Shown in pieces: positions 1 to 64,000 of a DNA stretch of 64,000 nucleotides (positions are counted from its first letter, which is position 1; each line of letters starts with the position of its first letter). A program made the position numbers and the translations under genes. This DNA comes from Chroococcidiopsis thermalis PCC 7203. GTDB taxonomy: Bacteria > Cyanobacteriota > Cyanobacteriia > Cyanobacteriales > Chroococcidiopsidaceae. Where the stretch lies: assembly GCF_000317125.1 (NCBI RefSeq), contig NC_019695.1:1414336-1478335 (forward strand), read 5' to 3'. The notes under the pieces are model-generated. The model did not search any database. It saw only the letters and a list, made by a program, of their open reading frames with translations, and was not told the DNA's origin.

Positions 1-2
1 TA

Positions 3-176
3 ATCGATGAGATGTGGTTGACTGTCTGTCCTTTACTTTTGGGGGGGACAAACGCCCCTAGCCCAGTGGCAGGGATGGGTTTCCCAGAAAATTTAGCGCC
101 GCGACTGGAACTATTATCAGCTCAAGTTGAAGCACAAGAAGTATTTCTCCACTATCGCCTGCAACGATCGCAATAG
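3..176 (+). CDS. RibD C-terminal / dihydrofolate-reductase-fold reductase, 3' fragment
   Basis: The window opens inside this gene. The frame starting at base 3 gives 57 residues and stops at TAG 174-176. Its WLTVCPLLLGG stretch, the FPENLAP region and the closing LxxxxVFLHYRL strand resemble the C-terminal end of the RibD/DHFR-fold reductases, which use NADPH to reduce a pteridine or ribosylaminopyrimidine. The cofactor-binding N-terminal part lies outside the window, so riboflavin synthesis cannot be separated from another reductase of the same fold. Confidence 0.6.
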   Translation: MDEMWLTVCPLLLGGTNAPSPVAGMGFPENLAPRLELLSAQVEAQEVFLHYRLQRSQ

Positions 177-434
177 TTAGATTAACTTAAGTAACAGTGG
201 CTAGTTGTCAGTTATCAGTTATTAGTAAGAGCGTGAAGAGTGGTAGTTGGTAATTGGTTGTCATTCCCCCTTGTCTTCCTTGTCCCCCTTGTCCCCCTTG
301 TCTTCCTTGTCCCCCTTGTCTTCCTTGTCCCCCTTGTCCCCCTTGTCTTCCTTGTCCCCCTTGTCCGCCTTGTCCCCCTTGTCTTCCTTGTCCCCCTTGT
401 CCGCCTTGTCCCTCTACTCCCTACTCCCTAAATA
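177..434. other. Spacer with minisatellite
   Basis: This non-coding gap lies between two plus-strand genes. It contains the 9-bp minisatellite listed separately, flanked by low-complexity TTAGT/GTTGG and CTACTCCCTA stretches. Three frames stay open through the tandem repeat, but each encodes only a repeated tripeptide. I see no gene here. Confidence 0.7.
266..409. repeat. 9-bp minisatellite, 16 units
   Basis: Sixteen exact-length 9-bp units run without interruption. Three variants alternate: CCCCCTTGT, CTTCCTTGT and CCGCCTTGT. The same unit, reverse-complemented, makes the 22-unit array at 38662-38859. About five units lie inside the RND adaptor gene at 17455-17499. The unit length is a multiple of three, so copy-number change would not shift a reading frame. 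Confidence 0.95.
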
Positions 435-1628
435 ATGGTGGAACAACTTAAACCGCAATATTCTGTTGCCTGGACGAACAAAATTGCTGAAATTCCTCAG
501 TCGGCATGGGATGCTTTGGCATTACCTCTAGCAACTCCGTTTTTGGAGTGGGAGTGGTTGAATAATCTAGAAACTTCTGGTAGTGCTACGGCGAGGGCTG
601 GATGGTTGCCGAATCACTTAACAATATGGCGCGATCGCACGCTGGTTGCAGCTGCCCCGATGTACCTGAAAGGTCACAGTCAAGGTGAGTTTGTCTTCGA
701 CCACCAATGGGCAGATCTGGCACAGAGGATCGGTGTAGAGTACTATCCAAAACTCTTAGGCATGACACCTTTTACCCCTGCTGAAGGCTATCGGTTTTTG
801 GTTGCGCCAGGGGAAGATGAGGATGAAATGACGGCGTTGATGGTGAGTGCAATCGACCATTTTTGCGATCGCCACAATATTTCTGGGTGTCATTTTCTCT
901 ATGTCGATCCTGCATGGCGACCCACATTAGAACGACACGGATTTACAACGTGGTTGCACCACAGTTATGTCTGGCAAAATCTCGGTTTTGCCACTTTTGA
1001 CGATTATCTCGGAGTCTTCAACGCCAACCAACGCCGTAACATTAAGCGCGAACGCAAAGCCGTAGCAAATGCAGGCTTAGAGTTAGTGACTCATACGGGA
1101 GATGAGATCCATAAGTCTTTATTTCCGCAGATGTATCATTTTTATGCCGATACCTGTGATAAATTCGGCTGGTGGGGTAGCAAGTATTTGACCAAGAAGT
1201 TTTTCGAGCAGTTGCACGCCCATTATCGCCATCGCGTGTTGTTTGTGGCAGCTTACCATGCAGGAGATAAGGCAGGAGATAAGCGTCAACCGATGGGTAT
1301 GTCATTTTGTTTAACGAAGGGCGATCGCCTCTACGGTCGTTATTGGGGCAGTTTTCAAGAAATTGATTGCTTGCACTTCGAGGCTTGCTACTACAAGCCG
1401 ATTGAATGGGCGATCGCCAATGGTATTCAAACTTTCGATCCTGGCGCGGGGGGAAGGCATAAAAAGCGGCGCGGTTTCCCTGCTACTGTCAATCACAGCT
1501 TACATCGGTTTTATCATCGACGGTTGGCGCAAATTCTAACTTCCTACATTCGTGAGGTCAATGAGTTAGAACGGCAAGAAATCGAGGTAATTAATGCTGA
1601 ATTACCTTACAATCGGCGGGATACGTAG
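435..1628 (+). CDS. FemAB-like predicted N-acyltransferase (peptidogalycan biosynthesis family)
   Basis: The 397-residue product resembles the COG3146/FemAB_like family, built from a GNAT-type acyltransferase fold. These proteins are predicted to move an acyl or aminoacyl group onto an envelope precursor, but biochemical assignments are few. Visible features are the FLEWEWLNNLE segment near the N-terminus, the NQRRNIKRERK basic stretch near residue 200 and the FDPGAGGRHKKRRGF motif near residue 335, typical of the family. It has no signal peptide, so it is likely cytoplasmic. The ATG lies about 25 bp after the minisatellite and no clear ribosome binding site is visible. It sits at the edge of a surface glycan locus, which fits a cell-envelope role. 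Confidence 0.75.
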   Translation: MVEQLKPQYSVAWTNKIAEIPQSAWDALALPLATPFLEWEWLNNLETSGSATARAGWLPNHLTIWRDRTLVAAAPMYLKGHSQGEFVFDHQWADLAQRIGVEYYPKLLGMTPFTPAEGYRFLVAPGEDEDEMTALMVSAIDHFCDRHNISGCHFLYVDPAWRPTLERHGFTTWLHHSYVWQNLGFATFDDYLGVFNANQRRNIKRERKAVANAGLELVTHTGDEIHKSLFPQMYHFYADTCDKFGWWGSKYLTKKFFEQLHAHYRHRVLFVAAYHAGDKAGDKRQPMGMSFCLTKGDRLYGRYWGSFQEIDCLHFEACYYKPIEWAIANGIQTFDPGAGGRHKKRRGFPATVNHSLHRFYHRRLAQILTSYIREVNELERQEIEVINAELPYNRRDT

Positions 1629-1680
1629 CAAGCGGTTGATAGAACCAGATTTTCGTTCTCGTCTAGTCACGAATAAATTT

Positions 1681-1708
1681 GTAGAGACGTTACATATAAC
1701 GTCTCTAC
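1681..1708. repeat. Palindrome, GTAGAGACGTTA family
   Basis: Perfect 12-bp arms GTAGAGACGTTA and TAACGTCTCTAC surround a 4-bp centre. It lies between two convergent genes, 52 bp after one stop and 11 bp before the other, and could fold as a bidirectional terminator. Relatives are at 30024, 40372 and 50804. Confidence 0.9.
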
Positions 1709-1719
1709 ACTGACAACTG

Positions 1720-2859
1720 CTAACCTACCCGAACCAGCTTTTGGTCTAGTTCCGGCGATCGTCTATTCTCAGTTTCTCTCAGCTTTTTGTAGATTGTCAG
1801 AGCCTGAGCGACGACTTGATCCATGTTGTAATACTTGTAAGTTGCCAACCTGCCGACAAAATGCACCCCGGAAGTTGCGTCAGCTAGTGCCTGATATTTT
1901 TTGTAGAGTGCAGTATTTTCCGATCGCGGTACGGGATAATATGGATCGCCTTCGGCGCGTGGGTACTCGTAGACAATACTTGTTTTAGGATGTTCTTGTC
2001 CGGTTAAGTATTTGAATTCTGTAACTCTTGTATACAAGTGTTCGTTAGGATAGTTGACTACGGCAACTGGCTGATGCACGGGCATATTCACGGTTTCGTG
2101 CTGAAATTCCAAAGAGCGGTAAGGAAGCTTGCCGTAACGGTAATCGAAGAATAAATCGATTGGACCTGTATAAATCATCTCGCGATACGGTATCGTCCCC
2201 ACAATTTCCCGATAATCAGTTTGGAGCATGATTTTGATATTCGGATGAGATAGCATATTCTCGAACATTCGAGTATAGCCATGCAGGGGCATTGCTTGAT
2301 ATGTATCCGTAAAATAGCGATTGTCGCGGTTCGTGCGGGTAGGTACGCGGGCAGTCACCGATCGATCGAGTTCGGATGGATCGATGTCCCATTGCTTGCG
2401 CGTGTAGTTGCGGAAGAATTTTTCGTAGAGTTCCCTGCCAACCTTATTCACCACTACATCTTCAGAAGTTAGGATACGCTCTTTAGGCTCAGCCACTGAA
2501 GCAAAAAACTCTTCTAGCTGGAATGAGGTTAAATGGAGTCCGTAAAGTCGGTTAATCGTGTCGAGATTGATGGGAATTGGCACGAGTTGTCCGTCAACAC
2601 TGGCAAGAACGCGGTGTTCGTAAGAACGCCATTGAGTAAATTGCGAAAGATACTCGAAAACTTCGCGAGAGTTGGTGTGAAAAATATGGGGACCGTACCT
2701 GTGTATGAGGATACCTGCTTCGTTATAACAATCGTAAGCATTTCCACCGATGTGCGATCGCGTATCGATAATCAGAATTTTTTTTCCCAACTGACTTGCT
2801 AACCTTTCAGCCAGGACGCTGCCAGCAAATCCCGCTCCTACAATTAAGTAATCGAACAT
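1720..2859 (-). CDS. glf: UDP-galactopyranose mutase
   Basis: The 379-residue flavoenzyme interconverts UDP-galactopyranose and UDP-galactofuranose, giving the activated donor for galactofuranose in surface glycans. The N-terminus carries the FAD dinucleotide-binding motif GAGFAGSVLAERLA (residues about 8-21), followed by the family IGGNAYD and GPHIFHTNS signatures. Length is normal for the bacterial enzyme (about 370-390). A good ribosome binding site, AAGGAG, lies 7 bp before the ATG on the minus strand. It is followed upstream on the same strand by a GT2 that probably uses its product. The enzyme is cytoplasmic. Confidence 0.95.
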   Translation of the reverse strand: MFDYLIVGAGFAGSVLAERLASQLGKKILIIDTRSHIGGNAYDCYNEAGILIHRYGPHIFHTNSREVFEYLSQFTQWRSYEHRVLASVDGQLVPIPINLDTINRLYGLHLTSFQLEEFFASVAEPKERILTSEDVVVNKVGRELYEKFFRNYTRKQWDIDPSELDRSVTARVPTRTNRDNRYFTDTYQAMPLHGYTRMFENMLSHPNIKIMLQTDYREIVGTIPYREMIYTGPIDLFFDYRYGKLPYRSLEFQHETVNMPVHQPVAVVNYPNEHLYTRVTEFKYLTGQEHPKTSIVYEYPRAEGDPYYPVPRSENTALYKKYQALADATSGVHFVGRLATYKYYNMDQVVAQALTIYKKLRETENRRSPELDQKLVRVG

Positions 2860-3006
2860 TCAAGCACTCCTTGTTTCGATTTTTTCGAGTCATCTACGAA
2901 AGCATGAATCGCTAAATAAAAGTTTGTTTAAGGAATCATTGTTCGAGTACTGAGTTTGATGCCCTATATAACGCGCGTATTTTTTTTACTTCAGTTGACT
3001 AAAACC

Positions 3007-3996
3007 TTAGAGTTTTTCCTCATATAAAATTTTAGGCTTATTGTTATCAAAATAACCCTTGAACCCATCCTGGTAAGCTTCAGTGAGGAATTGTAGGCGC
3101 TTAAACTTGCGATCGTCAAAGAGCAAAATAGCAATTAAAGAGCGACAATAGTATTTAAATGTTCTCAAATAAAATCTCGTTTTACTAGCATAGTTTTTTC
3201 TTAACCAAATTGCATTTCTGGTTTCAAAATAAGTCAACCATATCCTGTTATATTTGGTTCTATAAGAAATTTTACCTAAAAACTGTTTAACAATCGCTCC
3301 TGGATCGCCTGCTTCTTTGTGAAGAATAACGCTATCAGTAATTAGGAGAATTTTGCCTGCATTATTTAACCTCAGACAATATTCCAAGTCGTCACCCCTA
3401 ATAAAAAATTCTTTATTGGGAAATCCTATTTTTTCAATTGCTCTTTTACTGACTAGGATGCCAACAAAAGAACTAAAAGCTATTTCTAAGGCTCGATGAT
3501 TTTTGACTAAATCGTCTTCTATCTTCCGATGAATCTCAATATCAAAATCAAAATCATTCTGATGAGTTTGGCGGTCGAAAAACCCTAGATGGGGATGCAA
3601 TATCTCACCTTCTAAGTCTATTTTGAGATTTGCTAAAGCACTGACATCAGGTTCATCTAGATAATGACTTAGCTTTTCTAAAGCATCTATTTCAGGTTCG
3701 GCATCGTCATCCATCAACCACAGCCAATCGTAACCTGCTTCATATCCATACTTTACACCTTGATAAAATCCACCTGCGCCGCCAGTATTTTCTGGTAAGC
3801 GGATGTAATCGATAAGTTGATTTGCCAGATATCCTTCTGCCTTCAAAAAATCAGGTGTATCATCAGTAGAGCCGTTGTCTACAAGGATAATTTTATCTGG
3901 CAAGCGCGTTCCAGTCAGTATTGCGTCTAGGCATTCTATTAAAAGTTTCTTTCGGTTATAGGTGACGACTACAACAGCGATTGTTGCTTCAACCAT
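3007..3996 (-). CDS. GT2 glycosyltransferase, probable galactofuranosyltransferase
   Basis: This is a 329-residue GT-A fold enzyme. Visible are the N-terminal VVVVTYNRKKLL strand, the nucleotide-binding VDNGSTDDT motif (about residues 41-49), the metal-binding WLWLMDDDAEP motif (about 111-121) and the IRGDDLEY acceptor-side motif. The domain pattern resembles GlfT1/WbbI-like galactofuranosyl and rhamnosyl transferases. Because it is transcribed just before glf, a UDP-galactofuranose donor is the best guess. There is no membrane segment, so it likely acts at the inner face of the plasma membrane. Donor specificity is inferred from context and not proven by sequence. Confidence 0.8.
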   Translation of the reverse strand: MVEATIAVVVVTYNRKKLLIECLDAILTGTRLPDKIILVDNGSTDDTPDFLKAEGYLANQLIDYIRLPENTGGAGGFYQGVKYGYEAGYDWLWLMDDDAEPEIDALEKLSHYLDEPDVSALANLKIDLEGEILHPHLGFFDRQTHQNDFDFDIEIHRKIEDDLVKNHRALEIAFSSFVGILVSKRAIEKIGFPNKEFFIRGDDLEYCLRLNNAGKILLITDSVILHKEAGDPGAIVKQFLGKISYRTKYNRIWLTYFETRNAIWLRKNYASKTRFYLRTFKYYCRSLIAILLFDDRKFKRLQFLTEAYQDGFKGYFDNNKPKILYEEKL

Positions 3997-4595
3997 TGTC
4001 AGTTCCTAGTTTCTATGAGTTGATTTGAAATTTTCCAATCGATGAGAGCTAGAAGAAAAATAAAAGTTAAAATACAAGCGATCGCTAAGAGATAAGAGAT
4101 AATCTCTCCCCAGGCAACAGACAACAGGTAGGATTCAACTCTTTAGAAAACAGACTAGCAGCATAATAGCAATTTCTGCAACAATAGTTGGAAAACACCA
4201 AAAATCTAGTCAAAAACAATCGAATACATTCGTTGCTACTGATGTAGTATGCAAATTCATCCTTCAAATGACAAATCGTACACCGCAACTTCTCCCAAGG
4301 ATATACTACTTTTGGTAGAAACGGCGTTGACATTTGTATAGTGGATAACACTGCGACTAATTATGAAAAAACTCTCATAAAACATTCATCTATACTTCAT
4401 AAAATGCCTATATTGTATAAATGTTTTATGAATTACTGTTATGTACATGCCTCTTTATAACTAGTAAGCCTATGACACTACGCGAATTTGCGTATGGTAT
4501 TGGTGTGAGTAGCCTAATTCTGCAATCTTGTGTAAGTATTTGCAAGTAGACAGACTTGTAGACGATTGATTTTTTTATAGATAACAGGGTTGTAA
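3997..4595. other. Divergent spacer between two GT2 genes
   Basis: About 600 bp separates the divergently transcribed GT2 genes and should hold both promoters. I see no convincing gene. One short minus-strand open frame (about 88 codons) is Cys- and Leu-rich and has no recognisable motif. The only structured element is the inverted repeat at 4376-4430. Confidence 0.6.
4376..4430. repeat. 11-bp perfect inverted repeat
   Basis: CATAAAACATT at 4376-4386 is repeated in inverse orientation as AATGTTTTATG at 4420-4430, separated by 33 bp of AT-rich DNA. It lies about 165 bp upstream of the plus-strand GT2. It could be a paired operator or a cruciform. No regulator can be named. Confidence 0.7.
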
Positions 4596-5669
4596 ATGGA
4601 CGTATCAAAGATGGCAGAACCACAAGTCACTATCGTAGTCGTACCACGCGAACGTTTCAGTTTAACTCAAAAGTCCCTTGAAAGTATTTATGAGAATACA
4701 ACCATCCCTTTCAAGTTGATTTATGTAGATGGTGGCTCCCCTGCGCGTATCCGAGATTACTTAGCAGCTCAAGCCCGCGAGAAAAATTTCCAACTGATTC
4801 GTACCGATTATTACCCTTCACCAAATTATGCTAGAAATCTAGGTTTAGCCCAGGTCAATACAGAATACGTTGTCTTCATGGATAACGATGTTGTCGTTGC
4901 TCCGAATTGGTTGAACAATTTGGTTCAATGCGCTGAGGAAACGGGAGCTGCGGTAGTTAGTCCCCTCGTATGTCAAGGTCAAGCTTTACACGAAATCGTA
5001 CATTGTGCAGGTGGAGAATCTGCGGTCATTGAGGAAAACAAAGGCGATCGCCCAACGCGGCGCTTGCACGATAAAATTTACAAGCAAGGTAAGCGCGTAG
5101 CAGATTTAGGCGACTTCTTGCAACGACAGCCAACTGGTTTGGCAGAGTTCCATTGCATGTTGGTGCGCACGGCGATAATTGAAGAAATTGGCGGTCAGCT
5201 TGACCCCGCAATGATGAACACAAAGGAACACGTAGATTTTTGTGTAGCGGTATCTGAGGCTGGAGGTTCCATCTACTTAGAGCCAACATCCCTCGTCACC
5301 TACATTAACGGGATGCCGTTGGAATTGTCCGAAATTCCTTTCTACATGGTACGTTGGAGCGATGCTTGGGGTACGACTAGCTTAAACCGCTTGCGCGAAA
5401 AGTGGAATCTGACCGAAGATAAATACCACCAAAATTGGTATCGCAGTTGGTCGGAATATTTAACCGGAAGACGCAGGGTATTTATCATTAGACCGCTGCT
5501 GAATAAATATTATGTCTTTGGTAGGGGCAAGACTCGACTAGAGAATATGCTAGTGCGGATGGAGAAAAGGCTGAACCGTTATCTCAGCGATCGCCATACT
5601 CGCAAACATCCGCAAGAAGTGCAACAGCAGCCTGCCAAGTCGTTGCCTAAAACTCCAGTATCAGCATAA
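4596..5669 (+). CDS. GT2 family glycosyltransferase
   Basis: The 357-residue product starts with a GT-A core: VTIVVVPRERFSLTQKSLES, then the donor-binding VDGGSPARI, and the metal-binding motif VFMDNDVVV near residue 92. The final 60 residues are basic and then Gln/Pro-rich, with no further domain. It has no membrane segment and probably adds a sugar to a lipid-linked glycan at the cytoplasmic face. It leads a plus-strand run of export and transferase genes (permease, ATPase, two GT4 enzymes). Donor and acceptor cannot be told from the sequence. Confidence 0.8.
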   Translation: MDVSKMAEPQVTIVVVPRERFSLTQKSLESIYENTTIPFKLIYVDGGSPARIRDYLAAQAREKNFQLIRTDYYPSPNYARNLGLAQVNTEYVVFMDNDVVVAPNWLNNLVQCAEETGAAVVSPLVCQGQALHEIVHCAGGESAVIEENKGDRPTRRLHDKIYKQGKRVADLGDFLQRQPTGLAEFHCMLVRTAIIEEIGGQLDPAMMNTKEHVDFCVAVSEAGGSIYLEPTSLVTYINGMPLELSEIPFYMVRWSDAWGTTSLNRLREKWNLTEDKYHQNWYRSWSEYLTGRRRVFIIRPLLNKYYVFGRGKTRLENMLVRMEKRLNRYLSDRHTRKHPQEVQQQPAKSLPKTPVSA

Positions 5670-5679
5670 TAAGGTAGCA

Positions 5680-5704
5680 GTAGGGCGGGCATTGCCCACC
5701 CTAC
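5680..5704. repeat. Palindrome, GGGTGGGCAATGCCC family
   Basis: A 25-bp near-perfect palindrome reads GTAGGGCGGGCA then TGCCCACCCTAC with one mismatch. A TTG at 5692 inside it opens a frame that continues into the permease gene. That frame is unlikely to be the real start, because the palindrome is a dispersed repeat with relatives at 13774 and 28735. Confidence 0.85.
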
Positions 5705-5763
5705 CAAACTTTGGAAGAAGGATAAACCACTTGAAGCAAAAGAGAAATCTCAATTCAAATCCG

Positions 5764-6609
5764 ATGCCGTTTGAAGTGGTGTATACGCCTGAAAGCTTAT
5801 TAAGGCATCCGATTCAGTTGTTTAAGCAAATGGGACGAGACTTACTCGCTTCTCGCGAACTAGCATGGCGGCTGATGGTGCGAGATATTAGCGCTCAGTA
5901 CCGTCAGTCGTTTCTGGGTGTAATTTGGGCTTTTTTGCCCCCGATTGTGATGGCAGCAGGATTTACGCTAGCAAGTGATGCAGGTGCGATCGCAGTTGAA
6001 GCTACAGATTTACCATATCCAGCTTATGTCATGTTCAGTACGGCGTTGTGGCAAACTTTTGTGGAAGCGCTCAACGGTCCAGTGCAAGCGGTAACAGTAG
6101 CTAAGCCGATGCTAGCTAAGGTGAATTTTCCCCGAGAAGCAATAATTTTGGCAAAGTTAGGTGAGGTCTTTTTCAACTTTGCGATCAAGCTGATTTTAAT
6201 TGTGGGATTGTTTATTTGGTTTCAAGTTCCGGTCAGTTGGACGGTAATTTTGGCTCCAGTGGCGCTGATTCATTTGATTTTATTCGGTACATTTATCGGT
6301 GTTTTATTAGCGCCGTTGGGGATTTTATACCAGGATGTATCAAAAGGACTGACCATGATTACAGGGTTTTGGCTGTTCTTGACTCCGGTAGTCTATCCCG
6401 TTCCTGGTGAAGGAACGTTTGGATTTTTGGTACGGCTGAATCCCGTGACTCCTCTACTCGTGACAACACGGGAACTAGCAACGACGGGAGTTATCTCAGA
6501 TCCGGCTGGATTTTGGATCGCCAGTCTAATTACTCTAGTTGGCTTATTATTAACCTGGGTGGCATTTCGCCTCGCCATGCCTTTCGTGATTGAAAGGGTG
6601 AGTTCCTAA
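5764..6609 (+). CDS. wzm: Polysaccharide ABC exporter permease (Wzm/TagG type)
   Basis: This ABC-2 permease exports a finished, lipid-linked polysaccharide across the plasma membrane. The protein opens with a cytoplasmic segment containing RDLLASRELAWRLMVRD and SAQYRQSFLGVIWAF, typical of Wzm/KpsM proteins just before TM1. About six hydrophobic segments follow, including one at LTPVVYPVP. I chose ATG 5764 (MPFEVVYTPE) because this is where family homology should start; the longer frame begins at a TTG inside a repeat. The stop overlaps the ATPase start by one base (TAATG), showing translational coupling. Confidence 0.88.
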   Translation: MPFEVVYTPESLLRHPIQLFKQMGRDLLASRELAWRLMVRDISAQYRQSFLGVIWAFLPPIVMAAGFTLASDAGAIAVEATDLPYPAYVMFSTALWQTFVEALNGPVQAVTVAKPMLAKVNFPREAIILAKLGEVFFNFAIKLILIVGLFIWFQVPVSWTVILAPVALIHLILFGTFIGVLLAPLGILYQDVSKGLTMITGFWLFLTPVVYPVPGEGTFGFLVRLNPVTPLLVTTRELATTGVISDPAGFWIASLITLVGLLLTWVAFRLAMPFVIERVSS

Positions 6610-7904
6610 TGACTGAATTAGTAGATCGAGAAATTGCTATTCAATCTCAAGATTCTGAAGTTGTTATTTCGGTAGAAAATGTCTCAAAAAAGTTTTGTCG
6701 AGACTTAAGGCGATCGCTATTTTATGGTGTTCGAGATATCGCCACGGAGCTAATAGGTGGGAAGAGAATAGAAACGCTGCGTACCCAAGAATTTTGGGCG
6801 CTGAAAGATGTTAATTTCGAGCTGCGTCGGGGGCAAGCATTAGGCTTAGTTGGGGCAAATGGAGCTGGAAAAAGTACGCTATTACGGATTATTAGCGGTC
6901 TGATTAAACCGGATATTGGCACTGTAAAACTTAAGGGTAGGGTAGCTCCACTAATTGCTTTAGGAGCAGGTTTTAATCCGCTATTGACGGGGCGAGAAAA
7001 CATCTATGCCAATATGTCAATTTTAGGATTATCAACCAAAGAAATCGAAGCTAGATTTCAAGAAGTAATAGACTTTGCTGAAATTTGGGATGCGATCGAC
7101 GCACCAGTACAAAATTATAGTTCGGGAATGGCAGCGCGGTTAGGGTTTGCCTGCGCAATTCATACAGAACCGGAAATCTTATTAATTGATGAAGTCTTGG
7201 CTGTAGGAGATATCAAATTTAAAGCCAAATGTTATCGCAAACTCCACCAACTGCGCCAGCAGGGAACATCTTTTGTTTTAGTCAATCATAATCCCCAAGC
7301 AATTTTAAACGTATGTGATTCGGCAATTTACCTAGTCAAGGGTGAATTGATTGCATCTGGCGATACAGAAAGAGTTATCGAAAAGTATGAGGAAGATTTG
7401 TTTCTAGATAGCAAGCGCAAAACTTCAGAGGTCATGTACTTACCTGAAAAATCGGCAAGTGAAAGTTTTGGCTTAGACATTACTCATCTATTTTTTCGAG
7501 ACGCTGAAGGCAAGATTTTAGAATCGCTCAAAAGTGGCGAACCTACTTCCTTCTGTGTAGGCTGTAAAGCTCATCAAAAGTTTGACAACGTGACATTGCA
7601 TTTAAAAATTACAGAATTAGGTGGTGAAGGTGGTACGGGGGCAGTTTTGTTTTTAAGTGGCGAAAATGATGAGAAGTTTTTTGAAGTTGTACCAGGAAAA
7701 CATGAAATTCAATTGCAAATGCCTTGTTTAGGTTTAGCCCCTGGAACTTATACTATGAGCATTAAACTCAAACAAAGCTCTATCTATACTTTCGATGTCT
7801 TTGAGTCTTTCCGATTTAGCGTTAAATCGGATGGAACGATGAGTCAATGCAAGTTTTATCAACCGCGAGCGTGGCAGATTGTTACTGGCGATCGCGCTGA
7901 GTGA
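6609..7904 (+). CDS. wzt: Polysaccharide ABC exporter ATPase with C-terminal glycan-recognition-type domain (Wzt type)
   Basis: The 431-residue product pairs with the permease just before it. Residues about 20-265 form the ATPase: Walker A GANGAGKST (82-90), signature YSSGMAARLGF, Walker B ILLIDEVLAVGD and the H-loop VNHNP. Residues about 290-425 form an additional beta-rich domain that resembles the Wzt C-terminal domain, which in some O-antigen systems binds the capped end of the glycan and sets export specificity. Simple KpsT/TagH ATPases of about 220-260 residues lack it. The extra domain suggests that the exported polymer is recognised by a terminal modification. Confidence 0.9.
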   Translation: MTELVDREIAIQSQDSEVVISVENVSKKFCRDLRRSLFYGVRDIATELIGGKRIETLRTQEFWALKDVNFELRRGQALGLVGANGAGKSTLLRIISGLIKPDIGTVKLKGRVAPLIALGAGFNPLLTGRENIYANMSILGLSTKEIEARFQEVIDFAEIWDAIDAPVQNYSSGMAARLGFACAIHTEPEILLIDEVLAVGDIKFKAKCYRKLHQLRQQGTSFVLVNHNPQAILNVCDSAIYLVKGELIASGDTERVIEKYEEDLFLDSKRKTSEVMYLPEKSASESFGLDITHLFFRDAEGKILESLKSGEPTSFCVGCKAHQKFDNVTLHLKITELGGEGGTGAVLFLSGENDEKFFEVVPGKHEIQLQMPCLGLAPGTYTMSIKLKQSSIYTFDVFESFRFSVKSDGTMSQCKFYQPRAWQIVTGDRAE

Positions 7905-7974
7905 AGATTGAGAATAGCGTTTGCTGCTACATAATCGGTTTTCAATTATCAGTTTTCAATTAGGAAAACTTAAT

Positions 7975-9477
7975 ATGTCATACAGAGTACTTCATTATAA
8001 CTGGGCTCCCTACTTTCAGAAACCTACTCTTGGGGGAGGCGTATCTGTTTATTGTAAAAATTTAATTGACTATACAATTCAAAAAGATAATTGGCACGTC
8101 ACCTTTCTTTATTCTGGAACCGACTATAGTTATTTCAATAAACGTCCACATATCAAACCGATTCGCAACCAAAATCATCCCCACGTACCCACTTTTTCCC
8201 TCGTCAATTCACCAATTATTGCCCCTTCTCACTTCGCTTTTGACGATCCATTAGGCAACGTTAAACAACCCGCTCTGGAAAAATGCTTTCAAGAGTTTTT
8301 AGACACGCAAGCACCTTTCTCGGTAATTCACTTTCATAATTTAGAGGGCATAACCGCTAATTGTCTCAAAATAGCAAAAGAAAGTGGTGCTAAGGTCGTG
8401 TTTAGTTTGCATAATTATTGGGCTGTTTGTCCGCAAGTTAATTTGTGGCGGTTAGAACAGAGCCATTGTGACGATAATTTAGACGGACGAGCCTGTCTTG
8501 CCTGTTTACCTATACCGCCAAATTCAGAGCGAGAATTGGCAATGAGAAGACTAGAATTTTTAGGCAACTCCCTCGATTTGAAAGGGCGATCGCTACCTCT
8601 AAACTTGTTGAAAAAACTCGTTGCTCTTTTCTACAAAATTCAACGACCGCTAGTCGTGCAGACGCGATCGCCTCTACTCAAAACCTTAGAACTTAAAGGT
8701 GCAAATCTGCCTCAGCAAGCCGAGGCGTATCAATTTCGACGGCAGGAAATCGTTTCTCTGATTAATCGTTATGTTGATGTGGCGCTGTCTGTTTCCGATC
8801 GCACTGCTGCAATTTATCGGTACTATGGGGTCGATCCGACACGGTTGAGTACGCAATACATCGGCAGTAAAGCCACGCAGTTTCCAGTCCCGCCGCATAA
8901 CCCAGCAATATACTCTCCAGGGCAGCCCTTTCGCTGCGTTTACATGGGAGTACCGAGAAAAGATAAAGGATTTTACTTCTTATTGGAAGAATTACGTTGC
9001 CTGTCAGCAACAGAATTAAGCACGTTAGAACTCGTTGTCGCTAGTAAAATCGCAGATCGCACCGAGTTAGACTTGGCAATGCAGCAGAAAGGACCTTTGC
9101 TCTCTTTAGCTCAGTCTTTGCATCGATTAATTTACCATCCCGGTTACTCTCACGAAAATCTTCCTAAAATCTTAGATGGCATCCACTTGGGAATTGTCCC
9201 GCCACTATGGGAAGATAATTTACCGCAAGTCACCTATGAGCTTTTAGCTTGTCGCGTACCCGTACTTTGCTCGAATCGAGGCGGCGCACAGGAATTTGTG
9301 CGACATCCGGCATTCATTTTCGACCCAGGCAAAAAAGGAGACTTTCAGCAGAAACTCTCAACTATTCGCGATAACCCGCACTTATTAACCGAGTTTTGGC
9401 AAGAGGCGCGAACGGTGCGATCGCTAGAACAACATTTTCAAGAATTAATTGAAGTTTACGCTGGCTGTGGTAACTGA
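7975..9477 (+). CDS. GT4 family glycosyltransferase
   Basis: This large GT-B enzyme (about 500 residues) contains an N-terminal acceptor domain with GGGVSVYCKNL, a Cys-containing insert (CDDNLDGRACLACLP, about residues 165-180) and a C-terminal donor domain (VYMGVPRKDKGFYFLLEEL, PPLWEDNLPQVTYELLA). The WEDNLPQVTYE stretch matches the acidic-pair donor motif of GT4 enzymes, and the following CRVPVLCSNRGG loop is typical. I take ATG 7975 (MSYRVLHYN) because TAGGAAAA lies just before it, whereas the open frame extends back to a TTG in low-complexity sequence. It probably extends the exported glycan. The sugar is unknown. Confidence 0.82.
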   Translation: MSYRVLHYNWAPYFQKPTLGGGVSVYCKNLIDYTIQKDNWHVTFLYSGTDYSYFNKRPHIKPIRNQNHPHVPTFSLVNSPIIAPSHFAFDDPLGNVKQPALEKCFQEFLDTQAPFSVIHFHNLEGITANCLKIAKESGAKVVFSLHNYWAVCPQVNLWRLEQSHCDDNLDGRACLACLPIPPNSERELAMRRLEFLGNSLDLKGRSLPLNLLKKLVALFYKIQRPLVVQTRSPLLKTLELKGANLPQQAEAYQFRRQEIVSLINRYVDVALSVSDRTAAIYRYYGVDPTRLSTQYIGSKATQFPVPPHNPAIYSPGQPFRCVYMGVPRKDKGFYFLLEELRCLSATELSTLELVVASKIADRTELDLAMQQKGPLLSLAQSLHRLIYHPGYSHENLPKILDGIHLGIVPPLWEDNLPQVTYELLACRVPVLCSNRGGAQEFVRHPAFIFDPGKKGDFQQKLSTIRDNPHLLTEFWQEARTVRSLEQHFQELIEVYAGCGN

Positions 9478-9493
9478 GGATAGATAAACATAG

Positions 9494-10645
9494 ATGATGA
9501 AGGTATGCTTCATTGCTGCCTGTCCAGGCACGGATATGCGGGGAGGACCGCGATCGCTGCTGGAAACTATAGACTCGCTTCAGAAGCTGGGAGTCGAGTG
9601 TTTTGTGTTATTACCCGCACAGGGGCGACTGTTTGACGAATTGAGTCTTCGTCATATTCCCGTTCGTGTCATTCCCTACGAACGCTGGCTGGAAGCCACA
9701 AATTATCCCTTACGCGATCGATGGCGGAAGCTGAAGCGAAGCTACCACATAGCATTCCAAATTGCCGCCCAAATTAAAGAGTGGCAGTGCAATGTTGTCT
9801 ACACGAATACTATTGCCATAGGCGTTGGTGCTTTTGCCGCATTTTTATTGAGGAAACCCCATGTGTGGCATATCCGCGAGTTTGTTTACGAAGATCACGG
9901 ACAAGTTTTCGATCTCGGTCGCAACCTCACGTTAAAACTAGTAGATTTGCTGTCCCAGGTTTGTATCGTAAACTCCAAAGCTGTAGCTCAAAAATACGAG
10001 CAGTGGATCGCGCCGACAAAGTTGAAAGTGGTTTATCAAGCAGTTAACGTCACTCCAGGCGAGGCGATCGCCTTACCTCCGACAACAAATTTTAGGTGCA
10101 TTATTGTGGGTGCATTGGTGGAGGGAAAGAGGCAGGAAGACGCGATCCGTGCTATTGCCCAACTAGTACATACAGGGGTAAGAGTAGAGCTATTAATCGT
10201 TGGCGATGGCGATCCTCAGTACCGAGAGTATTTAGAAAATATTGCGACAAAAAACCACATAGAGCAATTTATTAAGTTTTATGGCTATGCCGATAATCCC
10301 TTTCCGTTGATGCAGAGTGCAGATGTCGTACTTGTATGCTCTAAGTGCGAGGCTTTTGGCAGGGTGACTGTAGAAGGGATGCGGGCAGGTAAGCCGATAA
10401 TCGGTACGAGGAGTGGTGGCACGCAAGAGTTAATTCGAGATGGATTTAATGGATTGTTATATACTGCGGAAGACGAGCGAGAACTAGCGCAGAAAATTAG
10501 ATATATTTGCGATCGCCCAGATCTAGCTAAACAAATGGGTGAAAACGGTCAACAATGGGCTGCCGAGCAATTTACTCCAGCACGCTATGGCAAGGAAATA
10601 TATTTGCTGTTAAAACAGTTATGCGACAAAAACTTGGAGATTTAA
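9494..10645 (+). CDS. GT4 family glycosyltransferase
   Basis: A 383-residue GT-B enzyme of the GT4 family. The N-terminal domain has the GGPRSLLETIDSL glycine loop. The C-terminal Rossmann domain has VGALVEGKRQEDAI and the donor-binding E-x7-E motif in SKCEAFGRVTVEGM, followed by GKPIIGTRSGGTQELI. It begins 16 bp after the preceding GT4 gene, so the two are almost certainly one transcript. Nothing indicates membrane insertion. Its likely role is retaining-type sugar addition in assembly of the glycan exported by the ABC transporter encoded upstream. Confidence 0.87.
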   Translation: MMKVCFIAACPGTDMRGGPRSLLETIDSLQKLGVECFVLLPAQGRLFDELSLRHIPVRVIPYERWLEATNYPLRDRWRKLKRSYHIAFQIAAQIKEWQCNVVYTNTIAIGVGAFAAFLLRKPHVWHIREFVYEDHGQVFDLGRNLTLKLVDLLSQVCIVNSKAVAQKYEQWIAPTKLKVVYQAVNVTPGEAIALPPTTNFRCIIVGALVEGKRQEDAIRAIAQLVHTGVRVELLIVGDGDPQYREYLENIATKNHIEQFIKFYGYADNPFPLMQSADVVLVCSKCEAFGRVTVEGMRAGKPIIGTRSGGTQELIRDGFNGLLYTAEDERELAQKIRYICDRPDLAKQMGENGQQWAAEQFTPARYGKEIYLLLKQLCDKNLEI

Positions 10646-10728
10646 GCCGAGATTGGGAAAAAACCATAGAGAGAAGAAAGATTTAAAATTAAGTTAAGGA
10701 CAAAAAATAGTTAATCATGGGATGAGAC

Positions 10729-11112
10729 ATGGAGCGGACGCTGGAAGACTTAACGGCAATTGATGATAAACTTTCTAAGCGTCATATTGACCTTGACCCA
10801 GGCGGATATTTCATCATTTATCTGGATCGAGAAGCAGGGTTAATTTGTGCGAAGCATTACACCAACGCGATCGACGATCGCGGTTTAGCCGTCGATCCTG
10901 AAACGGGTAAACCTATCCCCGCACGCGGTAAAGTTCAACGAACTTCCACCACACTATATCGGGGGAGAACAGCAAAAGAAATTTGCGTAGAAATTTTCGA
11001 GCAAGAACAAACTTGTCCCGTGACTTACTTAGATCACGCCGCTTATCTGGGACGAGAATTTGTCCGCGCCGAGATCGCTTTAGTCAACGGGCAAGAATAC
11101 GTTCAGGATTAA
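10729..11112 (+). CDS. DUF4346-type cyanobacterial protein
   Basis: The 127-residue protein matches my recollection of the DUF4346 family, which is almost confined to cyanobacteria and has no firm function. Visible features are DPGGYFIIYLDREAGLICAKHYTN near the N-terminus, then GRTAKEICVEIFEQ and YLDHAAYLGREFVRAE near the C-terminus. It is soluble, with no signal peptide or membrane segment, and of normal length for the stand-alone form. It follows the glycan genes by 83 bp but has no evident link to them. Confidence 0.7.
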   Translation: MERTLEDLTAIDDKLSKRHIDLDPGGYFIIYLDREAGLICAKHYTNAIDDRGLAVDPETGKPIPARGKVQRTSTTLYRGRTAKEICVEIFEQEQTCPVTYLDHAAYLGREFVRAEIALVNGQEYVQD

Positions 11113-11183
11113 ATTGATAATGGGTAATGGGTAATGGGTAATAGGCAGCTACCAATTACCAACTACCAACTACCAATTACCAC
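11113..11183. repeat. Low-complexity tandem repeats between convergent genes
   Basis: Three copies of a GGGTAAT-like heptamer are followed by alternating CCAATTACCA and CCAACTACCA units. Similar runs occur at 25575-25612 and 38895-38925. The stretch fills the gap between the DUF4346 gene and the convergent Psb32 gene and contains no gene. Confidence 0.8.
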
Positions 11184-11903
11184 TTACTTGATATAAAAAT
11201 AATAAGTCACCATTGGAATAATCGTTGCAGCTACAAGAAAGCCAATGACCCAAATAGTCGCGTTGCTGGATTTTGTCTCTTCGGTGTTTTTGTAGGTACT
11301 TTCGACAGCGACATCAGTTGCTAGCTGTTCGGGTGCGCCAGGATCGGGTGCGCCAGATAAAACAGCTACGAGGCGATCGCTAGCATCGAGAAACGCTTGA
11401 TTGTATTTTTCACCTTCACGTAAAGGATACAGAATAGTTTGAGTAACCACGCTTTTGGCGATGTCATCCGTCAGCAGCGACTTGGCTTTATCTCCTACCC
11501 GGATTCCAGTCCCGCTGCTCAGGGTGTCCAATACGACTAGAGTTTGATTGGCTTGCGCTTCTGGGGTTGGAAACCACTGCTCGAATAGTTTATCGGTAAA
11601 GGATTGAGCAGTCTCGCCATAGTCGAGGCGGCGAATGGCGACAAATCTAACTTCATTTCCGGTCGTTTCTGCCAATTTTTCCAATTCGCTACCAATCTTA
11701 CCTTCGTTGATCGCACTGATTGCTTTTGCCGGATCGATCACCCAGGTCTTCTCCCCTGGCGCGACTGAAGGAATTTCATACAAACTCGTTGCGATCGCTG
11801 GAAATGGCAGCATTAATGTCGTGAGAACAACTAATCCCAAAGAGAAAACTAAAGATTGCAGATATTTTCTACTGCTAGTTATTTTGCTGCGTAAGTATCT
11901 CAT
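11184..11903 (-). CDS. psb32: Psb32-like TPM-domain protein (photosystem II repair)
   Basis: A 239-residue protein with an N-terminal signal or anchor segment (about residues 17-38, ending PFPAIATS), a lumenal or periplasmic TPM domain (about 45-185) and a C-terminal membrane helix (about 217-236). The TPM fold, shared with plant TLP18.3 and animal MOLO-1, is seen in WVIDPAKAIS, the ETTGNEVRFVAIRRLDYG region and TLVVLDTLSSGTGIRVG. Cyanobacterial Psb32 is known to protect photosystem II and speed its repair after photodamage. The topology places the domain in the thylakoid lumen with both ends membrane-anchored. Confidence 0.85.
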   Translation of the reverse strand: MRYLRSKITSSRKYLQSLVFSLGLVVLTTLMLPFPAIATSLYEIPSVAPGEKTWVIDPAKAISAINEGKIGSELEKLAETTGNEVRFVAIRRLDYGETAQSFTDKLFEQWFPTPEAQANQTLVVLDTLSSGTGIRVGDKAKSLLTDDIAKSVVTQTILYPLREGEKYNQAFLDASDRLVAVLSGAPDPGAPEQLATDVAVESTYKNTEETKSSNATIWVIGFLVAATIIPMVTYYFYIK

Positions 11904-11952
11904 TTCCCCATCCTGAAAATTTACATATATTTAAAATTACTATATATAATTT

Positions 11953-11994
11953 GTCACTGGTCACTGGTCACTGGTCACTGGTCACTGGTCACTG
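11953..11994. repeat. Heptamer GTCACTG x6
   Basis: Six exact tandem copies of GTCACTG. The same heptamer occurs at 62417-62430 (as CAGTGAC) and 62578-62598. The next minus-strand gene stops inside this array, so the last residues of that protein (SSDQ-stop) are repeat-encoded. Confidence 0.95.
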
Positions 11995-12419
11995 CTCCCT
12001 TGTTTTACAACACTCGCACCGCGATATTTGAGGTTGGCGGGATCTGGCTGTGGTGCAGGTGTTTTTTCCTGACTCGATAGCCAAGGCGCACCGCGATACA
12101 TTCCTTTAACTTCTGCGACGGCATCGTTTTCGCTGGAGATGCTAGGAATTGCTATCTGAGGGCGATCGCTCTGGGTTATGCTTTGGGCGGTTGAATTAGA
12201 CTCGCTTTTGGATAAATTTTTTAAAAGTAATTTTTTTGTCCCGAAGATTGTTACACACAGGATTAATAATTGGATCTGCCAAGGAGCTAAAATCAAAGCC
12301 AAAATCAGGCTGACGACTGTAGCCGTTCCTGTTAGGTAAGCCATCTCATCAGCAGATTTTTTGCAGAGATACCCAGAGAGCAGACTAGTTGTTAAGGGTA
12401 AGAGAAAAAGTAATCGCAT
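11982..12419 (-). CDS. DUF4278-like membrane protein
   Basis: I do not recognise a function. The product, about 145 residues from the ATG at 12419, begins with two hydrophobic segments (about residues 1-17 and 28-55) and has a polar tail. The tail contains two copies of a YRGA motif (MYRGAPW and KYRGASV), the hallmark of the cyanobacterial DUF4278 family. The open frame reaches back to 12464, but the first 15 codons are Cys- and Asp-rich and lie in low-complexity DNA, so the internal ATG starting MRLLFLLPL is preferred. The C-terminus runs into the GTCACTG array and takes its TGA stop from it. Confidence 0.6.
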   Translation of the reverse strand: MRLLFLLPLTTSLLSGYLCKKSADEMAYLTGTATVVSLILALILAPWQIQLLILCVTIFGTKKLLLKNLSKSESNSTAQSITQSDRPQIAIPSISSENDAVAEVKGMYRGAPWLSSQEKTPAPQPDPANLKYRGASVVKQGSSDQ

Positions 12420-12778
12420 ACTCAAGTCACAAGTCGCAAGGCAAAAGTCAAAATCGCATGACACGATCTAGTCTAGGTAGGTCAAAAGTTGAGAGCCAAA
12501 AGTCAAAATTGCATGACACGAGCAAGGCAGAGATAGCTGCCCTGTCTAGAAATGAGGCTGCAAGCGATCGGAGTAGATAAGAATATATGTTACCTTATTC
12601 CCATTAGAAAAGTTTATATTGGATTTTCTTCTACCTTAAGTTAGATTTTTGTAAAATTTGATGACTTCTTTGTAAGATTTTGTCACTAAATGTGACTGAC
12701 AACCTAACCTAACAATATTTAATTTTTAACTTTAAACTTTCAATTTTTGACTTTTGACTTTTAACTTTTGACTTTTAA
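12420..12778. other. Spacer with AAAAGTCAAAA-type low complexity
   Basis: No gene is seen. The stretch has direct repeats of CAAAAGTCAAAATTGCATGACACGA type around 12435-12525 and a tail of alternating CTTTTGACTTTTAACT units at 12725-12778 that abuts the next gene's stop codon. The middle is AT-rich and may hold the promoter of the DUF4278 gene. Confidence 0.6.
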
Positions 12779-13642
12779 CTAAGGATTGCAATACATACAC
12801 TGAGCCGGATCGGCTACTTTAACACCCTGCGGAAATAGTTTTTCTTGTTGAAAACTGCATTTTTGGCACCGATAGACTACCGAGCGGATTGCAGATGTGG
12901 GAAGATTGCATAATCCACAGGGTAATCCGCGACGTTGGGCGATCGCATCAAAGCCAGGACAAGCACAATTAGGACATATTTGATGAATTTTTTGAATTAA
13001 ATTTTTAGTAGCTTTAGCAATATTCTGCATTCTGGTTGGATTATATAGCGCCCGCATATCTGTTTCGATATGCACTTTCCCTGTTGAGGATTTGCTTAAG
13101 GCAAAATTCACAATTTCTGTTAATTTTTCTTCTGTATTGATACCTTTAAAAATTTCTGTGCGCTCTAAAGAGTCAGAACTGAGCATGACCACTAAACCAT
13201 GAGAGGGAAAGCCAATTTTATTAGCAAAAGACTCGGCTTCTTCCACCGTTCTAACTGATTGACTATTAAAGTTAGTTTCTGTGAAAATTTCCTGACCGAC
13301 AATTTCTAATTGATTTAGCATATCGATGAAAACGACTATTTCTCGATTTGCCGAAATAAAAGGTAGATCGGGATGGGGTGCAAAGGAACCTTCACTAGCG
13401 ATCGCCATTGTTTCACCTGTTATTTCTAAAGCTTTTTTGGCTTTGAGTTTAGCTGTAGCAATTTGGTCTGCTGGTCTGGCAATATCGCGAGTAAACGTAC
13501 CAAAGATATCTGTGTTAAAGTCATTTGGAACTACACATTGCACTCCCAATTCTGCTTCTAAAATGGGTGCGATCGCTTTTTCTTTCTCGTGCATAGTCGC
13601 AATAACTACTACGCGACCTGTAAATAAAGAATTTGTTGCCAT
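12779..13642 (-). CDS. DUF6671-like zinc-ribbon protein
   Basis: The 287-residue protein fits the DUF6671 family, whose function is unknown. The N-terminal about 200 residues form an alpha/beta region starting with VVVIATMHEKEKAI and containing ASEGSFAPHPDLPF and HIETDMRALYNPTRM. The C-terminal 70 residues carry two Cys clusters, CPNCACPGF with CGLC, and CQKC with CMYC, likely zinc ribbons. It has no signal peptide. A repeat element begins one base before the start codon, so any ribosome binding site must lie inside that element. Confidence 0.75.
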   Translation of the reverse strand: MATNSLFTGRVVVIATMHEKEKAIAPILEAELGVQCVVPNDFNTDIFGTFTRDIARPADQIATAKLKAKKALEITGETMAIASEGSFAPHPDLPFISANREIVVFIDMLNQLEIVGQEIFTETNFNSQSVRTVEEAESFANKIGFPSHGLVVMLSSDSLERTEIFKGINTEEKLTEIVNFALSKSSTGKVHIETDMRALYNPTRMQNIAKATKNLIQKIHQICPNCACPGFDAIAQRRGLPCGLCNLPTSAIRSVVYRCQKCSFQQEKLFPQGVKVADPAQCMYCNP

Positions 13643-13643
13643 G

Positions 13644-13735
13644 TATAGCGTATCCCATCAATACATCTTTAGGGGCGCACAGATGTGCGCCCCTACTACA
13701 AATACGTGTACCTTATTCAGTTGAGAATTGCTATA
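13644..13735. mobile_element. MITE-like element with nested palindrome
   Basis: A roughly 92-bp element runs from TATAGC at 13644 to GCTATA at 13735. A near-perfect palindrome with 12-bp arms (TAGGGGCGCACA) sits inside at 13670-13695. Its right arm, CAGTTGAGAATTGCTATA, resembles the inverted left end of the 47082-47176 element. No transposase is encoded. It starts 1 bp upstream of the DUF6671 start codon. Confidence 0.65.
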
Positions 13736-13773
13736 GCAGTTTCATTAAATTCATAAAATTATCGCTATTTTCT

Positions 13774-13794
13774 GGTGGGCAATGCCTGCCCTAC
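13774..13794. repeat. GGTGGGCAATGCC repeat
   Basis: A short imperfect palindrome, GGTGGGCAATGCCTGCCC, belongs to the family at 5680 and 28735. It lies between the MITE-like element and the element at 13803, so four repeat types stack in about 220 bp here. Confidence 0.7.
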
Positions 13795-13802
13795 TTACTT
13801 TT

Positions 13803-13864
13803 GTACGGGCGGGTTCACCAGATCGTTTGTCGAAGTCAAAGATTTTTGGTAAACCCGCCCCTAC
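13803..13864. repeat. Inverted repeat, GTAGGGGCGGGTT family
   Basis: GTACGGGCGGGTTCACC at 13803-13819 faces GGTAAACCCGCCCCTAC at 13848-13864 with a 28-bp spacer. It lies 12 bp after the end of the RND pump gene on the minus strand and may act as its terminator. Relatives are at 17169 and 56534. Confidence 0.85.
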
Positions 13865-13875
13865 GAATGCATGAC

Positions 13876-16800
13876 TCACCAGCGTTTATCTTTATAGCGC
13901 TTGCGATGCAAAAATTTGTCCGGCACAACGCTAACAGATTTCCAAATCGGCGTTGCCCAACCCCAGCCAATGTCATGTAGCATGACGTAGAAGCAGGGAA
14001 TGATAAATAGAGTAAGCAACGTTGCTAAAGCTAATCCTGAAAATACCACAATTCCTAAAGGTTGGAGAAACTCCGAACCTTGACCGATACCCATAGCCAA
14101 GGGAAGCATCCCCAATACAGTCGTAATTGTTGTCATCAAAATAGGACGCAAGCGTTGCGGTGCGGCTTGCTGAATTGCCAACCAACGAGAACAACCCTCC
14201 CGTTCCCGAATTTGATTTGCCAGTTCCACCATAATAATTGCATTATTGACCACAATCCCGACCAATAACACCGCACCTACCAAAACCGTCGCCCCAATAG
14301 CCGTTTGGGTGACGTACAGTCCAAAAATACCTCCAGCTAGGGCTAGCGGGACGGTAAACATGATGACGAAAGGATCGATTAAAGAGTTATACTGCACTGC
14401 CATCACGACAAATACGAGAAAAGCAGCCAAAGCCCCTAAAAGCTTCAACGAGTTTTGTAACTGTTGATTGGACTGCGCCGCCGAACTCGGGATGACGTTG
14501 ACTCCTTGCGGTAAGTCTATATTTTGCATCACGTTGTTAACTTCAGCGAGCGCTTGACCTAAACTCGCTCCCTCTGCTAAAGTTCCGGCTATGATAAATA
14601 CTTGTCTTTGGTCGATTCGTTGCACTTCTCCTGGTGCTTGACCGAGTTCGATTTGGGCAACATCACCAAGACGAATTTGCCGATTTCCTTCAATAAATAA
14701 GGGAAGGCTGGCGAGTTGAGAAGGACGCTGGATTGTAGTTTCATTCAATTGGACGCGAATATCAACTAAGCGATCGCCTCTTTGTAGTTGCGTTGGGATT
14801 GAACCTTCGAGTGCGGTTTGAATTGTTTCGCCAATTTCTTGAGTTGTCAAACCAAATTCTGCTACCCGTTCCCAGTCAGGACGAATCTGGACTTCCGGTT
14901 GTCTGGGAGTCGCATCGGGTCGAAAACTCGCTAATTTTGCCTGCTGTTCTAAAGTTTGGAGAACTTGCTGTCCGGCGCGATTCAGTTCTTCCGTATCCGA
15001 TCCTTGAAGTATGACATCCAACTCCGCCCCCCGTACGGGAGAATTAGTTAAGATCAGACCCCGCACCTCTCCTGGTCGCAGGCGGATAACTGTTTCAACT
15101 AAGTTGAGGCGATCGAATTCCTGGCTTACCCTAGCAACATACGCTTCTACATTAGTACCTGGTTTAAGAGTAATATTACTGCTGCCACGTAGAGGATTTT
15201 CACTGGTATTATTGCCAAACAAAAAACCACCTGCAGTCGAAAAGATATATTCGGTTTCTGGTTGTTTGAGTAAAATATCGTCTACAATTTCCATCACCTT
15301 ACGGTTCGTTTCCAACGCCGTACCAGGAGGAAACTGCACGAATAATCTAGCCTGTCCGGTATCAATGCGAGGCAGAATTTCTTGCGGAATTTGACCTGCC
15401 ATCCACACACTACCACCACCCAGGACGAGAAAAGCCAGCAAGACAACTATGAACCGCCAGCGCAACAGCCGATTTAAGAAGTTGCCATAACTACGAGTTG
15501 CAGCCTCAAATTTGCGATTAAATTCTCGCAGCAACCAAAATTTACCAATTCCACTCGATCGCTTTATTCCCATTAATCTTGATGTCATCATGGGTACGAC
15601 CGTTATTGCTACTAGAATTGACGCGGCGACGGCAAAGCTGATAGTTAAAATTAATTCTCTAAATAGGAGAGAGAACAAACCGCCAATGAGCAAAAACGGC
15701 AGCACCGCCACCAAGTTAGTACTGGTAGAAGCAACCAAGGCAGATTCTACCTCACGGCTGCTGCTTTCGGCGCGATCGATTATTGAGGTTTTTGGTAGGG
15801 GCGCACAGCCGTGCGCCCCTACATGAGTTTCATCCTTCCTCACTCCCTCGACAATATTCTCCAACATAACGATGGAGTTATCGACGACGATGCCAACGCC
15901 GAGGGCAAGTCCGCCTAAGCTGAAGACATTGAGGGAAAGACCGAATAATCCCATCAAGATAATTGCAGCGCAGGTCGCTAGCGGAATGGCAAGAACGATA
16001 ATGATGGTTTGACGGAGCGAACCGAGGAAAAGTAGAACCGCGATCGCGGCGAGTCCCGCACCAATTAACCCCGAACTGGTAACGTTAGAAATTGAGTTCT
16101 GAATGAAAATTGACTCATCTAGAGTGGGAGTTATGACCGCATCGGCGGGAATTAAACCCGATTGCCGTAGAGATTCGATCCGACGCTTGACTCCATCAAC
16201 TACTGCGATCGTATTAGCTTCTGGTTGCTTTTGGACGCTCAGTTTGACGGCTGGGGTTTTGTTGAGAAAAGCAAAAACCCTTTGATCTTCTGTCCCGTCT
16301 ATAACTTCCGCAAAGTCTCGCAGGTAAACGCGCCGCGCTACCCCTGGTGTAGAGTTATTTTCCTCAAAGGTAGCGGCTTCAAAGGATAAGTTGCGAATTT
16401 CCTGAGAGGTTTGAAATCTACCGCGAGTTCGCGTCAAGGGTTCGGATTCTCCCAAAATTCGACCCCCAGCAATATCTTGGTTGCGGGTTGTCAGTTCTTC
16501 CAATACGTCAGTTAAACCCACACCCACAGCTTGGAGGCGATCTAAATCGATATTAATCCTCACTTCTTCCTGCACGCCACCGGACACGTCTACAGCTGCT
16601 ACTCCTGGCACGACACTTAATTCGCGTCCCAGTTCTTCATCGGCAAAGACGCGCAGATCTACTGGCTTAAGTGTCGGGGAGGTTAAACCAAATTCGTAAA
16701 TTGGCGATTGCGAAGGATCGACCTTGAATAATCGGGGTTCTTGGATATTTAAATTATCGGGCAATCCACCTCGACCTCGGTTAAAAGCCGCCGTAGCATC

Positions 16801-17139
16801 ATTTAAGGCTTGATCGATATTCCCACCAGGCTGAAAGAATAGATCGATACTGACCTGTCCTTCGCGAGTCTGGGAATAGACTTGGACTACGCCTTCTGTA
16901 GCTGCTAAAGCTTCTTCCAACGGTCGAGTAATTTCGTCAACTGCAACTTCTGGCGATACTCCGGGAACATCTAGCCGCACGCCGATGCGAGGATAGGTAA
17001 TCGCAGGTAAGAGATCGACTTGCAGTGTCGTCAGAAAAAAGACACCTAAGACGATCGCGGCTACAGTTAACATCAGTGTGGCGATGTGTCGTCGGATCGA
17101 AATGGCGCTGATACTAAATCCCGATGTTGGCGGCTGCAT
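13876..17139 (-). CDS. RND efflux pump, HAE-1 type inner-membrane subunit
   Basis: The 1087-residue protein is a proton-driven exporter that works with an adaptor and an outer-membrane channel. The twelve-TM, two-porter-loop layout is clear: TM1 near residue 16, first periplasmic domain, TM2-6 (about 345-545), TM7, second periplasmic domain, TM8-12 from about 880. TM4 has GIVVDNSIVMLEN with a single Asp where AcrB has two, and TM10 has GIVVNNAIIMVE with Asn in place of the Lys. Residues about 440-449 (VGAHGCAPLP) are encoded by an inserted palindromic repeat in the TM4-TM5 cytoplasmic loop. It is paired with the adaptor gene upstream. Substrates are unknown. Confidence 0.93.
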   Translation of the reverse strand: MQPPTSGFSISAISIRRHIATLMLTVAAIVLGVFFLTTLQVDLLPAITYPRIGVRLDVPGVSPEVAVDEITRPLEEALAATEGVVQVYSQTREGQVSIDLFFQPGGNIDQALNDATAAFNRGRGGLPDNLNIQEPRLFKVDPSQSPIYEFGLTSPTLKPVDLRVFADEELGRELSVVPGVAAVDVSGGVQEEVRINIDLDRLQAVGVGLTDVLEELTTRNQDIAGGRILGESEPLTRTRGRFQTSQEIRNLSFEAATFEENNSTPGVARRVYLRDFAEVIDGTEDQRVFAFLNKTPAVKLSVQKQPEANTIAVVDGVKRRIESLRQSGLIPADAVITPTLDESIFIQNSISNVTSSGLIGAGLAAIAVLLFLGSLRQTIIIVLAIPLATCAAIILMGLFGLSLNVFSLGGLALGVGIVVDNSIVMLENIVEGVRKDETHVGAHGCAPLPKTSIIDRAESSSREVESALVASTSTNLVAVLPFLLIGGLFSLLFRELILTISFAVAASILVAITVVPMMTSRLMGIKRSSGIGKFWLLREFNRKFEAATRSYGNFLNRLLRWRFIVVLLAFLVLGGGSVWMAGQIPQEILPRIDTGQARLFVQFPPGTALETNRKVMEIVDDILLKQPETEYIFSTAGGFLFGNNTSENPLRGSSNITLKPGTNVEAYVARVSQEFDRLNLVETVIRLRPGEVRGLILTNSPVRGAELDVILQGSDTEELNRAGQQVLQTLEQQAKLASFRPDATPRQPEVQIRPDWERVAEFGLTTQEIGETIQTALEGSIPTQLQRGDRLVDIRVQLNETTIQRPSQLASLPLFIEGNRQIRLGDVAQIELGQAPGEVQRIDQRQVFIIAGTLAEGASLGQALAEVNNVMQNIDLPQGVNVIPSSAAQSNQQLQNSLKLLGALAAFLVFVVMAVQYNSLIDPFVIMFTVPLALAGGIFGLYVTQTAIGATVLVGAVLLVGIVVNNAIIMVELANQIREREGCSRWLAIQQAAPQRLRPILMTTITTVLGMLPLAMGIGQGSEFLQPLGIVVFSGLALATLLTLFIIPCFYVMLHDIGWGWATPIWKSVSVVPDKFLHRKRYKDKRW
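15795..15822. repeat. Intragenic palindrome, GTAGGGGCGCAC family
   Basis: Perfect 12-bp arms GTAGGGGCGCAC and GTGCGCCCCTAC with a 4-bp centre, inside the RND pump coding sequence and translated in frame. Intergenic copies with the same arms are at 13670, 39482, 42236, 47114 and 53522. Confidence 0.95.
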
Positions 17140-17168
17140 TACCTGTACTCTGTATCGACAAATTCAAG

Positions 17169-17236
17169 CGTGGGCGGGTTTTAAGCCGAGATTGACTGTT
17201 GAAGCCGATGATTCATCTGCTAAACCCGCCCCTACG
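17169..17236. repeat. Inverted repeat, GTAGGGGCGGGTT family
   Basis: GTGGGCGGGTTTTA near 17170 faces TAAACCCGCCCCTACG at 17221-17236. It fills most of the 92-bp gap between the adaptor gene and the pump gene, which are transcribed in that order on the minus strand. A hairpin here could lower pump expression relative to the adaptor. Confidence 0.8.
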
Positions 17237-18557
17237 ATTCCTGTTGCTGTGTTTCCGATAAGACAGACAGTCGCACGGTTTCACCGTTTTTCAACGGTCT
17301 GCCACTTTTTGCTACAAACCTTTCCCCTGGTTGCAACCCAGATAGAATTTCTACTTTGCCATCTACCCGTTCTCCCAATTTCACCGATCGCGCTGCTACT
17401 TTTTCTCCAGTTATGACAAATACTGTCGCTGTAGTCGGGAGTCGGGAATTTTCTCCCCCTTGTCCTCCTTGTCCCCCTTGTCCTCCTTGTCCCCTTGTTC
17501 CCTTATCCTCCACTACAGCCGTCTCAGGAACCACAACCCTAGCAGCGGCGTTACTTTCAAAACTCACCCGTGCTAGCAATCCACTGCCGATCCGCCCATT
17601 GTCGTTGGGAATGATGACTTCTATGGGAACTAGTCTTGCCGTGCGATCGGCAGCTGGGGAAATTCGGCTGATTTTTCCCGTAAAAGTCTGGTTAGGGAAG
17701 GCATCTAGTCTCACCCTCACTGTCTGTCCGACGCGCAAATTTGCCAAGGCTAATTCTGAGATTTCTACATTCACCTTGACGCGGCGAAAGTCTCCTAAAC
17801 GCAGAACTTCGCCGTTAGCTTGCAGAAAATTTCCTGCTTCGGTGACTTTTTGCGTGACTACGCCATTGATTGGAGAACGGATGTTGGCATAGGATAATTG
17901 TTCTTGGGCTTGAGCGATCGCCGCTTGTTGAGCGTTGACGCGATCGCTAGCTGCTGCTACTGCTTGTTCTTCAGTACGAACTTCTTCTTCGGTAGCTTTT
18001 AACACTTTAGCAGCACTTTGAGCGTTAGTCCGCGCTTGTTCGGCAGCCTGTTCGGCAACTGCACCCTGTTCGACCAATTGTTGTTGGCGTTGAGAGTCTG
18101 ACTGTGCTTGTTGAAATTCCAACCGTGCCTGTTCTACCCTGGCTTTGGCATTACTGACTTGATTTCTGGCTCTAGCAACTTCTGCTTTAAGGGCTGCTAA
18201 TTCTGCTTGTTCTTGATTCAGCGCCGTTCGCAATATAGTATTGTCTTGCTGGGCGAGGATTTGACCTTGTTTGACGCGATCGCCTACATCGACTAAGAGT
18301 TTTAATATCCGCCCTTCTACTTGCGCCCTGAGCGAAACTTCTTGTAGTGGTAGAGTCGTTCCTGTATATTCCGGTTCCGTGCGAATTTTTCCAGTACGGG
18401 CGATCGCCACTTCTACCGCTGGTGGTTGCTGTTGTTCTGCTCCCCTACCCTGGGATTGCGCATCAGCCGCTTCTTTTGGTAAGATGCCACAACCTGCTGT
18501 AGCGCTGAGTACAACAGCACTCAACGCAATTGCTTTAAATAGATCGAAGGCTCCCAT
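17232..18557 (-). CDS. RND efflux periplasmic adaptor (HlyD/AcrA type)
   Basis: The 441-residue membrane fusion protein links the pump to an outer-membrane channel. It starts with a signal segment ending LSATAGCGI, whose Cys could be a lipidation site although the lipobox is weak. It then has a biotinyl-lipoyl half-motif (VEGRILKLLVDVGDRVKQGQIL, about 87-108), a long Gln/Ala/Glu-rich coiled-coil hairpin (about 115-225), the second lipoyl half (IRSPINGVVTQKVTEAGNFL) and a beta-barrel. Near residues 353-374 a Gln-Gly-Gly run plus ENSRLPTT interrupts the barrel/membrane-proximal region. This run is encoded by the 9-bp minisatellite and a CGGGAGT heptamer. It is the promoter-proximal gene of the pump operon. 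Confidence 0.92.
   Translation of the reverse strand: MGAFDLFKAIALSAVVLSATAGCGILPKEAADAQSQGRGAEQQQPPAVEVAIARTGKIRTEPEYTGTTLPLQEVSLRAQVEGRILKLLVDVGDRVKQGQILAQQDNTILRTALNQEQAELAALKAEVARARNQVSNAKARVEQARLEFQQAQSDSQRQQQLVEQGAVAEQAAEQARTNAQSAAKVLKATEEEVRTEEQAVAAASDRVNAQQAAIAQAQEQLSYANIRSPINGVVTQKVTEAGNFLQANGEVLRLGDFRRVKVNVEISELALANLRVGQTVRVRLDAFPNQTFTGKISRISPAADRTARLVPIEVIIPNDNGRIGSGLLARVSFESNAAARVVVPETAVVEDKGTRGQGGQGGQGGQGGENSRLPTTATVFVITGEKVAARSVKLGERVDGKVEILSGLQPGERFVAKSGRPLKNGETVRLSVLSETQQQES
17436..17499. repeat. Intragenic minisatellite and heptamer
   Basis: About five 9-bp units (CCCCCTTGT/CCTCCTTGT) lie directly after two CGGGAGT-type heptamers, all translated as part of the adaptor protein. 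The same pairing of CGGGAGT with the 9-bp unit occurs in the spacer at 38645-38859. Confidence 0.9.
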
Positions 18558-19084
18558 AAAAAAATTCTGATTTTTGCTTTTGCTGCGGCAACTTCAATAT
18601 ATAAGCTAGTCTTTATTACTGAGTGTGGCTGCGGCTATTTCTTCCTGCCATAGCTCGGATGATTGTTAAGTTATTTAAACTTTTTCTGTTCGCAAAGTGG
18701 CTCCCTCTCAAGAGGGAAAAACTAGCGATCGCCAACATGTCAAATCCATTTGCTAACACTACAAAGACCTAGCATAAGCAACAGTTGTGACAAGAATGTG
18801 TCATGGCGAAGTCAGAAGTCGGAAAAGAGTATTGTGTTAAAGAAAGAGTGTAGGGTGTGGGGTATGGGGTGACAGTTGACCGCTCTTGCTCCCTCAGCTC
18901 TCTTCACTTCCTCGAGCTCCCTCAGCTCTCTTCACTTCCTCAGCTCCCTCAGCCCCCTCAGCCCCCTCAGCCCTCTTCTCCCCTGCTCCCTGCTCCCTAG
19001 TTAGGCTGCCAGCAAGATACAATAAATCCAGCAAAAGTTCTCAACATATTATTATATTGAGACAAACTAGGAGAACGATCGCGC
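18558..19084. other. Divergent spacer between efflux operon and dnaK
   Basis: About 527 bp with no gene. The first 300 bp are unique and should hold the efflux promoter. From 18880 to 19005 there is a low-complexity run of CTCCCTCAGCTCTCTTCA-type units. Its 3' part (18964-18992) is a perfect 29-bp inverse match to the end of the Ycf51 gene at 25493-25521. An AGGAG at about 19068 lies before the dnaK start. Confidence 0.65.
18964..18992. repeat. 29-bp dispersed repeat, copy 1
   Basis: A pyrimidine-rich 29-mer that is identical, in inverse orientation, to 25493-25521. One copy is intergenic; the other encodes the C-terminus of a Ycf51 protein. Confidence 0.9.
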
Positions 19085-21133
19085 ATGGGCAAGGTAGTCG
19101 GCATCGACTTAGGGACAACGAACTCAGTCATAGCGGTGATGGAGGGTGGTAAACCTGTGGCGATCGCCAATGCAGAAGGAATGCGGACTACTCCCTCCGT
19201 GGTTAGTGTCAGTCGCGAAGGGGAAGTGGTGGTGGGACAAATGGCGCGACGACAAGCCGTCCTCAACCCTAAAAACACATTCTACTCGGTCAAGCGTTTC
19301 ATCGGTCGCAACTATAGCGAACTCAGCCCCGAATCGAAGCGGGTTGCTTATACAATCCGCAAAGGTGAAGCTGGAAATATTAAAATCGACTGCCCGCGAC
19401 TGAATAAAGAATTCGTTCCCGAAGAAGTCTCGGCAATGGTGCTAAAAAAGTTGGTGGAAGATGCCAGCAAATATTTAGGGGAACCCGTCACAAAAGCAGT
19501 CATCACCGTTCCAGCTTATTTCAACGACTCCCAACGCCAAGCCACGCGGGATGCTGGAAGAATTGCCGGATTGGAAGTCTTGCGGATTTTAAACGAACCT
19601 ACCGCTGCATCCTTAGCTTACGGTTTAGACCGTCAGGAAAGCCAAACGATTTTAGTATTTGACTTGGGTGGTGGTACGTTTGACGTATCTGTTTTAGATG
19701 TAGGCGACGGTGTATTTGAAGTGAAAGCCACTAGTGGAGATACACAACTAGGTGGTAATGATTTTGACAAAAAGATTGTCGATTGGCTGGCAGAGCAATT
19801 TTTAGAGACAGAAGGGGTAGACTTAAGACGCGATCGCTCTTCTCTACAGCGCTTAATGGAAGCAGCAGAACGGGCAAAAATTGAATTATCCGGCGTGACG
19901 GTGACAGACATTAACCTGCCCTTCATCGCTGCTACAGATGAGGGTCCCAAGCATTTAGAAACAAGACTCACCCGTTCTCAATTTGAAGGCTTGTGTTCTG
20001 ACTTGCTAGGACGATTGCGCGTCCCTGTCAAACGAGCAATTATGGATGCTAACTTGCGACCCGCAGATATTGATGAGGTTGTCCTCGTCGGTGGAGGGAC
20101 GCGAATGCCAATGGTACAAGTACTTGTAGAGGCATTAATTGGCAGAGAACCGAATCAAAATGTCAATCCCGATGAAGTTGTGGCTGTTGGGGCAGCAATT
20201 CAAGGCAGCATTTTGGGCGGCGAGATGAAAGACGTGCTGCTATTGGATGTCACACCTTTATCGTTGGGATTGGAAAGTGTCAGCGGCGTGATGAAAAAAC
20301 TGATCCCGCGCAACACGACAATTCCCGTGCGTCGTTCCGATATCTTTTCCACCGCAGAAAACAATCAAACTGTCGTAGAAATTCACGTCGTTCAGGGCGA
20401 ACGAGAAATGGCAGCTGATAATAAATCCCTCGGACGATTTAAACTGACGGGGATTCCACCCGCACCGAGGGGAATTCCCCAAATTCAGGTGTCGTTGGAT
20501 GTCGATGCTAATGGAATTTTACAGGTCACGGCACTCGATCGCACGACAGGCAGAGAACAGAGTATCACCGTTCAAGGGGCTTCTACCCTCAGCGAGGGAG
20601 AAATTCAACGGGCAATTCGCGAGGCAGAACAATATGCCGATATCGACCGTCAGCGCAAAGAACGGGTAGAAAAGCGGACGCGGGCAGAGTCTTTGACAGT
20701 TGAAGCAGAACGACAATTGAAGGAAGTCGCGTTAGACTTCGGGATGCAATTTGCCCGGAGTCAACGCCAACGGATCGAAAGTTTAGTCCGCGAACTGCGG
20801 GCAAACTTAGAGGAAAATAACGATCGCGGCATCGACCAATTATTTGTCGAACTGCAAGATGCGATTTCCGACTTAAAACGAGAGATCCGTCAGTATTATG
20901 GCGACGATGAGGAAGAAAGCTTGTGGGATTCAATCAAGGGCATCTTTACGGGTGATGACGATGATTATTACGACCTACCCCGCCGAGATAGCTATCGCGA
21001 TCGCGACTCCTACGATTATGGTAGAGAAGACTATAGCCGCGATCGTTCCCCTTATTATGGCGGCGGCGATAAGCCTAACCGCAAGCGTCCCACTTACCGA
21101 GACAACTGGGATGATGACGATGATTGGCTATAA
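19085..21133 (+). CDS. dnaK: Hsp70 chaperone DnaK with acidic Tyr/Asp-rich tail
   Basis: The 682-residue ATP-dependent chaperone folds and remodels proteins with DnaJ and a nucleotide exchange factor. The ATPase domain (about 1-385) shows [13 protein letters not shown], the phosphate loop [15 protein letters not shown] and [11 protein letters not shown]. The substrate domain has [11 protein letters not shown] and the NTTIPV segment. The last about 80 residues are unusual: Asp-rich, then Arg/Asp/Tyr-rich low complexity, ending in a run of Asp and WL instead of the usual DnaK tail. Cyanobacteria carry several DnaK paralogues, and this one, followed by a DnaJ without zinc finger, may be a specialised copy. 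AGGAG lies 11 bp before ATG. Confidence 0.95.
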
Positions 21134-21249
21134 TCTAGCGATTGGCGATTCGCTAAGTTGGTACGTTGATTGCTAGAACTAAAAAAGAAAACGTTAAACG
21201 GAAACTTATAAAAGCTAACAGCCAAAAGCTGCAAGCAGATAGCTAAACT

Positions 21250-22239
21250 ATGCAAGATTTGCGTAACTTTCGCGACTACTATGAAGTGTTGGGAGTCTCC
21301 AGAGAGACAAGCAACGAAGAGATTAAAAAGGTTTTCCGGCGCTTAGCCAGACAGTATCATCCTGACTTAAATCCAGGCAATAAAGAGGCAGAGGAAAAAT
21401 TTAAGGCAATTGGCGAAGCTTACGAAGTCCTTTCTGACCAAACTCGACGGGCAGAATACGACCAATATACTAAGTATTGGAATCAGCCTGGTTTCTGGAG
21501 CAAGCAAACTTCCCGCGCCAAAACTGGCGATAGTCGCGGTAATGGTAATAAAGTTGATTATGGCGCATTTCCCGACTTTAATAATTTTGTCGATCAAGTC
21601 TTAGGACGGCGCAAACAAGCCAGGACTGCGACAGCCGATGACGAACCAGTGACGACAGCACCCCGCGATCCGTTTCGTCCGGGGACGACTAAAGCAGCTT
21701 ATACAGTTAATGCCCGTACTACGCGGCGTGATATTGAGGCTAAGTTAACTATACCCTTAGAACGGGCATATGAAGGCGGATTGGAGCGAATTCGCCTCCC
21801 AGAAGACGGGCGATCGCTAGAAGTCAATATGCCACCTGGAATGTATACTGGACAGATCGTTCGCCTACGAGAACAAGGAATTGGTGGCGGCGATCTTTAT
21901 TTAAAAATAACCGTTCCCCCTCATCCATTTTTCAAGTTAGAAGGTAACGATATTGCGATTCAGTTACCAATTACTCCCGTCGAGGCAATTTTGGGTGGTG
22001 CGGTAGAAGTACCGACTTTAGATGGTTTGGTACAAATGAATTTACCTCCAGGCGTGCGCACTGGGCAAAGATTGCGACTGGCAAAAAAAGGTTATCCCGA
22101 TCCTGATGGCGAACGAGGCGATCAAATTGTTGAGATCCAAATAGTTGTCCCTAGAAATATTAGTCCTGAAGAACGAGATTTATACGAAAAGATTCGTCAA
22201 ATCGAAACCTTCAACCCCCGCGCTGACTTACCAATTTAG
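21250..22239 (+). CDS. DnaJ/CbpA-type co-chaperone without zinc finger
   Basis: The 329-residue class B J-protein stimulates ATP hydrolysis by DnaK. The J domain (about 9-72) contains the essential HPD at 37-39. A Gly/Arg/Thr-rich linker (about 75-155) replaces both the G/F region and the zinc finger. Two C-terminal beta domains follow (about 160-320), with [20 protein letters not shown] and [19 protein letters not shown]. It begins 116 bp after dnaK on the same strand, so it is the likely partner of that chaperone. The absence of CxxCxGxG repeats separates it from classical DnaJ. Confidence 0.92.
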
Positions 22240-22254
22240 AGATATATGTAATGT

Positions 22255-22545
22255 ATGTCAGAATGGCGAGAAATTAGACAGAAAGTATTACAACGAGATA
22301 ATCGCCAGTGCCAAGTCTGCGGGAAAGAACATAGCGGACAAGTGCATCACATTCTGCCTAGAAGTCAAGGCGGAACAAACGATTTGGCAAATTTAATTAC
22401 CTTGTGTGGTAAATGTCATATGGTAATTAGTCCCGTCCCTGAATGGTTACTTACTAAATTGTGGCAGATTCCCCCAGAAGAAATTAGCGCCGCAAGCCAA
22501 GCCATTCAAGACAGAATTAATGAAGTTGTGAGAGAGAGAAGTTAA
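22255..22545 (+). CDS. Small HNH endonuclease-type protein
   Basis: The 96-residue protein is built on an HNH fold: CQVCGKEHSGQVHHILPRSQGG, then NLITLCGKCH. Two CxxC pairs probably bind structural zinc, and the HH/N/H residues form the nuclease metal site. It starts only 15 bp after dnaJ and may be co-transcribed. Short HNH proteins of this type are common in cyanobacteria, and their target, if any, is unknown. There is no signal peptide or neighbouring methylase, so a restriction role is not supported. Confidence 0.8.
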   Translation: MSEWREIRQKVLQRDNRQCQVCGKEHSGQVHHILPRSQGGTNDLANLITLCGKCHMVISPVPEWLLTKLWQIPPEEISAASQAIQDRINEVVRERS

Positions 22546-22670
22546 GAATTAATCGAAACAAATACCTAAGCGATCGAAAAATTACCCATTGCGATCGCAT
22601 TCTCACTTTTCATAAATTGCTGATGCAGGGTTGGTCGATCTAATTCTTGTTCCCTTCCTGCCATGTTTTT

Positions 22671-23855
22671 ATGTCTTTATCTTTAATTTCTAAACTAGTT
22701 CATAGTTTTGCGCTATTAAGTTCTCTCATATTTATTTTCCCAGCACAAGCAGAAGTCACAATATCGGTAGTTGCTAACGATCTTGATAATCCACGCGGGC
22801 TAAACTTTAGTTCTGATGGCAGCCTCTACGTGACAGAATCAGGTGTAGGGGGAGATGGACGTTGCATTCCTGGTCCCAGTTTGCAAGGACTTTCTTCCTG
22901 TGTCGGTAATAGTGGTGCTGTAACCAAAATTAAGGACGGTAAGCAAGAACGCTTGTTGACTGGACTACCATCTATCGCTTTAAGACCCACTGGTACTACT
23001 GCTGCTGGACCCCAAGATATAGTATTTGATGCCTATAATAATCCCTATTTACTCATTGGATATGGCGGAAACCCAGAAACTCGCGACTTTCCCGAAGGTG
23101 CGCCGAGTTGGGGACAACTTTATCAAGTTGATTTGCTTACAGGTCATTTAAAAAGTCTTGCCGATTTAGCCAAATACGAACTGGATAATAATGCTGATGG
23201 GAAGGACACATTAGATGTTAGCGGTGAAGTCGCCAGCAACCCCTATGCTTTTACAATTAAGGGTCATACCGCTTATATTGTGGATGCAGCTGCAAATGAC
23301 TTGCTGAGTGTAAGTCTAAATGGTGGTAGCTTAAGTGTATTATCTGTACTTCCCACCCAGACGATAAAAGACCCAATTTTTCCTACGCCAGCGCCGGGAC
23401 AAGTACTACCTCCTGAAGCGCCGCCACCAGGACAAACACCAGCGGAAATCGAAATTCAATCCGTACCGACAGGCGTGGCGGTTGGTCCCGATGATGCTTT
23501 GTATGTTAGCGAATACACGGGTTTTCCGTTCCCTGTAGGGAAAGCTAGAGTCCTGCGAGTTGCTGCTGATGGTAAAACAACAGTTTATGCCGAAGGCTTT
23601 ACCCAAATTTCCGACTTAGAATTCGATCGCCAAGGTAATTTATATGTTTTACAATATGCCAATCAGCCGCAATGGACGGGTAGTGTAGATGGTGCTTTGA
23701 TTCAAGTTGCCCCTGATGGTACGCGGACAACGCTTGTTAGTGGTAATGGACTAGAATCGCCAACTGCTCTTACTATTGGTCGTGATGGGGCGATATATAT
23801 TTCTAATAAAGGCGATCGCCCCAAAGAAGGGCAAGTGTTACGAGTTACAAAATGA
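22671..23855 (+). CDS. ScyD/ScyE-like secreted beta-propeller protein
   Basis: The protein of about 394 residues carries a signal peptide (ending FIFPAQAE) and repeated propeller strands such as NPRGLNFSSDGSLYVTESG, PTGVAVGPDDALYVSEYTG and DLEFDRQGNLYVLQYA. These match the NHL/SMP-30-like fold of ScyD and ScyE, found in the scytonemin sunscreen gene cluster; their exact role is not settled. I use ATG 22671 (MSLSLISK), since the open frame continues upstream only to a TTG with no ribosome site. No other scytonemin core gene lies next to it, but a tyrosinase is encoded 10 kb away. The stop overlaps the next start (ATGA). Confidence 0.8.
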   Translation: MSLSLISKLVHSFALLSSLIFIFPAQAEVTISVVANDLDNPRGLNFSSDGSLYVTESGVGGDGRCIPGPSLQGLSSCVGNSGAVTKIKDGKQERLLTGLPSIALRPTGTTAAGPQDIVFDAYNNPYLLIGYGGNPETRDFPEGAPSWGQLYQVDLLTGHLKSLADLAKYELDNNADGKDTLDVSGEVASNPYAFTIKGHTAYIVDAAANDLLSVSLNGGSLSVLSVLPTQTIKDPIFPTPAPGQVLPPEAPPPGQTPAEIEIQSVPTGVAVGPDDALYVSEYTGFPFPVGKARVLRVAADGKTTVYAEGFTQISDLEFDRQGNLYVLQYANQPQWTGSVDGALIQVAPDGTRTTLVSGNGLESPTALTIGRDGAIYISNKGDRPKEGQVLRVTK

Positions 23856-24469
23856 ACTATTTGGCGCATCTGTTTTTAGCCGAACATACACCTGAATCGT
23901 TACTTGGAAATCTTTTAGGAGATTTTCTTCAAGGGATAAGTAAAGAACGATATTCAATCGCAATCCAGCAAGGAATACAATTACATCGAAAAGTCGATGC
24001 ATATACAGATTCGCACCCAATAGTCAAAGAAGCTAAACAACTAATCTCTGTAACGAGGAGAAGATTTGCCGGAATTTTAGTTGATATATTTTACGACCAT
24101 TTTTTAGCTAGAGATTGGCAGAAATATAGTTCGGTAACTCTTAACGATTTCAGCCAAAAAGTATATGCGATACTATCACAACATCAAGTGATTCTACCCG
24201 ATCGCCTCCAACGTGCATTACCACAAATGATTCAACAAGATTGGTTAAATAAATATCAATATATTAGTGGAATAGAGGTGACGCTCAACCGGATGGCTCA
24301 TCGCGTGAACAGGCAAGGAGAGATTTTAGCTAGTGGGATTGAAGAATTAACAGCTCATTATCAGGAATTAGATCGCAGTTTTCAATCCTTTTTTCCTGAA
24401 TTGATAGGGTACGTCAAAACGACCCGATCGCACCTGAAATACCCTGATAGGATGGAAGTAGGTAAATAA
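23852..24469 (+). CDS. Acyl carrier protein phosphodiesterase-like (AcpH/DUF479)
   Basis: The 205-residue protein resembles AcpH, an HD-type metal-dependent enzyme that removes phosphopantetheine from acyl carrier protein. Family landmarks include the N-terminal MNYLAHLFLAEHTPESLLGNLLGDFLQG, then GIQLHRKVDAYTDSHP and GILVDIFYDHFLA, which supply the His and Asp ligands. Length matches the family. It starts inside the stop of the ScyD/E-like gene (ATGA overlap), implying translational coupling, although a shared pathway is not obvious. Confidence 0.85.
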   Translation: MNYLAHLFLAEHTPESLLGNLLGDFLQGISKERYSIAIQQGIQLHRKVDAYTDSHPIVKEAKQLISVTRRRFAGILVDIFYDHFLARDWQKYSSVTLNDFSQKVYAILSQHQVILPDRLQRALPQMIQQDWLNKYQYISGIEVTLNRMAHRVNRQGEILASGIEELTAHYQELDRSFQSFFPELIGYVKTTRSHLKYPDRMEVGK

Positions 24470-24489
24470 ACCCGATCGCAAACGCAATT

Positions 24490-24966
24490 ATGACTTTGGG
24501 TAATGTCCGCGACCTGTACCAGCAGGTAATTCTAGAACACTATAAAAAACCTCGCCACAAAGGAAAAACCGATCCCGTGCATCGGTATCAACGGGGACAT
24601 AATCCTTCTTGTGGAGACACGATTGAATTAACGGTGCAACTGAATGAAGCGGGCGATACGATCGCAGATGTAAAATTTGATGGTGAAGGTTGCGCGATCG
24701 CGATGGCATCGGCTGACTTAATGGCAGATGTTTTGCGCGGTAAGCCTGTCAGCGTCGCATTAGAGATGGTGCAGCGCTTTCAACGGATGATGAAAGGGGA
24801 AGATGAGTTTCCTAAAGAACAGCGCAAACTCAACGTGATGGCGGGAGTCGCTCAGTTTCCCGTGCGGATCAAATGTGCTAATCTCACCTGGCATACCCTC
24901 AAAGCCGCCTTGGAATCAACCAACGAGCAAGTGCCTGAAGGATTTATCAGTAACGAAAACGAGTAA
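24490..24966 (+). CDS. sufU: SufU/NifU-N-type iron-sulfur scaffold
   Basis: The 158-residue protein of the IscU-like SufU family accepts sulfur from SufS during iron-sulfur cluster assembly. The three conserved ligand cysteines are visible: C41 in NPSCGD, C68 in GEGCAI and C129 in RIKCAN. The Asp at 43, two residues after the first Cys, is also kept. The 18- to 21-residue insertion between the second and third Cys is the mark that separates SufU from IscU. It stands alone, 20 bp after the AcpH gene, with no suf operon in the window. Confidence 0.88.
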   Translation: MTLGNVRDLYQQVILEHYKKPRHKGKTDPVHRYQRGHNPSCGDTIELTVQLNEAGDTIADVKFDGEGCAIAMASADLMADVLRGKPVSVALEMVQRFQRMMKGEDEFPKEQRKLNVMAGVAQFPVRIKCANLTWHTLKAALESTNEQVPEGFISNENE

Positions 24967-24990
24967 TCAATCTCACTATTTGATTTCATA

Positions 24991-25518
24991 ATGCCAACTA
25001 CAACTGATTTTCTCAATGCTTCTGGGTGGGTAGGAATAACCACCCTAGCTTTAGCGGCGATAACCGTTCTGGGTTTTCTGCTTAAATGGGGAATTAGATT
25101 TCGCCTCGTCGGGATCACTGGCTTTTTAGGCGTACTTACAGGCGGATTGTTTGCCCTTGGTTTAGTCCCATTTACTCGCACGGTTATCCCAGGCGCAGTC
25201 CGTTACTCTTTAGTATTCGATAACGGCGGGACGCAAACCGTGATTGCCGTTCCGCCTACCATTGATAGCCAAGCGCTAGAAGCAACAATGCAGCAAGCCG
25301 CCAGCGATTTATTCTCCTACGGTCGCTTAGGCAGACAGGACGATAAACTGACGATTAGAGTCAGGACAAATCTGCATCCAGAACCAGGAGTTACCAAACC
25401 CCTCTACTTGGGACAAATCGAGCGATCGCTCTCCAGCCGCACTGACAATGCAATGGAAATCAAGCTGAATCCCGAAAGCATAGCGCAATTACCAGGGAGC
25501 AGGGGAGAAGAGGGCTGA
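24991..25518 (+). CDS. Ycf51-like membrane protein
   Basis: The 175-residue member of the Ycf51/DUF2518 family occurs in cyanobacteria and some algal plastids; its function is unknown. Two N-terminal membrane segments (about residues 12-30 and 38-58) are followed by a soluble domain with YSLVFDNGGTQTVIAVPPTIDS. The last nine or so codons (PGSRGEEG and TGA) lie in a 29-bp repeat that also occurs intergenically at 18964-18992. The natural C-terminus may therefore have been replaced. Confidence 0.82.
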   Translation: MPTTTDFLNASGWVGITTLALAAITVLGFLLKWGIRFRLVGITGFLGVLTGGLFALGLVPFTRTVIPGAVRYSLVFDNGGTQTVIAVPPTIDSQALEATMQQAASDLFSYGRLGRQDDKLTIRVRTNLHPEPGVTKPLYLGQIERSLSSRTDNAMEIKLNPESIAQLPGSRGEEG

Positions 25519-25521
25519 GGG
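25493..25521. repeat. 29-bp dispersed repeat, copy 2
   Basis: A perfect inverse match to 18964-18992. This copy covers the final codons and stop of the Ycf51 gene. It is followed by AAAAGTCAAAA and CCAATTACCA low-complexity runs up to 25612. Confidence 0.9.
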
Positions 25522-25649
25522 AACAGAGTAATGGGTAGTTATAAAGTCAAAAGTCAAAAGCTAAAAGTCAAAATCTAGCAACTACCAATTACCAATTACC
25601 AATTACCACTCGCTTATACTATATATTCAACCACCAAATACTAGATAAA

Positions 25650-26786
25650 ATGCTTTGTCTGTCCGTAGCCCCAGCACAGGTAATCCGCGCTCCGCAAGCC
25701 TTAGAAGCAGCTGGAAGCGCGATCGCGCGTTTAGGTCATCGTCCTCTGATTGTAGGAGGCGATCGCTCTCTTGTTGCCGTCCAATCTCGCTTAAAGTCTG
25801 TATTGGAAGCGCAAAAATTGAAATTTACCCAAGCAAGCTACGGTAGAGATTGCAGCGAGGCGAGTTTAGCGGCGTTAAAACAAGCGGTAGCAGCACACCA
25901 AGCCGATCTGATTATTGGTGTTGGTGGTGGTAAAGCCTTAGATGCGGCGAAATTATTGGCGTATCAGTGCGAGTTGCCTGTCGTCACGATTCCGACTTCG
26001 GCGGCTACTTGTGCGGCTTGGACGGCTCTTTCTAACGTCTACTCGGAAGACGGAGCATTTTTGTATGATGTCAGCCTGCCCAATTGCCCTAATTTACTCA
26101 TCCTAGATTACGATTTGGTGCAAACTGCTCCCAGACATACTTTAGTCGCTGGCATTGGAGATGCGATCGCCAAATGGTACGAAGCCTCTGTGAGTAGCGG
26201 ACACTCAGAGCAAACTTTAATTATTGCTGCCGTGCAACAAGCTAGGGTACTGCGCGATATTTTATTTCAAAAATCCGCCACTGCTTTACAAGCACCAGGT
26301 AGTGAAGTTTGGCGGGAAGTAGTCGATGCTACAGTTTTACTCGCAGGAGTTATTGGTGGTTTAGGGGGCGCGCAATGCCGTACTGTAGCTGCTCACGCCG
26401 TCCACAATGGTTTAACTCACCTGCCGATTCACAGCAGCATTCACGGCGAAAAAGTTAGCTACGGCATCTTAGTCCAGTTGCGGTTAGAGGAAATGGTACA
26501 GGGCAATCAACTGGCAGCTACCGCACGACAACAGTTACTTAAGTTTTATACCGAAATTGGACTACCCCAAACTCTTGCAGACTTGGGACTGGAAAATATT
26601 ACGATTACCCAACTCAAACAAGCGGCAGAAATCGCTTTAAATCCCAAATCTGACATTCATCGGCTACCCTTTAAAGTTGTTACAGAACAATTGATGGCGG
26701 CGATGGTTTCTACTACGGCTCCGGCTAACAGTAATCCCATCAACCCCATCACTACAAATCTCGTCAACGAAGAGGTAGCTCAATGA
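25650..26786 (+). CDS. Iron-containing alcohol dehydrogenase family protein (GldA-like)
   Basis: The 378-residue NAD(P)-dependent enzyme has a Rossmann-like N-terminal half with the GVGGGKALDAAK dinucleotide motif (about 90-101). The helical C-terminal half carries the metal ligands: Asp in GIGDAIAKWYEAS, His in AAHAVHNGL and His in SSIHGEKVSYG. Length and motifs match glycerol dehydrogenase relatives, but the substrate cannot be read from the sequence. The C-terminal 20 residues are Asn/Pro-rich. It overlaps the aminotransferase by ATGA, so the two are coupled. A joint alcohol or amino-acid route is possible but unproven. Confidence 0.85.
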   Translation: MLCLSVAPAQVIRAPQALEAAGSAIARLGHRPLIVGGDRSLVAVQSRLKSVLEAQKLKFTQASYGRDCSEASLAALKQAVAAHQADLIIGVGGGKALDAAKLLAYQCELPVVTIPTSAATCAAWTALSNVYSEDGAFLYDVSLPNCPNLLILDYDLVQTAPRHTLVAGIGDAIAKWYEASVSSGHSEQTLIIAAVQQARVLRDILFQKSATALQAPGSEVWREVVDATVLLAGVIGGLGGAQCRTVAAHAVHNGLTHLPIHSSIHGEKVSYGILVQLRLEEMVQGNQLAATARQQLLKFYTEIGLPQTLADLGLENITITQLKQAAEIALNPKSDIHRLPFKVVTEQLMAAMVSTTAPANSNPINPITTNLVNEEVAQ

Positions 26787-27994
26787 GCTTGGATTGGATT
26801 AGTCCGGCGGATCGCGTCCGGGCGCTACCACAGTATGTATTTGCTCGATTAGATGAATTAAAAGCGAAAGCCAGAGAACAAGGGATCGATTTAATTGATT
26901 TGGGGATGGGAAACCCCGACGGCACAGCACCTCAGCCCGTAATCGATGCGGCGATCGCCGCATTAAAAAACCCCGCCAACCACGGTTATCCCCCGTTTGA
27001 AGGTACGGCAAGTTTTCGACGGGCAATTACAAATTGGTATCATCGCCGCTATGGTGTGAATCTCGATCCTGATAGCGAAGCGTTACCGCTACTCGGTTCT
27101 AAAGAAGGATTGGGACACTTAGCGATCGCCTATATTAACCCTGGCGATGTCGTACTAGTCCCCTCACCCTCTTATCCCGTCCATTTTCGCGGTCCCATTA
27201 TTGCAGGCGGAGAGATTTATAGCCTCATCCTCAAACCAGAAAATGATTGGCTGATCGATCTAGCAGCAATTCCCGATGCAGTAGCCGAAAAAGCCAAAAT
27301 TCTCTACTTCAACTATCCCAGCAATCCCACCGCCGCTACAGCTCCCCGCGAATTTTTTGAAGACATTGTTGCCTTTGCTCGTAAATACGAAATTTTATTA
27401 GTGCATGACTTATGTTATGCCGAATTAGCTTTTGATGGTTATCAACCTACCAGCTTATTAGAAATACCAGGTGCAAAAGATATCGGTGTAGAATTTCACA
27501 CCATGTCAAAAACCTATAATATGGCAGGTTGGCGCGTGGGATTTGTGGTAGGAAATAGCCACATTATTCAAGGTTTGCGGACGTTAAAAACGAATTTAGA
27601 TTATGGTATTTTTGCCGCATTGCAAACAGCCGCTGAAACAGCTTTACAACTCCCAGATGAATATTTACATCAAGTCCAAGAACGCTACTGTCGCCGCCGT
27701 GACTTTCTGATTCAAGGATTAGCAGAATTAGGTTGGAACATCCCAAAAACCAAAGCAACGATGTATTTGTGGATTCCTTGCCCACCTGGGATGGGTTCTA
27801 CAGACTTTGCTTTATCTGTATTGCAGCAAACTGGCGTTGTCGTCACACCAGGAAATGCTTTTGGCGTAGGCGGAGAAGGATACGTGCGGATTAGTTTAAT
27901 TTTAGAATGCGATCGCTTGGGCGAAGCCTTACGCAGGTTTAAGCAAGCAGGTATTAGATATTCAGCGACAGAATGTTTACCCTCGTTGTCTTGA
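26783..27994 (+). CDS. PLP-dependent class I/II aminotransferase (aspartate/AlaC-like)
   Basis: The 403-residue fold-type I aminotransferase has the PLP lysine in HTMSKTYNMAGWRVGF. Other visible motifs are DLGMGNPDG at the N-terminus, NYPSNPTAA for the carboxylate pocket, and EGYVRISLILE near the C-terminus. In cyanobacteria this family is annotated either as aspartate aminotransferase or as LL-diaminopimelate aminotransferase-like, and motifs alone do not decide. It starts inside the preceding dehydrogenase stop. A short opposite-strand relic overlaps its last 6 codons. Confidence 0.88.
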   Translation: MSLDWISPADRVRALPQYVFARLDELKAKAREQGIDLIDLGMGNPDGTAPQPVIDAAIAALKNPANHGYPPFEGTASFRRAITNWYHRRYGVNLDPDSEALPLLGSKEGLGHLAIAYINPGDVVLVPSPSYPVHFRGPIIAGGEIYSLILKPENDWLIDLAAIPDAVAEKAKILYFNYPSNPTAATAPREFFEDIVAFARKYEILLVHDLCYAELAFDGYQPTSLLEIPGAKDIGVEFHTMSKTYNMAGWRVGFVVGNSHIIQGLRTLKTNLDYGIFAALQTAAETALQLPDEYLHQVQERYCRRRDFLIQGLAELGWNIPKTKATMYLWIPCPPGMGSTDFALSVLQQTGVVVTPGNAFGVGGEGYVRISLILECDRLGEALRRFKQAGIRYSATECLPSLS

Positions 27995-28150
27995 CTTCTG
28001 GACTTGAGCTTTATCTTGCCATTTTTCTAATAAAGCAGTTAGTCCTTCGCTACTTTCTCGCATCTTTTGTTCGGCTATGCTGGCAAGCTTTAATATTTCT
28101 CTAAGTTAGTTTTCATCTAGTAGACGAAACGGAAGGTTTTGCTCCGACAT
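27977..28150 (-). pseudogene. Candidate relic of a small gene with in-frame stop
   Basis: On the minus strand an ATG at 28150 opens MSEQNLPFRLLDEN, then an in-frame TAA (28106-28108) interrupts. The same frame continues with LREILKLASIAEQKMRESSEG and a Lys/Gln-rich end to a TAA at 27977-27979. Helix-like composition on both sides of the stop suggests a former protein of about 57 residues, unknown in function. It could also be chance, since it is short. Confidence 0.35.
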
Positions 28151-28171
28151 GACGATTCCTTTGCTTGGCTA

Positions 28172-28654
28172 ATGAAAAAATTTGTAAAAACTATTATTTT
28201 AATACTTATTACTCTGCATGTAGCATGGTCGGTTTATGAATACTTTTGGTACAGTAGTCTTATTCCTGCAAAAATTGGGATAGCCTACCCCATAAATATT
28301 AGCGGTCAGAGCGATTTGCGAGAGGGTTGTGGCACAGCTATATTTGGCATAACAAATGCAACTGCGGATGCCATTTCCCGTCAAGGAATTGATTTTTTTA
28401 GCGACGCTATCTATTCCAGAAGAAGCAAAGATCTCTACTACACCTATAGAGCGTGGAAAGAAACACCAGTTCCCAAGACATGGACTAGTGAAGGCGCTTG
28501 GCCAGGGTTGGGCTGTTCGAGTGTAAGTCGCTCGCTGTTACGTCAAATCCTTCTCGCTGCTTCTAAAAAAGGAAGTTACTACTCCACTAAAGATGAAGCA
28601 TGGATTATTGTTATTCCAAGCCTTAAATTGGTGGTATTTTCTTATTTTGGCTAG
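28172..28654 (+). CDS. Hypothetical membrane-anchored protein
   Basis: I do not recognise this family. The product of about 160 residues has one N-terminal hydrophobic segment (about residues 4-25, KKFVKTIILILITLHVAWSV) and a soluble part with two Cys (REGCGTAIFGI and GLGCSSVSR) that could form a disulfide outside the membrane. The open frame extends to a TTG at 28139; ATG 28172 gives a more usual signal-anchor start. Neighbours give no functional hint. Confidence 0.6.
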   Translation: MKKFVKTIILILITLHVAWSVYEYFWYSSLIPAKIGIAYPINISGQSDLREGCGTAIFGITNATADAISRQGIDFFSDAIYSRRSKDLYYTYRAWKETPVPKTWTSEGAWPGLGCSSVSRSLLRQILLAASKKGSYYSTKDEAWIIVIPSLKLVVFSYFG

Positions 28655-28734
28655 TCCCACTAATCCAAATGCTATGTTTATAAAATCTATTATGAGTAGA
28701 GATGATTTTCAACAAAATTCAATTTTTGTCAAAA

Positions 28735-28761
28735 AATAAGGTGGGCAATACCCACCTTATT
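28735..28761. terminator. Hairpin, GGTGGGCAATACCC family, likely terminator
   Basis: AATAAGGTGGG and CCCACCTTATT form an 11-bp stem with a 5-base loop, followed by an AATTTTTG run. It lies 80 bp after the hypothetical membrane protein gene. It belongs to the same dispersed family as 5680 and 13774, so terminator use may be secondary. Confidence 0.6.
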
Positions 28762-28788
28762 ATCTAATTTTTGCTTGAAAGGTTTTTA

Positions 28789-28893
28789 TCAAGAATAAGC
28801 CCAAATAAAAAATAATAAAAAGCCAAAAAATAGACCCGTGCAGCTAAATAAAATTAAAGCAGTAATTTCTTCTAATTCTTTTTCAAACGTCAT
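28789..28893 (-). CDS. Possible 34-residue single-helix membrane peptide
   Basis: A short frame from ATG 28893 to TGA 28789 encodes MTFEKELEEITA, then a strongly hydrophobic helix of about 21 residues ending FFIWAYS. An acidic N-terminal arm plus one membrane helix is the pattern of small photosynthetic or respiratory complex subunits, but I cannot match it to a known one. There is no strong ribosome site. It may be chance. Confidence 0.35.
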   Translation of the reverse strand: MTFEKELEEITALILFSCTGLFFGFLLFFIWAYS

Positions 28894-29236
28894 AATTATT
28901 TTTCAGAGATTTGCTATCGTCTTCACTGGCACAGAGCCAAATATAGAATAATTGATTTTTCTCAGGTTTCAGACTGGAAGAATTACCGAAGTTCGTATGA
29001 AAGATTAGTGATTAAAAGCTGTTGTTGTGTAAAAAGTTTAAATTGGTAGCTAAATTAATAAGAAGAGGTAAAGCGATCGCACCGTTGCTGATGCAAATAA
29101 ATCTATGGAAATTCTCAATTGACTTTAGCAACGAATAGATCTCTAAATATGTAAAGAAGTCTAAAGAATTTTAATTTTTCTATTAAATTTCACACATTTG
29201 TTCTCGGTTTGTTCAAAATCGTATTATGAGCAGCAA

Positions 29237-29259
29237 CTCAAATTCGTTACGAGTTTGAG
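29237..29259. promoter_or_regulatory. Palindrome upstream of ferritin-like gene
   Basis: CTCAAATTCG, TTA, CGAGTTTGAG form a 10-bp inverted repeat with one mismatch, 84 bp before the start codon. Its place suggests an operator or a leader hairpin. It does not resemble the Fur or Zur box seen at 52520. Confidence 0.5.
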
Positions 29260-29342
29260 ATAAGCCGATTGAAAGAGATTGCCTATATATCTTTAACAAA
29301 AGACTTTTAACAAATCCCGATAAAAAAGGGAGGAGGGACACT

Positions 29343-30020
29343 ATGGCTAAGATTGCCCAGGAAGTCGTTCAGAAGTCTGGTGTGAATGTAGAAGAGTTGG
29401 TACAGAAGCTCGTCCGTGCCGCGTCTGCTGAATTTACAACTTACTACTACTACACAATTCTGCGGGTTAATGCCATTGGTTTTGAAGGAGAAGGACTCAA
29501 AGAAATCATCGAGGATGCAAGATTAGAAGACCGCAATCACTTTGAGGCTTTAGTACCGCGAATCTATGAATTAGGCGGACAGTTACCAAGGGATATTCGA
29601 GACTTTTCTAACGAAGCCGCTTGTCCAGATGCTTACTTGCCTGAATGGAATCGTGGTAATGGCAAATCCACGCCACGAGTTGGCTTTACCAGCGGCGGAA
29701 GCGAGGAATCAAAAGAAGCAGTCTCAGAAGTACAGCAGGCAATGCAACAAGGTGATATTAGACCAATGCTTCAGGTTTTGGTAGAGGCAGAACGGTGTGC
29801 TATTCGCGTTTACACTGAGATTTGCAACATGACCTTTGGCAAAGACCACCGCACCTATGAGCTGTCCTTGGCTATTCTCAACGAGGAAATCGAACACGAA
29901 GCTTGGTTCTCCGAGTTTTTAGGTGAAGGTCCTTCCGGTCACATCCGTAGAGGCGCACCAGGAGAATCGCCCTACACTTCGCGCTTTTTAGTCGCACCAT
30001 CCAACGGTCACAAACTGTAG
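29343..30020 (+). CDS. Ferritin-like / DpsL-type di-iron protein
   Basis: The 225-residue four-helix protein carries two iron-binding halves. The first has Glu in [11 protein letters not shown] and an ExxH in [10 protein letters not shown]. The second has Glu in [14 protein letters not shown] and [16 protein letters not shown]. This arrangement resembles ferritin/Dps-like (DpsL) proteins, which oxidise and store iron and shield DNA from peroxide. The tail [12 protein letters not shown] is a conserved extension. A very strong GGGAGGAGG ribosome site lies 5 bp before ATG, implying high expression. It heads the metal-related stretch, with a Rieske protein next. Confidence 0.8.
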
Positions 30021-30023
30021 AGA

Positions 30024-30051
30024 GTAGAGACGCGCCACGGCGCGTCTCTAC
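30024..30051. terminator. Perfect palindrome, GTAGAGACG family, likely attenuator/terminator
   Basis: Perfect 13-bp arms GTAGAGACGCGCC and GGCGCGTCTCTAC with a 2-base centre start 4 bp after the ferritin-like stop and end 15 bp before the Rieske start. A hairpin this stable would reduce read-through. It shares the outer GTAGAGACG arms with the repeats at 1681, 40372 and 50804. Confidence 0.75.
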
Positions 30052-30065
30052 TGCAAAATCTTGCT

Positions 30066-30425
30066 ATGACTGAATTTATCAAAGTTACTAAACTCAGTGC
30101 TGTGTCTCCAGGCACGATGCAGGTTGTGGAAGTTGGAGATATACGCTTGCTGTTAGTGAATTTAGATGGAGAGATCTACGCTCTAGCCACCCAATGTCCT
30201 CATCAAGATGGTCCTCTGGAGCAAGGAACGCTGTGGGGAGACAAGATCGAATGTCCTTGGCATCATTACCTCTACGATGTCAGAACTGGAGCCAATGTTT
30301 ATCCCCGCAACGTTTATCCATCTGACTTGACTGAACTAGAGCGAGATTTACAGCCTGTACGCTGTTATCCAAGTCGCGCGATCGGGGATGAGATTTTTGT
30401 AAGTATAGAAGGAGACTCCCGATGA
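30066..30425 (+). CDS. Rieske-type [2Fe-2S] ferredoxin
   Basis: The 119-residue soluble Rieske protein has both cluster-binding motifs: C44-P-H46 (ATQCPHQDG) and C63-P-W-H66 (IECPWHHYLYD), 16 residues apart. Its size matches stand-alone Rieske ferredoxins that pass electrons to oxygenases or reductases. It lacks the membrane helix of the cytochrome b6f Rieske subunit. It sits between the ferritin-like gene and the pentapeptide gene, whose start overlaps its stop by four bases. Its redox partner is not evident in the window. Confidence 0.88.
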   Translation: MTEFIKVTKLSAVSPGTMQVVEVGDIRLLLVNLDGEIYALATQCPHQDGPLEQGTLWGDKIECPWHHYLYDVRTGANVYPRNVYPSDLTELERDLQPVRCYPSRAIGDEIFVSIEGDSR

Positions 30426-30973
30426 ATTTTGGATCGATGCGATCGCCTTTTGGTTGGGATACGAACCGCGATAGTATGGATGCCGCAGCACTCGTTAGTC
30501 GCTACAACCAGGGAGAGCGAGATTTTCGCGAAGTGCATTTGAGCGGCGTGAACTTGTGGAAAGTGAATTTGAGCGAAGCAGATTTTAGTGGTGCAGATCT
30601 AGTAGGAGTTGACTTCAGCGAAGCAAACTTAGCTGGAGTTAACTTGAGTGGAGCAAATCTGACTGGAACAAATTTGCGTCATGCCAACTTGACCGATGCC
30701 AAATTGATTTTAGCAACGCTGCGGGGAGCCAATTTAGAACGGGTGGAGCTAATTAAGGCAAACCTCTCCCAAGCAGATTTAAGTTGGGCAAACTTAAGCC
30801 AAGCTAACCTGAGCGGCGCAAATTTAACCGGAGCGAATTTAGTCGATGCCAAAATGGAAGGGTTAATTTTGCGGGGAGCTAACCTAAAACGAGCAAAACT
30901 AAAATCTCAACTGCAAGATGAGCGAATAGATTTAGCTTGGGCAATCATGCCAGATGGATTAATTCACGGTTGA
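30422..30973 (+). CDS. Pentapeptide-repeat protein
   Basis: The 183-residue protein has roughly 20 A(D/N)LxG-type pentapeptides between residues about 40 and 160 (for example LSEADFSGADL and NLSGANLTGTNL). Such repeats fold as a right-handed quadrilateral beta-helix. Cyanobacterial genomes hold dozens of these, mostly without known role. There is no signal peptide. Its ATG overlaps the Rieske stop (ATGA), so the two are translated together. Confidence 0.9.
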   Translation: MNFGSMRSPFGWDTNRDSMDAAALVSRYNQGERDFREVHLSGVNLWKVNLSEADFSGADLVGVDFSEANLAGVNLSGANLTGTNLRHANLTDAKLILATLRGANLERVELIKANLSQADLSWANLSQANLSGANLTGANLVDAKMEGLILRGANLKRAKLKSQLQDERIDLAWAIMPDGLIHG

Positions 30974-31094
30974 ATTGAGCAAGAGCGATCGCATATGTAC
31001 GACAGCTTGTCTTTTGACTGAAGCAAAAGTTTTACCTAGAGTAATGAGTTGCAGTCAAAAACATGTACTTTCAGATCTCTGGCAATTAGACAGC

Positions 31095-31571
31095 ATGTTT
31101 AAGCGATCGCTCCTCGTACTCGCTACCGTTGGCGTTACCATTTTGGCGAACAACGCTGAAATGACGGCTCATAACCACGATCCCACATCCGAGCCTCATT
31201 CCCACACCAGTAAAGACCCCCATCATCAGATGAGGGAAATTTCCGCAGGCGAACCCATCCCAACGGTGAAACTGGTGGTGCATCCCGACACCATGCGCGG
31301 GTACAACCTAGAAGTGCAAACGACCAACTTCAAATTTGCGCCAGAAGAAGTTAACAAAGCAGCAAAACCAGGAGAAGGTCACGCCCATCTTTACGTTAAC
31401 GGCAAAAAAATCACTCGTTTATATAGCTCTTGGTATTATTTAGACAATCTCAAACCTGGTAAAAACGAAATTAGGGTTAGCTTGAATGCTAACAACCATC
31501 AGGTCTTAGCTCACAACGGTAAGATGATAGAAGCTACGCAAATCGTAGAAGTACCCGCAACCAAAAAGTAG
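31095..31571 (+). CDS. His-rich secreted protein, possible metal binder
   Basis: The protein is about 158 residues from the ATG at 31095 (MFKRSLLVLATVGV). The open frame extends back to 30975, but only this start gives a clean signal peptide. Just after the predicted signal, residues 26-44 contain six His (26, 28, 35, 37, 43, 44). A beta-rich domain follows with HAHLYVNGKKITRLYSSWYYL and Asn/His pairs near the end. I do not recognise a named family. The His cluster and the next genes suggest periplasmic copper or another transition metal. Confidence 0.6.
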   Translation: MFKRSLLVLATVGVTILANNAEMTAHNHDPTSEPHSHTSKDPHHQMREISAGEPIPTVKLVVHPDTMRGYNLEVQTTNFKFAPEEVNKAAKPGEGHAHLYVNGKKITRLYSSWYYLDNLKPGKNEIRVSLNANNHQVLAHNGKMIEATQIVEVPATKK

Positions 31572-31591
31572 AAATTTTTAACTTTTAACTT

Positions 31592-32809
31592 TTGACTTTT
31601 GACCTTCTACTGATAATGTCCCTCGGTTTCTTGGGAAGTTTCGGACACTGCGTCGGGATGTGTGGACCCCTAACAGTGGCGTTTTCCCTATCAGGTCAAC
31701 AAGACAAACCGAAATGGCAGCAGCAAGTCTATTTTCATACTCTATTAAATTTAGGGCGGATAATTAGTTACGTTCTCGTCGGTGCGGCAATTGGGGCGAT
31801 TGGTTCGATCGCGATCGCCAGCGGACAAATGGCAGGCATCGGAAGCGAAGTACGGCGCTGGCTGGCAACACTGACGGGAATCATGCTCATTTTATTTGGT
31901 TTAGCGCAAATTAACCCCCAATTTATCCACCTTCCCCTGCTACACCCCCTGACGCACGGTAAATGGCACGATCGCCTGAGTCGGGGTATGGTCAATCTAT
32001 CTTTTAAAACACAATGGTGGACACCCGCAGGCTTGGGTTTAGTGTGGGGCTTAATGCCCTGTGGGTTTTTGTATGCGGCTCAAATTAAAGCGGCGGAAAC
32101 GGGACAATTATGGCAAGGTGCAGCCACGATGCTCGCTTTTGGCATTGGCACTCTACCGATGATGCTAGGGGTAGGAGTCTCCACATCTTTTTTAAGTCGC
32201 GATCGCCGCAGTCAATTATTTCGCTTAGGTGGCTGGATTACAGTAGCAATTGGGGCGATTACCCTACTACGAACTGGGGATACGATGACTGACTATACAG
32301 GTCATGCATCCCTATTCTGCCTAATGCTAGCTCTGATTGCCCGTCCCATCAGCCGTTTGTGGGCTGCGCCCTTACAATATCGCCGCGTCTTAGGCGTGGG
32401 AGCCTTCGTACTCGCTTTGGCGCATACAACTCACATGATGGCGCATACGCTGGACTGGAATTTAGAAGCATTTGCTTTCCTGTTACCCACCCATCAAATC
32501 AGTTTAATCTTGGGATTTGTTGCGATTATCTTGATGACTCCGGCAGCAATTACGAGTTGCGATCGCGCCCAAAAATTCTTAGGCACGCGCTGGCGACAAA
32601 TTCATTTATTAGGAATTCCCGCCACAATTTTGAGTTCAGCTCATGCGGTGCTGATTGGTTCTCACTATTTAGGTAGCGTGAGTGAAAGCAGTCAGTTCTA
32701 TGCAAGTCTCTTGGGAGTTGCCACTGTGGGAGTATTGCTCGTGCGATCGCGTTGGTTTTGGTCAATTTTCCATATAGAAAAATACTATGTTTCAGCCAAA
32801 AAATCTTAG
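31592..32809 (+). CDS. SafE/UreH-like transporter fused to a ferric-reductase-like membrane domain
   Basis: This is a 405-residue polytopic membrane protein. Residues about 1-225 resemble the SafE/UreH-type branch of TauE/SafE proteins, with GSFGHCVGMCGPLT in TM1 and GLMPCGFLYAA in a later helix; such Cys/Met motifs suggest metal or thiol handling. Residues about 230-400 look like a ferric-reductase/MsrQ-type heme domain: AHTTHMMAH, then RWRQIHLLGIPATILSSAHAVL, giving paired His. The frame starts at TTG 31592 in a CTTTTGAC repeat. ATG 31616 (MSLGFLGSF) is the alternative but would shorten TM1. It lies between two small secreted-protein genes. Confidence 0.7.
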   Translation: MTFDLLLIMSLGFLGSFGHCVGMCGPLTVAFSLSGQQDKPKWQQQVYFHTLLNLGRIISYVLVGAAIGAIGSIAIASGQMAGIGSEVRRWLATLTGIMLILFGLAQINPQFIHLPLLHPLTHGKWHDRLSRGMVNLSFKTQWWTPAGLGLVWGLMPCGFLYAAQIKAAETGQLWQGAATMLAFGIGTLPMMLGVGVSTSFLSRDRRSQLFRLGGWITVAIGAITLLRTGDTMTDYTGHASLFCLMLALIARPISRLWAAPLQYRRVLGVGAFVLALAHTTHMMAHTLDWNLEAFAFLLPTHQISLILGFVAIILMTPAAITSCDRAQKFLGTRWRQIHLLGIPATILSSAHAVLIGSHYLGSVSESSQFYASLLGVATVGVLLVRSRWFWSIFHIEKYYVSAKKS

Positions 32810-33248
32810 TAACTACATTCAATGGTTATTACTCAGCGTACTAGCAACAGGAGCGATCGCGACTGAGGCGATCGCCCATAAAGTAGAAATCTCCGGCGAT
32901 GTCGGCGGGACAATTCACCTCGAACCTAACGACAATCCCCAAGCAGGAAAAGCAACACTCGCTTGGATCGCACTCACACGTAAAGGCGGACAAACAATTC
33001 CCCTTCAGCAGTGTAATTGCCAACTAGCAGTCTATGCCGAACCGCGCCAGAAAAATGCTGCACCACTATTACAACCGTCACTCAAAGCCGTGACAGCCGA
33101 GAAATATCAAGGCATTCCTGGCGCGGAAATTATTTTTCCCAAACCCGGTGCTTATCAGGTGGAATTGAAAGGGACTCCTAAAGCCGGAGCTAATTTCAAA
33201 CCGTTTCAGCTCAATTTTGATGTCACCGTTGCCGCTACAGCGCGATAG
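32787..33248 (+). CDS. Small secreted protein with predicted mature N-terminal His
   Basis: The 153-residue product has a signal peptide with an AxA site (ATEAIA, cleavage after residue 30), leaving His31 as the first mature residue (HKVEISGDVGG). The rest is a predicted beta-sandwich with a CNC pair (QQCNCQLAVYAEP) and repeated Pro/Gly turns. A free N-terminal His is the key ligand of copper sites in CopC-like and histidine-brace proteins, so copper binding is a reasonable guess, not a finding. The start lies 23 bp inside the preceding gene, so the two are co-translated. I cannot name the family. Confidence 0.6.
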   Translation: MFQPKNLSNYIQWLLLSVLATGAIATEAIAHKVEISGDVGGTIHLEPNDNPQAGKATLAWIALTRKGGQTIPLQQCNCQLAVYAEPRQKNAAPLLQPSLKAVTAEKYQGIPGAEIIFPKPGAYQVELKGTPKAGANFKPFQLNFDVTVAATAR

Positions 33249-33257
33249 CGACCCCGA

Positions 33258-34769
33258 TTACTCTCTAGTCAGAGTCACTCCACTAAAGCGGACTGCCCCT
33301 TGTAATTGAGCTTGGCGATCTTGGGTAGAGCGCTCCTGCTGTAATTCTCTATAAGGTGGCACAAAAGTCACAGAGATAAAATCTCCTGTCATGAGACTAC
33401 GCCTTTGTAGTTGCCTCACCGTAGAAGTAATATCAAGGCGGAAAGTGCCTCTTTGGGGCAGAGAGAATAGTGACAGAATCCCAGCATAGTAGGGACCATA
33501 AGGGTCTGGTGCAACTCCTTCAGGTAAATTGATGTAAATGTCGTAGGGAATAGGATTATCTGGGTTGTACTCGACTCCTGTAATGTTGAGAGTCAATGCA
33601 GATTCTGCCGTTAATGCTCTCGTCCTCACGAGATCTTGAGCTGGAGCAGACAGAGTGAGAGGCGCATCGCTGAGGACAATCGTTAATTGCCGATCGTTAG
33701 CCGACATAGCTATTTGTTGCTGAGTGCTTGTATCTGTTTGTTGAGTACTTGTATCTATACTCTGCGACGATGGCGTTACAGATCTGTTTCTCCTTGATAA
33801 AGGATCGTCATACAAATAGTTTAGTTGACCCGCAGTATCGAGAACATCCCTACCGCGCAACTGTACCTGAGTGCCGTTTTCATCAAAGAAGGTAAAAACA
33901 TCGTTCATCCAATCGCTGTTTGTTGTCGCATTTGCTCGTCCACCTCCCAGTCGCAACCAGCGCTCCCACAGGCGATCGATGTTCGCATGATGCAACCAAA
34001 AAATCGGATCGCGGGCAGCAGTAGGTACGCTTCCCATTAAGCCGCCTATACGCGAATGGATGCCGTTATGCGGTCTTCGTTCTAAGTCTCCATAACCATT
34101 AGCACGGTGAGTATTCGCATTTGCCTCAGTTACCCTGCGTCCACCAAAGCTGCGCCCGCCATCTGTTGTATGGAAAAAGTTTGTCCGTTGAAAAGCATCT
34201 GCATATCTAACATCGGCTTCTGGCAATGGATCGCCCTGGTTGACATTAATGCTGCTGCCGCGATCGCTATAGAGGGGGTTTGTAGAATTGGCGGGGATGC
34301 GAAACGGTGAGGGTAAAACGCGCTGTTCGACGGAATCTGAATAGTTCCAGTACGGAAGTGCCAGATTCGGATCGCCGGATGCTTGCCTGAGAATACGCTC
34401 GAAATAATATAGGTACATGCGATGCCAGGGGAAGAAATAGAAGGTTCCATGCTGGCATGTCCTCCATGCTGTTAATCTGCGTGTCTCACCGCTGGGAATG
34501 CCATGCATATTAGCTTGGTAAATCCAACTGGTCGGGTTCGTATCAGGTCGAGATTTCATCACCTGAATACCTCTCCTGAGAGCCTCAACTTTCTGTGGCG
34601 ACTGGATAAATGTATATATATTCTCGCGAACGTAGACAGTACCAGTCTGAGCGTTAGCGCGATCGGCGAAAAACCGGCTCACGATGGGAACGCTTCCGAC
34701 AGCAGCAGTTCCAGCAGATAAGAATCCAGCTAGTTTTAAAACTTGACGACGGGAAAGCTCGTAACTCAT
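33258..34769 (-). CDS. Tat-exported tyrosinase (type 3 copper enzyme)
   Basis: The 503-residue enzyme oxidises phenols to quinones with a two-copper centre. A Tat signal (SRRQVLKLAGF, residues 6-16) implies export already folded. CuA ligands are H89 (NMHG), H107 (CQHGTF) and H116 (PWHRMY). CuB ligands are H234 and H238 (HNGIH) plus H260/H261 (FWLHHANID). C105 sits two residues before H107, the spacing of the Cys-His thioether in plant and fungal enzymes. A C-terminal beta domain follows (about 350-500). A tyrosinase, TyrP, belongs to known scytonemin clusters. The gene is convergent with the secreted-protein gene, 9 bp apart. Confidence 0.9.
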   Translation of the reverse strand: MSYELSRRQVLKLAGFLSAGTAAVGSVPIVSRFFADRANAQTGTVYVRENIYTFIQSPQKVEALRRGIQVMKSRPDTNPTSWIYQANMHGIPSGETRRLTAWRTCQHGTFYFFPWHRMYLYYFERILRQASGDPNLALPYWNYSDSVEQRVLPSPFRIPANSTNPLYSDRGSSINVNQGDPLPEADVRYADAFQRTNFFHTTDGGRSFGGRRVTEANANTHRANGYGDLERRPHNGIHSRIGGLMGSVPTAARDPIFWLHHANIDRLWERWLRLGGGRANATTNSDWMNDVFTFFDENGTQVQLRGRDVLDTAGQLNYLYDDPLSRRNRSVTPSSQSIDTSTQQTDTSTQQQIAMSANDRQLTIVLSDAPLTLSAPAQDLVRTRALTAESALTLNITGVEYNPDNPIPYDIYINLPEGVAPDPYGPYYAGILSLFSLPQRGTFRLDITSTVRQLQRRSLMTGDFISVTFVPPYRELQQERSTQDRQAQLQGAVRFSGVTLTRE

Positions 34770-34926
34770 AAATTTCCCTCATGCGTAAAACTTAATAATT
34801 AATAGTTGCGTTGCAAAACTCAGTTGAGTTTGCAGCAGTTAAACGATGTTTTAATACAAGTTTCGATCGGGTCTTTATGGAAATACTTCATATTTATTAA
34901 CTCAATCTTTAGTAACAATTCCACAT

Positions 34927-34954
34927 AAAAAAGTCCGTATTTTACGGACTTTTT
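34927..34954 (-). terminator. Rho-independent terminator of aldo/keto reductase gene
   Basis: AAGTCCGTA and TACGGACTT form a 9-bp stem with a 3-base loop, flanked by A and T runs. Read on the minus strand it is followed by TTTT, and it lies 60 bp after the reductase stop. Confidence 0.8.
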
Positions 34955-35013
34955 GTATATATTTAGCTACTCAGTATTTCTGTTAGCAATCTAATTTTTC
35001 GGTCGGCTAAAAA

Positions 35014-36057
35014 CTAGAAAAAGCGATCGCGATCGATCTTAGTCAACGCTCCACCAAAGGCAAAATCTTGAACCATCGAACTTTTGAGAAAATCGTGAGG
35101 AAAACCGAGTTCAATTGCACTCACATCATTTAAGTGCTGCATTTGTTCGGTAGTTAGTTGAAATTCCAAACAAGCTAAATTTTCTTCAACCTGTTTCAGT
35201 TTACGGGAGCCAATAATAGGAATAATTCCGCCTGGTTGTTGCCGTATCCAGTTGAGTGCAACTTGTGAAGGTGCTTTATCAATTTCTGTGGCTATTTTAG
35301 TCACCTCTGCTGCAATTTCTAAATCGCGATCGCTAATTTGGGCTGCATTTGGATTGCTTAGTCTTCCTGGTTCGTCCGTCTCCTCTGCTGGACGATTGTA
35401 TTTACCTGTCAATAAACCAGCACCGAGGGGACTCCAAGCTGTCACGCCAATTCCAAGCGCCTGTGCCATTGGTAATAAGTCTCGTTCGGGTGTCCTTTCT
35501 TTCAAAGAATATTCGATCTGCAATCCAATAAGAGGTGTCCAGCCGCGCAGATTTGCTAGGGTATTTGCTTGCGAGATAATCCAAGCTGGAGTATCGGAAA
35601 CACCGATATACAATACCTTACCCATGCGTACCAGATCGTCAAACGATCGCATCACCTCTTCTACAGGCGTAGTGAAGTCCCAAGCGTGCAACCATAGTAA
35701 ATCGATATATTCCACATTTAATCGCTGCAAACTGGCTTCTACTGCCTGCACCATATTCTTACGATGGTTGCCACCAGCATTGATTTCGCCATTACCCGTG
35801 TTTAAACTATATTTTGTCGCAATCACCCATTTATGGCGATCGCCTGCAACAAATTCACCAACATACTTTTCACTCGTACCGTTGGTATAGAGATTTGCCG
35901 TATCGAGAAAGTTACCACCCGCAGCGGCGAAGGCATCGAATATTTTACGACTTTCCTCGTAAGAACTTCCCCACCCCCAATCTTCACCAAAAGTCATCGT
36001 CCCCAGGCAGAGTTCGGAAACGCGCAATCCACTGTTACCTAATAGTTTGTAGCGCAT
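35014..36057 (-). CDS. Aldo/keto reductase
   Basis: The 347-residue NADPH-dependent TIM-barrel reductase has the catalytic tetrad: Asp and Tyr in NFLDTANLYTNG, Lys in VIATKYSL and His in LLWLHAWD. The GTMTFGEDWGWG N-terminal loop and the C-terminal GSRKLKQVEENLACL cofactor motif are typical of AKR subfamilies related to YajO. The substrate is not deducible. GGAGAG lies 7 bp upstream of the ATG, directly preceded by two tandem 17-bp repeats that may be operator sites. A terminator follows at 34927. Confidence 0.9.
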   Translation of the reverse strand: MRYKLLGNSGLRVSELCLGTMTFGEDWGWGSSYEESRKIFDAFAAAGGNFLDTANLYTNGTSEKYVGEFVAGDRHKWVIATKYSLNTGNGEINAGGNHRKNMVQAVEASLQRLNVEYIDLLWLHAWDFTTPVEEVMRSFDDLVRMGKVLYIGVSDTPAWIISQANTLANLRGWTPLIGLQIEYSLKERTPERDLLPMAQALGIGVTAWSPLGAGLLTGKYNRPAEETDEPGRLSNPNAAQISDRDLEIAAEVTKIATEIDKAPSQVALNWIRQQPGGIIPIIGSRKLKQVEENLACLEFQLTTEQMQHLNDVSAIELGFPHDFLKSSMVQDFAFGGALTKIDRDRFF

Positions 36058-36070
36058 AGATACTCTCCAT

Positions 36071-36104
36071 CAGTGCAAGTACAATCTCAGTGCAAGTACG
36101 ATCT
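36071..36104. promoter_or_regulatory. Tandem 17-bp direct repeat before aldo/keto reductase
   Basis: CAGTGCAAGTACAATCT (36071-36087) is immediately repeated as CAGTGCAAGTACGATCT (36088-36104), 16 of 17 bases equal. It ends 13 bp from the start codon and abuts the ribosome site. This is a plausible repressor site or a recent duplication. Confidence 0.6.
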
Positions 36105-36428
36105 GCTATTGCCTCGTTCTTTCCAATAGCATACAGTTCATCTGCCTGCTGCACGGATTTGGGAGCAGCGCGATCGGAAAATAAACATGAAAAAACCCGC
36201 TTAATGCGGGCTGTTAGAACGATTTAGTCTTGTTAAGACATGAACTAGCGGAATAGCTAGATATATCTTAAGCTAGGCAATATTTATAACGATCTATCTT
36301 TAGATAGATGTTATGCTCGGTAACAGACAAGATAGCCGTCCGGTAGAGCATCAAAGGTCGATCGCTTCGCTATTGTAGCCAGTGGTTGTAGCAGGTACGC
36401 AATGCGATTGCGGCACCATACCAAAATC
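36105..36428. other. Spacer with several small palindromes
   Basis: No gene is seen between the reductase promoter and the next minus-strand stop. It holds the hairpin at 36190 and the AT-rich palindromes TAGCT...AGCTA near 36255-36276 and ATCTATCT-TT-AGATAGAT at 36292-36309. Confidence 0.6.
36190..36212 (-). terminator. Hairpin terminator, minus strand
   Basis: CCCGC-TTAAT-GCGGG with six A on its left, which reads as a T run on the minus strand. It lies 217 bp past the stop of the putative outer-membrane gene. The stem is short, so efficiency is uncertain. Confidence 0.6.
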
Positions 36429-37322
36429 TCACAACATCCATTCCAACACAATTCCTAGCCGACTATCTTTTTCTTGACGCGAATTTTGCCTTTGTAAATC
36501 TGTAGACAACCGCAAATCGCGAGTGACAGCATAGCCAAAAGAGAGTGTTGTCAATCCCACTTCATCATCCGTACCAGGAGACACCCAACTTTGAGATAGA
36601 GCAATATCTGCCGCACCGCCGCGAGATAATACCAAGAGCAGCCTTGCGCCCAAATTTATGCCATCAGTGGAATAATCGCCTGTTTCCATATGTCGATAGC
36701 CGATTATTGGCGCAAAATTGATGTACTTTCCCAAAGGGCGCACGTAATAACGTAAGTCTACACCATAAGCCTCGCGCTGGCGATCGAAAGCTGCATGATA
36801 ATCTCCACTAATCGTCAAACCACTTTTACTAATAAATAAATCCTCTATACCAAAATTCCAACCACTAGCATTATCTGTTGAAGGAAATAAAGAATATCCT
36901 AGCCGCAGACGGGTACGAAAACTCGGATCGCGATCGATCTCTTCTAGCACGTTCGGTACTTGACGCATCCAGCGCTGTAGAACAGGGCTGCTTTCAATAA
37001 TTTCTGGCTTTAAATCTAAATCCGCAGCGCTAGGGGTTTTGTGTTGCTGCGGTTGACTCCACGCAGGTGTAGAGATGAGAAGGAACAGAACGATGAGATC
37101 CCCCCTAGCCCCCCTTAAAAAGAGGGGAATATGTCTTGTCAGATCCCCCCTAGCCTCCCTTAAAAAAGGGGGAATATGTCTTGTCAGATTCTCTCTAGCC
37201 CCCCTTAAAAAGGGGGAGCTGATTGCCCCCCTTGATAAGGGGGGTTGAGGGGATCTGCCGTGACGTAGTTTCAACAAACCGAGATTCCAGCCGAACTTTC
37301 GAGATTTTGGCGATTCTTTCAC
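36429..37322 (-). CDS. Putative outer-membrane beta-barrel protein with repeat-derived N-terminus
   Basis: The 297-residue frame has an odd start. Residues about 22-75 are encoded by a 4-fold C-rich repeat array and read as LRGARGDLTRHIP-type units. Only then comes a typical signal segment (IVLFLLISTPAWSQ). The mature part (about 95-297) shows alternating strands such as RTRLRLGYSLFPS, YGVDLRYYVRPLG and RLGIVLEWML, the pattern of an outer-membrane barrel ending in a hydrophobic strand. No ATG, GTG or TTG lies between the array and the signal segment in frame. Translation must therefore start upstream of the repeat, or the gene is damaged. Family unknown. Confidence 0.55.
   Translation of the reverse strand: MKESPKSRKFGWNLGLLKLRHGRSPQPPLSRGAISSPFLRGARENLTRHIPPFLREARGDLTRHIPLFLRGARGDLIVLFLLISTPAWSQPQQHKTPSAADLDLKPEIIESSPVLQRWMRQVPNVLEEIDRDPSFRTRLRLGYSLFPSTDNASGWNFGIEDLFISKSGLTISGDYHAAFDRQREAYGVDLRYYVRPLGKYINFAPIIGYRHMETGDYSTDGINLGARLLLVLSRGGAADIALSQSWVSPGTDDEVGLTTLSFGYAVTRDLRLSTDLQRQNSRQEKDSRLGIVLEWML
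37098..37256. repeat. C-rich palindromic repeat array
   Basis: About four units of GATCCCCCCTAGCCCCCCTT with AAAAAGGGGG are separated by ATATGTCTTGTCA spacers. Each unit can fold into a CCCCCTT/AAGGGGG hairpin. The array lies inside an open frame, before its signal peptide. Confidence 0.9.
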
Positions 37323-37357
37323 AAAAAAAGTGGTTCTGCATAGTACAGAACCACTTT
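37323..37357 (-). terminator. Rho-independent terminator of acsF
   Basis: AAAGTGGTTCTG and CAGAACCACTTT make a perfect 12-bp stem with a 7-base loop, followed on the minus strand by a T run. It lies 23 bp after the acsF stop and at the very start of the next gene's frame. Confidence 0.9.
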
Positions 37358-37379
37358 AGCGGAGCAAAACTTAAAGTTG

Positions 37380-38456
37380 CTATCGTACCATTCCGTGAGA
37401 TGGGGCAACGTCAATTGGCTTCATCAAGTACAAGCGCAAGAGTTGCCAACCGTTAGAAACGTAGAACGGTAATTTCTGGAAGAATTGTAGAAACTTCGGC
37501 GTATTAGAGCTAGCGATCGCCGTTAATTTTTCATTATTCTTCACGCAAACATCTAAGCGTTGGTAAAACTCTGGATTCTCTACATCCAGCATCACCGGAA
37601 ATACCCGTCCTGCGGTTTCGTTCGTCTTCTCAATCACGTAGACATCGTAATCTCGCGCATTCAAGCCGATGGAAGCATAGAATTTAGCCCGCTGAATATC
37701 GTTAAGATACATCGTGGCAAACACCGACAACAGGAAGAAGCGACACCATAACCGCGCTTTCCAGTCATTTAACATTTGCGGTTGCGCCCGCATAATGGCA
37801 TCAAAGAAATCTCCGTGACGGTTTTCGTCTTGACACCAGTTTTCAAAGAAGCGGAAAATTGGATAAATCCGATCTTCAGGATGCGCCTGGAGATGACGGT
37901 AAATTGTGATGTAGCGCCAGTAACCGATTTTTTCCGATAGATAAGTGGCGTAGAAGATAAACTTCGGTTTGAAGAAAGTATACGTGTGGTTCTTGGTTAA
38001 GAATCCTAAATCAAGCGACAAATCAAAATCAGACATCGCTTTATTTAGGAAGCCTGCGTGACGGGCTTCATCTCGTGACATGAGGGCGAAACACTCTGCC
38101 AATACGGGGTTTTTCCCCTTCAAGCGGCGGCTGAGTTCTTTGTACAGCAAGAAACCAGAAAACTCTGCCGTACAAGAACGCTCTAAAAACTCAACAAATA
38201 ATTGGCGAGTTTCCCCATCGATGCGATCCCAAGATTGTTCAAATTCTTCATCTCGGACGAAGTGATGGCGATTGTAGTCAGTACGAAACTCTTCGAGTAT
38301 TGCTTTCAACTCATCTTCGTTGACGGAAATATCCATCCGCGCCATTTCATCGAAGTCTGTGGTGTAAAACCGAGGCGTGAGAATGGTTTCCTTGGCTGGA
38401 GCTTTTACCCCAGGACGTATTTCTTCAAAGCTCGGCTTTTTCAGGGAATCTACCAT
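37380..38456 (-). CDS. acsF: Aerobic Mg-protoporphyrin IX monomethyl ester cyclase
   Basis: The 358-residue di-iron oxygenase builds the isocyclic ring E of chlorophyll, turning Mg-protoporphyrin monomethyl ester into protochlorophyllide with O2 and electrons from a reductant. Ferritin-like iron motifs are visible: [11 protein letters not shown] and [10 protein letters not shown], with Glu in [11 protein letters not shown]. Length and the N-terminal [16 protein letters not shown] match the cyanobacterial and plant enzyme closely. It acts at the thylakoid or plasma membrane. The gene is monocistronic, with its own strong terminator at 37323. Confidence 0.96.
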
Positions 38457-38975
38457 GTCGTTTTGCTCTTGTGGGGTTCTTATCTCTGTAACAAAAGATA
38501 GAGCGCAATTTATTATCTAAAATTCAGTCTACCAAGGGTTCAGGGCGATCGCGTCGCTTTACCACATTAAGAGTTACTACACCCCATCAATTTTTTTTAC
38601 AAATTTGTCACTTTTTAGGCGAAACAGACTGATTTGTGTATTAGAAGTCGGGAGTCGAGAGACAAGGAAGACAAGGAAGACAAGGGGGACAAGGAAGACA
38701 AGGGGGACAAGGAAGACAAGGGGGACAAGGAAGACAAGGGGGACAAGGAAGACAAGGGGGACAAGGAAGACAAGGGGGACAAGGAGGACAAGGAAGACAA
38801 GGGGGACAAGGAGGACAAGGAAGACAAGGGGGACAAGGAAGATAAGGAAGACAAGAAAGCGATTCTAGCCAAAGCGCCACTATCCACCACCCACTCACCA
38901 ACAACTAACAACTACCAACTACCCATTCCCAATCTCTAACATAGAAAATACGCTCCCTGATTATCCACACAACTT
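38457..38975. other. Divergent spacer with minisatellite
   Basis: This is the acsF promoter region (38457-38600) followed by the 22-unit minisatellite. Open frames across the repeat encode only Lys/Asp/Gly, Ser/Leu or Cys/Pro tripeptides and are not genes. A run of ACCAACTA-type units follows at 38900-38925. Confidence 0.7.
38662..38859. repeat. 9-bp minisatellite, 22 units
   Basis: Twenty-two 9-bp units, mainly ACAAGGAAG, ACAAGGGGG and ACAAGGAGG, are the reverse complement of the array at 266-409. Directly before it is GTCGGGAGTCG, the same companion heptamer found beside the intragenic copy at 17436-17499. Confidence 0.95.
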
Positions 38976-39455
38976 ATGAATAAAACTAGTAGTTCTTATA
39001 TTCTGTGGTTGGGTTGTTTGCTTCAAGTTTACGGGTTGCATCGCTTCTATAACGGCAAAATAGCCACGGGTTTGTTGTGGCTGTTTACTTTTGGTTTATT
39101 TGGTGTCGGACAATTGATCGATTTATTTCTAATTCCCGATATGGTAGACGATTACAACGCTAAGCTAAGAGCCAAAATGGGTTTATCTGCTGCTGGCGTA
39201 CCGCTATCAGACCCGGTAGTTGCTACCCAGACAATCCAAGTAAATCCGAAAGAGCAATTGATGGTTAAATTGCTCAAAGCTGCGGCGGCGCATGGGGGTA
39301 AGCTTTCCGTCACGCAAGGCGTGATGGATACTGGTGCTACTTTTGCTCAAGTAGAAACAACTTTAAAAGAGATGGTCAAGTCTGGTTATGTAGGAGTTGA
39401 CAATCATCCTGCAACTGGAGTGGTTGTTTACAAATTCCTTGAATTGTCATCGTAG
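38976..39455 (+). CDS. TM2-domain membrane protein
   Basis: The 159-residue protein begins with a TM2 domain, two helices around VYGLHRFYNGKIATGLLWL and LFGVGQLIDLFLIPDMVDDYN. TM2 proteins sit in the plasma membrane and have no agreed bacterial function. The C-terminal 80 residues are soluble and resemble a small winged-helix-like region (LMVKLLKAAAAHGGKLSVTQ and VETTLKEMVKSGYVGVDN), which could bind DNA or protein. It has no clear operon partner. Confidence 0.85.
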   Translation: MNKTSSSYILWLGCLLQVYGLHRFYNGKIATGLLWLFTFGLFGVGQLIDLFLIPDMVDDYNAKLRAKMGLSAAGVPLSDPVVATQTIQVNPKEQLMVKLLKAAAAHGGKLSVTQGVMDTGATFAQVETTLKEMVKSGYVGVDNHPATGVVVYKFLELSS

Positions 39456-39481
39456 CGATTTGCATTTGCATAAAATGCAAC

Positions 39482-39509
39482 GTAGGGGCGCACATCTGTG
39501 CGCCCCTAC
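39482..39509. repeat. Palindrome, GTAGGGGCGCAC family
   Basis: Perfect 13-bp arms GTAGGGGCGCACA and TGTGCGCCCCTAC with a 2-bp centre. The 3' flank (AAATATCATGCACG) matches, in inverse orientation, the left flank of the element at 47082. It lies between convergent genes. Confidence 0.9.
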
Positions 39510-39544
39510 AAATATCATGCACGAAAACGAGAATATAGCTCTAA

Positions 39545-40291
39545 CTAATTCAGTGACAGCCACTTTTGACCGTTCAACCGCTGGACGATTCCCCACATTA
39601 ATAGGTCGAGCGTCATCTTGCGTTCGTCACCCAGAAAATGCTCGATAGTGCTGGGTCGAGAGCCTTCATTGCAAGAGAAATATTTCTTGCCTTGAATATC
39701 TTCATCAGGGAAATAAAGGTTGAATTGTCGCGAGACATTTTGCCACTTGCCAACAATTTGCCAGCACTCTTGCTGCTCTAAACCAACTACAGGAATTTTT
39801 TGCTTGGTAAGCGTTAAGTCTACATCCACGACTCCTTGAGCTTTTAAAGCCTTCTCAATTGCTGGGATGTAATCTTGTTGGATGAATTCAGTAAATGGTT
39901 TATCTTCGACTGTTGGACCTTTTTCTTTCTTAGCTTTAGCGGCGGGTTTATCACCTGCTGCTTTAGCGGCGGCTGGCTTATCGGCTTTAGGCGATGCGTC
40001 GGGTTTTTTGGAACCTGGCTTGTCAGCTGCTTTTGCTTGCTGGTCAGTTTCATTTGGAGCTTCTGCTGTCGCCGTGCCTTTTTCCTTCGCCTCGTCCGTG
40101 TTCGCCACTAGATTCTCTTCTGGAACTGGTGCGTTGGCAGTAGGAATCTCTGAAGCTTCTGGGTCAGAAGTCGTTTTAAGATTTTCTGCAACGACATCAG
40201 GAGCTTGTTTATCTACAGTGCTGGGTGGCGCGTTTTCGCCTGCCGTTTCTCCTGCTGGAGCCTGTTCTGGATTCTGATTTTCTTCTGCCAT
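39545..40291 (-). CDS. DUF2996-like protein with Ala/Pro/Lys-rich N-terminal half
   Basis: In the 248-residue product, residues 1-130 are disordered, rich in Ala, Pro, Glu and later Lys (DKPAAAKAAGDKPAAKAKKEK). Residues about 133-248 form a conserved domain with FTEFIQQDYIPAIEKALK and QFNLYFPDEDIQGKKYFSCNEG, matching my recollection of DUF2996, a family of cyanobacteria and plastids with no firm function. It has no signal peptide or membrane helix. The 3' neighbour is convergent. Confidence 0.75.
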   Translation of the reverse strand: MAEENQNPEQAPAGETAGENAPPSTVDKQAPDVVAENLKTTSDPEASEIPTANAPVPEENLVANTDEAKEKGTATAEAPNETDQQAKAADKPGSKKPDASPKADKPAAAKAAGDKPAAKAKKEKGPTVEDKPFTEFIQQDYIPAIEKALKAQGVVDVDLTLTKQKIPVVGLEQQECWQIVGKWQNVSRQFNLYFPDEDIQGKKYFSCNEGSRPSTIEHFLGDERKMTLDLLMWGIVQRLNGQKWLSLN

Positions 40292-40371
40292 TGCTCAACT
40301 CATTCCTCGATCTATAGGTATAAGAGCGATCGCTTTATAACTTTTTCCTTAAAATTATTGTGACATGATAA

Positions 40372-40397
40372 TAGAGACGTTACATGTAACGTCTCTA
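40372..40397. repeat. Perfect palindrome, GTAGAGACGTTA family
   Basis: TAGAGACGTTACA and TGTAACGTCTCTA form a perfect 26-bp palindrome between the DUF2996 start and the MoaD-like stop. It is on the downstream side of the MoaD-like gene, where it may terminate transcription. Confidence 0.9.
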
Positions 40398-40425
40398 CAC
40401 TGATAACTGTTAACTGTTAACTGAA

Positions 40426-40701
40426 TTAACCGCCAGCTACCGCAGGGACGATACTCACTTCATCGCCTTCTTTTAAAGGTGTATCTATACCATCTAAAAA
40501 GCGGATATCTTCACTATTCACGTATAGATTCAAGAAACGACGCGGTTGTCCCTGTTCGTCACACAAACGGGACTTAATTCCAGGAAAACCCTGTTCTAAG
40601 GATTCAATCAGCTCGGAGACGCTATTACCGCTACCCTCATAAGTAGCTTGATTGTTGGTGAACTTTTGCAATGCAGTCGGAATTAGTACTTTGATAGCCA
40701 T
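40426..40701 (-). CDS. MoaD/ThiS-like ubiquitin-fold protein
   Basis: The 91-residue beta-grasp protein ends in the diagnostic Gly-Gly (VPAVAGG), which is adenylated and thiocarboxylated in sulfur carriers such as MoaD, ThiS and CysO. The internal [15 protein letters not shown] and [16 protein letters not shown] match the MoaD/ThiS pattern. It lies downstream of thrC on the same strand, with no moaE, thiG or moeB nearby. CysO-like service to a PLP enzyme is one possibility. The start codon is only 4 bp from a CGGGAGT heptamer array, which leaves no normal ribosome site. Confidence 0.85.
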
Positions 40702-40705
40702 GTTT

Positions 40706-40757
40706 CGGGAGTCGGGAGTCGGGAGTCGGGAGTCGGGAGTCGGGAGTCGGGAGTCGG
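40706..40757. repeat. Heptamer CGGGAGT x7
   Basis: Seven tandem CGGGAGT units plus CGG occupy the position where the ribosome binding site of the MoaD-like gene should be. Single or double copies occur at 17436, 38648, 53514 and 56527, each beside another repeat. Confidence 0.95.
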
Positions 40758-40823
40758 TGCTGATTAATCACCAACTACCAACTACCCATTACCAATCTAA
40801 AATCTAAAATCCAAAATCTAAAA

Positions 40824-42125
40824 TTAGACCAAAACTTGTTGCCAATCTAGGCGTTCGAGGGTGCGAGAACGCTCTAATGCTCTTTCAAAGCTATCGAGTT
40901 TTGGCTCAATTGTTAGGGGTTCGCCTGCATATCCTTGGACGGCTTCTTGTGTCTTCAAGCCATTTCCAGTGATGTAAGCAACGGTAGTTTCTTCGGGGTC
41001 GATTTTACCTGCTTCTACCAGTTTTTTCAACACGGCGATCGTGGTTCCACCTGCGGTTTCGGTAAAGATACCTTCAGTTTCTGCTAGTAATTTGATGCCT
41101 TCGATAATTTCAGGATCGCTGACTGATTCAATATTACCATTTGTTTTCCGCGCAATATCTAAGGCATAGACACCATCAGCGGGATTACCGATCGCGATTG
41201 ATTTAGCAATCGTACTCGGTTTTACTGGTTTGATAAAGTCTTTGCCATCTCTGTAAGCTTGGGCAATTGGCGAACATCCGTCGGCTTGCGCGCCGCTGAA
41301 TCTGACGTGCTTGCCTTCTACTAAGCCAACTTCGGTAAATTCTTGGAAGCCTTTGTAGATTTTGGTGAACAGGGAACCAGAAGCTAGAGGCGCAACTACG
41401 TGGTCTGGGAGTTCCCAACCCAGTTGTTCTGCAACTTCGTAACCTAAAGTCTTGGAACCTTCGGAGTAATAGGGGCGCAAATTGATATTGACAAAACCCC
41501 AGCCGTATGTATTCGCTACTTCAGAACAGAGGCGGTTGACTTGGTCGTAGTTACCTTGTACTGCCATTACAGTAGGGCTGTAGATCAAAGTTCCTAAAAC
41601 CTTACCTGCTTCTAAATCGGCGGGGATAAAGACGCAGCAATCTAAACCTGCGTGAGCGGCGATCGCCGCGGTAGAATTAGCTAAATTCCCCGTACTCGCA
41701 CAAGATACTGTCGTAAAGCCTAGCTCTCTAGCACGAGTCAGGGCTACCGATACCACCCGATCTTTAAAGCTCAGGGTAGGCATGTTGACAGCATCGTTCT
41801 TGATGTAAAGCTTTTTCAGTCCGAGGCGACGCGCTAGGCGATTGGCACGAACTAAAGGTGTTAAGCCAGTCCCGACATCGATTGGGTTATCGGTAGCAAC
41901 AGGTAAAAAAGGACGATAGCGCCAAATTGAGTGGGGTCCTTTTTGAATGCTTTCGCGAGTGACGGTATCGCGCAGAGCGCTGTAATCGTAGGCAACTTCC
42001 AATGGTCCAAAGCAATATTCGCAAACGTGCATTGCTTGTAGTTCGTACTCAGCACCACATTCTTTACATTTCAAGGCTCTAAACGTGGCGTTTGTCTTGG
42101 TTTGGTTTGCGATCGCCTGAGTCAT
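40824..42125 (-). CDS. thrC: Threonine synthase with N-terminal zinc ribbon
   Basis: The 433-residue PLP enzyme makes threonine from O-phosphohomoserine. The PLP lysine is K121 in NMPTLSFKDRVVS, and the phosphate loop ASTGNLANSTAAIAAHAG follows. An N-terminal four-Cys ribbon (C20, C23, C35, C38; KCKECG and CEYCFG) precedes the catalytic domain, as in many bacterial and plant-like forms. Length is normal. It is probably the first gene of a two-gene unit with the MoaD-like gene. Confidence 0.92.
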   Translation of the reverse strand: MTQAIANQTKTNATFRALKCKECGAEYELQAMHVCEYCFGPLEVAYDYSALRDTVTRESIQKGPHSIWRYRPFLPVATDNPIDVGTGLTPLVRANRLARRLGLKKLYIKNDAVNMPTLSFKDRVVSVALTRARELGFTTVSCASTGNLANSTAAIAAHAGLDCCVFIPADLEAGKVLGTLIYSPTVMAVQGNYDQVNRLCSEVANTYGWGFVNINLRPYYSEGSKTLGYEVAEQLGWELPDHVVAPLASGSLFTKIYKGFQEFTEVGLVEGKHVRFSGAQADGCSPIAQAYRDGKDFIKPVKPSTIAKSIAIGNPADGVYALDIARKTNGNIESVSDPEIIEGIKLLAETEGIFTETAGGTTIAVLKKLVEAGKIDPEETTVAYITGNGLKTQEAVQGYAGEPLTIEPKLDSFERALERSRTLERLDWQQVLV

Positions 42126-42235
42126 TAGTCATTCCCTCGATTGTCCGTCAACTTCGGTTGATACTAACACGGTGTATATAGCGAGTCAAACATACCCGAC
42201 TTTTTTTGTCGGGATTTGTTCGACAACAACATAAT

Positions 42236-42261
42236 TAGGGGCGCACAGCTGTACGCCCCTA
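42236..42261. repeat. Palindrome, GTAGGGGCGCAC family
   Basis: TAGGGGCGCACA and TGTACGCCCCTA form a 26-bp palindrome with one mismatch. It is followed by the CAATTGAAAACCGCTAT end seen also at 47159-47176, so it is probably a partial copy of the same MITE-like element. Confidence 0.8.
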
Positions 42262-42316
42262 CCAGACGTGTATTGCTCCAATTGAAAACCGCTATCATCA
42301 TCTGGAGATGCAAAAA

Positions 42317-42349
42317 TGTAGGGTGCGTTAGTAACTAACGCACCCTACA
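42317..42349 (-). terminator. Long palindrome, likely ndhD terminator
   Basis: TGTAGGGTGCGTTAGT and ACTAACGCACCCTACA form a 16-bp stem around a single base, 28 bp after the ndhD stop on the minus strand. There is no T run, so it may be a repeat of another family serving as terminator. Confidence 0.65.
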
Positions 42350-42376
42350 GATAAATACTAAAGAATTGACAAATGA

Positions 42377-43981
42377 CTATTCAGCCAAATTTGATGTCTG
42401 AGTCACGGCTAACTGAGGTGCAGCCAGCAGGCGAGAATATAGAGGAGTCTTGGGCTGCTGTGCTACCACGGTAGACAGGGCGGTACGTACTTGGCTTGCG
42501 ACTGCTACCGTCTTGACATCAAAAGTTTGCGTAGCAATTTTGGGATACAAACCAATACCGACGATGGGAACTAGCAAACACATGGCGATCGCAACTTCTC
42601 TCGGTCTAGCATCGCCTAAATATGACTCGAATGCCAATTCCTGATTTTCTTTTCCATAGAAGACTTGCCGCAACATGGACAGCAAGTAAATCGGAGTCAG
42701 AATTAAACCAACAGCGGCGAGGAAGATGACGACGGTTTTAAACGCAGAACTGTAAGCGTCACTGGTGGTGATGCCGAGGAATATCGTCAACTCACCCACA
42801 AATCCGCTCATTCCGGGTAAAGCTAAAGAAGCCATTGAAGCGGCAGTGAATAAAGCAAAGACTTTGGGCATTGCTTTCGCCATCCCCCCCATCTTTTCCA
42901 TGATTAAAGTATGGGTGCGATCGTAAGCTACTCCCGATAGGAAGAATAAACAAGCGGCAATTAAACCGTGGGAAACCATTTGCAATACTGCGCCGCCAAT
43001 GCCTAAATCAGTGTAGGAAGCAATCCCAATCAGGACAAAACCCATGTGGGCTATGGAAGAATAAGCGAGTCGCCGCTTGAGATTACCTTGACCGAAGGCA
43101 GCAAAAGCACCGTAAATAATGTTAACTATTCCCAATATTGCCAAGACTGGTGCAAAGTAAACGTGAGCATCGGGTAGTAGTTCGATATTAAAGCGGATGA
43201 GCGCATAACCACCCATCTTTAGCAATACCCCAGCCAAAATCATTGAGATGGGGGCAGATGCTTCACTGTGAGCATCTGGTAGCCAAGTGTGCAGGGGAAA
43301 TACTGGCAATTTAACAGCGAAGGCGATAAAGAATCCCGCATAGGCTAGCATTGCCAAGACTTTAGGATAGTGTTTCAGCCCCAGGGCAGTCAAATCGAAG
43401 GTGACTGTATCCCCGTAAAAAGCCATTGCTAAACCAGATATCAGAATAAATATAGAAGCAGCAGCAGTATACAGAATAAACTTAGTGGCAGCGTAGCGCC
43501 GCTTTTGTCCTCCCCAAATGGAGATCAGCAAGTATACAGGGACTAGCTCGATTTCCCACATTAAGAAGAACATCAATACATCTTGGGCAACAAACACGCC
43601 AATTTGGGCGCTGTACATGACCAAGATTAGGAAGTAGAACAAGCGTGGCTTGTTTGTCACGTTCCACGCTGCCAATGTTGCCATCGTGGTGATAAAACCT
43701 GCTAGCAACACTAGAGGCATGGATAAACCGTCAACGGCAACCGACCAGTTTAAACCAATCTGGGGAATCCAAGCATAGCTTTCGACGAGTTGATATGTAG
43801 AGTTTTGTAAATCAAAATGCTGCCAAAAGGCATAGAGCATGATGCAGAAATCTGCAATCCCGACTCCGAGAGCATACCAGCGAACAATGCCTTTAGAGTC
43901 TGGAATCAAAGGAATGGCTAGGCTGGCTACTAGCGGTAGTAGGGTGATGATGCTTAGCCAAGGGACTTGTTCGGGAAACAT
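42377..43981 (-). CDS. ndhD: NAD(P)H-quinone oxidoreductase subunit 4
   Basis: The 534-residue antiporter-like membrane subunit of the cyanobacterial NDH-1 complex pumps protons while electrons pass to plastoquinone. It has about 14 membrane helices. Conserved motifs are [36 protein letters not shown] and [11 protein letters not shown]. Length and sequence fit NdhD of the respiratory and cyclic type. The usual neighbour ndhF is not present here. The palindrome at 42317 probably terminates it. Confidence 0.95.
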
Positions 43982-44659
43982 GGCTGGGAATAAATACTTA
44001 CTATCTATGGCTTCTATTTTATTAAGTTAAGTAAAGATTTGCAAAGGTAATTTTACCTGCTTTGCTAAAAGTTTTAACTTTTACAGTAAAAATACTTACA
44101 ACGCACCACGGTATAAAAAACTACTTATAAAATAAGGTAGTACTGAGAAATACTATCATTGAGCAACTCGCACGCCAGAAGCAGCGATAAAGAAAAATCA
44201 CCATGTTACTCTTCGCTACATTTACACTGAGTAGTCTTCAGTATTAAACGCAAATAAAAGTCTATAAATAGGTTATTCAACAGAAATAAAATGATATCTT
44301 TTATACTGTAATTTTTTCTTGATAAATAAAATTTTAGACAGTTACACAAAATATTTAAAGTAACTTTGAACACAGTTTATCTACTGAGCAAATAAGTCAT
44401 CGATTTGCTAAAACAAAGCGATTTTAGTCGGCGAACGAAATCACTTATTCTTACTCGTCAAATTTAGAATCTTCCTATTTTTTAAAAAACTTTTTATACT
44501 ATTCTTTAAATCAGAAAAAATTTGATAGCTAGGTCGAGTCAGGAAGTAAATCTCAGCTCAGATCGATCGCATATTGACTACTTTTACCTTAGGTAAAATG
44601 GTCGAGATTGCTAAAAGTTTTTCTGACAAAAATTTATTTTAATTAAGGTTATTGTATCT
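43982..44659. other. AT-rich divergent spacer
   Basis: About 680 bp between ndhD and the methyltransferase, both promoters included. It is AT-rich with no gene, hairpin or repeat of the families seen elsewhere in the window. An ACCTTAGGTA palindrome occurs near 44586-44595. Confidence 0.55.
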
Positions 44660-45442
44660 ATGAGTATTCTCAGGCTGGCTAAGGATCTTGCTAAACTAGC
44701 TCTTCCTAAACCCTTAGTCAATCAAATTCAAAGCTGGTTAGCTCTGATATCTGTCACTAGAAGGAAGGGTTTCAGCTTTTATCTAAACTCTCCCGATCGC
44801 TTCGTATTAGAAGATGCAATTATTCCCTACATCGTCAAATGTAATGAATTTCACAAAATACTATTTGTTGGTAGCGACTGGTACACTAAACCGTACAATC
44901 GCTATTTCAAAAATAAAGAGTACTGGACGATTGAAATTAATCCGAACAGAAAAAAATTCGGTTCTAAACGACACGTTGTTGACTCGCTATTAAACTTAAG
45001 CCAGCATTTTGCCCCTGGTAACTTTGACTTAATAGTTTATAACGGTGTCTTCGGACATGGGATTGATAGTAAAGAAGCAACAGAGATATCGTTTCAGCAA
45101 TGTTTTCAATGCTTGCGTCCAGGCGGAATGTTAGTGTTTGGCTGGAATGATGTTACCAGACACAAACCTTTCCCTGTGATTGAAGAATGTCAAAACTTGC
45201 GACAGTTTGAACCCGTTGTTTTCAGTCCCCTCGCTACTAGCCAGTATCTTGTCGCTGAGAGTAGCGATCGCCATGTATTTAATTTTTATCAGAAGCCTTT
45301 ACCTGTAGTTGTAGAGATGCATTACGATACACCCCTACAATCTATATCTAAACCACCTGTATCTAAACTACGCGATTCACAATCGTCCACACGTCTCCAT
45401 CAGAACGGACATGAGGGACTGAAATCGTTTGAAAGCCAGTGA
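44660..45442 (+). CDS. SAM-dependent methyltransferase-like protein with extended C-terminus
   Basis: In the 260-residue protein, residues about 65-170 show a Rossmann methyltransferase pattern (KILFVGSDWYT, YWTIEINPNRKKFG, NFDLIVYNGVFGHG, CLRPGGMLVFGW). The glycine loop is atypical, and no substrate can be named. From about residue 216 the frame passes through a degenerate palindromic repeat (45309-45340). It then runs 80 bp into the 3' end of the convergent gene, so the last 40 or so residues are probably not ancestral. Confidence 0.7.
   Translation: MSILRLAKDLAKLALPKPLVNQIQSWLALISVTRRKGFSFYLNSPDRFVLEDAIIPYIVKCNEFHKILFVGSDWYTKPYNRYFKNKEYWTIEINPNRKKFGSKRHVVDSLLNLSQHFAPGNFDLIVYNGVFGHGIDSKEATEISFQQCFQCLRPGGMLVFGWNDVTRHKPFPVIEECQNLRQFEPVVFSPLATSQYLVAESSDRHVFNFYQKPLPVVVEMHYDTPLQSISKPPVSKLRDSQSSTRLHQNGHEGLKSFESQ
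45309..45340. repeat. Intragenic degenerate palindrome
   Basis: TTGTAGAGATGCAT and ATACACCCCTACAA face each other with 11 of 14 arm positions paired. It resembles the GTAGGGG/GTAGAGA families and is translated within the methyltransferase C-terminus. Confidence 0.65.
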
Positions 45443-45827
45443 TAAACGGTTTGTAGTAAACTTGCCAATAACTCGGACTGATTCGATCTGCGATCGCTTT
45501 AAGCGCGCGGATTTCTTCGGCTAATTCTCCTGCAAGTTCGTTGATTCGATCGGCGTGAACTTTAGCTTGCGTTCTCCCTTCCTCGACGTGTTGCTCGATC
45601 GATTGATATTGCGATCGCACCTGCAAGGCGCTGAATTCGGCGCGTTTTTGTCGCAGTTGCGCCGTCAAAGCTGCTAAGCTTTCTAGTAGCTGTGCTAAGC
45701 TATCGTTTGTTGTTTGCGCCTGGGTAGAGCTACTTTCTGGTGACTCAGCGCTGAGGGAGGCGCATTCTTGCTGTAAAGCCGCAATTTGTGCGCGAATTGC
45801 CTCAATCTCTGCTTGGTTTGGTTGCAT
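45363..45827 (-). CDS. Coiled-coil hypothetical protein
   Basis: I do not recognise this family. The 154-residue product has a Gln/Glu/Ala-rich N-terminal coiled coil (about residues 3-110, with IEAIRAQIAALQQE and LESLAALTAQLRQKRAE). A short C-terminal part contains SPSYWQVYYKPFITGF. It is cytoplasmic by composition. Its last 80 bp overlap the methyltransferase frame on the other strand, and the C-terminal Tyr-rich motif looks more like the genuine protein of the two. Confidence 0.6.
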   Translation of the reverse strand: MQPNQAEIEAIRAQIAALQQECASLSAESPESSSTQAQTTNDSLAQLLESLAALTAQLRQKRAEFSALQVRSQYQSIEQHVEEGRTQAKVHADRINELAGELAEEIRALKAIADRISPSYWQVYYKPFITGFQTISVPHVRSDGDVWTIVNRVV

Positions 45828-45877
45828 TGTATTGGTATACCAAATTCTTTGGATCTCTTATCTAGCTTGCCAGTCTT

Positions 45878-46837
45878 CTAGAAGCGATCGCAAATACAAT
45901 AAGTATTACGTCCTTGCTGTTTGGCACAATAGAGAGCGCGATCGGCAGCAGCGATCGATTTTTCAGTTGACATTTCCCGATGCGGAAGTTGACTGCTAAT
46001 TCCTAAAGACACAGTGACGTATGCACTGACTTCAGACTGAGAATGGAGAATCTGAAGCTGTTCGATCTCTGCTTGAATGCGTTCGGCGACTCGAATTGCA
46101 CCTTCAGTATTGGTATTTGGCAAAATAATTCCGAATTCTTCACCACCATATCTTGCGACTAAATCTGCCGGACGTGTCACAGCACGCATCAACGCCTTGG
46201 CAATGCTTTGTAAACAAATATCTCCAGCAATATGACCGTAGCAATCGTTGTATTTTTTAAAGTAATCGACATCACACAAAATTAAAGCTAGTGGTGCTTG
46301 CTCCCGTGCTAGTCGCCGCCACTCTCTCTCGATACAAGTATCAAATTGGCGACGATTAGCAATTTGGGTCAAGCTATCTATATAGATGAGATTTTGTAAT
46401 TCCTGATTTGCTTTTTGCAGCGCGATCGCTTGTTCCGTTACTGTGCGCGTTAAAAAGCTCAATTGTAAATGTACTGACACTCTGGCGATAACTTCTGCTT
46501 CGTAAAATGGTTTTGTAATATAGTCTACTGCTCCGACAGCAAAACCTTTAATTTTAGCCTGCGGATCGGCTAAAGCAGTGATAAAAATAATGGGGATTTT
46601 TTGCGTGGCTGGATTTGCTTTGAGTATGCTACAGGTTTCAAATCCGTCCAGTGCTTCCATCTGGACATCTAATAATATGAGATCTGGTGGCTCGCAATTT
46701 ACCAGCTCGATCGCGCTTTCACCATCTATTGCAACTCTAATGTTAAATCCTGCACTTTTTAGCGTACGCGATAAGACTGACAAGTTTGTGGGGTTGTCAT
46801 CCACAATTAATATCAGTCCGTTATTTAGAGCTTTCAT
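45878..46837 (-). CDS. Response regulator with diguanylate cyclase (REC-GGDEF)
   Basis: In the 319-residue protein, the receiver domain (about 8-125) has phospho-acceptor D57 (PDLILLDVQM) and K109. The GGDEF domain (about 150-316) has the active GGEEF at 231-235 and DVDYFKKYNDCYGH for magnesium and GTP. It should make cyclic di-GMP when phosphorylated. An RxxD inhibitory site is not evident before GGEEF. The hybrid histidine kinase lies 376 bp upstream on the same strand and is the natural candidate to phosphorylate it. Confidence 0.92.
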   Translation of the reverse strand: MKALNNGLILIVDDNPTNLSVLSRTLKSAGFNIRVAIDGESAIELVNCEPPDLILLDVQMEALDGFETCSILKANPATQKIPIIFITALADPQAKIKGFAVGAVDYITKPFYEAEVIARVSVHLQLSFLTRTVTEQAIALQKANQELQNLIYIDSLTQIANRRQFDTCIEREWRRLAREQAPLALILCDVDYFKKYNDCYGHIAGDICLQSIAKALMRAVTRPADLVARYGGEEFGIILPNTNTEGAIRVAERIQAEIEQLQILHSQSEVSAYVTVSLGISSQLPHREMSTEKSIAAADRALYCAKQQGRNTYCICDRF

Positions 46838-46998
46838 TAAATTATTATAAGATTAAATTTAAAAATAGAGCTACTGTTGAAAAAATAAACTTAAACGCAG
46901 ATTTAAGCTGGGGTGATACAAATGAACATTGATGATTTATTTGTAGTTTATGCGTTAAGCAATCGTATTAATATTTAATATAGCAGTCATAAATATTT

Positions 46999-47030
46999 TG
47001 CGAACAACAGATAATTGTCTGTTGTTCGCA
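46999..47030. terminator. Perfect hairpin between kinase and cyclase genes
   Basis: TGCGAACAACAGA and TCTGTTGTTCGCA form a 13-bp stem with a 6-base loop. Read on the minus strand it is followed by AAAATATT rather than a T run. It could be a weak terminator of the kinase gene or a protein-binding palindrome. Confidence 0.55.
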
Positions 47031-47081
47031 TCTATCATTTCTATGGCAGCATAGAAGCCTATTTTACGTCCATAAATCAAA

Positions 47082-47176
47082 TATAGCAATTCTCAATTGC
47101 GTGCATGACATTTGTAGGGACGCACGGCTGTGCGCCCCTACAGAACGTGTGCTTTACCCAATTGAAAACCGCTATA
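47082..47176. mobile_element. MITE-like element with nested GTAGGGGCGCAC palindrome
   Basis: The left end TATAGCAATTCTCAATTG pairs with the right end CAATTGAAAACCGCTATA as imperfect 18-bp terminal inverted repeats. In the centre (47114-47141) is a GTAGGGACGCAC palindrome. Parts of the same element occur at 13644, 39482 and 42236. It encodes nothing and would need a transposase from elsewhere. Confidence 0.75.
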
Positions 47177-47213
47177 ATAATGCTATAATAAAAAGCTATA
47201 TCTCATCATTGCT

Positions 47214-49964
47214 TCAATTTTTTATGTATTTTTGCAGTTTTTCTCGTAGTTGTTTAACCTGAAAGTTTTCGGTTAACTGAATAATTTCTTGAGCAAAATA
47301 TAGATATCGATCGCTTAACTTTTCTAATTGATAGGCTACGGTTAGAATATTATCCAGATCGCCTTTTCTGACGAGTTCGTATAGTTGAGTTAAGATTTCA
47401 TCCGGAGGCAGCTCGGTTTGATGAGGCTGGCTAGCATAATCTTGAATTGATGAGACTATTTGATTCTCTTGTTGTTCGTAAATCCAAGTCAATTTTAAAT
47501 GCGATCGCAACATTTCTAATAAAATTTCTGCTTGTATTGGTTTGGGTAAAAATTCATCGGCTCCAGCAGCTAAACTACGGTATTGATTAGTTTCAAATAC
47601 ACTAGCAGAAGAGGCGATCGCGACAATTCCAGAAAGTTGCTCTGAGACGCGAATTTTCTGTAACAGTTCAAAGCCGTTCATCAGTGGCATTACTAAGTCA
47701 GTAATAATGAGATCGGGATGAAATTTATACGCTTTTTCTAAACCTTCTCGACCGTTTTCAGCCTCTACTAGTTCAAATCCAATTGGCTCTAAAAGACTGA
47801 CAATAACAGAACGATTCTCCCAGCGATCGTCAACTACTAAAATTTTCTGCTTATTGCCATGAAAACCAACAATCTTACCTTGAGACCTTAGCCTAGCTAT
47901 GTCCAACCATCTTGTAGTTTCAGTCACTTCTAGATCGAACCAAAAAATACTACCTTTTCCTATTTGACTAGATACCTGAATGGTACTTTTCATCAAAGAA
48001 ACAATTTTCTGGGTAATTGCCAGTCCTAAACCACTTCCTTGCGCTTGGTATTTATTATCTCCCACTTGCTCGAAGGGTAAAAAAATCTTTGTTAATTGTT
48101 CGGCTGTCATGCCTACACCAGTATCCTCGATTTGAAACCTTACCTGATAATTTAAATTTTCGAGTTTTCGGCTTTTAACTGTAAATTTAACTTCCCCGCG
48201 CTCTGTAAATTTAATTGCATTACCGAGCAAGTTAATTAATACCTGGCGCAAACGCTTCTCATCAGCGTAAATCCCAGAAGGTATTTCGCTTTCCGCACTA
48301 TAAACGAAAGCAATTTTCTTTTGCTCGGCACGAACGCTACAAATTTCTACTACCCCTTGTAGAAAAGCAGGAAAATGAAATTCAATGGGATAAAGTTCCA
48401 TCTTGCGCGCTTCAATTTTTGAAAGATCGAGAATCTCATTAATTAGGGTAAGGAGATGATTGCCACACTGAGAGATAATACTAATTCCTTTATGTTCTTG
48501 CTCTGTAATTCTTGAAGAACGTTGGAGAATTTGAGCGTAACCTAAAATCCCATTTAACGGAGTCCTTAACTCATGGCTCATATTAGCCAGAAATTCGCTT
48601 TTGGCTTGATTCGCAGCATCAGCAGCTTCTTTTGCTAATTGCAGTTGGAGAGTACGTTCGCTCACGCGCTGTTCTAATGCTTGATTTGTCGTTTCTAAAG
48701 CTGCAAAAGATTCTCTTAATTGTCCTGCCATTTTGTGAAAGGACTTAGCTAAAATATCGAGTTCTTGAATACCTTTAACTGTGATTGTTTGCGCTAAATT
48801 TCCAGCAGCAATTTCCTGACTGGCTCGACTCAGCTTTAAAATTGGTTGAGTAATCCAACGAGAAGTATAAACACCAATTACTGTAGCGATCGCTAATGCT
48901 CCCAAACAGAGCAATATTGTAGTACGGGTGTTGGCGTTAATTTGTGCCATGAAATCAGATTCAGGTACGACAACAACCACTAACCAGTCCAAACCGTATT
49001 TATCTCGCCACGGTGTCAGTTGGACGAACTGGCGTTTTCCTACCAGCATATACTCTAGCTGTTGGCTATGTTGAATTTGTTTTAAGCTGTCAAACTTAGT
49101 TTGTAAATATTGTGCTGTAGATTGAATTAAGCGATCGCGACTGTTGAGAAAATTAAGCCGCTGCGCTTTACCATTCACAATTGTATATGGCAGTTCGGAA
49201 CTCGAACTTCCTACAACTAATCCATTCCGTTCGACAATAAAAATTTTTCCCGACTGACTCACTTGTATGTGGTGCAAGAAATCACCAATCTGTGTGAGGC
49301 GCAGATCGGCGCTAATAACTCCTAGCAATGCTTTATTTTTGTTGTAAATCGGGTAGCCAGCCGCAACCGATAAAATATCTGGATCTTCATCCCAAGCGTA
49401 AACCTGACTCCAAGTTGGCTTACCTGCTCGCGCCGTATCTTGAAAAACAGACTCCGATCGCGGATCGTAATCTGGCAAGCTCTTAATTAACTTAGTACGA
49501 TTGCCACGACTATCTGTAGCATATATATAATCTTTTCTTTTAGTAGCTGAAGAGACTTCATCAATTACAGCCTCTTGGGGATTTTTGTAATAGCCAGCTG
49601 CGGCAAATTCACCTTTTACTGTTGCGTAAGAAATATAGCCAACATTAAACACCTGTAACTGTTTCCAGAAGTAATGTCCTAGTTTAGGATAGTTTTGCAA
49701 GTCCAAATGTCCTAGTTCTACCGCATCGGCATTGATTTGATTAATTTGATGTGGAGTGGCTAGATAAGCGTTAAGGTGTTCGTTAACAAGTCGGCTAGCT
49801 TTTGTCATTAGCTGATTAGCTAGGTCGTTTATCGTCTGCTGGCTATTTCGGAAGGAGAAATACCCTACTAGTCCCACAGCAGCAAAGATTTGTAGCACAA
49901 ACGGCACGACTAGAATCAGGCGTAGTGGTAGCTTTTTAGAATCGGCAGTAACGGAATTCCGCAT
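47214..49964 (-). CDS. Hybrid sensor histidine kinase (dCache-HAMP-HisKA-HATPase-REC)
   Basis: The 916-residue membrane sensor has TM1 about 14-37, a large extracytoplasmic Cache-type sensor (about 40-345), TM2 about 348-370 and HAMP about 370-422. The HisKA acceptor is H464 ([10 protein letters not shown]). The ATPase domain (about 565-680) has N582 and DTGVGM. A receiver domain (about 706-822) has D756 ([10 protein letters not shown]) and K808. The last 90 residues are helical with no recognised domain. Cache domains often bind amino acids or small carboxylates. The REC-GGDEF gene downstream is the likely output. Confidence 0.93.
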
Positions 49965-50474
49965 AGTTTACAACTTTCATAGATGAAAGATTCTTCTATT
50001 GACAATAAAATTATTCTACGAAAATAAATAAACCACTGCTAACGAGCGATCTATATAAAGCCTTATTCATAAACCTATTTGGCTACATAACTGAGAAATT
50101 TTCACTTGCTTTTAATATTTGCAGCTATAGCAGTCCTATTTGATTCATGAACGCGGAGCAGGAGAAGCCTGCTTTACAAATCATTTAGAACTGCTATGGA
50201 AGTTGAAGTCATCTAGCAATTTAATTAGGAGCTTATCTAACATCATGTTCAATAATGAACACCAAATTAAGTAAAATACGCAACACTAAAAAAAGTAAAA
50301 TGTAATACTAAAAAGATCGATTGACGAGCGCGTTTGTAAATCTAGACAACTAAGTGTGGCGATCGATCTCTTTTCTGTGATGCATAAATTTTAGATAATT
50401 GAAAAAATTGTTTACAAAATAGCTCAAATCAGTTAAAATCTGCGCCAACCAGATAATTCTTTATGGCGTGACTT
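49965..50474. other. Divergent spacer with MITE-like element
   Basis: No gene is seen. It carries the 50126-50198 element. The AT-rich stretches on each side should hold the promoters of the kinase and the small secreted protein. Confidence 0.6.
50126..50198. mobile_element. Short MITE-like inverted-repeat element
   Basis: TATAGCAGTCCTATTTGAT and ATCATTTAGAACTGCTATG form imperfect 19-bp terminal inverted repeats of a 73-bp element. The interior contains a GGAGCAGGAGAAGCCTGCTT partial palindrome. It shares only the TATAGC ends with the 47082 element, so it is probably a second family. Confidence 0.65.
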
Positions 50475-50798
50475 ATGAAGTTATCTAAATTAGCCTTATT
50501 TGCCTGTCCTACGCTGATGGCATTAATACTTATAGCTCCCGATCCAGCTCAGGCTAGAGAAATTGTGACTCAACCTAACGATACCTCAAAATCGGTATCT
50601 CCTCCCTTAGTTGACATAGTATTCGATCGCCCAACTCCTAAACCTTTTACCAATGTTACAGAAAATCCATCAAAAGATGAAGTTCCTACTTTAGATTTCA
50701 CTGATGAAGAGTCGCAGGCTGCAATTCAAAGATATGGTTGTGACTGTTCTAGTTGTATCGTTGCAGTTCAGCAATTACAAGGTAAGCTACCGCTTTGA
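50475..50798 (+). CDS. Small secreted protein with CxCxxC motif
   Basis: The 107-residue protein has a signal peptide (about 1-27, ending APDPAQA), a Pro/Thr-rich linker and a compact C-terminal segment with YGCDCSSCIVAVQQLQGKLP. Three Cys in CDCSSC could form a disulfide or bind a metal. I know of no named family. It is flanked 5 bp downstream by a GTAGAGACG palindrome and faces the zinc importer genes. Confidence 0.65.
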   Translation: MKLSKLALFACPTLMALILIAPDPAQAREIVTQPNDTSKSVSPPLVDIVFDRPTPKPFTNVTENPSKDEVPTLDFTDEESQAAIQRYGCDCSSCIVAVQQLQGKLPL

Positions 50799-50803
50799 CA
50801 GTG

Positions 50804-50829
50804 TAGAGACGTTACATGTAATGTCTCTA
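50804..50829. repeat. Palindrome, GTAGAGACGTTA family
   Basis: TAGAGACGTTACA and TGTAATGTCTCTA form a 26-bp palindrome with one mismatch. It starts 5 bp after a stop codon, lies between convergent genes and is followed by ATATTTTTAAA. Use as a terminator is plausible. Confidence 0.85.
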
Positions 50830-50834
50830 TATTT

Positions 50835-51722
50835 TTAAATTCGTTTGTTCGATTGTTTGAATTGACCTAAGATTGAAAGAGAACGATTTGCTACTGCTGG
50901 CTGGGTTAAAATGCCCTGGGAAGGGCTGAATAATAGTGCTAATATAAATAACCCTGAAACTACTAAGACAATCGCCGCACCAGAAGGAACATTGAAATAG
51001 TAACTAAAATACATTCCAGTGACACTACTAAAAATTCCAATAATCGATCCAAAAATCATCATTTGATGTAATTCTTTCACGAGTAAGTAAGCTGTAGCTC
51101 CAGGTCCAATTAAAAGCGAAACTACTAACACTATACCTACTGCTTGCATACTCGCAATAATTGTTAAGGTAATAGCAGATGTTAAGCCTAAGTGAATTAA
51201 AGTGACTGGTAGACCGACAGCTTGAGCGCCCAAGGGATCGAAAGTATAGAATAATAGTTCCTTGTAAAATAGCTTAACTAATAGCAATATGATGATGGCG
51301 ATCGCGAAAGTTTTCCATACATCGATTGTGGTGACTCCTAAAAGATCGCCAAAGAGAAACTGATGTAAATCTAGTTTACTTTTGAGTACGGTAATTAGAG
51401 TAATTCCTAATGCTAAAAAGCCCGAAAAAACCAAAGCCATTGCTACATCGACTTTGATTCGAGACTGAGACTGAATCCAAGAGATGACAAACGTGCTGAG
51501 CGTACCGGAAATAAATGCACCGACAAATATATCAATTCCTAGAAAAAATGCGATCGCTAGTCCTGGTAACACTGCATGAGCGATAACATCTCCTAATAAA
51601 CCCATCCGTTGTACGATTAAGTAAGTGCCGATAACCGAGCAAAGTATACCTAGTAAAATTGCTGTTACTAGCGCTAAACGCATAAATTCAAAACTTAGCG
51701 GTTCGAGTAATAAGTTAGTCAT
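50835..51722 (-). CDS. znuB: Zinc/manganese ABC importer permease (ZnuB-like)
   Basis: The 295-residue permease of the ABC-3 family has about eight membrane helices. The cytoplasmic coupling motif is near GDVIAHAVLPGLAIAFFLG, and other family stretches are DPLGAQAVGLPV and SMQAVGIVLVVSLLIGPGATAYLL. It transports a divalent metal delivered by the binding protein. It lies 37 bp downstream of the ATPase gene on the same strand. The Zur-type box in front of the system favours zinc. Confidence 0.9.
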   Translation of the reverse strand: MTNLLLEPLSFEFMRLALVTAILLGILCSVIGTYLIVQRMGLLGDVIAHAVLPGLAIAFFLGIDIFVGAFISGTLSTFVISWIQSQSRIKVDVAMALVFSGFLALGITLITVLKSKLDLHQFLFGDLLGVTTIDVWKTFAIAIIILLLVKLFYKELLFYTFDPLGAQAVGLPVTLIHLGLTSAITLTIIASMQAVGIVLVVSLLIGPGATAYLLVKELHQMMIFGSIIGIFSSVTGMYFSYYFNVPSGAAIVLVVSGLFILALLFSPSQGILTQPAVANRSLSILGQFKQSNKRI

Positions 51723-51759
51723 TTGTCATTTATTATTTGTTATTTGTTCGTGAGAGCTA

Positions 51760-52500
<741 letters not shown>

Positions 52501-52519
52501 ACGCCTTCTTATAGCACAA

Positions 52520-52534
52520 TGATAATCATTATCA
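52520..52534. promoter_or_regulatory. Zur/Fur-type box
   Basis: TGATAATCATTATCA is a perfect 7-1-7 palindrome, the form described for cyanobacterial Zur and close to the Fur box. It lies between the divergent binding-protein gene (18 bp from its ATG) and the ATPase gene (19 bp from its ATG). One zinc-loaded repressor dimer could shut both off. Confidence 0.85.
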
Positions 52535-52552
52535 CCCAAGCTCGAAAAGAAG

Positions 52553-53509
52553 ATGTTAAAGTTGTCTGTCAAATCTATAGCGACCTTTGCGATCGCACTT
52601 GGTCTAGCTGGATTGAATCTTAAAGGGGATGAGGCGATCGCGCAGAAAAATAACTTACCACTTGTAGTTGCAACTAACAGCGTTACCTGCGGATTAACTC
52701 AAGAAATCGCGGCAAACACCATAGACTTAAAATGTTTAATCGAGCCTGGTGCTGACCCTCACTTATATCAACCGAAACCAGAAGATAGCAAAGCGATCGA
52801 GCAAGCGCAATTAATTTTGTATGGTGGTTACAACTTTGAGTCTGGTCTCATTAAACTAATCAAAGCCACCTCTAACCCCGTACCTAAAGTAGCAGTGCAT
52901 GAGATTGGCGTTCCCAAACCCCAACAACTTGAGGAAGACGGACAAACCGTTACCGATCCGCACGTCTGGCATAATGCCCAAAACGGTATTCGCATCGCCA
53001 ATGCGATCGCTGACTCCTTGTCAAAAGCATTTCCGAATAACACCGCAAAATATACCAGCAATACCAAACAACTGACGGGTGAACTCAAACAGATCGATAC
53101 TTGGATTAAATCCCAGATTCAGACAATTCCACCCGGACAGCGTAAATTAGTCACTACCCACGATGCAATGGGTTACTATGCAAATGCTTATGGAATTCCA
53201 ATTGAAGGAGCCTTACAAGGGATTAGCACGGAAGAAAGACCTACAGCTGCCAGGGTAGCAGAACTCGTCAAAGATATCAGAAAATCTGGCGTTCCGACAA
53301 TATTTGCTGAAAAAACAGTCAACCCGCAACTGATTGAAGCTGTAGCAAGGGAAGCAAAAGTCAAAGTTGCAGATAGAGAACTCTACGCTGATGGATTAGG
53401 AGAACCAGGCACAGACGGCGATACTTACCCAAAGATGCTAGTTGCCAATACCCGCACGATTGTCGAGGGATTAGGGGGTAGTTATGCGGCATTTGAGTCC
53501 GCGCCGTAG
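52553..53509 (+). CDS. znuA: Zinc/manganese ABC importer binding protein (ZnuA-like)
   Basis: The 318-residue cluster A-I solute-binding protein has a signal peptide (about 1-30) and metal ligands in GADPHLYQPKP, DPHVWHN and VTTHDAMGYYANAYG, plus the C-terminal acidic ligand near LYADGLGEPGTDGDTYPKM. The long His-rich loop of many zinc-binding ZnuA proteins is absent; EIGVPKPQQLEEDGQ stands in its place, as in manganese-type proteins. The Zur box argues for zinc. It acts in the periplasm with the ATPase and permease encoded divergently. Confidence 0.88.
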   Translation: MLKLSVKSIATFAIALGLAGLNLKGDEAIAQKNNLPLVVATNSVTCGLTQEIAANTIDLKCLIEPGADPHLYQPKPEDSKAIEQAQLILYGGYNFESGLIKLIKATSNPVPKVAVHEIGVPKPQQLEEDGQTVTDPHVWHNAQNGIRIANAIADSLSKAFPNNTAKYTSNTKQLTGELKQIDTWIKSQIQTIPPGQRKLVTTHDAMGYYANAYGIPIEGALQGISTEERPTAARVAELVKDIRKSGVPTIFAEKTVNPQLIEAVAREAKVKVADRELYADGLGEPGTDGDTYPKMLVANTRTIVEGLGGSYAAFESAP

Positions 53510-53521
53510 TTTCGGGAGTCG

Positions 53522-53549
53522 GTAGGGGCGCACTGCTGTGCGCCCGTAC
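53522..53549. repeat. Palindrome, GTAGGGGCGCAC family
   Basis: GTAGGGGCGCAC and GTGCGCCCGTAC, with one mismatch, lie directly after a CGGGAGT heptamer and 13 bp after the ZnuA stop. Confidence 0.85.
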
Positions 53550-53708
53550 GGGAGAGTCGCAATTCACAATTCAAAATTGGGACAAGGGAGTGTCAACTGC
53601 CAACCAACAACCAACAACCTTCAAACAATAAATTTCTTGACATTTCCAAAAAAATATGGTTATCTCTAGTAGACTTTTGGCGAATAAAGCTCAGAAGGAG
53701 GTTGGGGC

Positions 53709-54308
53709 GTGTTTTATCGTTGTGCCGTGTTGGGAATTTTAGGGTTGTTGGCTAGTAACGTACCTGCTTACGGTCAAAGCTGTGAATCGTTAAATGCGAT
53801 CGGGGGTGATGGGACGCAGGTGAGAAAAATCGTTTCCGCACCAGGAATGCTGATCTCTCGGAATAACTACAATACCGATTTTGGCGTACCGGGTGGTGCT
53901 ACGTTCGATCGCTTTGTCATCGATCTGATGCCAGAACAGACTGCTAAGTACAACATATCGGTTTACCTGAAATATAGCGATGGTACGAAGGATCAGTTCT
54001 ATCGCAATTCTTCGGTGAGGCTGCTAGAAGGTCAACCGCTAAAAATTGCAGCTATTCCCCGTCGTGACAATCAACCCTATCAGGTCAATGTGAGAGTTGG
54101 AGATATCAGCACTACAGGTCATAAATATTCGGTTTCTGTAGCTGGTTGTGTGGTAGAAGAGGAATTTGGAGATGCAGGCACTTCCGAAAGAGCGAACGAT
54201 CTCGACAGAACGGAAAATACAGAACTTCCCCCTAGTTTGGAAGATCCTAACCGAGTCGAAAATACCGAACTCCCAATAACTCTAGAAGATCCTAACCAAC
54301 TGCATTAG
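53709..54308 (+). CDS. Secreted protein of unknown function with C-terminal tandem repeat
   Basis: The 199-residue product starts at GTG 53709, chosen because AAGGAGG lies 7 bp before it. A signal peptide (about 1-22, ending VPAYGQ) is followed by a beta-rich domain with one Cys near each end (QSCESL and VAGCVVEE), likely bridged. The last about 30 residues are two copies of a 15-residue unit, (R/V)xENTELPxxLEDPN, acidic and probably disordered. I do not recognise the family. It is probably periplasmic or outer-membrane associated. Confidence 0.65.
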   Translation: MFYRCAVLGILGLLASNVPAYGQSCESLNAIGGDGTQVRKIVSAPGMLISRNNYNTDFGVPGGATFDRFVIDLMPEQTAKYNISVYLKYSDGTKDQFYRNSSVRLLEGQPLKIAAIPRRDNQPYQVNVRVGDISTTGHKYSVSVAGCVVEEEFGDAGTSERANDLDRTENTELPPSLEDPNRVENTELPITLEDPNQLH

Positions 54309-54341
54309 GGTGTAGTATCCTACGTTCCACACCCCATACCC

Positions 54342-54941
54342 TCATAGCGTTGCTGCTAGTTCCTTGAGGCGATCGCTACCATTGCGGAAGATCGACCAAC
54401 CATCACCTACGAGTACGGTTTCAATACTATCGATCGCAGCAATGCGGCGGACTGAGGCTACAGCATCCGCTTTGTGACTGAGCTTATTATCGGGCAAAAT
54501 TGTCAGGCTACCAGCTTTGGGGGCGCGAATTAAGTCACCTGTAATTAAAGTTTTACCTTCAATTAACAGTGCCAATTCTCCAAGAGTTTTGGAACCAGAT
54601 AAAGCAAAAACTTGTAACCCTGAGACTAACTCATCCCCATCCATCAACCAGCAGTCGCACGCAATGGGGAAGGTTTCTTTCTCACCTAATGGGGCAGCAA
54701 TTTTCGCTCCGGTGACATGGGCGATCCCTTTAGCTGCTCTGATATGGTCGGAATTCGTGATAATAATCCAAGCTGCACCACCAAAAGAATTGAGGCGATC
54801 GAAATCGTAGTTTGATAATGCTAAAGGATCGATGAGGATATTACCTTTGGGGCGAATCCAAATGTAGCTATTGAAATCCATGTTTCGATCGCGGTCGAAA
54901 ATCGACCATGCATACATATCTGGGCGATGCAACGATTTCAT
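54342..54941 (-). CDS. Metallo-beta-lactamase-fold protein with degenerate metal site
   Basis: The 199-residue product keeps the fold pattern: SYIWIRPKGNILIDPLA, IIITNSDHIRAA, GDLIRAPK and VLVGDGWSIF. The canonical HxHxDH metal motif is reduced to TNSDHI, and the later His ligands are missing or changed to GDLI and GDGW. At most one metal could bind in the usual way, so it may be catalytically altered or a binding protein. It is of small size for the family. The function is unknown. Confidence 0.75.
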   Translation of the reverse strand: MKSLHRPDMYAWSIFDRDRNMDFNSYIWIRPKGNILIDPLALSNYDFDRLNSFGGAAWIIITNSDHIRAAKGIAHVTGAKIAAPLGEKETFPIACDCWLMDGDELVSGLQVFALSGSKTLGELALLIEGKTLITGDLIRAPKAGSLTILPDNKLSHKADAVASVRRIAAIDSIETVLVGDGWSIFRNGSDRLKELAATL

Positions 54942-54996
54942 AAGCCATTCTCGATTGCTAACACTGATATTATTGGCAACTGAATTTAAGCTTAGG

Positions 54997-56520
54997 TTAT
55001 CCTACCAGGGGAAAAGCAGCCGCGATCGCCCAACTGAAAAATAGAGAACATCCAATTGCATAAGCCCAAACATCTTTGACAGAGGCAGATGCGATCGCGA
55101 ACATTGCCAAAAATAAGGGGAAGATAGGCAATAAGAGGAAGATAAAACCAATTTGGGGCAGCATTTGGATTGTTGCCAACAGTCCTATGACTAAGACTAA
55201 ACTTTGTCCCAACCACCAAATAAATCGCGATTTAAGGCTACTTTGTCTTTGGGCAATACCGGAAGCAAGCAGCCAGGGAAAACACAGCAACGATAACCAC
55301 AGCCACAGTTGCAAGCGAACGGGAACCAACCACCACTGTAACCAGACTACCTGCGCCATCGCCCCAAAAGCAACCCAAAGCAGGAGAAACAGCCCCAAAC
55401 CCAATCCCAATCCTGCTGGAGTCAAACGCGGTAAACGCAAGTTAGCCAACAGCCAGACGATACCAGCCGCATAAAACCAAATTCCCAACGCACCACCTAC
55501 TAACACGCCACCTAAGCTGGCAATGTCTGTGTTGCGGTTTAGTAATGCGAGTATGCCAATTGCCCCTAAAGGACTCAAGATTAAACCAATCCAACTTTTA
55601 AGGCGATCGCTTTTACTTACAGTGTCAGAATTGTGAACCTGAATTGCTGCTTGAAACAGCAGATCTGATACTCCTCTTGCAGGAAAGCGCTGCCAGATTC
55701 TCGGTGGCTGACGTAGTGTTGGCTCGCTTGAGATCGTAGGAGCAACAGCGCCTAAAATCAGAAGCCACGCAAATAGATGTACGCCATACCAAGTCATGCG
55801 ATTATCTATATAATTGCTGGAATTTTGAATACCAAAACTGCGATCGAGCCAGGTTTTAGCTGCTTGGTGGCTAGCTTGGCGAAAGAGAATAGTAATATGT
55901 TCGGCATTGGGAACGATGACGAGCGATCGCCCTTGACTTTCTCCCCCTGCTTGTTGTAGTAATTGCTGGGCAGTGGCAACAAAACGCGGTTCCCAATTTC
56001 CTGCCTGTAGTTGCAAGTTAGCGGGAACTTGGGGTGTAACTGCGGCTCTAGTAGGAGAGATCGCCACAGTTGCAGTAAAGCGATCGCTTTGTTGAATTGC
56101 TGCTGTCATCGCTGCACCGCTACCCATCGAATGTCCCAATACAGCGACTCGTTGCGGATCGACTCTAGGCTGAGCGAGTAAAGCTTTGTATGCAGTATCG
56201 AGATCGGCTTGGAGTGACGATCGTGCCAAGGGTTTGCTATTAGCTCCATGCCCGCTAAAATCCCACAACATCACCGCATAGCCTGCATGAGCCAGCGTGT
56301 AGGCATAACCCAACATTAATTGCTTAGAGCCTGCAAAACCGTGAGCTATCAGTACTCCTGGTATTTTTGGCGATCGCACTGGTGCGACATACAGCATTGG
56401 TATGCCATCTCTAGAGAGGGATTGTACGATTAGCCCAGTTCTTGCAGCCGCAATTTGCCACCAGGAAAGTACGATGAGGAGTAAAGCAATAATAAATAGA
56501 AATAAGCGTTGGCGAGTCAC
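54997..56520 (-). CDS. Membrane-anchored alpha/beta hydrolase with polytopic C-terminal domain
   Basis: The product of about 507 residues has an N-terminal helix, then an alpha/beta-hydrolase domain (about 45-250) with the nucleophile in LGHSMGSGAA and a His in NAEHITI, and then about seven membrane helices (about 265-500). The hydrolase would face the periplasm or lumen. I start at GTG 56520 (MTRQRLFLFII); the frame reaches 56550, but that codon lies inside a dispersed inverted repeat. The substrate is unknown; lipid or peptide ester hydrolysis is possible. Confidence 0.8.
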   Translation of the reverse strand: MTRQRLFLFIIALLLIVLSWWQIAAARTGLIVQSLSRDGIPMLYVAPVRSPKIPGVLIAHGFAGSKQLMLGYAYTLAHAGYAVMLWDFSGHGANSKPLARSSLQADLDTAYKALLAQPRVDPQRVAVLGHSMGSGAAMTAAIQQSDRFTATVAISPTRAAVTPQVPANLQLQAGNWEPRFVATAQQLLQQAGGESQGRSLVIVPNAEHITILFRQASHQAAKTWLDRSFGIQNSSNYIDNRMTWYGVHLFAWLLILGAVAPTISSEPTLRQPPRIWQRFPARGVSDLLFQAAIQVHNSDTVSKSDRLKSWIGLILSPLGAIGILALLNRNTDIASLGGVLVGGALGIWFYAAGIVWLLANLRLPRLTPAGLGLGLGLFLLLWVAFGAMAQVVWLQWWLVPVRLQLWLWLSLLCFPWLLASGIAQRQSSLKSRFIWWLGQSLVLVIGLLATIQMLPQIGFIFLLLPIFPLFLAMFAIASASVKDVWAYAIGCSLFFSWAIAAAFPLVG

Positions 56521-56533
56521 AATAATCGGGAGT

Positions 56534-56598
56534 CGTAGGGGCGGGTTCACTCAGAATATTAGTTGAGAAAAGAGTTTTTTGGTGAACCCGCCCGTACG
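56534..56598. repeat. Inverted repeat, GTAGGGGCGGGTT family
   Basis: CGTAGGGGCGGGTTCAC at 56534-56550 faces GTGAACCCGCCCGTACG at 56582-56598, with 16 of 17 arm bases paired. It lies immediately upstream of the hydrolase gene beside a CGGGAGT copy. A GTG inside its left arm creates a false upstream start for the hydrolase. Confidence 0.9.
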
Positions 56599-56746
56599 GG
56601 AGTGGGATAGAAAAATTCACTACCGATTACTCAGCCTACAATAATGGAGCAATTTTATGGCGATAACAATTCGCGCCAGATTGACGCAAAGGATTTTATC
56701 TCCGTGGTAGAAGCTTCGATATTTTAATATGGAAGGAGGAATTGGA

Positions 56747-57370
56747 GTGCGAATTCTGATGAATTCTCAACTATTGTCTTCAGCGATTTCACAACCCTTG
56801 TCAGAACAGCGTGTAGTGCTGGAGGGCGTAAGTTGGCAGCAGTATGAATTGTTGCTAGCAACCTTGGGCGATGATTTTCCAGGGTTGCGGTTGAGCTATT
56901 TGGAAGGAACTCTAGAAATTATGACCACCTCTTCACTGCACGAAGAACTCAAAAAAACGATTGGGATGTTAATGGAGGCGTACTTTCAGGAGTCGCGCAT
57001 CCGCTTTCATGCAATCGGCTCGGCAACATTTCGTAAGGTGGCGAAACAGCGCGGATTGGAGCCAGATGAGTGCTATTGCTTGGGGCAGAAAAAGGAGTTT
57101 CCCGATCTAGCGATTGAGGTTGTATTGAGTAGTGGCATGGTGGATAAGCTAGAGATTTATCGCGGGTTGAGGGTAACGGAAGTGTGGGTTTGGGAAAGCG
57201 GGCAATTTACGATTTATCATCTACGCGCTGAGGAATACGAGCGAATTACAACAAGCGAGTTATTGCCGGATTGTGACACGGGGTTATTAGCAAACTATGT
57301 GAAACCAGAGGAACAGTTTGATGCGGTGATGGCGTTTCGAGAGCAACTAAGAACGCGATCGCCAGGATGA
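56747..57370 (+). CDS. Uma2 family endonuclease-like protein (DUF820)
   Basis: The product of about 207 residues has a PD-(D/E)XK nuclease-type fold, abundant in cyanobacteria and of unproven role. Core residues are visible in LSYLEGTLEIMTT, then FPDLAIEVVLSSG, the equivalent of the D...ExV active site. I prefer GTG 56747, because AAGGAGGA lies 6 bp before it; ATG 56729 precedes that site and ATG 56759 is too far from it. A second member lies at 60315. These families multiply in cyanobacteria, sometimes with mobile DNA, but no mobility gene is adjacent here. Confidence 0.85.
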   Translation: MRILMNSQLLSSAISQPLSEQRVVLEGVSWQQYELLLATLGDDFPGLRLSYLEGTLEIMTTSSLHEELKKTIGMLMEAYFQESRIRFHAIGSATFRKVAKQRGLEPDECYCLGQKKEFPDLAIEVVLSSGMVDKLEIYRGLRVTEVWVWESGQFTIYHLRAEEYERITTSELLPDCDTGLLANYVKPEEQFDAVMAFREQLRTRSPG

Positions 57371-57522
57371 ATCAGCGCGATCGCTATTTGCGTAGACGAC
57401 GGATGAGACAAAAATCGAATTTTGTTCTAAAGGCTGCTGCAAAGTAGCTGTGACTGCGAAAGCTGTTTGCATGGCGATCGCCCGTGATGGATGTAAAGAA
57501 CTATTATTCTCTGTTACAGATA

Positions 57523-60177
57523 CTAAAACTCCCACGAAACTGTACCCAGCACTGTAAACGGCGCACCAGGGAAAACATTTGAGCCTAAGCTACCTTCAAA
57601 ATAATCGATATCGAACAGATTTCTAAAATTGAGGGCAGCGCGGAAGCGATCGCGATTGTAAAAAATTGCAGCATCTGTCCGCAAATAGCTAGGAACTTGG
57701 AAGCTATTCTCTAAATCCCCTTGCCGTTCGCCGACATAAAACAAGCCCAAGCCAAACCCTAACCCTTGTAAAGTACCTCGTTGAATTTCGTAGCTAGTCC
57801 ACAAATTCAAGGAATTTTCAGGTACATTATTCAAACGATTACCCACGGGAAGCGTATTGTCTTCGGTAATTTGGGCATCGGTGTAAGCATAACTTGCGAT
57901 AATGTTCCATCCAGGGAGAATTTCGCCTGCAATTCTGAGTTCAACACCTCGGCTGCGCTGCTCCCCTGTTTGAATCTGAAACTCTAGATTATCTGGGTCT
58001 TCCGTTGTGACATTAGTGCGGGTCAGGTGATAAAGTGCCAGAGTTGCTGAAAGTTGCTCGCTCACGTCTGCTTTGAGCCCAATTTCATATTGAGTCCCGC
58101 CCTCTGGTTCAAATGCGCCACCACCAAAGGCAGTGCCTTGAACTGGAAGAAACGATTTGCTATAGCTAGCATAGAGTGAAATCGGTTGAATCGGCTGATA
58201 AACAAGCCCGACACGGGGACTGAACGCATCCCCCGATGCACTGTCGATATCGCTTTGAAAACGAAAGTCTTGTTCAAATAGATCGAATCGCCCGCCCAAC
58301 AATAACTTGAGATTTTCTGTTAGTGTTACCAGATTTTGAACATAAATCCCCAGAGTTCTTGTTAGTTGATCTCCATCAAAAGCGTCGATGGATGATTCAG
58401 TAGCACGCCCGTACACAGGGTCAAATATGTCTAACGTTGTTGGGATAATGCTAGGTCGGTCAAATGCTAAGAATGAGCTGCTCAAATCGATTCCCAGGAG
58501 TAGCTCGTGGTTAATTGACCCAGTTGAAAATTTGCCCGTCAGGTAAGTAGCTAGGTCGTAGTCTTCGTAATCAACTGTGTTGTCGATCGCCTGACGATTT
58601 AAGGTTCGATTATCGTCGGCAAGACCATCTTCAGTAAGAATATAGAACTCATTTCCAGGTTCATTGCTTTGAATTCTTGCCGAGAAAACATTTTGTAATG
58701 CCCAGTTGTCGCTGAATTGATGTTCTAACCGATAGCCTACTCTGGTAATAGTGTTATTAATAGTACCGTCAGGTTCTCCAGTGAAGCGATCGCGCGGGAT
58801 TTCACCATTTGGATTAGGAAGTACTGTACCCACTGCTGGCAAGCCTTGGTAACTAACAATGCTTCTTTCTGTGTATTCGCCTTCTAAGGTTAAGCGAGTT
58901 CGCTCTCCAATATCCACACTTACGACAGGCGAAATAGTGAAGATACTGGCTTCAATAAGATCGATGAAGCTGCCTCGATTCTGGTAGCCGACATTGAGAC
59001 GATATAACAGTGTTTTGGAGTCGTTTAATGGTCCCGATAGATCGATCGCACCCTCATAGAAGTCATAATTGCCAATGGTGGCATCAATAGCATAGAAAGG
59101 ATCGCGTAAGGGTTGTTTCGTCAGTATGTTGATAGTTCCGCCTGGATTGGCGTTTCCATAAAGCACAGAAGCTGGACCTAAGAGTGCTTCGATTCTTTCG
59201 ATATTGGGGGTAAAATCCCTAAGTATATCTCCACCTTCCCTTAATCCATTTCTGAGAAAATTACCACCACTACGGCTTGACGTACCAAAGCCTCGAATAA
59301 TGTACCCAGCTTCGCTGAAACTGTCTGGACCACTATTTGTAGTTACCCCACTTACGTTTCTCAAGGCTTCATCTAGGGTATTAACATTCTGGTCGCGCAA
59401 TACTTCCTGGGGTACAACCTGGATTGATTGGGGAATGTCACGCAATGGTGTATCGGTTCGAGTTCCTACGCTGGTATTCGGTACGCGATAGCCCTCTTCC
59501 CGCTCATCCGTCACCACAATTTCCATTTCCTCGTCCCCTTGTGCGGTTCCATCTGGCGCGGGTGCTTGTGGTGCAGGGATTTCCTCTTGTACTTCTGGTG
59601 TAGATTCTCCTGGTTGAGTCGGAGTTTGAGGCAGCGCGGTTTCTCCTTCTGGTGGCGCTGACTGAGGTATTTGGGCTGTGGGAACAGTAGGAGTAGTTAA
59701 ACTGAAAACGGTATTGCCATTACTCTGCCTGACCTTTGCTACTGGTATACCTTCAGAGCCGATCGCACTTATCCTAATCCCATTTGCTCCCTGCTGGGTA
59801 ACGCTGACAACGGTAATTCCTGCAATGGGGTTGTCCTGACGAAAGCTTCCTTCTGGTAGAGCTAGACGAGCATTGACAATGTTAGCTACATATGTTCTCC
59901 CGTAGCCAGAAGTTACAATCGATAGCGGTTGCTTGCTAGTAGTTTCTAATAACACTTCCAAACCGCTAGCAGTTTGGTTAAGTCGTACCCCTGTAATCTC
60001 GATTGGCGTTGAAGTTTGAGCCAGCCAGTCTTTAACAGTTGTTGTCGGACGTTGCAAATCTTGGAGTCGGGATTCAGTTTTAACTTCAGCCGCTCGACTC
60101 GGCAATATTCCCAGCAAGCTCAACGCTATAGAGGCGATCGCCCATACGCAAATCCTTGACGACTTCCAGCCACTCAT
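57523..60177 (-). CDS. TonB-dependent siderophore receptor with AMIN domain
   Basis: The outer-membrane receptor of about 884 residues imports a ferric siderophore. After the signal peptide (ending LPSRAAE) comes an AMIN domain (about 55-150 from the chosen start), common in cyanobacterial receptors. A Pro/Glu/Gln-rich linker follows, then a TonB-box-like EIVVTDE, the plug (TPLRDIPQSIQVVPQEVL and GFGTSSRSGGNFLRNG) and a 22-strand barrel ending VSWEF. I start at ATG 60177 because AGGAG precedes it. The AraC-type gene further upstream is probably its regulator. The siderophore cannot be named. Confidence 0.92.
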   Translation of the reverse strand: MSGWKSSRICVWAIASIALSLLGILPSRAAEVKTESRLQDLQRPTTTVKDWLAQTSTPIEITGVRLNQTASGLEVLLETTSKQPLSIVTSGYGRTYVANIVNARLALPEGSFRQDNPIAGITVVSVTQQGANGIRISAIGSEGIPVAKVRQSNGNTVFSLTTPTVPTAQIPQSAPPEGETALPQTPTQPGESTPEVQEEIPAPQAPAPDGTAQGDEEMEIVVTDEREEGYRVPNTSVGTRTDTPLRDIPQSIQVVPQEVLRDQNVNTLDEALRNVSGVTTNSGPDSFSEAGYIIRGFGTSSRSGGNFLRNGLREGGDILRDFTPNIERIEALLGPASVLYGNANPGGTINILTKQPLRDPFYAIDATIGNYDFYEGAIDLSGPLNDSKTLLYRLNVGYQNRGSFIDLIEASIFTISPVVSVDIGERTRLTLEGEYTERSIVSYQGLPAVGTVLPNPNGEIPRDRFTGEPDGTINNTITRVGYRLEHQFSDNWALQNVFSARIQSNEPGNEFYILTEDGLADDNRTLNRQAIDNTVDYEDYDLATYLTGKFSTGSINHELLLGIDLSSSFLAFDRPSIIPTTLDIFDPVYGRATESSIDAFDGDQLTRTLGIYVQNLVTLTENLKLLLGGRFDLFEQDFRFQSDIDSASGDAFSPRVGLVYQPIQPISLYASYSKSFLPVQGTAFGGGAFEPEGGTQYEIGLKADVSEQLSATLALYHLTRTNVTTEDPDNLEFQIQTGEQRSRGVELRIAGEILPGWNIIASYAYTDAQITEDNTLPVGNRLNNVPENSLNLWTSYEIQRGTLQGLGFGLGLFYVGERQGDLENSFQVPSYLRTDAAIFYNRDRFRAALNFRNLFDIDYFEGSLGSNVFPGAPFTVLGTVSWEF

Positions 60178-60314
60178 ATTCACTCCTGACACCAGTTGAT
60201 GAAGCTTTATTGCCAATCACTCTTAATTGCAATCAGTGTCAGTGTAGAGAAGTATCAATAGATGCGTCTATCCAAAAACCGTCTGACGATCCCAAAACCG
60301 CCATACTGTTCCAA

Positions 60315-60908
60315 TTAATTTTGAGCAAATGCAAATATCTGCTCTGCTGCGAGCGCAAATGCGGGAATCACCGTCGATTCAATTCGATTTTCACCCGCAA
60401 ATACTTTGTCCTCGTACTGCCCTTCTACCCACTGACATACTGTAATCCGCCGTTCTTGAGGATCGACGATCCAATATTCGGCAATGCCCCGCGCTGCATA
60501 CTCGGTTCGCTTGTACCGATAATCGCGAGTCCGATTCTCATCACCAGGCGAAACGACTTCAATAATTAGGATCGGCGGTGGCATATCGCGAGTAATGATG
60601 TTGCGGGTTTTGCCTTGCAGTGCTGCGTAGCCTTCTTCACTCAGCACGAGCAAATCGGGAAGCCGGACTTTTGCCCCTCGTCCGCTCACTTCAATTTCAA
60701 CGTCTTTGAGGTTGAGAAGTGCGATCGCAAAATATTTTGCCAATTCAAACATCAAAAGTTTCGCAATCTGGCAGTTCTCATGCGATTCTGTCGGCATTTC
60801 TACTAATTCTCCATCCACCAATTCATAGCGCGTGTCCGTGCCATCGTCATAGGCGAGGAATTCTTCAAACGTCAACCGTTTTGAAGTTGTAGAAATGCTC
60901 TGATTCAT
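60315..60908 (-). CDS. Uma2 family endonuclease-like protein (DUF820)
   Basis: This 197-residue second Uma2 protein has a typical core: YELVDGELVEMPTESHE, then RLPDLLVLSEEGY, then ILIIEVVSPGDENRTRDYRYK and IAEYWIVDP. The D and ExV residues of the nuclease fold are intact. It separates the TonB receptor from the AraC regulator on the same strand and has no clear tie to iron uptake. The ATG is followed by a Ser/Thr-rich 12 residues. Confidence 0.9.
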   Translation of the reverse strand: MNQSISTTSKRLTFEEFLAYDDGTDTRYELVDGELVEMPTESHENCQIAKLLMFELAKYFAIALLNLKDVEIEVSGRGAKVRLPDLLVLSEEGYAALQGKTRNIITRDMPPPILIIEVVSPGDENRTRDYRYKRTEYAARGIAEYWIVDPQERRITVCQWVEGQYEDKVFAGENRIESTVIPAFALAAEQIFAFAQN

Positions 60909-60936
60909 GAGTGCAACCTAAACTTGGTTGTCTCTA

Positions 60937-61938
60937 TCATGCTCCCAAAATTACCTTTTTGCCCAACAAACACTGACTAGGGGTAATGCCGAACTTGCGC
61001 TTGAAGGCAGCGGCAAAGCGTCCGAGATGACCGTAGCCAACGCGATGCGCCACTTCTGTCACTGTCATCGATCGCTCCCGTAATAATTGCTCGGCTTGCA
61101 ATAGGCGTTGCTCGGCTAAATATCCTACTACAGTTGTGCCAAACAGCGATTGAAACCCTCGTTGTAACGTGCGATCGCTCAGTCCCACCGCAGTAGCCAA
61201 CTCCAACGACGAGGGTGGATTTTCTAATCGTCGCTGCAAAATATCTCGTGCTTCGTAAATACGAGCGATCGTAGTTGGTTTCATTCGGGACGGTGGTTTC
61301 GGATTGCCCCGATCCGCCACGATTGGCGCGAGCTGCAACGCCATCAGTTCTAAACTTTTTGCTTGAAGATACAACCGCTTTGCCGCTCCCTCATAGGGAC
61401 AGTTAATCATCTGCCATGCTACATTCTGAATCGCTGGATTTGTTTTAGGGTAAATTAGCGTTTGCCAATCGTTCCCTTTCACTAAAAAGCTCAGTTCGGC
61501 GGGCAACTGCCCATTCTCATCTGGAAAGAAAGTGGTTAACCACTCCGCAGACATTTCGAGATTGATGCCCAGGTATGGCTGAGTGCTGAAACTGGTACTG
61601 AAAATCTCCTGTTGCACGCCGCTTCCAGAAATCATAGTGTGTCCATTGCCATATACCCCATCCTGGCTATCGAGAATCACCCCAAAAAGCAGCACCCCAA
61701 ACTGCAACCCATGATTCGCCTCTGGATGTTTGGTTTGGACAGTTTCACAATACTGATGGCGCTCGATGCGTAGCCAGCACTCTGGATACAGTTCAACAAA
61801 GAGGTTGTGTCCTTTGCCTAACTCTTGAGGCATTTCATGTATCTCGATCCCAGAATCGGGGTCAAGCTGAGGTGGGTTGTGCTGCGCGGCTTCAGCCCAC
61901 AGGTCGTCTTCTTCCTGTGCGGTCAGGGTAAGGGTCAT
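60937..61938 (-). CDS. AraC family regulator, PchR-like
   Basis: The 333-residue transcription factor has two C-terminal helix-turn-helix motifs (about 235-325, with SLELATAVGLSDRTLQRGF and TVTEVAHRVGYGHLGRFAAAF). The N-terminal ligand domain resembles PchR, an activator of siderophore receptor genes that senses the ferric siderophore. It lies upstream of the TonB receptor on the same strand with one Uma2 gene between, which supports control of that receptor. No operator was recognised with confidence. Confidence 0.88.
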   Translation of the reverse strand: MTLTLTAQEEDDLWAEAAQHNPPQLDPDSGIEIHEMPQELGKGHNLFVELYPECWLRIERHQYCETVQTKHPEANHGLQFGVLLFGVILDSQDGVYGNGHTMISGSGVQQEIFSTSFSTQPYLGINLEMSAEWLTTFFPDENGQLPAELSFLVKGNDWQTLIYPKTNPAIQNVAWQMINCPYEGAAKRLYLQAKSLELMALQLAPIVADRGNPKPPSRMKPTTIARIYEARDILQRRLENPPSSLELATAVGLSDRTLQRGFQSLFGTTVVGYLAEQRLLQAEQLLRERSMTVTEVAHRVGYGHLGRFAAAFKRKFGITPSQCLLGKKVILGA

Positions 61939-62068
61939 GACAGGTATTGGAGTAACGCTTAATGAAAGAGATTATCAGTAGCAAGGGCGCGATCGCAACT
62001 TGTATTCTGTAGATATCGGCTTATAGATTGGCTTGTAGTGGTGTTGCTACCTAAAATTTCCTTATCAT

Positions 62069-62422
62069 ATGAAAATGTTATTAAAGCAAATACTTAGTTT
62101 AGTACTGGTGATGCTCGTAGGAATGGCGATCGCCTTTTCTACCCCAGCCTTAGCCGCAGAGACACCAATTGGAGCCAAAATCTTTGAAACTCAATGTGCT
62201 GGATGTCACATTAATGGTGGCAACATCGTCAGGCGCGGCAAGAACCTGAAACAAAAAGCCTTGAAAAAATATGGCATGGATTCAATAGAGGCGATCGCCA
62301 ACATTGTCACCAACGGTCAAGGAAATATGTCAGCTTATAAAGATCGCTTGACAGCAGAGGAAATTCAAGCAGTTTCCGCCTATGTCCTCCAGCAAGCAGA
62401 AGCAGGCTGGCGTAAACAGTGA
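62069..62422 (+). CDS. petJ: Cytochrome c6-like protein
   Basis: The 117-residue precursor has a signal peptide ending STPALAAE, giving a mature lumenal protein of about 87 residues. It binds one c-type heme at C43-A-G-C46-H47, with M87 (GQGNMSAY) as the other axial ligand. Cytochrome c6 carries electrons from cytochrome b6f to photosystem I or oxidase, replacing plastocyanin when copper is scarce. The loop NIVRRGKNLKQKALKK is more basic than in classical c6, so a c6 paralogue is possible. Its TGA stop is supplied by the first unit of a CAGTGAC heptamer. Confidence 0.85.
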   Translation: MKMLLKQILSLVLVMLVGMAIAFSTPALAAETPIGAKIFETQCAGCHINGGNIVRRGKNLKQKALKKYGMDSIEAIANIVTNGQGNMSAYKDRLTAEEIQAVSAYVLQQAEAGWRKQ

Positions 62423-62430
62423 CCAGTGAC
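62417..62430. repeat. Heptamer CAGTGAC x2 overlapping a stop codon
   Basis: Two CAGTGAC units begin in the last sense codon of the cytochrome gene and provide its TGA. More decayed copies follow up to 62465. The same heptamer, inverted, ends the gene at 11982. Confidence 0.85.
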
Positions 62431-62577
62431 CAGCGATTAGTAACCAGCGATCGGTGACTGGTGGTTAAGGGCGCTTGGTAAGAATGAAGTGTAGCTTGTA
62501 TCCCCCACGGGGTAGGATGAATTTATAATCCGGAATTTGGAATTTAGAATTAACTGATAACTAACAATTGATAACTG

Positions 62578-62598
62578 GTCACTGGTCACTGGTCACTG
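62578..62598. repeat. Heptamer GTCACTG x3 before Hsp70 gene
   Basis: Three GTCACTG units end 7 bp before the Hsp70-like start codon. They occupy the ribosome-site position, where I see no Shine-Dalgarno match. Confidence 0.9.
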
Positions 62599-62605
62599 AT
62601 TAAGT

Positions 62606-64000
62606 ATGGCGATCGCAATCGATTTTGGTACGAGTAACACTTGTATAGCCCGTTGGAATCCCGTGACGCAGCAAGCGGAAACTTTGAGTTTACCAGGCTT
62701 ATCTCAGCAGTTGGGTCAAAATCCACCTCTGATTCCCAGTTTGGTTTATGTAGAAGATGCGGCAAGCGATCGCGTGTTAATCGGACAGACAGTACGCGAT
62801 CGCGGTTTGGATTTAACGACTGACCCACGATTTTTTCGTAGCTTTAAGCGCGGTATTGGTACGGAGATTCAGGGATTTTTGCCTCAACTGGATGGCGAGA
62901 CGGTTTCGTTTGAACGAGTTGGTAAGTGGTTTTTGAGCCAAATTATTGAGAAATTAGCCACTCAAGCCCCTGAAGACGAGCAATCCTTAGTCTTAACAGT
63001 CCCAGTTGATAGTTTTGAAGCTTATCGCTTGTGGCTGGGTGAGATCTGTCGTGCTTTACCTGTGGAACAAGTCCGAATTTTGGACGAACCTACTGCTGCT
63101 GCTTTGGGATATGGCATGGCAGAGCGGGATAATTTATTAGTCATTGATTTTGGTGGTGGTACTTTAGATTTATCTCTAGTCCGCTTAGATGGTGGTGGAA
63201 ATGCTGTCAAAAAACAGACGGGGTTTTTGTTGCAATGGGGGAAGAAATCTTTTGCTAAAACATCTGGACAGAAAGTAAAAACTGCCCGTGTCTTAGCAAA
63301 AGCAGGACAAAATTTAGGTGGGACTGATATCGATAACTGGATTGTCGATTATTTCGCTCAGGAGCGAGGATTAGCTGTATCTCCTTTAACAACTCGCTTG
63401 GCAGAAAGGGTGAAAATTCAACTTTCCGATCGGGTGCAAGCCAGCGAAGTTTATTTTAATGATGAGACGTTTGAGAGTTACGAATTAGAATTAGACCGCG
63501 ATCGCCTCACGCAGATTTTGACAGAACATCAATTTTTCGAGCAATTAGACGAGTCGATGCAGCAGTTATTACAACAGGCGCGGCGACAGGAGATAGAGGT
63601 GACAGAGATCGATGCTGTATTGTTGGTGGGTGGAACAGCACAAATGCCCGCCGTGCAGACTTGGGTACAACAGTATTTTCCCTCAGAAAAAATTCATTGC
63701 GATCGCCCGTTTGAAGCGATCGCCCAAGGTGCGTTGCAGATCTGTCAAGGCGTGGAAGTCAAAGATTTTCTCTATCACAGTTACGGTATCCGTTATTGGG
63801 ATAGACGGAATCAATGTCACAACTGGCATCCAATTATCAATCCTGGGCAACCCTACCCAATGACAAATCCCGTAGAATTAGTTTTGGGCGCATCGTTGGA
63901 TAATCAGCCGAGTATCGAACTCATTGTTGGAGAACTGGGGGCGGAGACTGGCGGGACGGAAGTATATTTTGATGGCGATCGCCTGATTACCCGCCGTTTA
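62606..64000 (+). CDS. Hsp70/DnaK-like ATPase, 3' end outside window
   Basis: The frame from ATG 62606 stays open for 465 codons to the window end. The actin-like ATPase motifs are clear: AIDFGTSNTCIARW at the start, DEPTAAALGYG, VIDFGGGTLDLSL and VLLVGGTAQMP. It differs from the DnaK at 19085 in the phosphate loops and in an insert around KKQTGFLLQWGKKSFAKTSG (about residues 201-220). It is therefore a divergent Hsp70 family member, not a second canonical DnaK. The substrate-binding half has barely begun at the edge. Confidence 0.88.
   Translation, partial: MAIAIDFGTSNTCIARWNPVTQQAETLSLPGLSQQLGQNPPLIPSLVYVEDAASDRVLIGQTVRDRGLDLTTDPRFFRSFKRGIGTEIQGFLPQLDGETVSFERVGKWFLSQIIEKLATQAPEDEQSLVLTVPVDSFEAYRLWLGEICRALPVEQVRILDEPTAAALGYGMAERDNLLVIDFGGGTLDLSLVRLDGGGNAVKKQTGFLLQWGKKSFAKTSGQKVKTARVLAKAGQNLGGTDIDNWIVDYFAQERGLAVSPLTTRLAERVKIQLSDRVQASEVYFNDETFESYELELDRDRLTQILTEHQFFEQLDESMQQLLQQARRQEIEVTEIDAVLLVGGTAQMPAVQTWVQQYFPSEKIHCDRPFEAIAQGALQICQGVEVKDFLYHSYGIRYWDRRNQCHNWHPIINPGQPYPMTNPVELVLGASLDNQPSIELIVGELGAETGGTEVYFDGDRLITRRL

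Follow-up and report, generated by a model that had tools for sequence, protein, structure and literature searches.

Short repeats enter reading frames and protein ends in Chroococcidiopsis thermalis PCC 7203 and probably turn over under purifying selection

How do short repeats come to lie within genes, and what governs where they survive there? The window analysed here, a stretch of 64,000 nucleotides from Chroococcidiopsis thermalis PCC 7203, raises this question at several loci: a sequence-only reading of it had proposed that at least eight genes owe coding sequence, a terminus or a stop codon to dispersed repeats. We found that repeats do enter frames and redefine protein ends at seven of these loci, namely the RND pump loop, its adaptor loop, the N-terminus of a barrel-type protein and the ends of the DUF4278 protein, Ycf51, a ZnuC-like ATPase and cytochrome c6, but not at the eighth, a methyltransferase C-terminus (Table 1). 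The genome's repeat stock comprises 7-bp arrays whose units fall into many families, palindromes of 26-28 bp and a 9-bp GACAAGGGG family.

Table 1. Positions in the window of the repeats assigned to coding sequences and gene ends.
Feature	Position	Strand	Relation to gene
GTGACCA array (GTCACTG x6 tandem array)	11953..11994	-	Gives the C-terminal SDQ and TGA stop of the DUF4278 protein
Palindromic element (GTAGGGGCGCAC..GTGCGCCCCTAC)	15796..15822	-	Variable loop of an AcrB/AcrD/AcrF-family pump, where it codes VGAHGCAPL (residues 440-448)
9-bp array (GACAAGGGG, coding strand)	17454..17507 (tandem array to 17511)	-	Codes DKGTRGQGGQGGQGGQGG, residues 351-368, in the RND membrane-fusion adaptor loop
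Degenerate GGGAGCA-like stretch	25493..25521	+	Gives the last residues GSRGEEG and TGA stop of Ycf51/DUF2518
C-rich 45-bp palindrome-bearing repeats	37096..37256	-	Codons 23-76 of a barrel-type protein, upstream of a signal-peptide-like stretch
Claimed palindrome	45309..45340	+	Methyltransferase C-terminus; rejected as a dispersed repeat
AATTCCG array x4.6	51762..51793	-	End of a ZnuC-like ATPase, where it codes IRNSEFGIRN (residues 261-270)
CAGTGACCAGTGACCAG.. stretch	62417..62451 (tandem array 62425-62451)	+	Begins where cytochrome c6 ends in CAG TGA

At the four repeat-bearing gene ends the effect on the protein is small (about 2-15 residues), and the last residues vary as the repeats vary across three congeners, this species and the sister species G001 and G002. 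The ZnuC-like protein of G001 terminates without its repeat-coded tail and the cytochrome c6 of G001 is extended as RTVISD; the exception is the cytochrome c6 of G002, which retains the same WRKQ-stop. For Ycf51, the repeat nature of the final stretch is evident mainly from the sisters, which carry other repeats and other tails (GGGAGCAGGGAGTC in G002, CAGTGACCAGTGACC in G001); in the window, clear heptamer arrays occupy 25543-25608, the program-found arrays beginning only at 25543, past the stop. The DUF4278 locus holds mixed arrays, with GGGAGCA adjoining GTGACCA. At the methyltransferase, a search of 464 kb of this genome that allowed up to 6 mismatches returned the proposed palindrome itself and no second copy; the tail is nearly unchanged in G002 and is missing from only one outgroup protein (52% identity), and the G001 frame stops early within it.

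Within coding regions, the barrel-type protein, for which there was no Pfam match, contains a tandem array (37096-37217, a 45-bp palindrome-bearing unit repeated 2.7 times), and the repeat region is 84 bp shorter in G002. Because no ATG, GTG or TTG lies in frame between codon 17 and codon 119, the repeat codons would be read from a standard start. In the RND pump the palindrome does code residues, as proposed, but it mostly replaces rather than adds them, as the loop is variable and about equally long outside the genus. The adaptor loop is filled by three repeats in three species: the 9-bp array, an AAAGTCA-like repeat, and GAGCGAG with CCCGACT. In a structural model based on 7 sequences (mean pLDDT 67.7, pTM 0.40), adaptor residues 352-372 have pLDDT<50 and lie between strands 341-344 and 376-383, in line with a tolerant loop.

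The residues mapped to repeats are missing from most aligned outgroup proteins, with flanks that align, in IspD, MutS, the barrel-type protein and the adaptor, an outcome that the sequence-only reading had named as support. The IspD insert is missing in 21 of the 22 aligned loci outside the genus, the exception (L238) having about 6 extra, non-repeat residues. Across the sisters this insert is made of heptamers or of a palindrome plus heptamers, and in G001 the palindrome is read in frame, giving LVRAHSSAPLP twice. For MutS, matches in most outgroup genomes break between query residues ~615 and 650 and run through in five (G005, G006, G008, G027 and G029). Repeats also fill the MutS site in four other genera, with period-7 AGGAGAC in L219 (G005), CCAATTA in L225 (G009), a 9-bp-period sequence in L217 (G006) and a weaker one in L218 (G008); the loop is short in L223, L224, L226 and L227.

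To place these loci in context, repeats were counted across these 464 kb, which hold 335 called genes. The calls come from a simple in-house hexamer caller, with uncertain starts and some genes missed, including those for the methyltransferase and the DUF4278 protein. Short repeats are mainly intergenic, yet present in a few percent of genes too: 15 of 335 called genes contain a 7- or 9-bp array of a dispersed family well within the frame, as do 18 of 365 and 15 of 345 in the two sister species, similar counts that are not independent, given common ancestry. Among 191 arrays with a period of 7n, 136 are intergenic and 24 internal to called genes, against ~135 expected at random. Such arrays are commoner than expected across 3' ends (23 versus 4) and show no enrichment across 5' ends (4 versus 4.4); in 19 of 29 3'-end arrays (336 called genes) the stop codon lies inside the array. 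Neighbouring arrays tend to be ordered purine-rich then pyrimidine-rich (45:12, p=1e-5). The palindrome TAGGGGCGCAC(N5)TGCGCCCCTA has 259 copies genome-wide at ≤3 mismatches (reversed-pattern control, 0); among the 30 in the 464 kb, called genes enclose 4 entirely, and a further 2 sit at gene edges.

The 24 internal period-7n arrays do not bear out the proposal that 7-bp arrays sit at gene ends or ribosome sites. Nor did a split by repeat class emerge: among families also found between genes, 18 of 139 period-7 arrays lie inside genes, as do 6 of 32 with period 9 (Fisher p=0.40), the two sister species gave p=0.67 and p=0.39, and in both sisters the adaptor loop, filled by the 9-bp unit in the window, is occupied by heptamers. 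Of the internal arrays belonging to dispersed families, 24 in all, 18 have a period of 7n; all 18 are stop-free, although this is largely forced by the way reading frames are found. Heptamers are located within MutS, MutL, IspD, beta-ketoacyl synthase, a GH31 enzyme, a histidine kinase and others, and Pfam domains flank or surround the insert in MutS, MutL, IspD, RimM, GH31 and the glycogen debranching enzyme.

What does distinguish repeats inside genes is the length by which they change, and this contrast shows selection on how they survive. Between this genome and G002, non-zero length differences are multiples of three in 16 of 16 gene-internal islands (14 genes) versus 21 of 66 intergenic ones (Fisher, 3e-7); against G001 the figures are 8 of 9 (8 genes) and 10 of 32 (p=0.005). 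Mapping of intervals to G002 succeeded for 38 of the 55 internal islands and 79 of the 128 intergenic ones; to G001 it succeeded for 19 and 40 of them, respectively. The 40 gene-edge islands resemble intergenic ones (8 of 25 multiples of three in G002, 3 of 15 in G001), and the one internal exception, a 77-bp difference against G001, concerns an array 26 bp before the called stop.

Are the repeats at one site in sister species continuous with one another? It is possible, though on balance we think it unlikely, that mobile elements inserted afresh and independently at the same tolerant loops. Of 56 sites at which this genome and G002 each carry a clean heptamer array, 25 share a unit, against 4% in shuffled pairs; among the 31 non-sharing pairs, one copy of the partner's unit is present in 15 (17% when shuffled) and none in 16, and it is these 16 of 56 that would fit fresh insertion. 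So would the differing units themselves, which against G002 are about as far apart as random ones (2.97 versus 3.06 mismatches), and the palindromes in the IspD gene of G001 and in the RND gene, which resemble unit insertions. With G001, however, 17 of 19 non-sharing pairs keep a single copy (23% in shuffled pairs), so that just 2 of 32 sites lack a shared copy altogether; mixed arrays such as that at DUF4278 suggest moving boundaries; and visual inspection of 15 alignments (12 sites) in which the sister lacks the array showed no target-site duplication, these being the first to meet size limits and several of them containing large, unrelated indels or no more than weak arrays due to chance. 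Differential loss or expansion within mixed ancestral arrays could account for most of the replacement. Local mutation with homogenisation may contribute but found no support as the main source of new units, which are random-like against G002 and somewhat nearer against G001 (2.47 versus 2.95 mismatches). A further reading, which we regard as doubtful, holds that a genome-wide pool of tandem repeats is swapped among fixed 'repeat sites' faster than the flanks diverge, so that MutS, MutL, IspD and RimM carry lasting, interchangeable disordered cassettes copied from other sites rather than locally mutated; some sites could lie within such essential proteins because a heptamer array gives one peptide in any frame. 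The scarcity of G001 sites without a shared copy lowers its odds. Inserts in the beta-ketoacyl synthase and the histidine kinase are near-identical across the three species, so not every site is in flux.

That the peptides are retained as adaptive disordered loops, with a role in tethering, regulation or diversification beyond mere tolerance, seems improbable. Internal array sites do stay occupied by heptamers in the sisters (10 of 12 in G002, 7 of 7 in G001), and repeats occupy these MutS and adaptor loops in several genera; but intergenic sites are kept at rates not much lower (30 of 45 and 16 of 21), the peptide sequence is unconserved, as in the adaptor loop with its three different repeats, congeners of filled MutS loops have short ones (L223 and L224 versus L222; L226 and L227 versus L225), and the affected genes are of mixed function. 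Very improbable, in our view, is an annotation artefact in which 'internal' arrays lie untranslated in pseudogenes or mis-called frames. The gene calls are home-made, the barrel-type protein could start downstream at a non-standard codon, the OprB gene is ambiguous (its island lies in the first 40 codons and the sisters align only from about codon 31-35), and two sister translations, of a penicillin-binding protein (G001) and gene 230305-232197 (G002), each have one in-frame stop. Against this, the other sister frames are open, Pfam domains lie on both sides of or around inserts, and indels are multiples of three inside genes and not outside.

We therefore favour, as the probable explanation, that repeats keep arising and turning over, with purifying selection sieving them for frame, for an open orientation and for loops that tolerate them. 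Short repeats would continually arise, spread, lengthen and be replaced, arrays perhaps by slippage, ectopic conversion or templated repair and palindromes by a transposase. Most of those inside genes would be removed, presumably by purifying selection, and survivors would be those whose total length change is a multiple of three, whose orientation is stop-free and which sit in loops, linkers or ends tolerant of extra residues, this tolerance being the likely cause of their survival. A heptamer array runs through all three codon phases and gives an identical 7-residue peptide period in any frame, so that only orientation and total length matter and reading frames can accommodate units whose length is not a multiple of three. 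Near a gene end, a stop-containing orientation would provide a stop and a short new tail. Once colonised, a tolerant site would usually remain so, its repeats being resized or replaced to give different peptides at the same residue in sisters. If, as is likely, the peptides are translated, they amount to a ready-made set of insertions that well-studied enzymes tolerate, with the peptide varying between near-identical species, so that both the tolerance of loops and the origin of disordered segments become directly testable.

Several known repeat systems resemble this one in part. One of them is the small dispersed repeats (SDR), which Elhai et al. (2008) reportedly described as very small mobile repeats in cyanobacterial genomes. 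A heptamer reported from Nostoc had no match in this genome (control, one match). The statement in the sequence-only reading that no equivalent description existed was too strong: intragenic heptamers occur in Nostoc PCC 7120 (PMC4692102) and intragenic REPs in other bacteria (PMC3733652). The GGGGA(C/T)T arrays of Nostoc are described as 68% intergenic, with a sizeable rest intragenic (PMC4692102). Like these STRR heptamers, the arrays here are dispersed 7-bp tandem repeats, mostly intergenic (136 of 191 in 464 kb), near stop codons and with a sizeable intragenic part, but they belong to many other unit families, and the in-frame inserts in conserved proteins, their absence from outgroups and the unit changes between sisters do not figure in the sections of PMC4692102 on which this comparison draws. 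Searches of open-licence papers returned none whose title or abstract opening reports changed repeat units inside cyanobacterial proteins.

The palindromes recall the GTAG-tagged REPs, whose cyanobacterial members include GTAG-12/15/16 (PMC3733652). The window's element, GTAGGGGCGCAC..GTGCGCCCCTAC, matches their description as a high-copy stem-loop of 20-40 bp with GTAG at one end: it begins GTAG, spans 26-28 bp and is read in frame or supplies a TAG stop. No RAYT gene flanked by the palindrome was found with the exact half-site ~1.5 kb each side of four Y1_Tnp genes of this genome (open frames of 133-156 aa); one locus has a single half-site and none a flanking pair, so that RAYT mobilisation was rejected for these loci. 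RAYT association varies among many REP genomes too, as summarised in PMC3733652. Rickettsial palindromic elements (PMC3733652) are likewise short, dispersed palindromes, and they lie in frame within numerous unrelated proteins. The palindrome in the IspD of G001, in frame in a conserved protein and missing from orthologues, is similar, the RND loop being variable anyway; here, however, the main invaders are 7- and 9-bp tandem arrays, with only 4 of 30 palindromes inside called genes, and different repeat families occupy one site in sister species.

The tandem repeats of Borgs form disordered regions, and all their in-ORF units are divisible by three (PMC9879509). Both systems involve fast-evolving tandem repeats that add disordered protein segments under frame selection (PMC9879509), but here the same units recur genome-wide, and most internal arrays of dispersed families (18 of 24) have units of 7n (by eye, L004 also has an 8-bp unit). 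Arrays inside frames with units not divisible by three set this case apart from intragenic REPs, the Rickettsia elements and Borg repeats, and indicate that such units can live in genes. For annotation, strings such as NYQLPITNYQLP or DKGDKGDKG may be repeat DNA read through rather than homology.

The window is positions 1414336-1478335 of contig C1 in a 6.69-Mb genome. A 3.35-kb locus on contig C3 of this genome shares 91.5% identity, over 47% of its length, with a plasmid of Chroococcidiopsis sp. CCNUC1, so the organism probably belongs near that genus. Two sister species, G002 and G001, fall in the same genus as the window's species and show about 94% and 93% DNA identity to its genome, respectively, where they align, so that empty sites can be tested directly. 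In a 464-kb sample (400 kb plus the window), we merged neighbouring arrays into 223 islands, using a lower score limit that also includes ordinary coding repeats, and placed them on the sister genomes through unique flanks. Among islands internal to called genes, 38 of 55 mapped to G002; 22 had equal length, and all 16 that differed did so by a multiple of three, as compared with 21 of 66 differing intergenic islands (79 of 128 mapped) and 8 of 25 at gene edges (29 of 40 mapped). Against G001, the corresponding fractions were 8 of 9 internal (19 of 55 mapped), 10 of 32 intergenic (40 of 128 mapped) and 3 of 15 edge islands (19 of 40 mapped), with the sole internal exception (77 bp) lying 26 bp before a called stop. 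The difference between internal and intergenic islands (Fisher's test, P = 3e-7 for G002 and 0.005 for G001) suggests that length changes inside genes are under frame selection.

Tandem Repeats Finder returned 359 rows for the sample, or 290 arrays without overlaps, with periods divisible by 7 in 191 and by 9 in 49; a simple caller based on hexamers predicted 336 genes (335 in a slightly simpler version) and 77% coding sequence. Period-7n arrays lay mainly between genes (136 of 191 versus 39 expected at random) and rarely within them (24 versus 135 expected), and they crossed gene 3' ends more often than expected (23 versus about 4) but 5' ends at the expected rate (4 versus about 4), with 3 and 1 further arrays no more than 30 bp inside a gene end. 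Internal arrays were found in 15 of 335 genes, and in 18 of 365 and 15 of 345 genes of the sister species. The sequence-only reading had proposed that 9-bp units, palindromes and the C-rich array survive inside coding regions, and 7-bp arrays at gene ends or in ribosome-site positions. Within dispersed families (those with at least two intergenic arrays), however, period-7 arrays in the 464 kb were intergenic in 99 cases, internal in 18, at 3' ends in 21 and at a 5' end in 1, and period-9 arrays in 24, 6, 2 and 0. The internal share did not differ significantly between periods in this sample (P = 0.40) or in the sisters (28 of 157 versus 2 of 9; 27 of 175 versus 3 of 11), so a split by class is not supported, albeit with small period-9 numbers.

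Three heptamers make 21 bases, or seven codons; every phase is thus read along a heptamer array, and the frame does not alter its peptide period. Orientation does matter: AAAAGTC is stop-free, and its complement contains TGA. Within dispersed families, the 18 internal heptamer arrays were all stop-free on the coding strand (53% by chance), a result largely forced by open-frame detection, and the proportion of stop-containing arrays at 3' ends (11 of 21) matches chance. Although the commoner 9-bp units contain no stop in any frame of either strand, it is the purine-rich strand that codes in all 6 internal cases and both 3'-end cases; the other strand would yield PLV-type hydrophobic peptides. 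Separately, where arrays lay within 40 bp of each other, purine-rich followed by pyrimidine-rich outnumbered the reverse order by 45 to 12 in the sample, 45 to 13 in G002 and 37 to 14 in G001.

Repeat turnover was read from sites at which both species compared have a clean heptamer array. The unit was shared at 25 of 56 sites between the window's genome and G002 (4% under shuffled pairing), with one copy of the other's unit at 15 and none at 16; for G001, the 32 sites divided into 13, 17 and 2. We read this as repeats being resized and replaced at lasting sites. Such turnover could reflect exchange between sites or, as the G001 counts favour, expansion and loss inside mixed ancestral arrays. 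In the comparison with G002, non-shared units were no nearer to each other than random ones; with G001 they were somewhat nearer.

For IspD, 27 genomes outside the genus were searched and loci of 22 aligned; the position of the insert is empty in 21 and holds about six non-repeat residues in one (L238). The window's species carries AATTCCG and ACTCCCG heptamers there, G002 related heptamers, and G001 two palindrome copies between ACTCCCG arrays. At the MutS site, 17 outgroup loci were aligned and five read for repeats at the DNA level, revealing period-7 arrays of AGGAGAC (L219) and CCAATTA (L225), 9-bp-period sequence in L217 and more weakly L218, and a degenerate CCAATTA remnant in L222. The loops of the other 12, including congeners of L222 and L225, are short and by look unlike repeats, and in the aligned MutS structure 7ai5, 9 residues take the place of about 50.

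For eight window genes, coding sequence, a terminus or a stop had been attributed to repeats; we examined these by three-way DNA alignment, in which G001 covers four of the eight sites, and by aligning more distant relatives. The adaptor loop bears this out: where the window has a 9-bp array, G002 has AAAGTCA-type heptamers, and G001 carries both GAGCGAG and CCCGACT heptamers; outside the genus the loop is short (L020, L026, L028), longer without repeats, or filled by its own repeats (in L004 an 8-bp GGGGAGCA array, as judged by eye). In a modest AlphaFold2 model from seven sequences (mean pLDDT 67.7, pTM 0.40), residues 352-372, which lie between strands 341-344 and 376-383, have pLDDT <50, as would be expected of a flexible loop. 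The barrel protein has no standard start codon between codons 17 and 119, so its repeat (codons 23-76) would be translated if the start is normal; the repeat is 84 bp shorter, in frame, in G002, and the segment was seen in none of 17 aligned loci outside the genus (L087 uninformative). The ends of DUF4278, Ycf51, ZnuC and cytochrome c6 also vary, by a few residues as repeats vary among congeners: after KQ, the DUF4278 tail reads GSSDQ, GSRDELGAGSREQ or ESREQGAGSSDQ, and cytochrome c6 ends in WRKQ in the window and G002 and is longer in G001 only. The RND pump loop agrees in part: all three congeners have the palindrome (the G001 loop being 21 bp shorter, in frame), but relatives beyond the genus have a variable loop of about equal length, with degenerate heptamer-like AAAATTC sequence in L012. 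The methyltransferase C-terminus was not confirmed as a dispersed repeat.

A Pfam scan covered 26 proteins: 16 from sample genes that hold internal arrays, eight from the window cases and two from neighbouring genes. It left aside one gene that extends into the window, as well as a few with non-dispersed internal repeats. Domains included MutS, MutL (two islands), IspD, RimM, beta-ketoacyl synthase, OprB, GH31, glycogen debranching enzyme, histidine kinase, penicillin-binding protein, alpha-amylase with a maltokinase cap and an AAA/VWA protein; the barrel and methyltransferase proteins had no match. The genome abounds in short repeats, and both MutL and MutS carry in-frame islands, although two mismatch-repair proteins among few genes are no evidence of enrichment.

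Intragenic REPs and GTAG ends supplying stops are described in PMC3733652, and PMC4692102 places 68% of Nostoc PCC 7120 GGGGA(C/T)T arrays between genes, with a larger intragenic share than in Xanthomonas. Borg tandem repeats form disordered segments, but their units inside ORFs have lengths that are multiples of three (PMC9879509). The present case differs in having in-frame units whose length is not divisible by three, together with changed repeats at conserved sites.

Coordinates of repeat features and repeat-bearing genes
Feature	Coordinates	Remarks
9-bp array	window 265-412	~16 units
9-bp array	window 38660-38859	~22 units
Second palindrome family, TAGAGACGTTACATGTAACGTCTCTA	window 1682, 40372, 50804	12 copies in 464 kb (≤2 mismatches)
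Methyltransferase C-terminus	window 45309-45340 (+)	
Repeats behind cytochrome c6 stop	window 62422	
MutL gene	L159:283-2178	
MutS gene	L163:17136-19718	
Gene outside Pfam scan	sample 119313-120176	crosses into window

In place of the window's repeats, G002 (L034) has an insertion-sequence-like stretch of about 2.5 kb immediately after the cytochrome c6 stop. The two long 9-bp arrays, 38 kb apart and in opposite orientation, are 88-93% complementary over about 150 bases.
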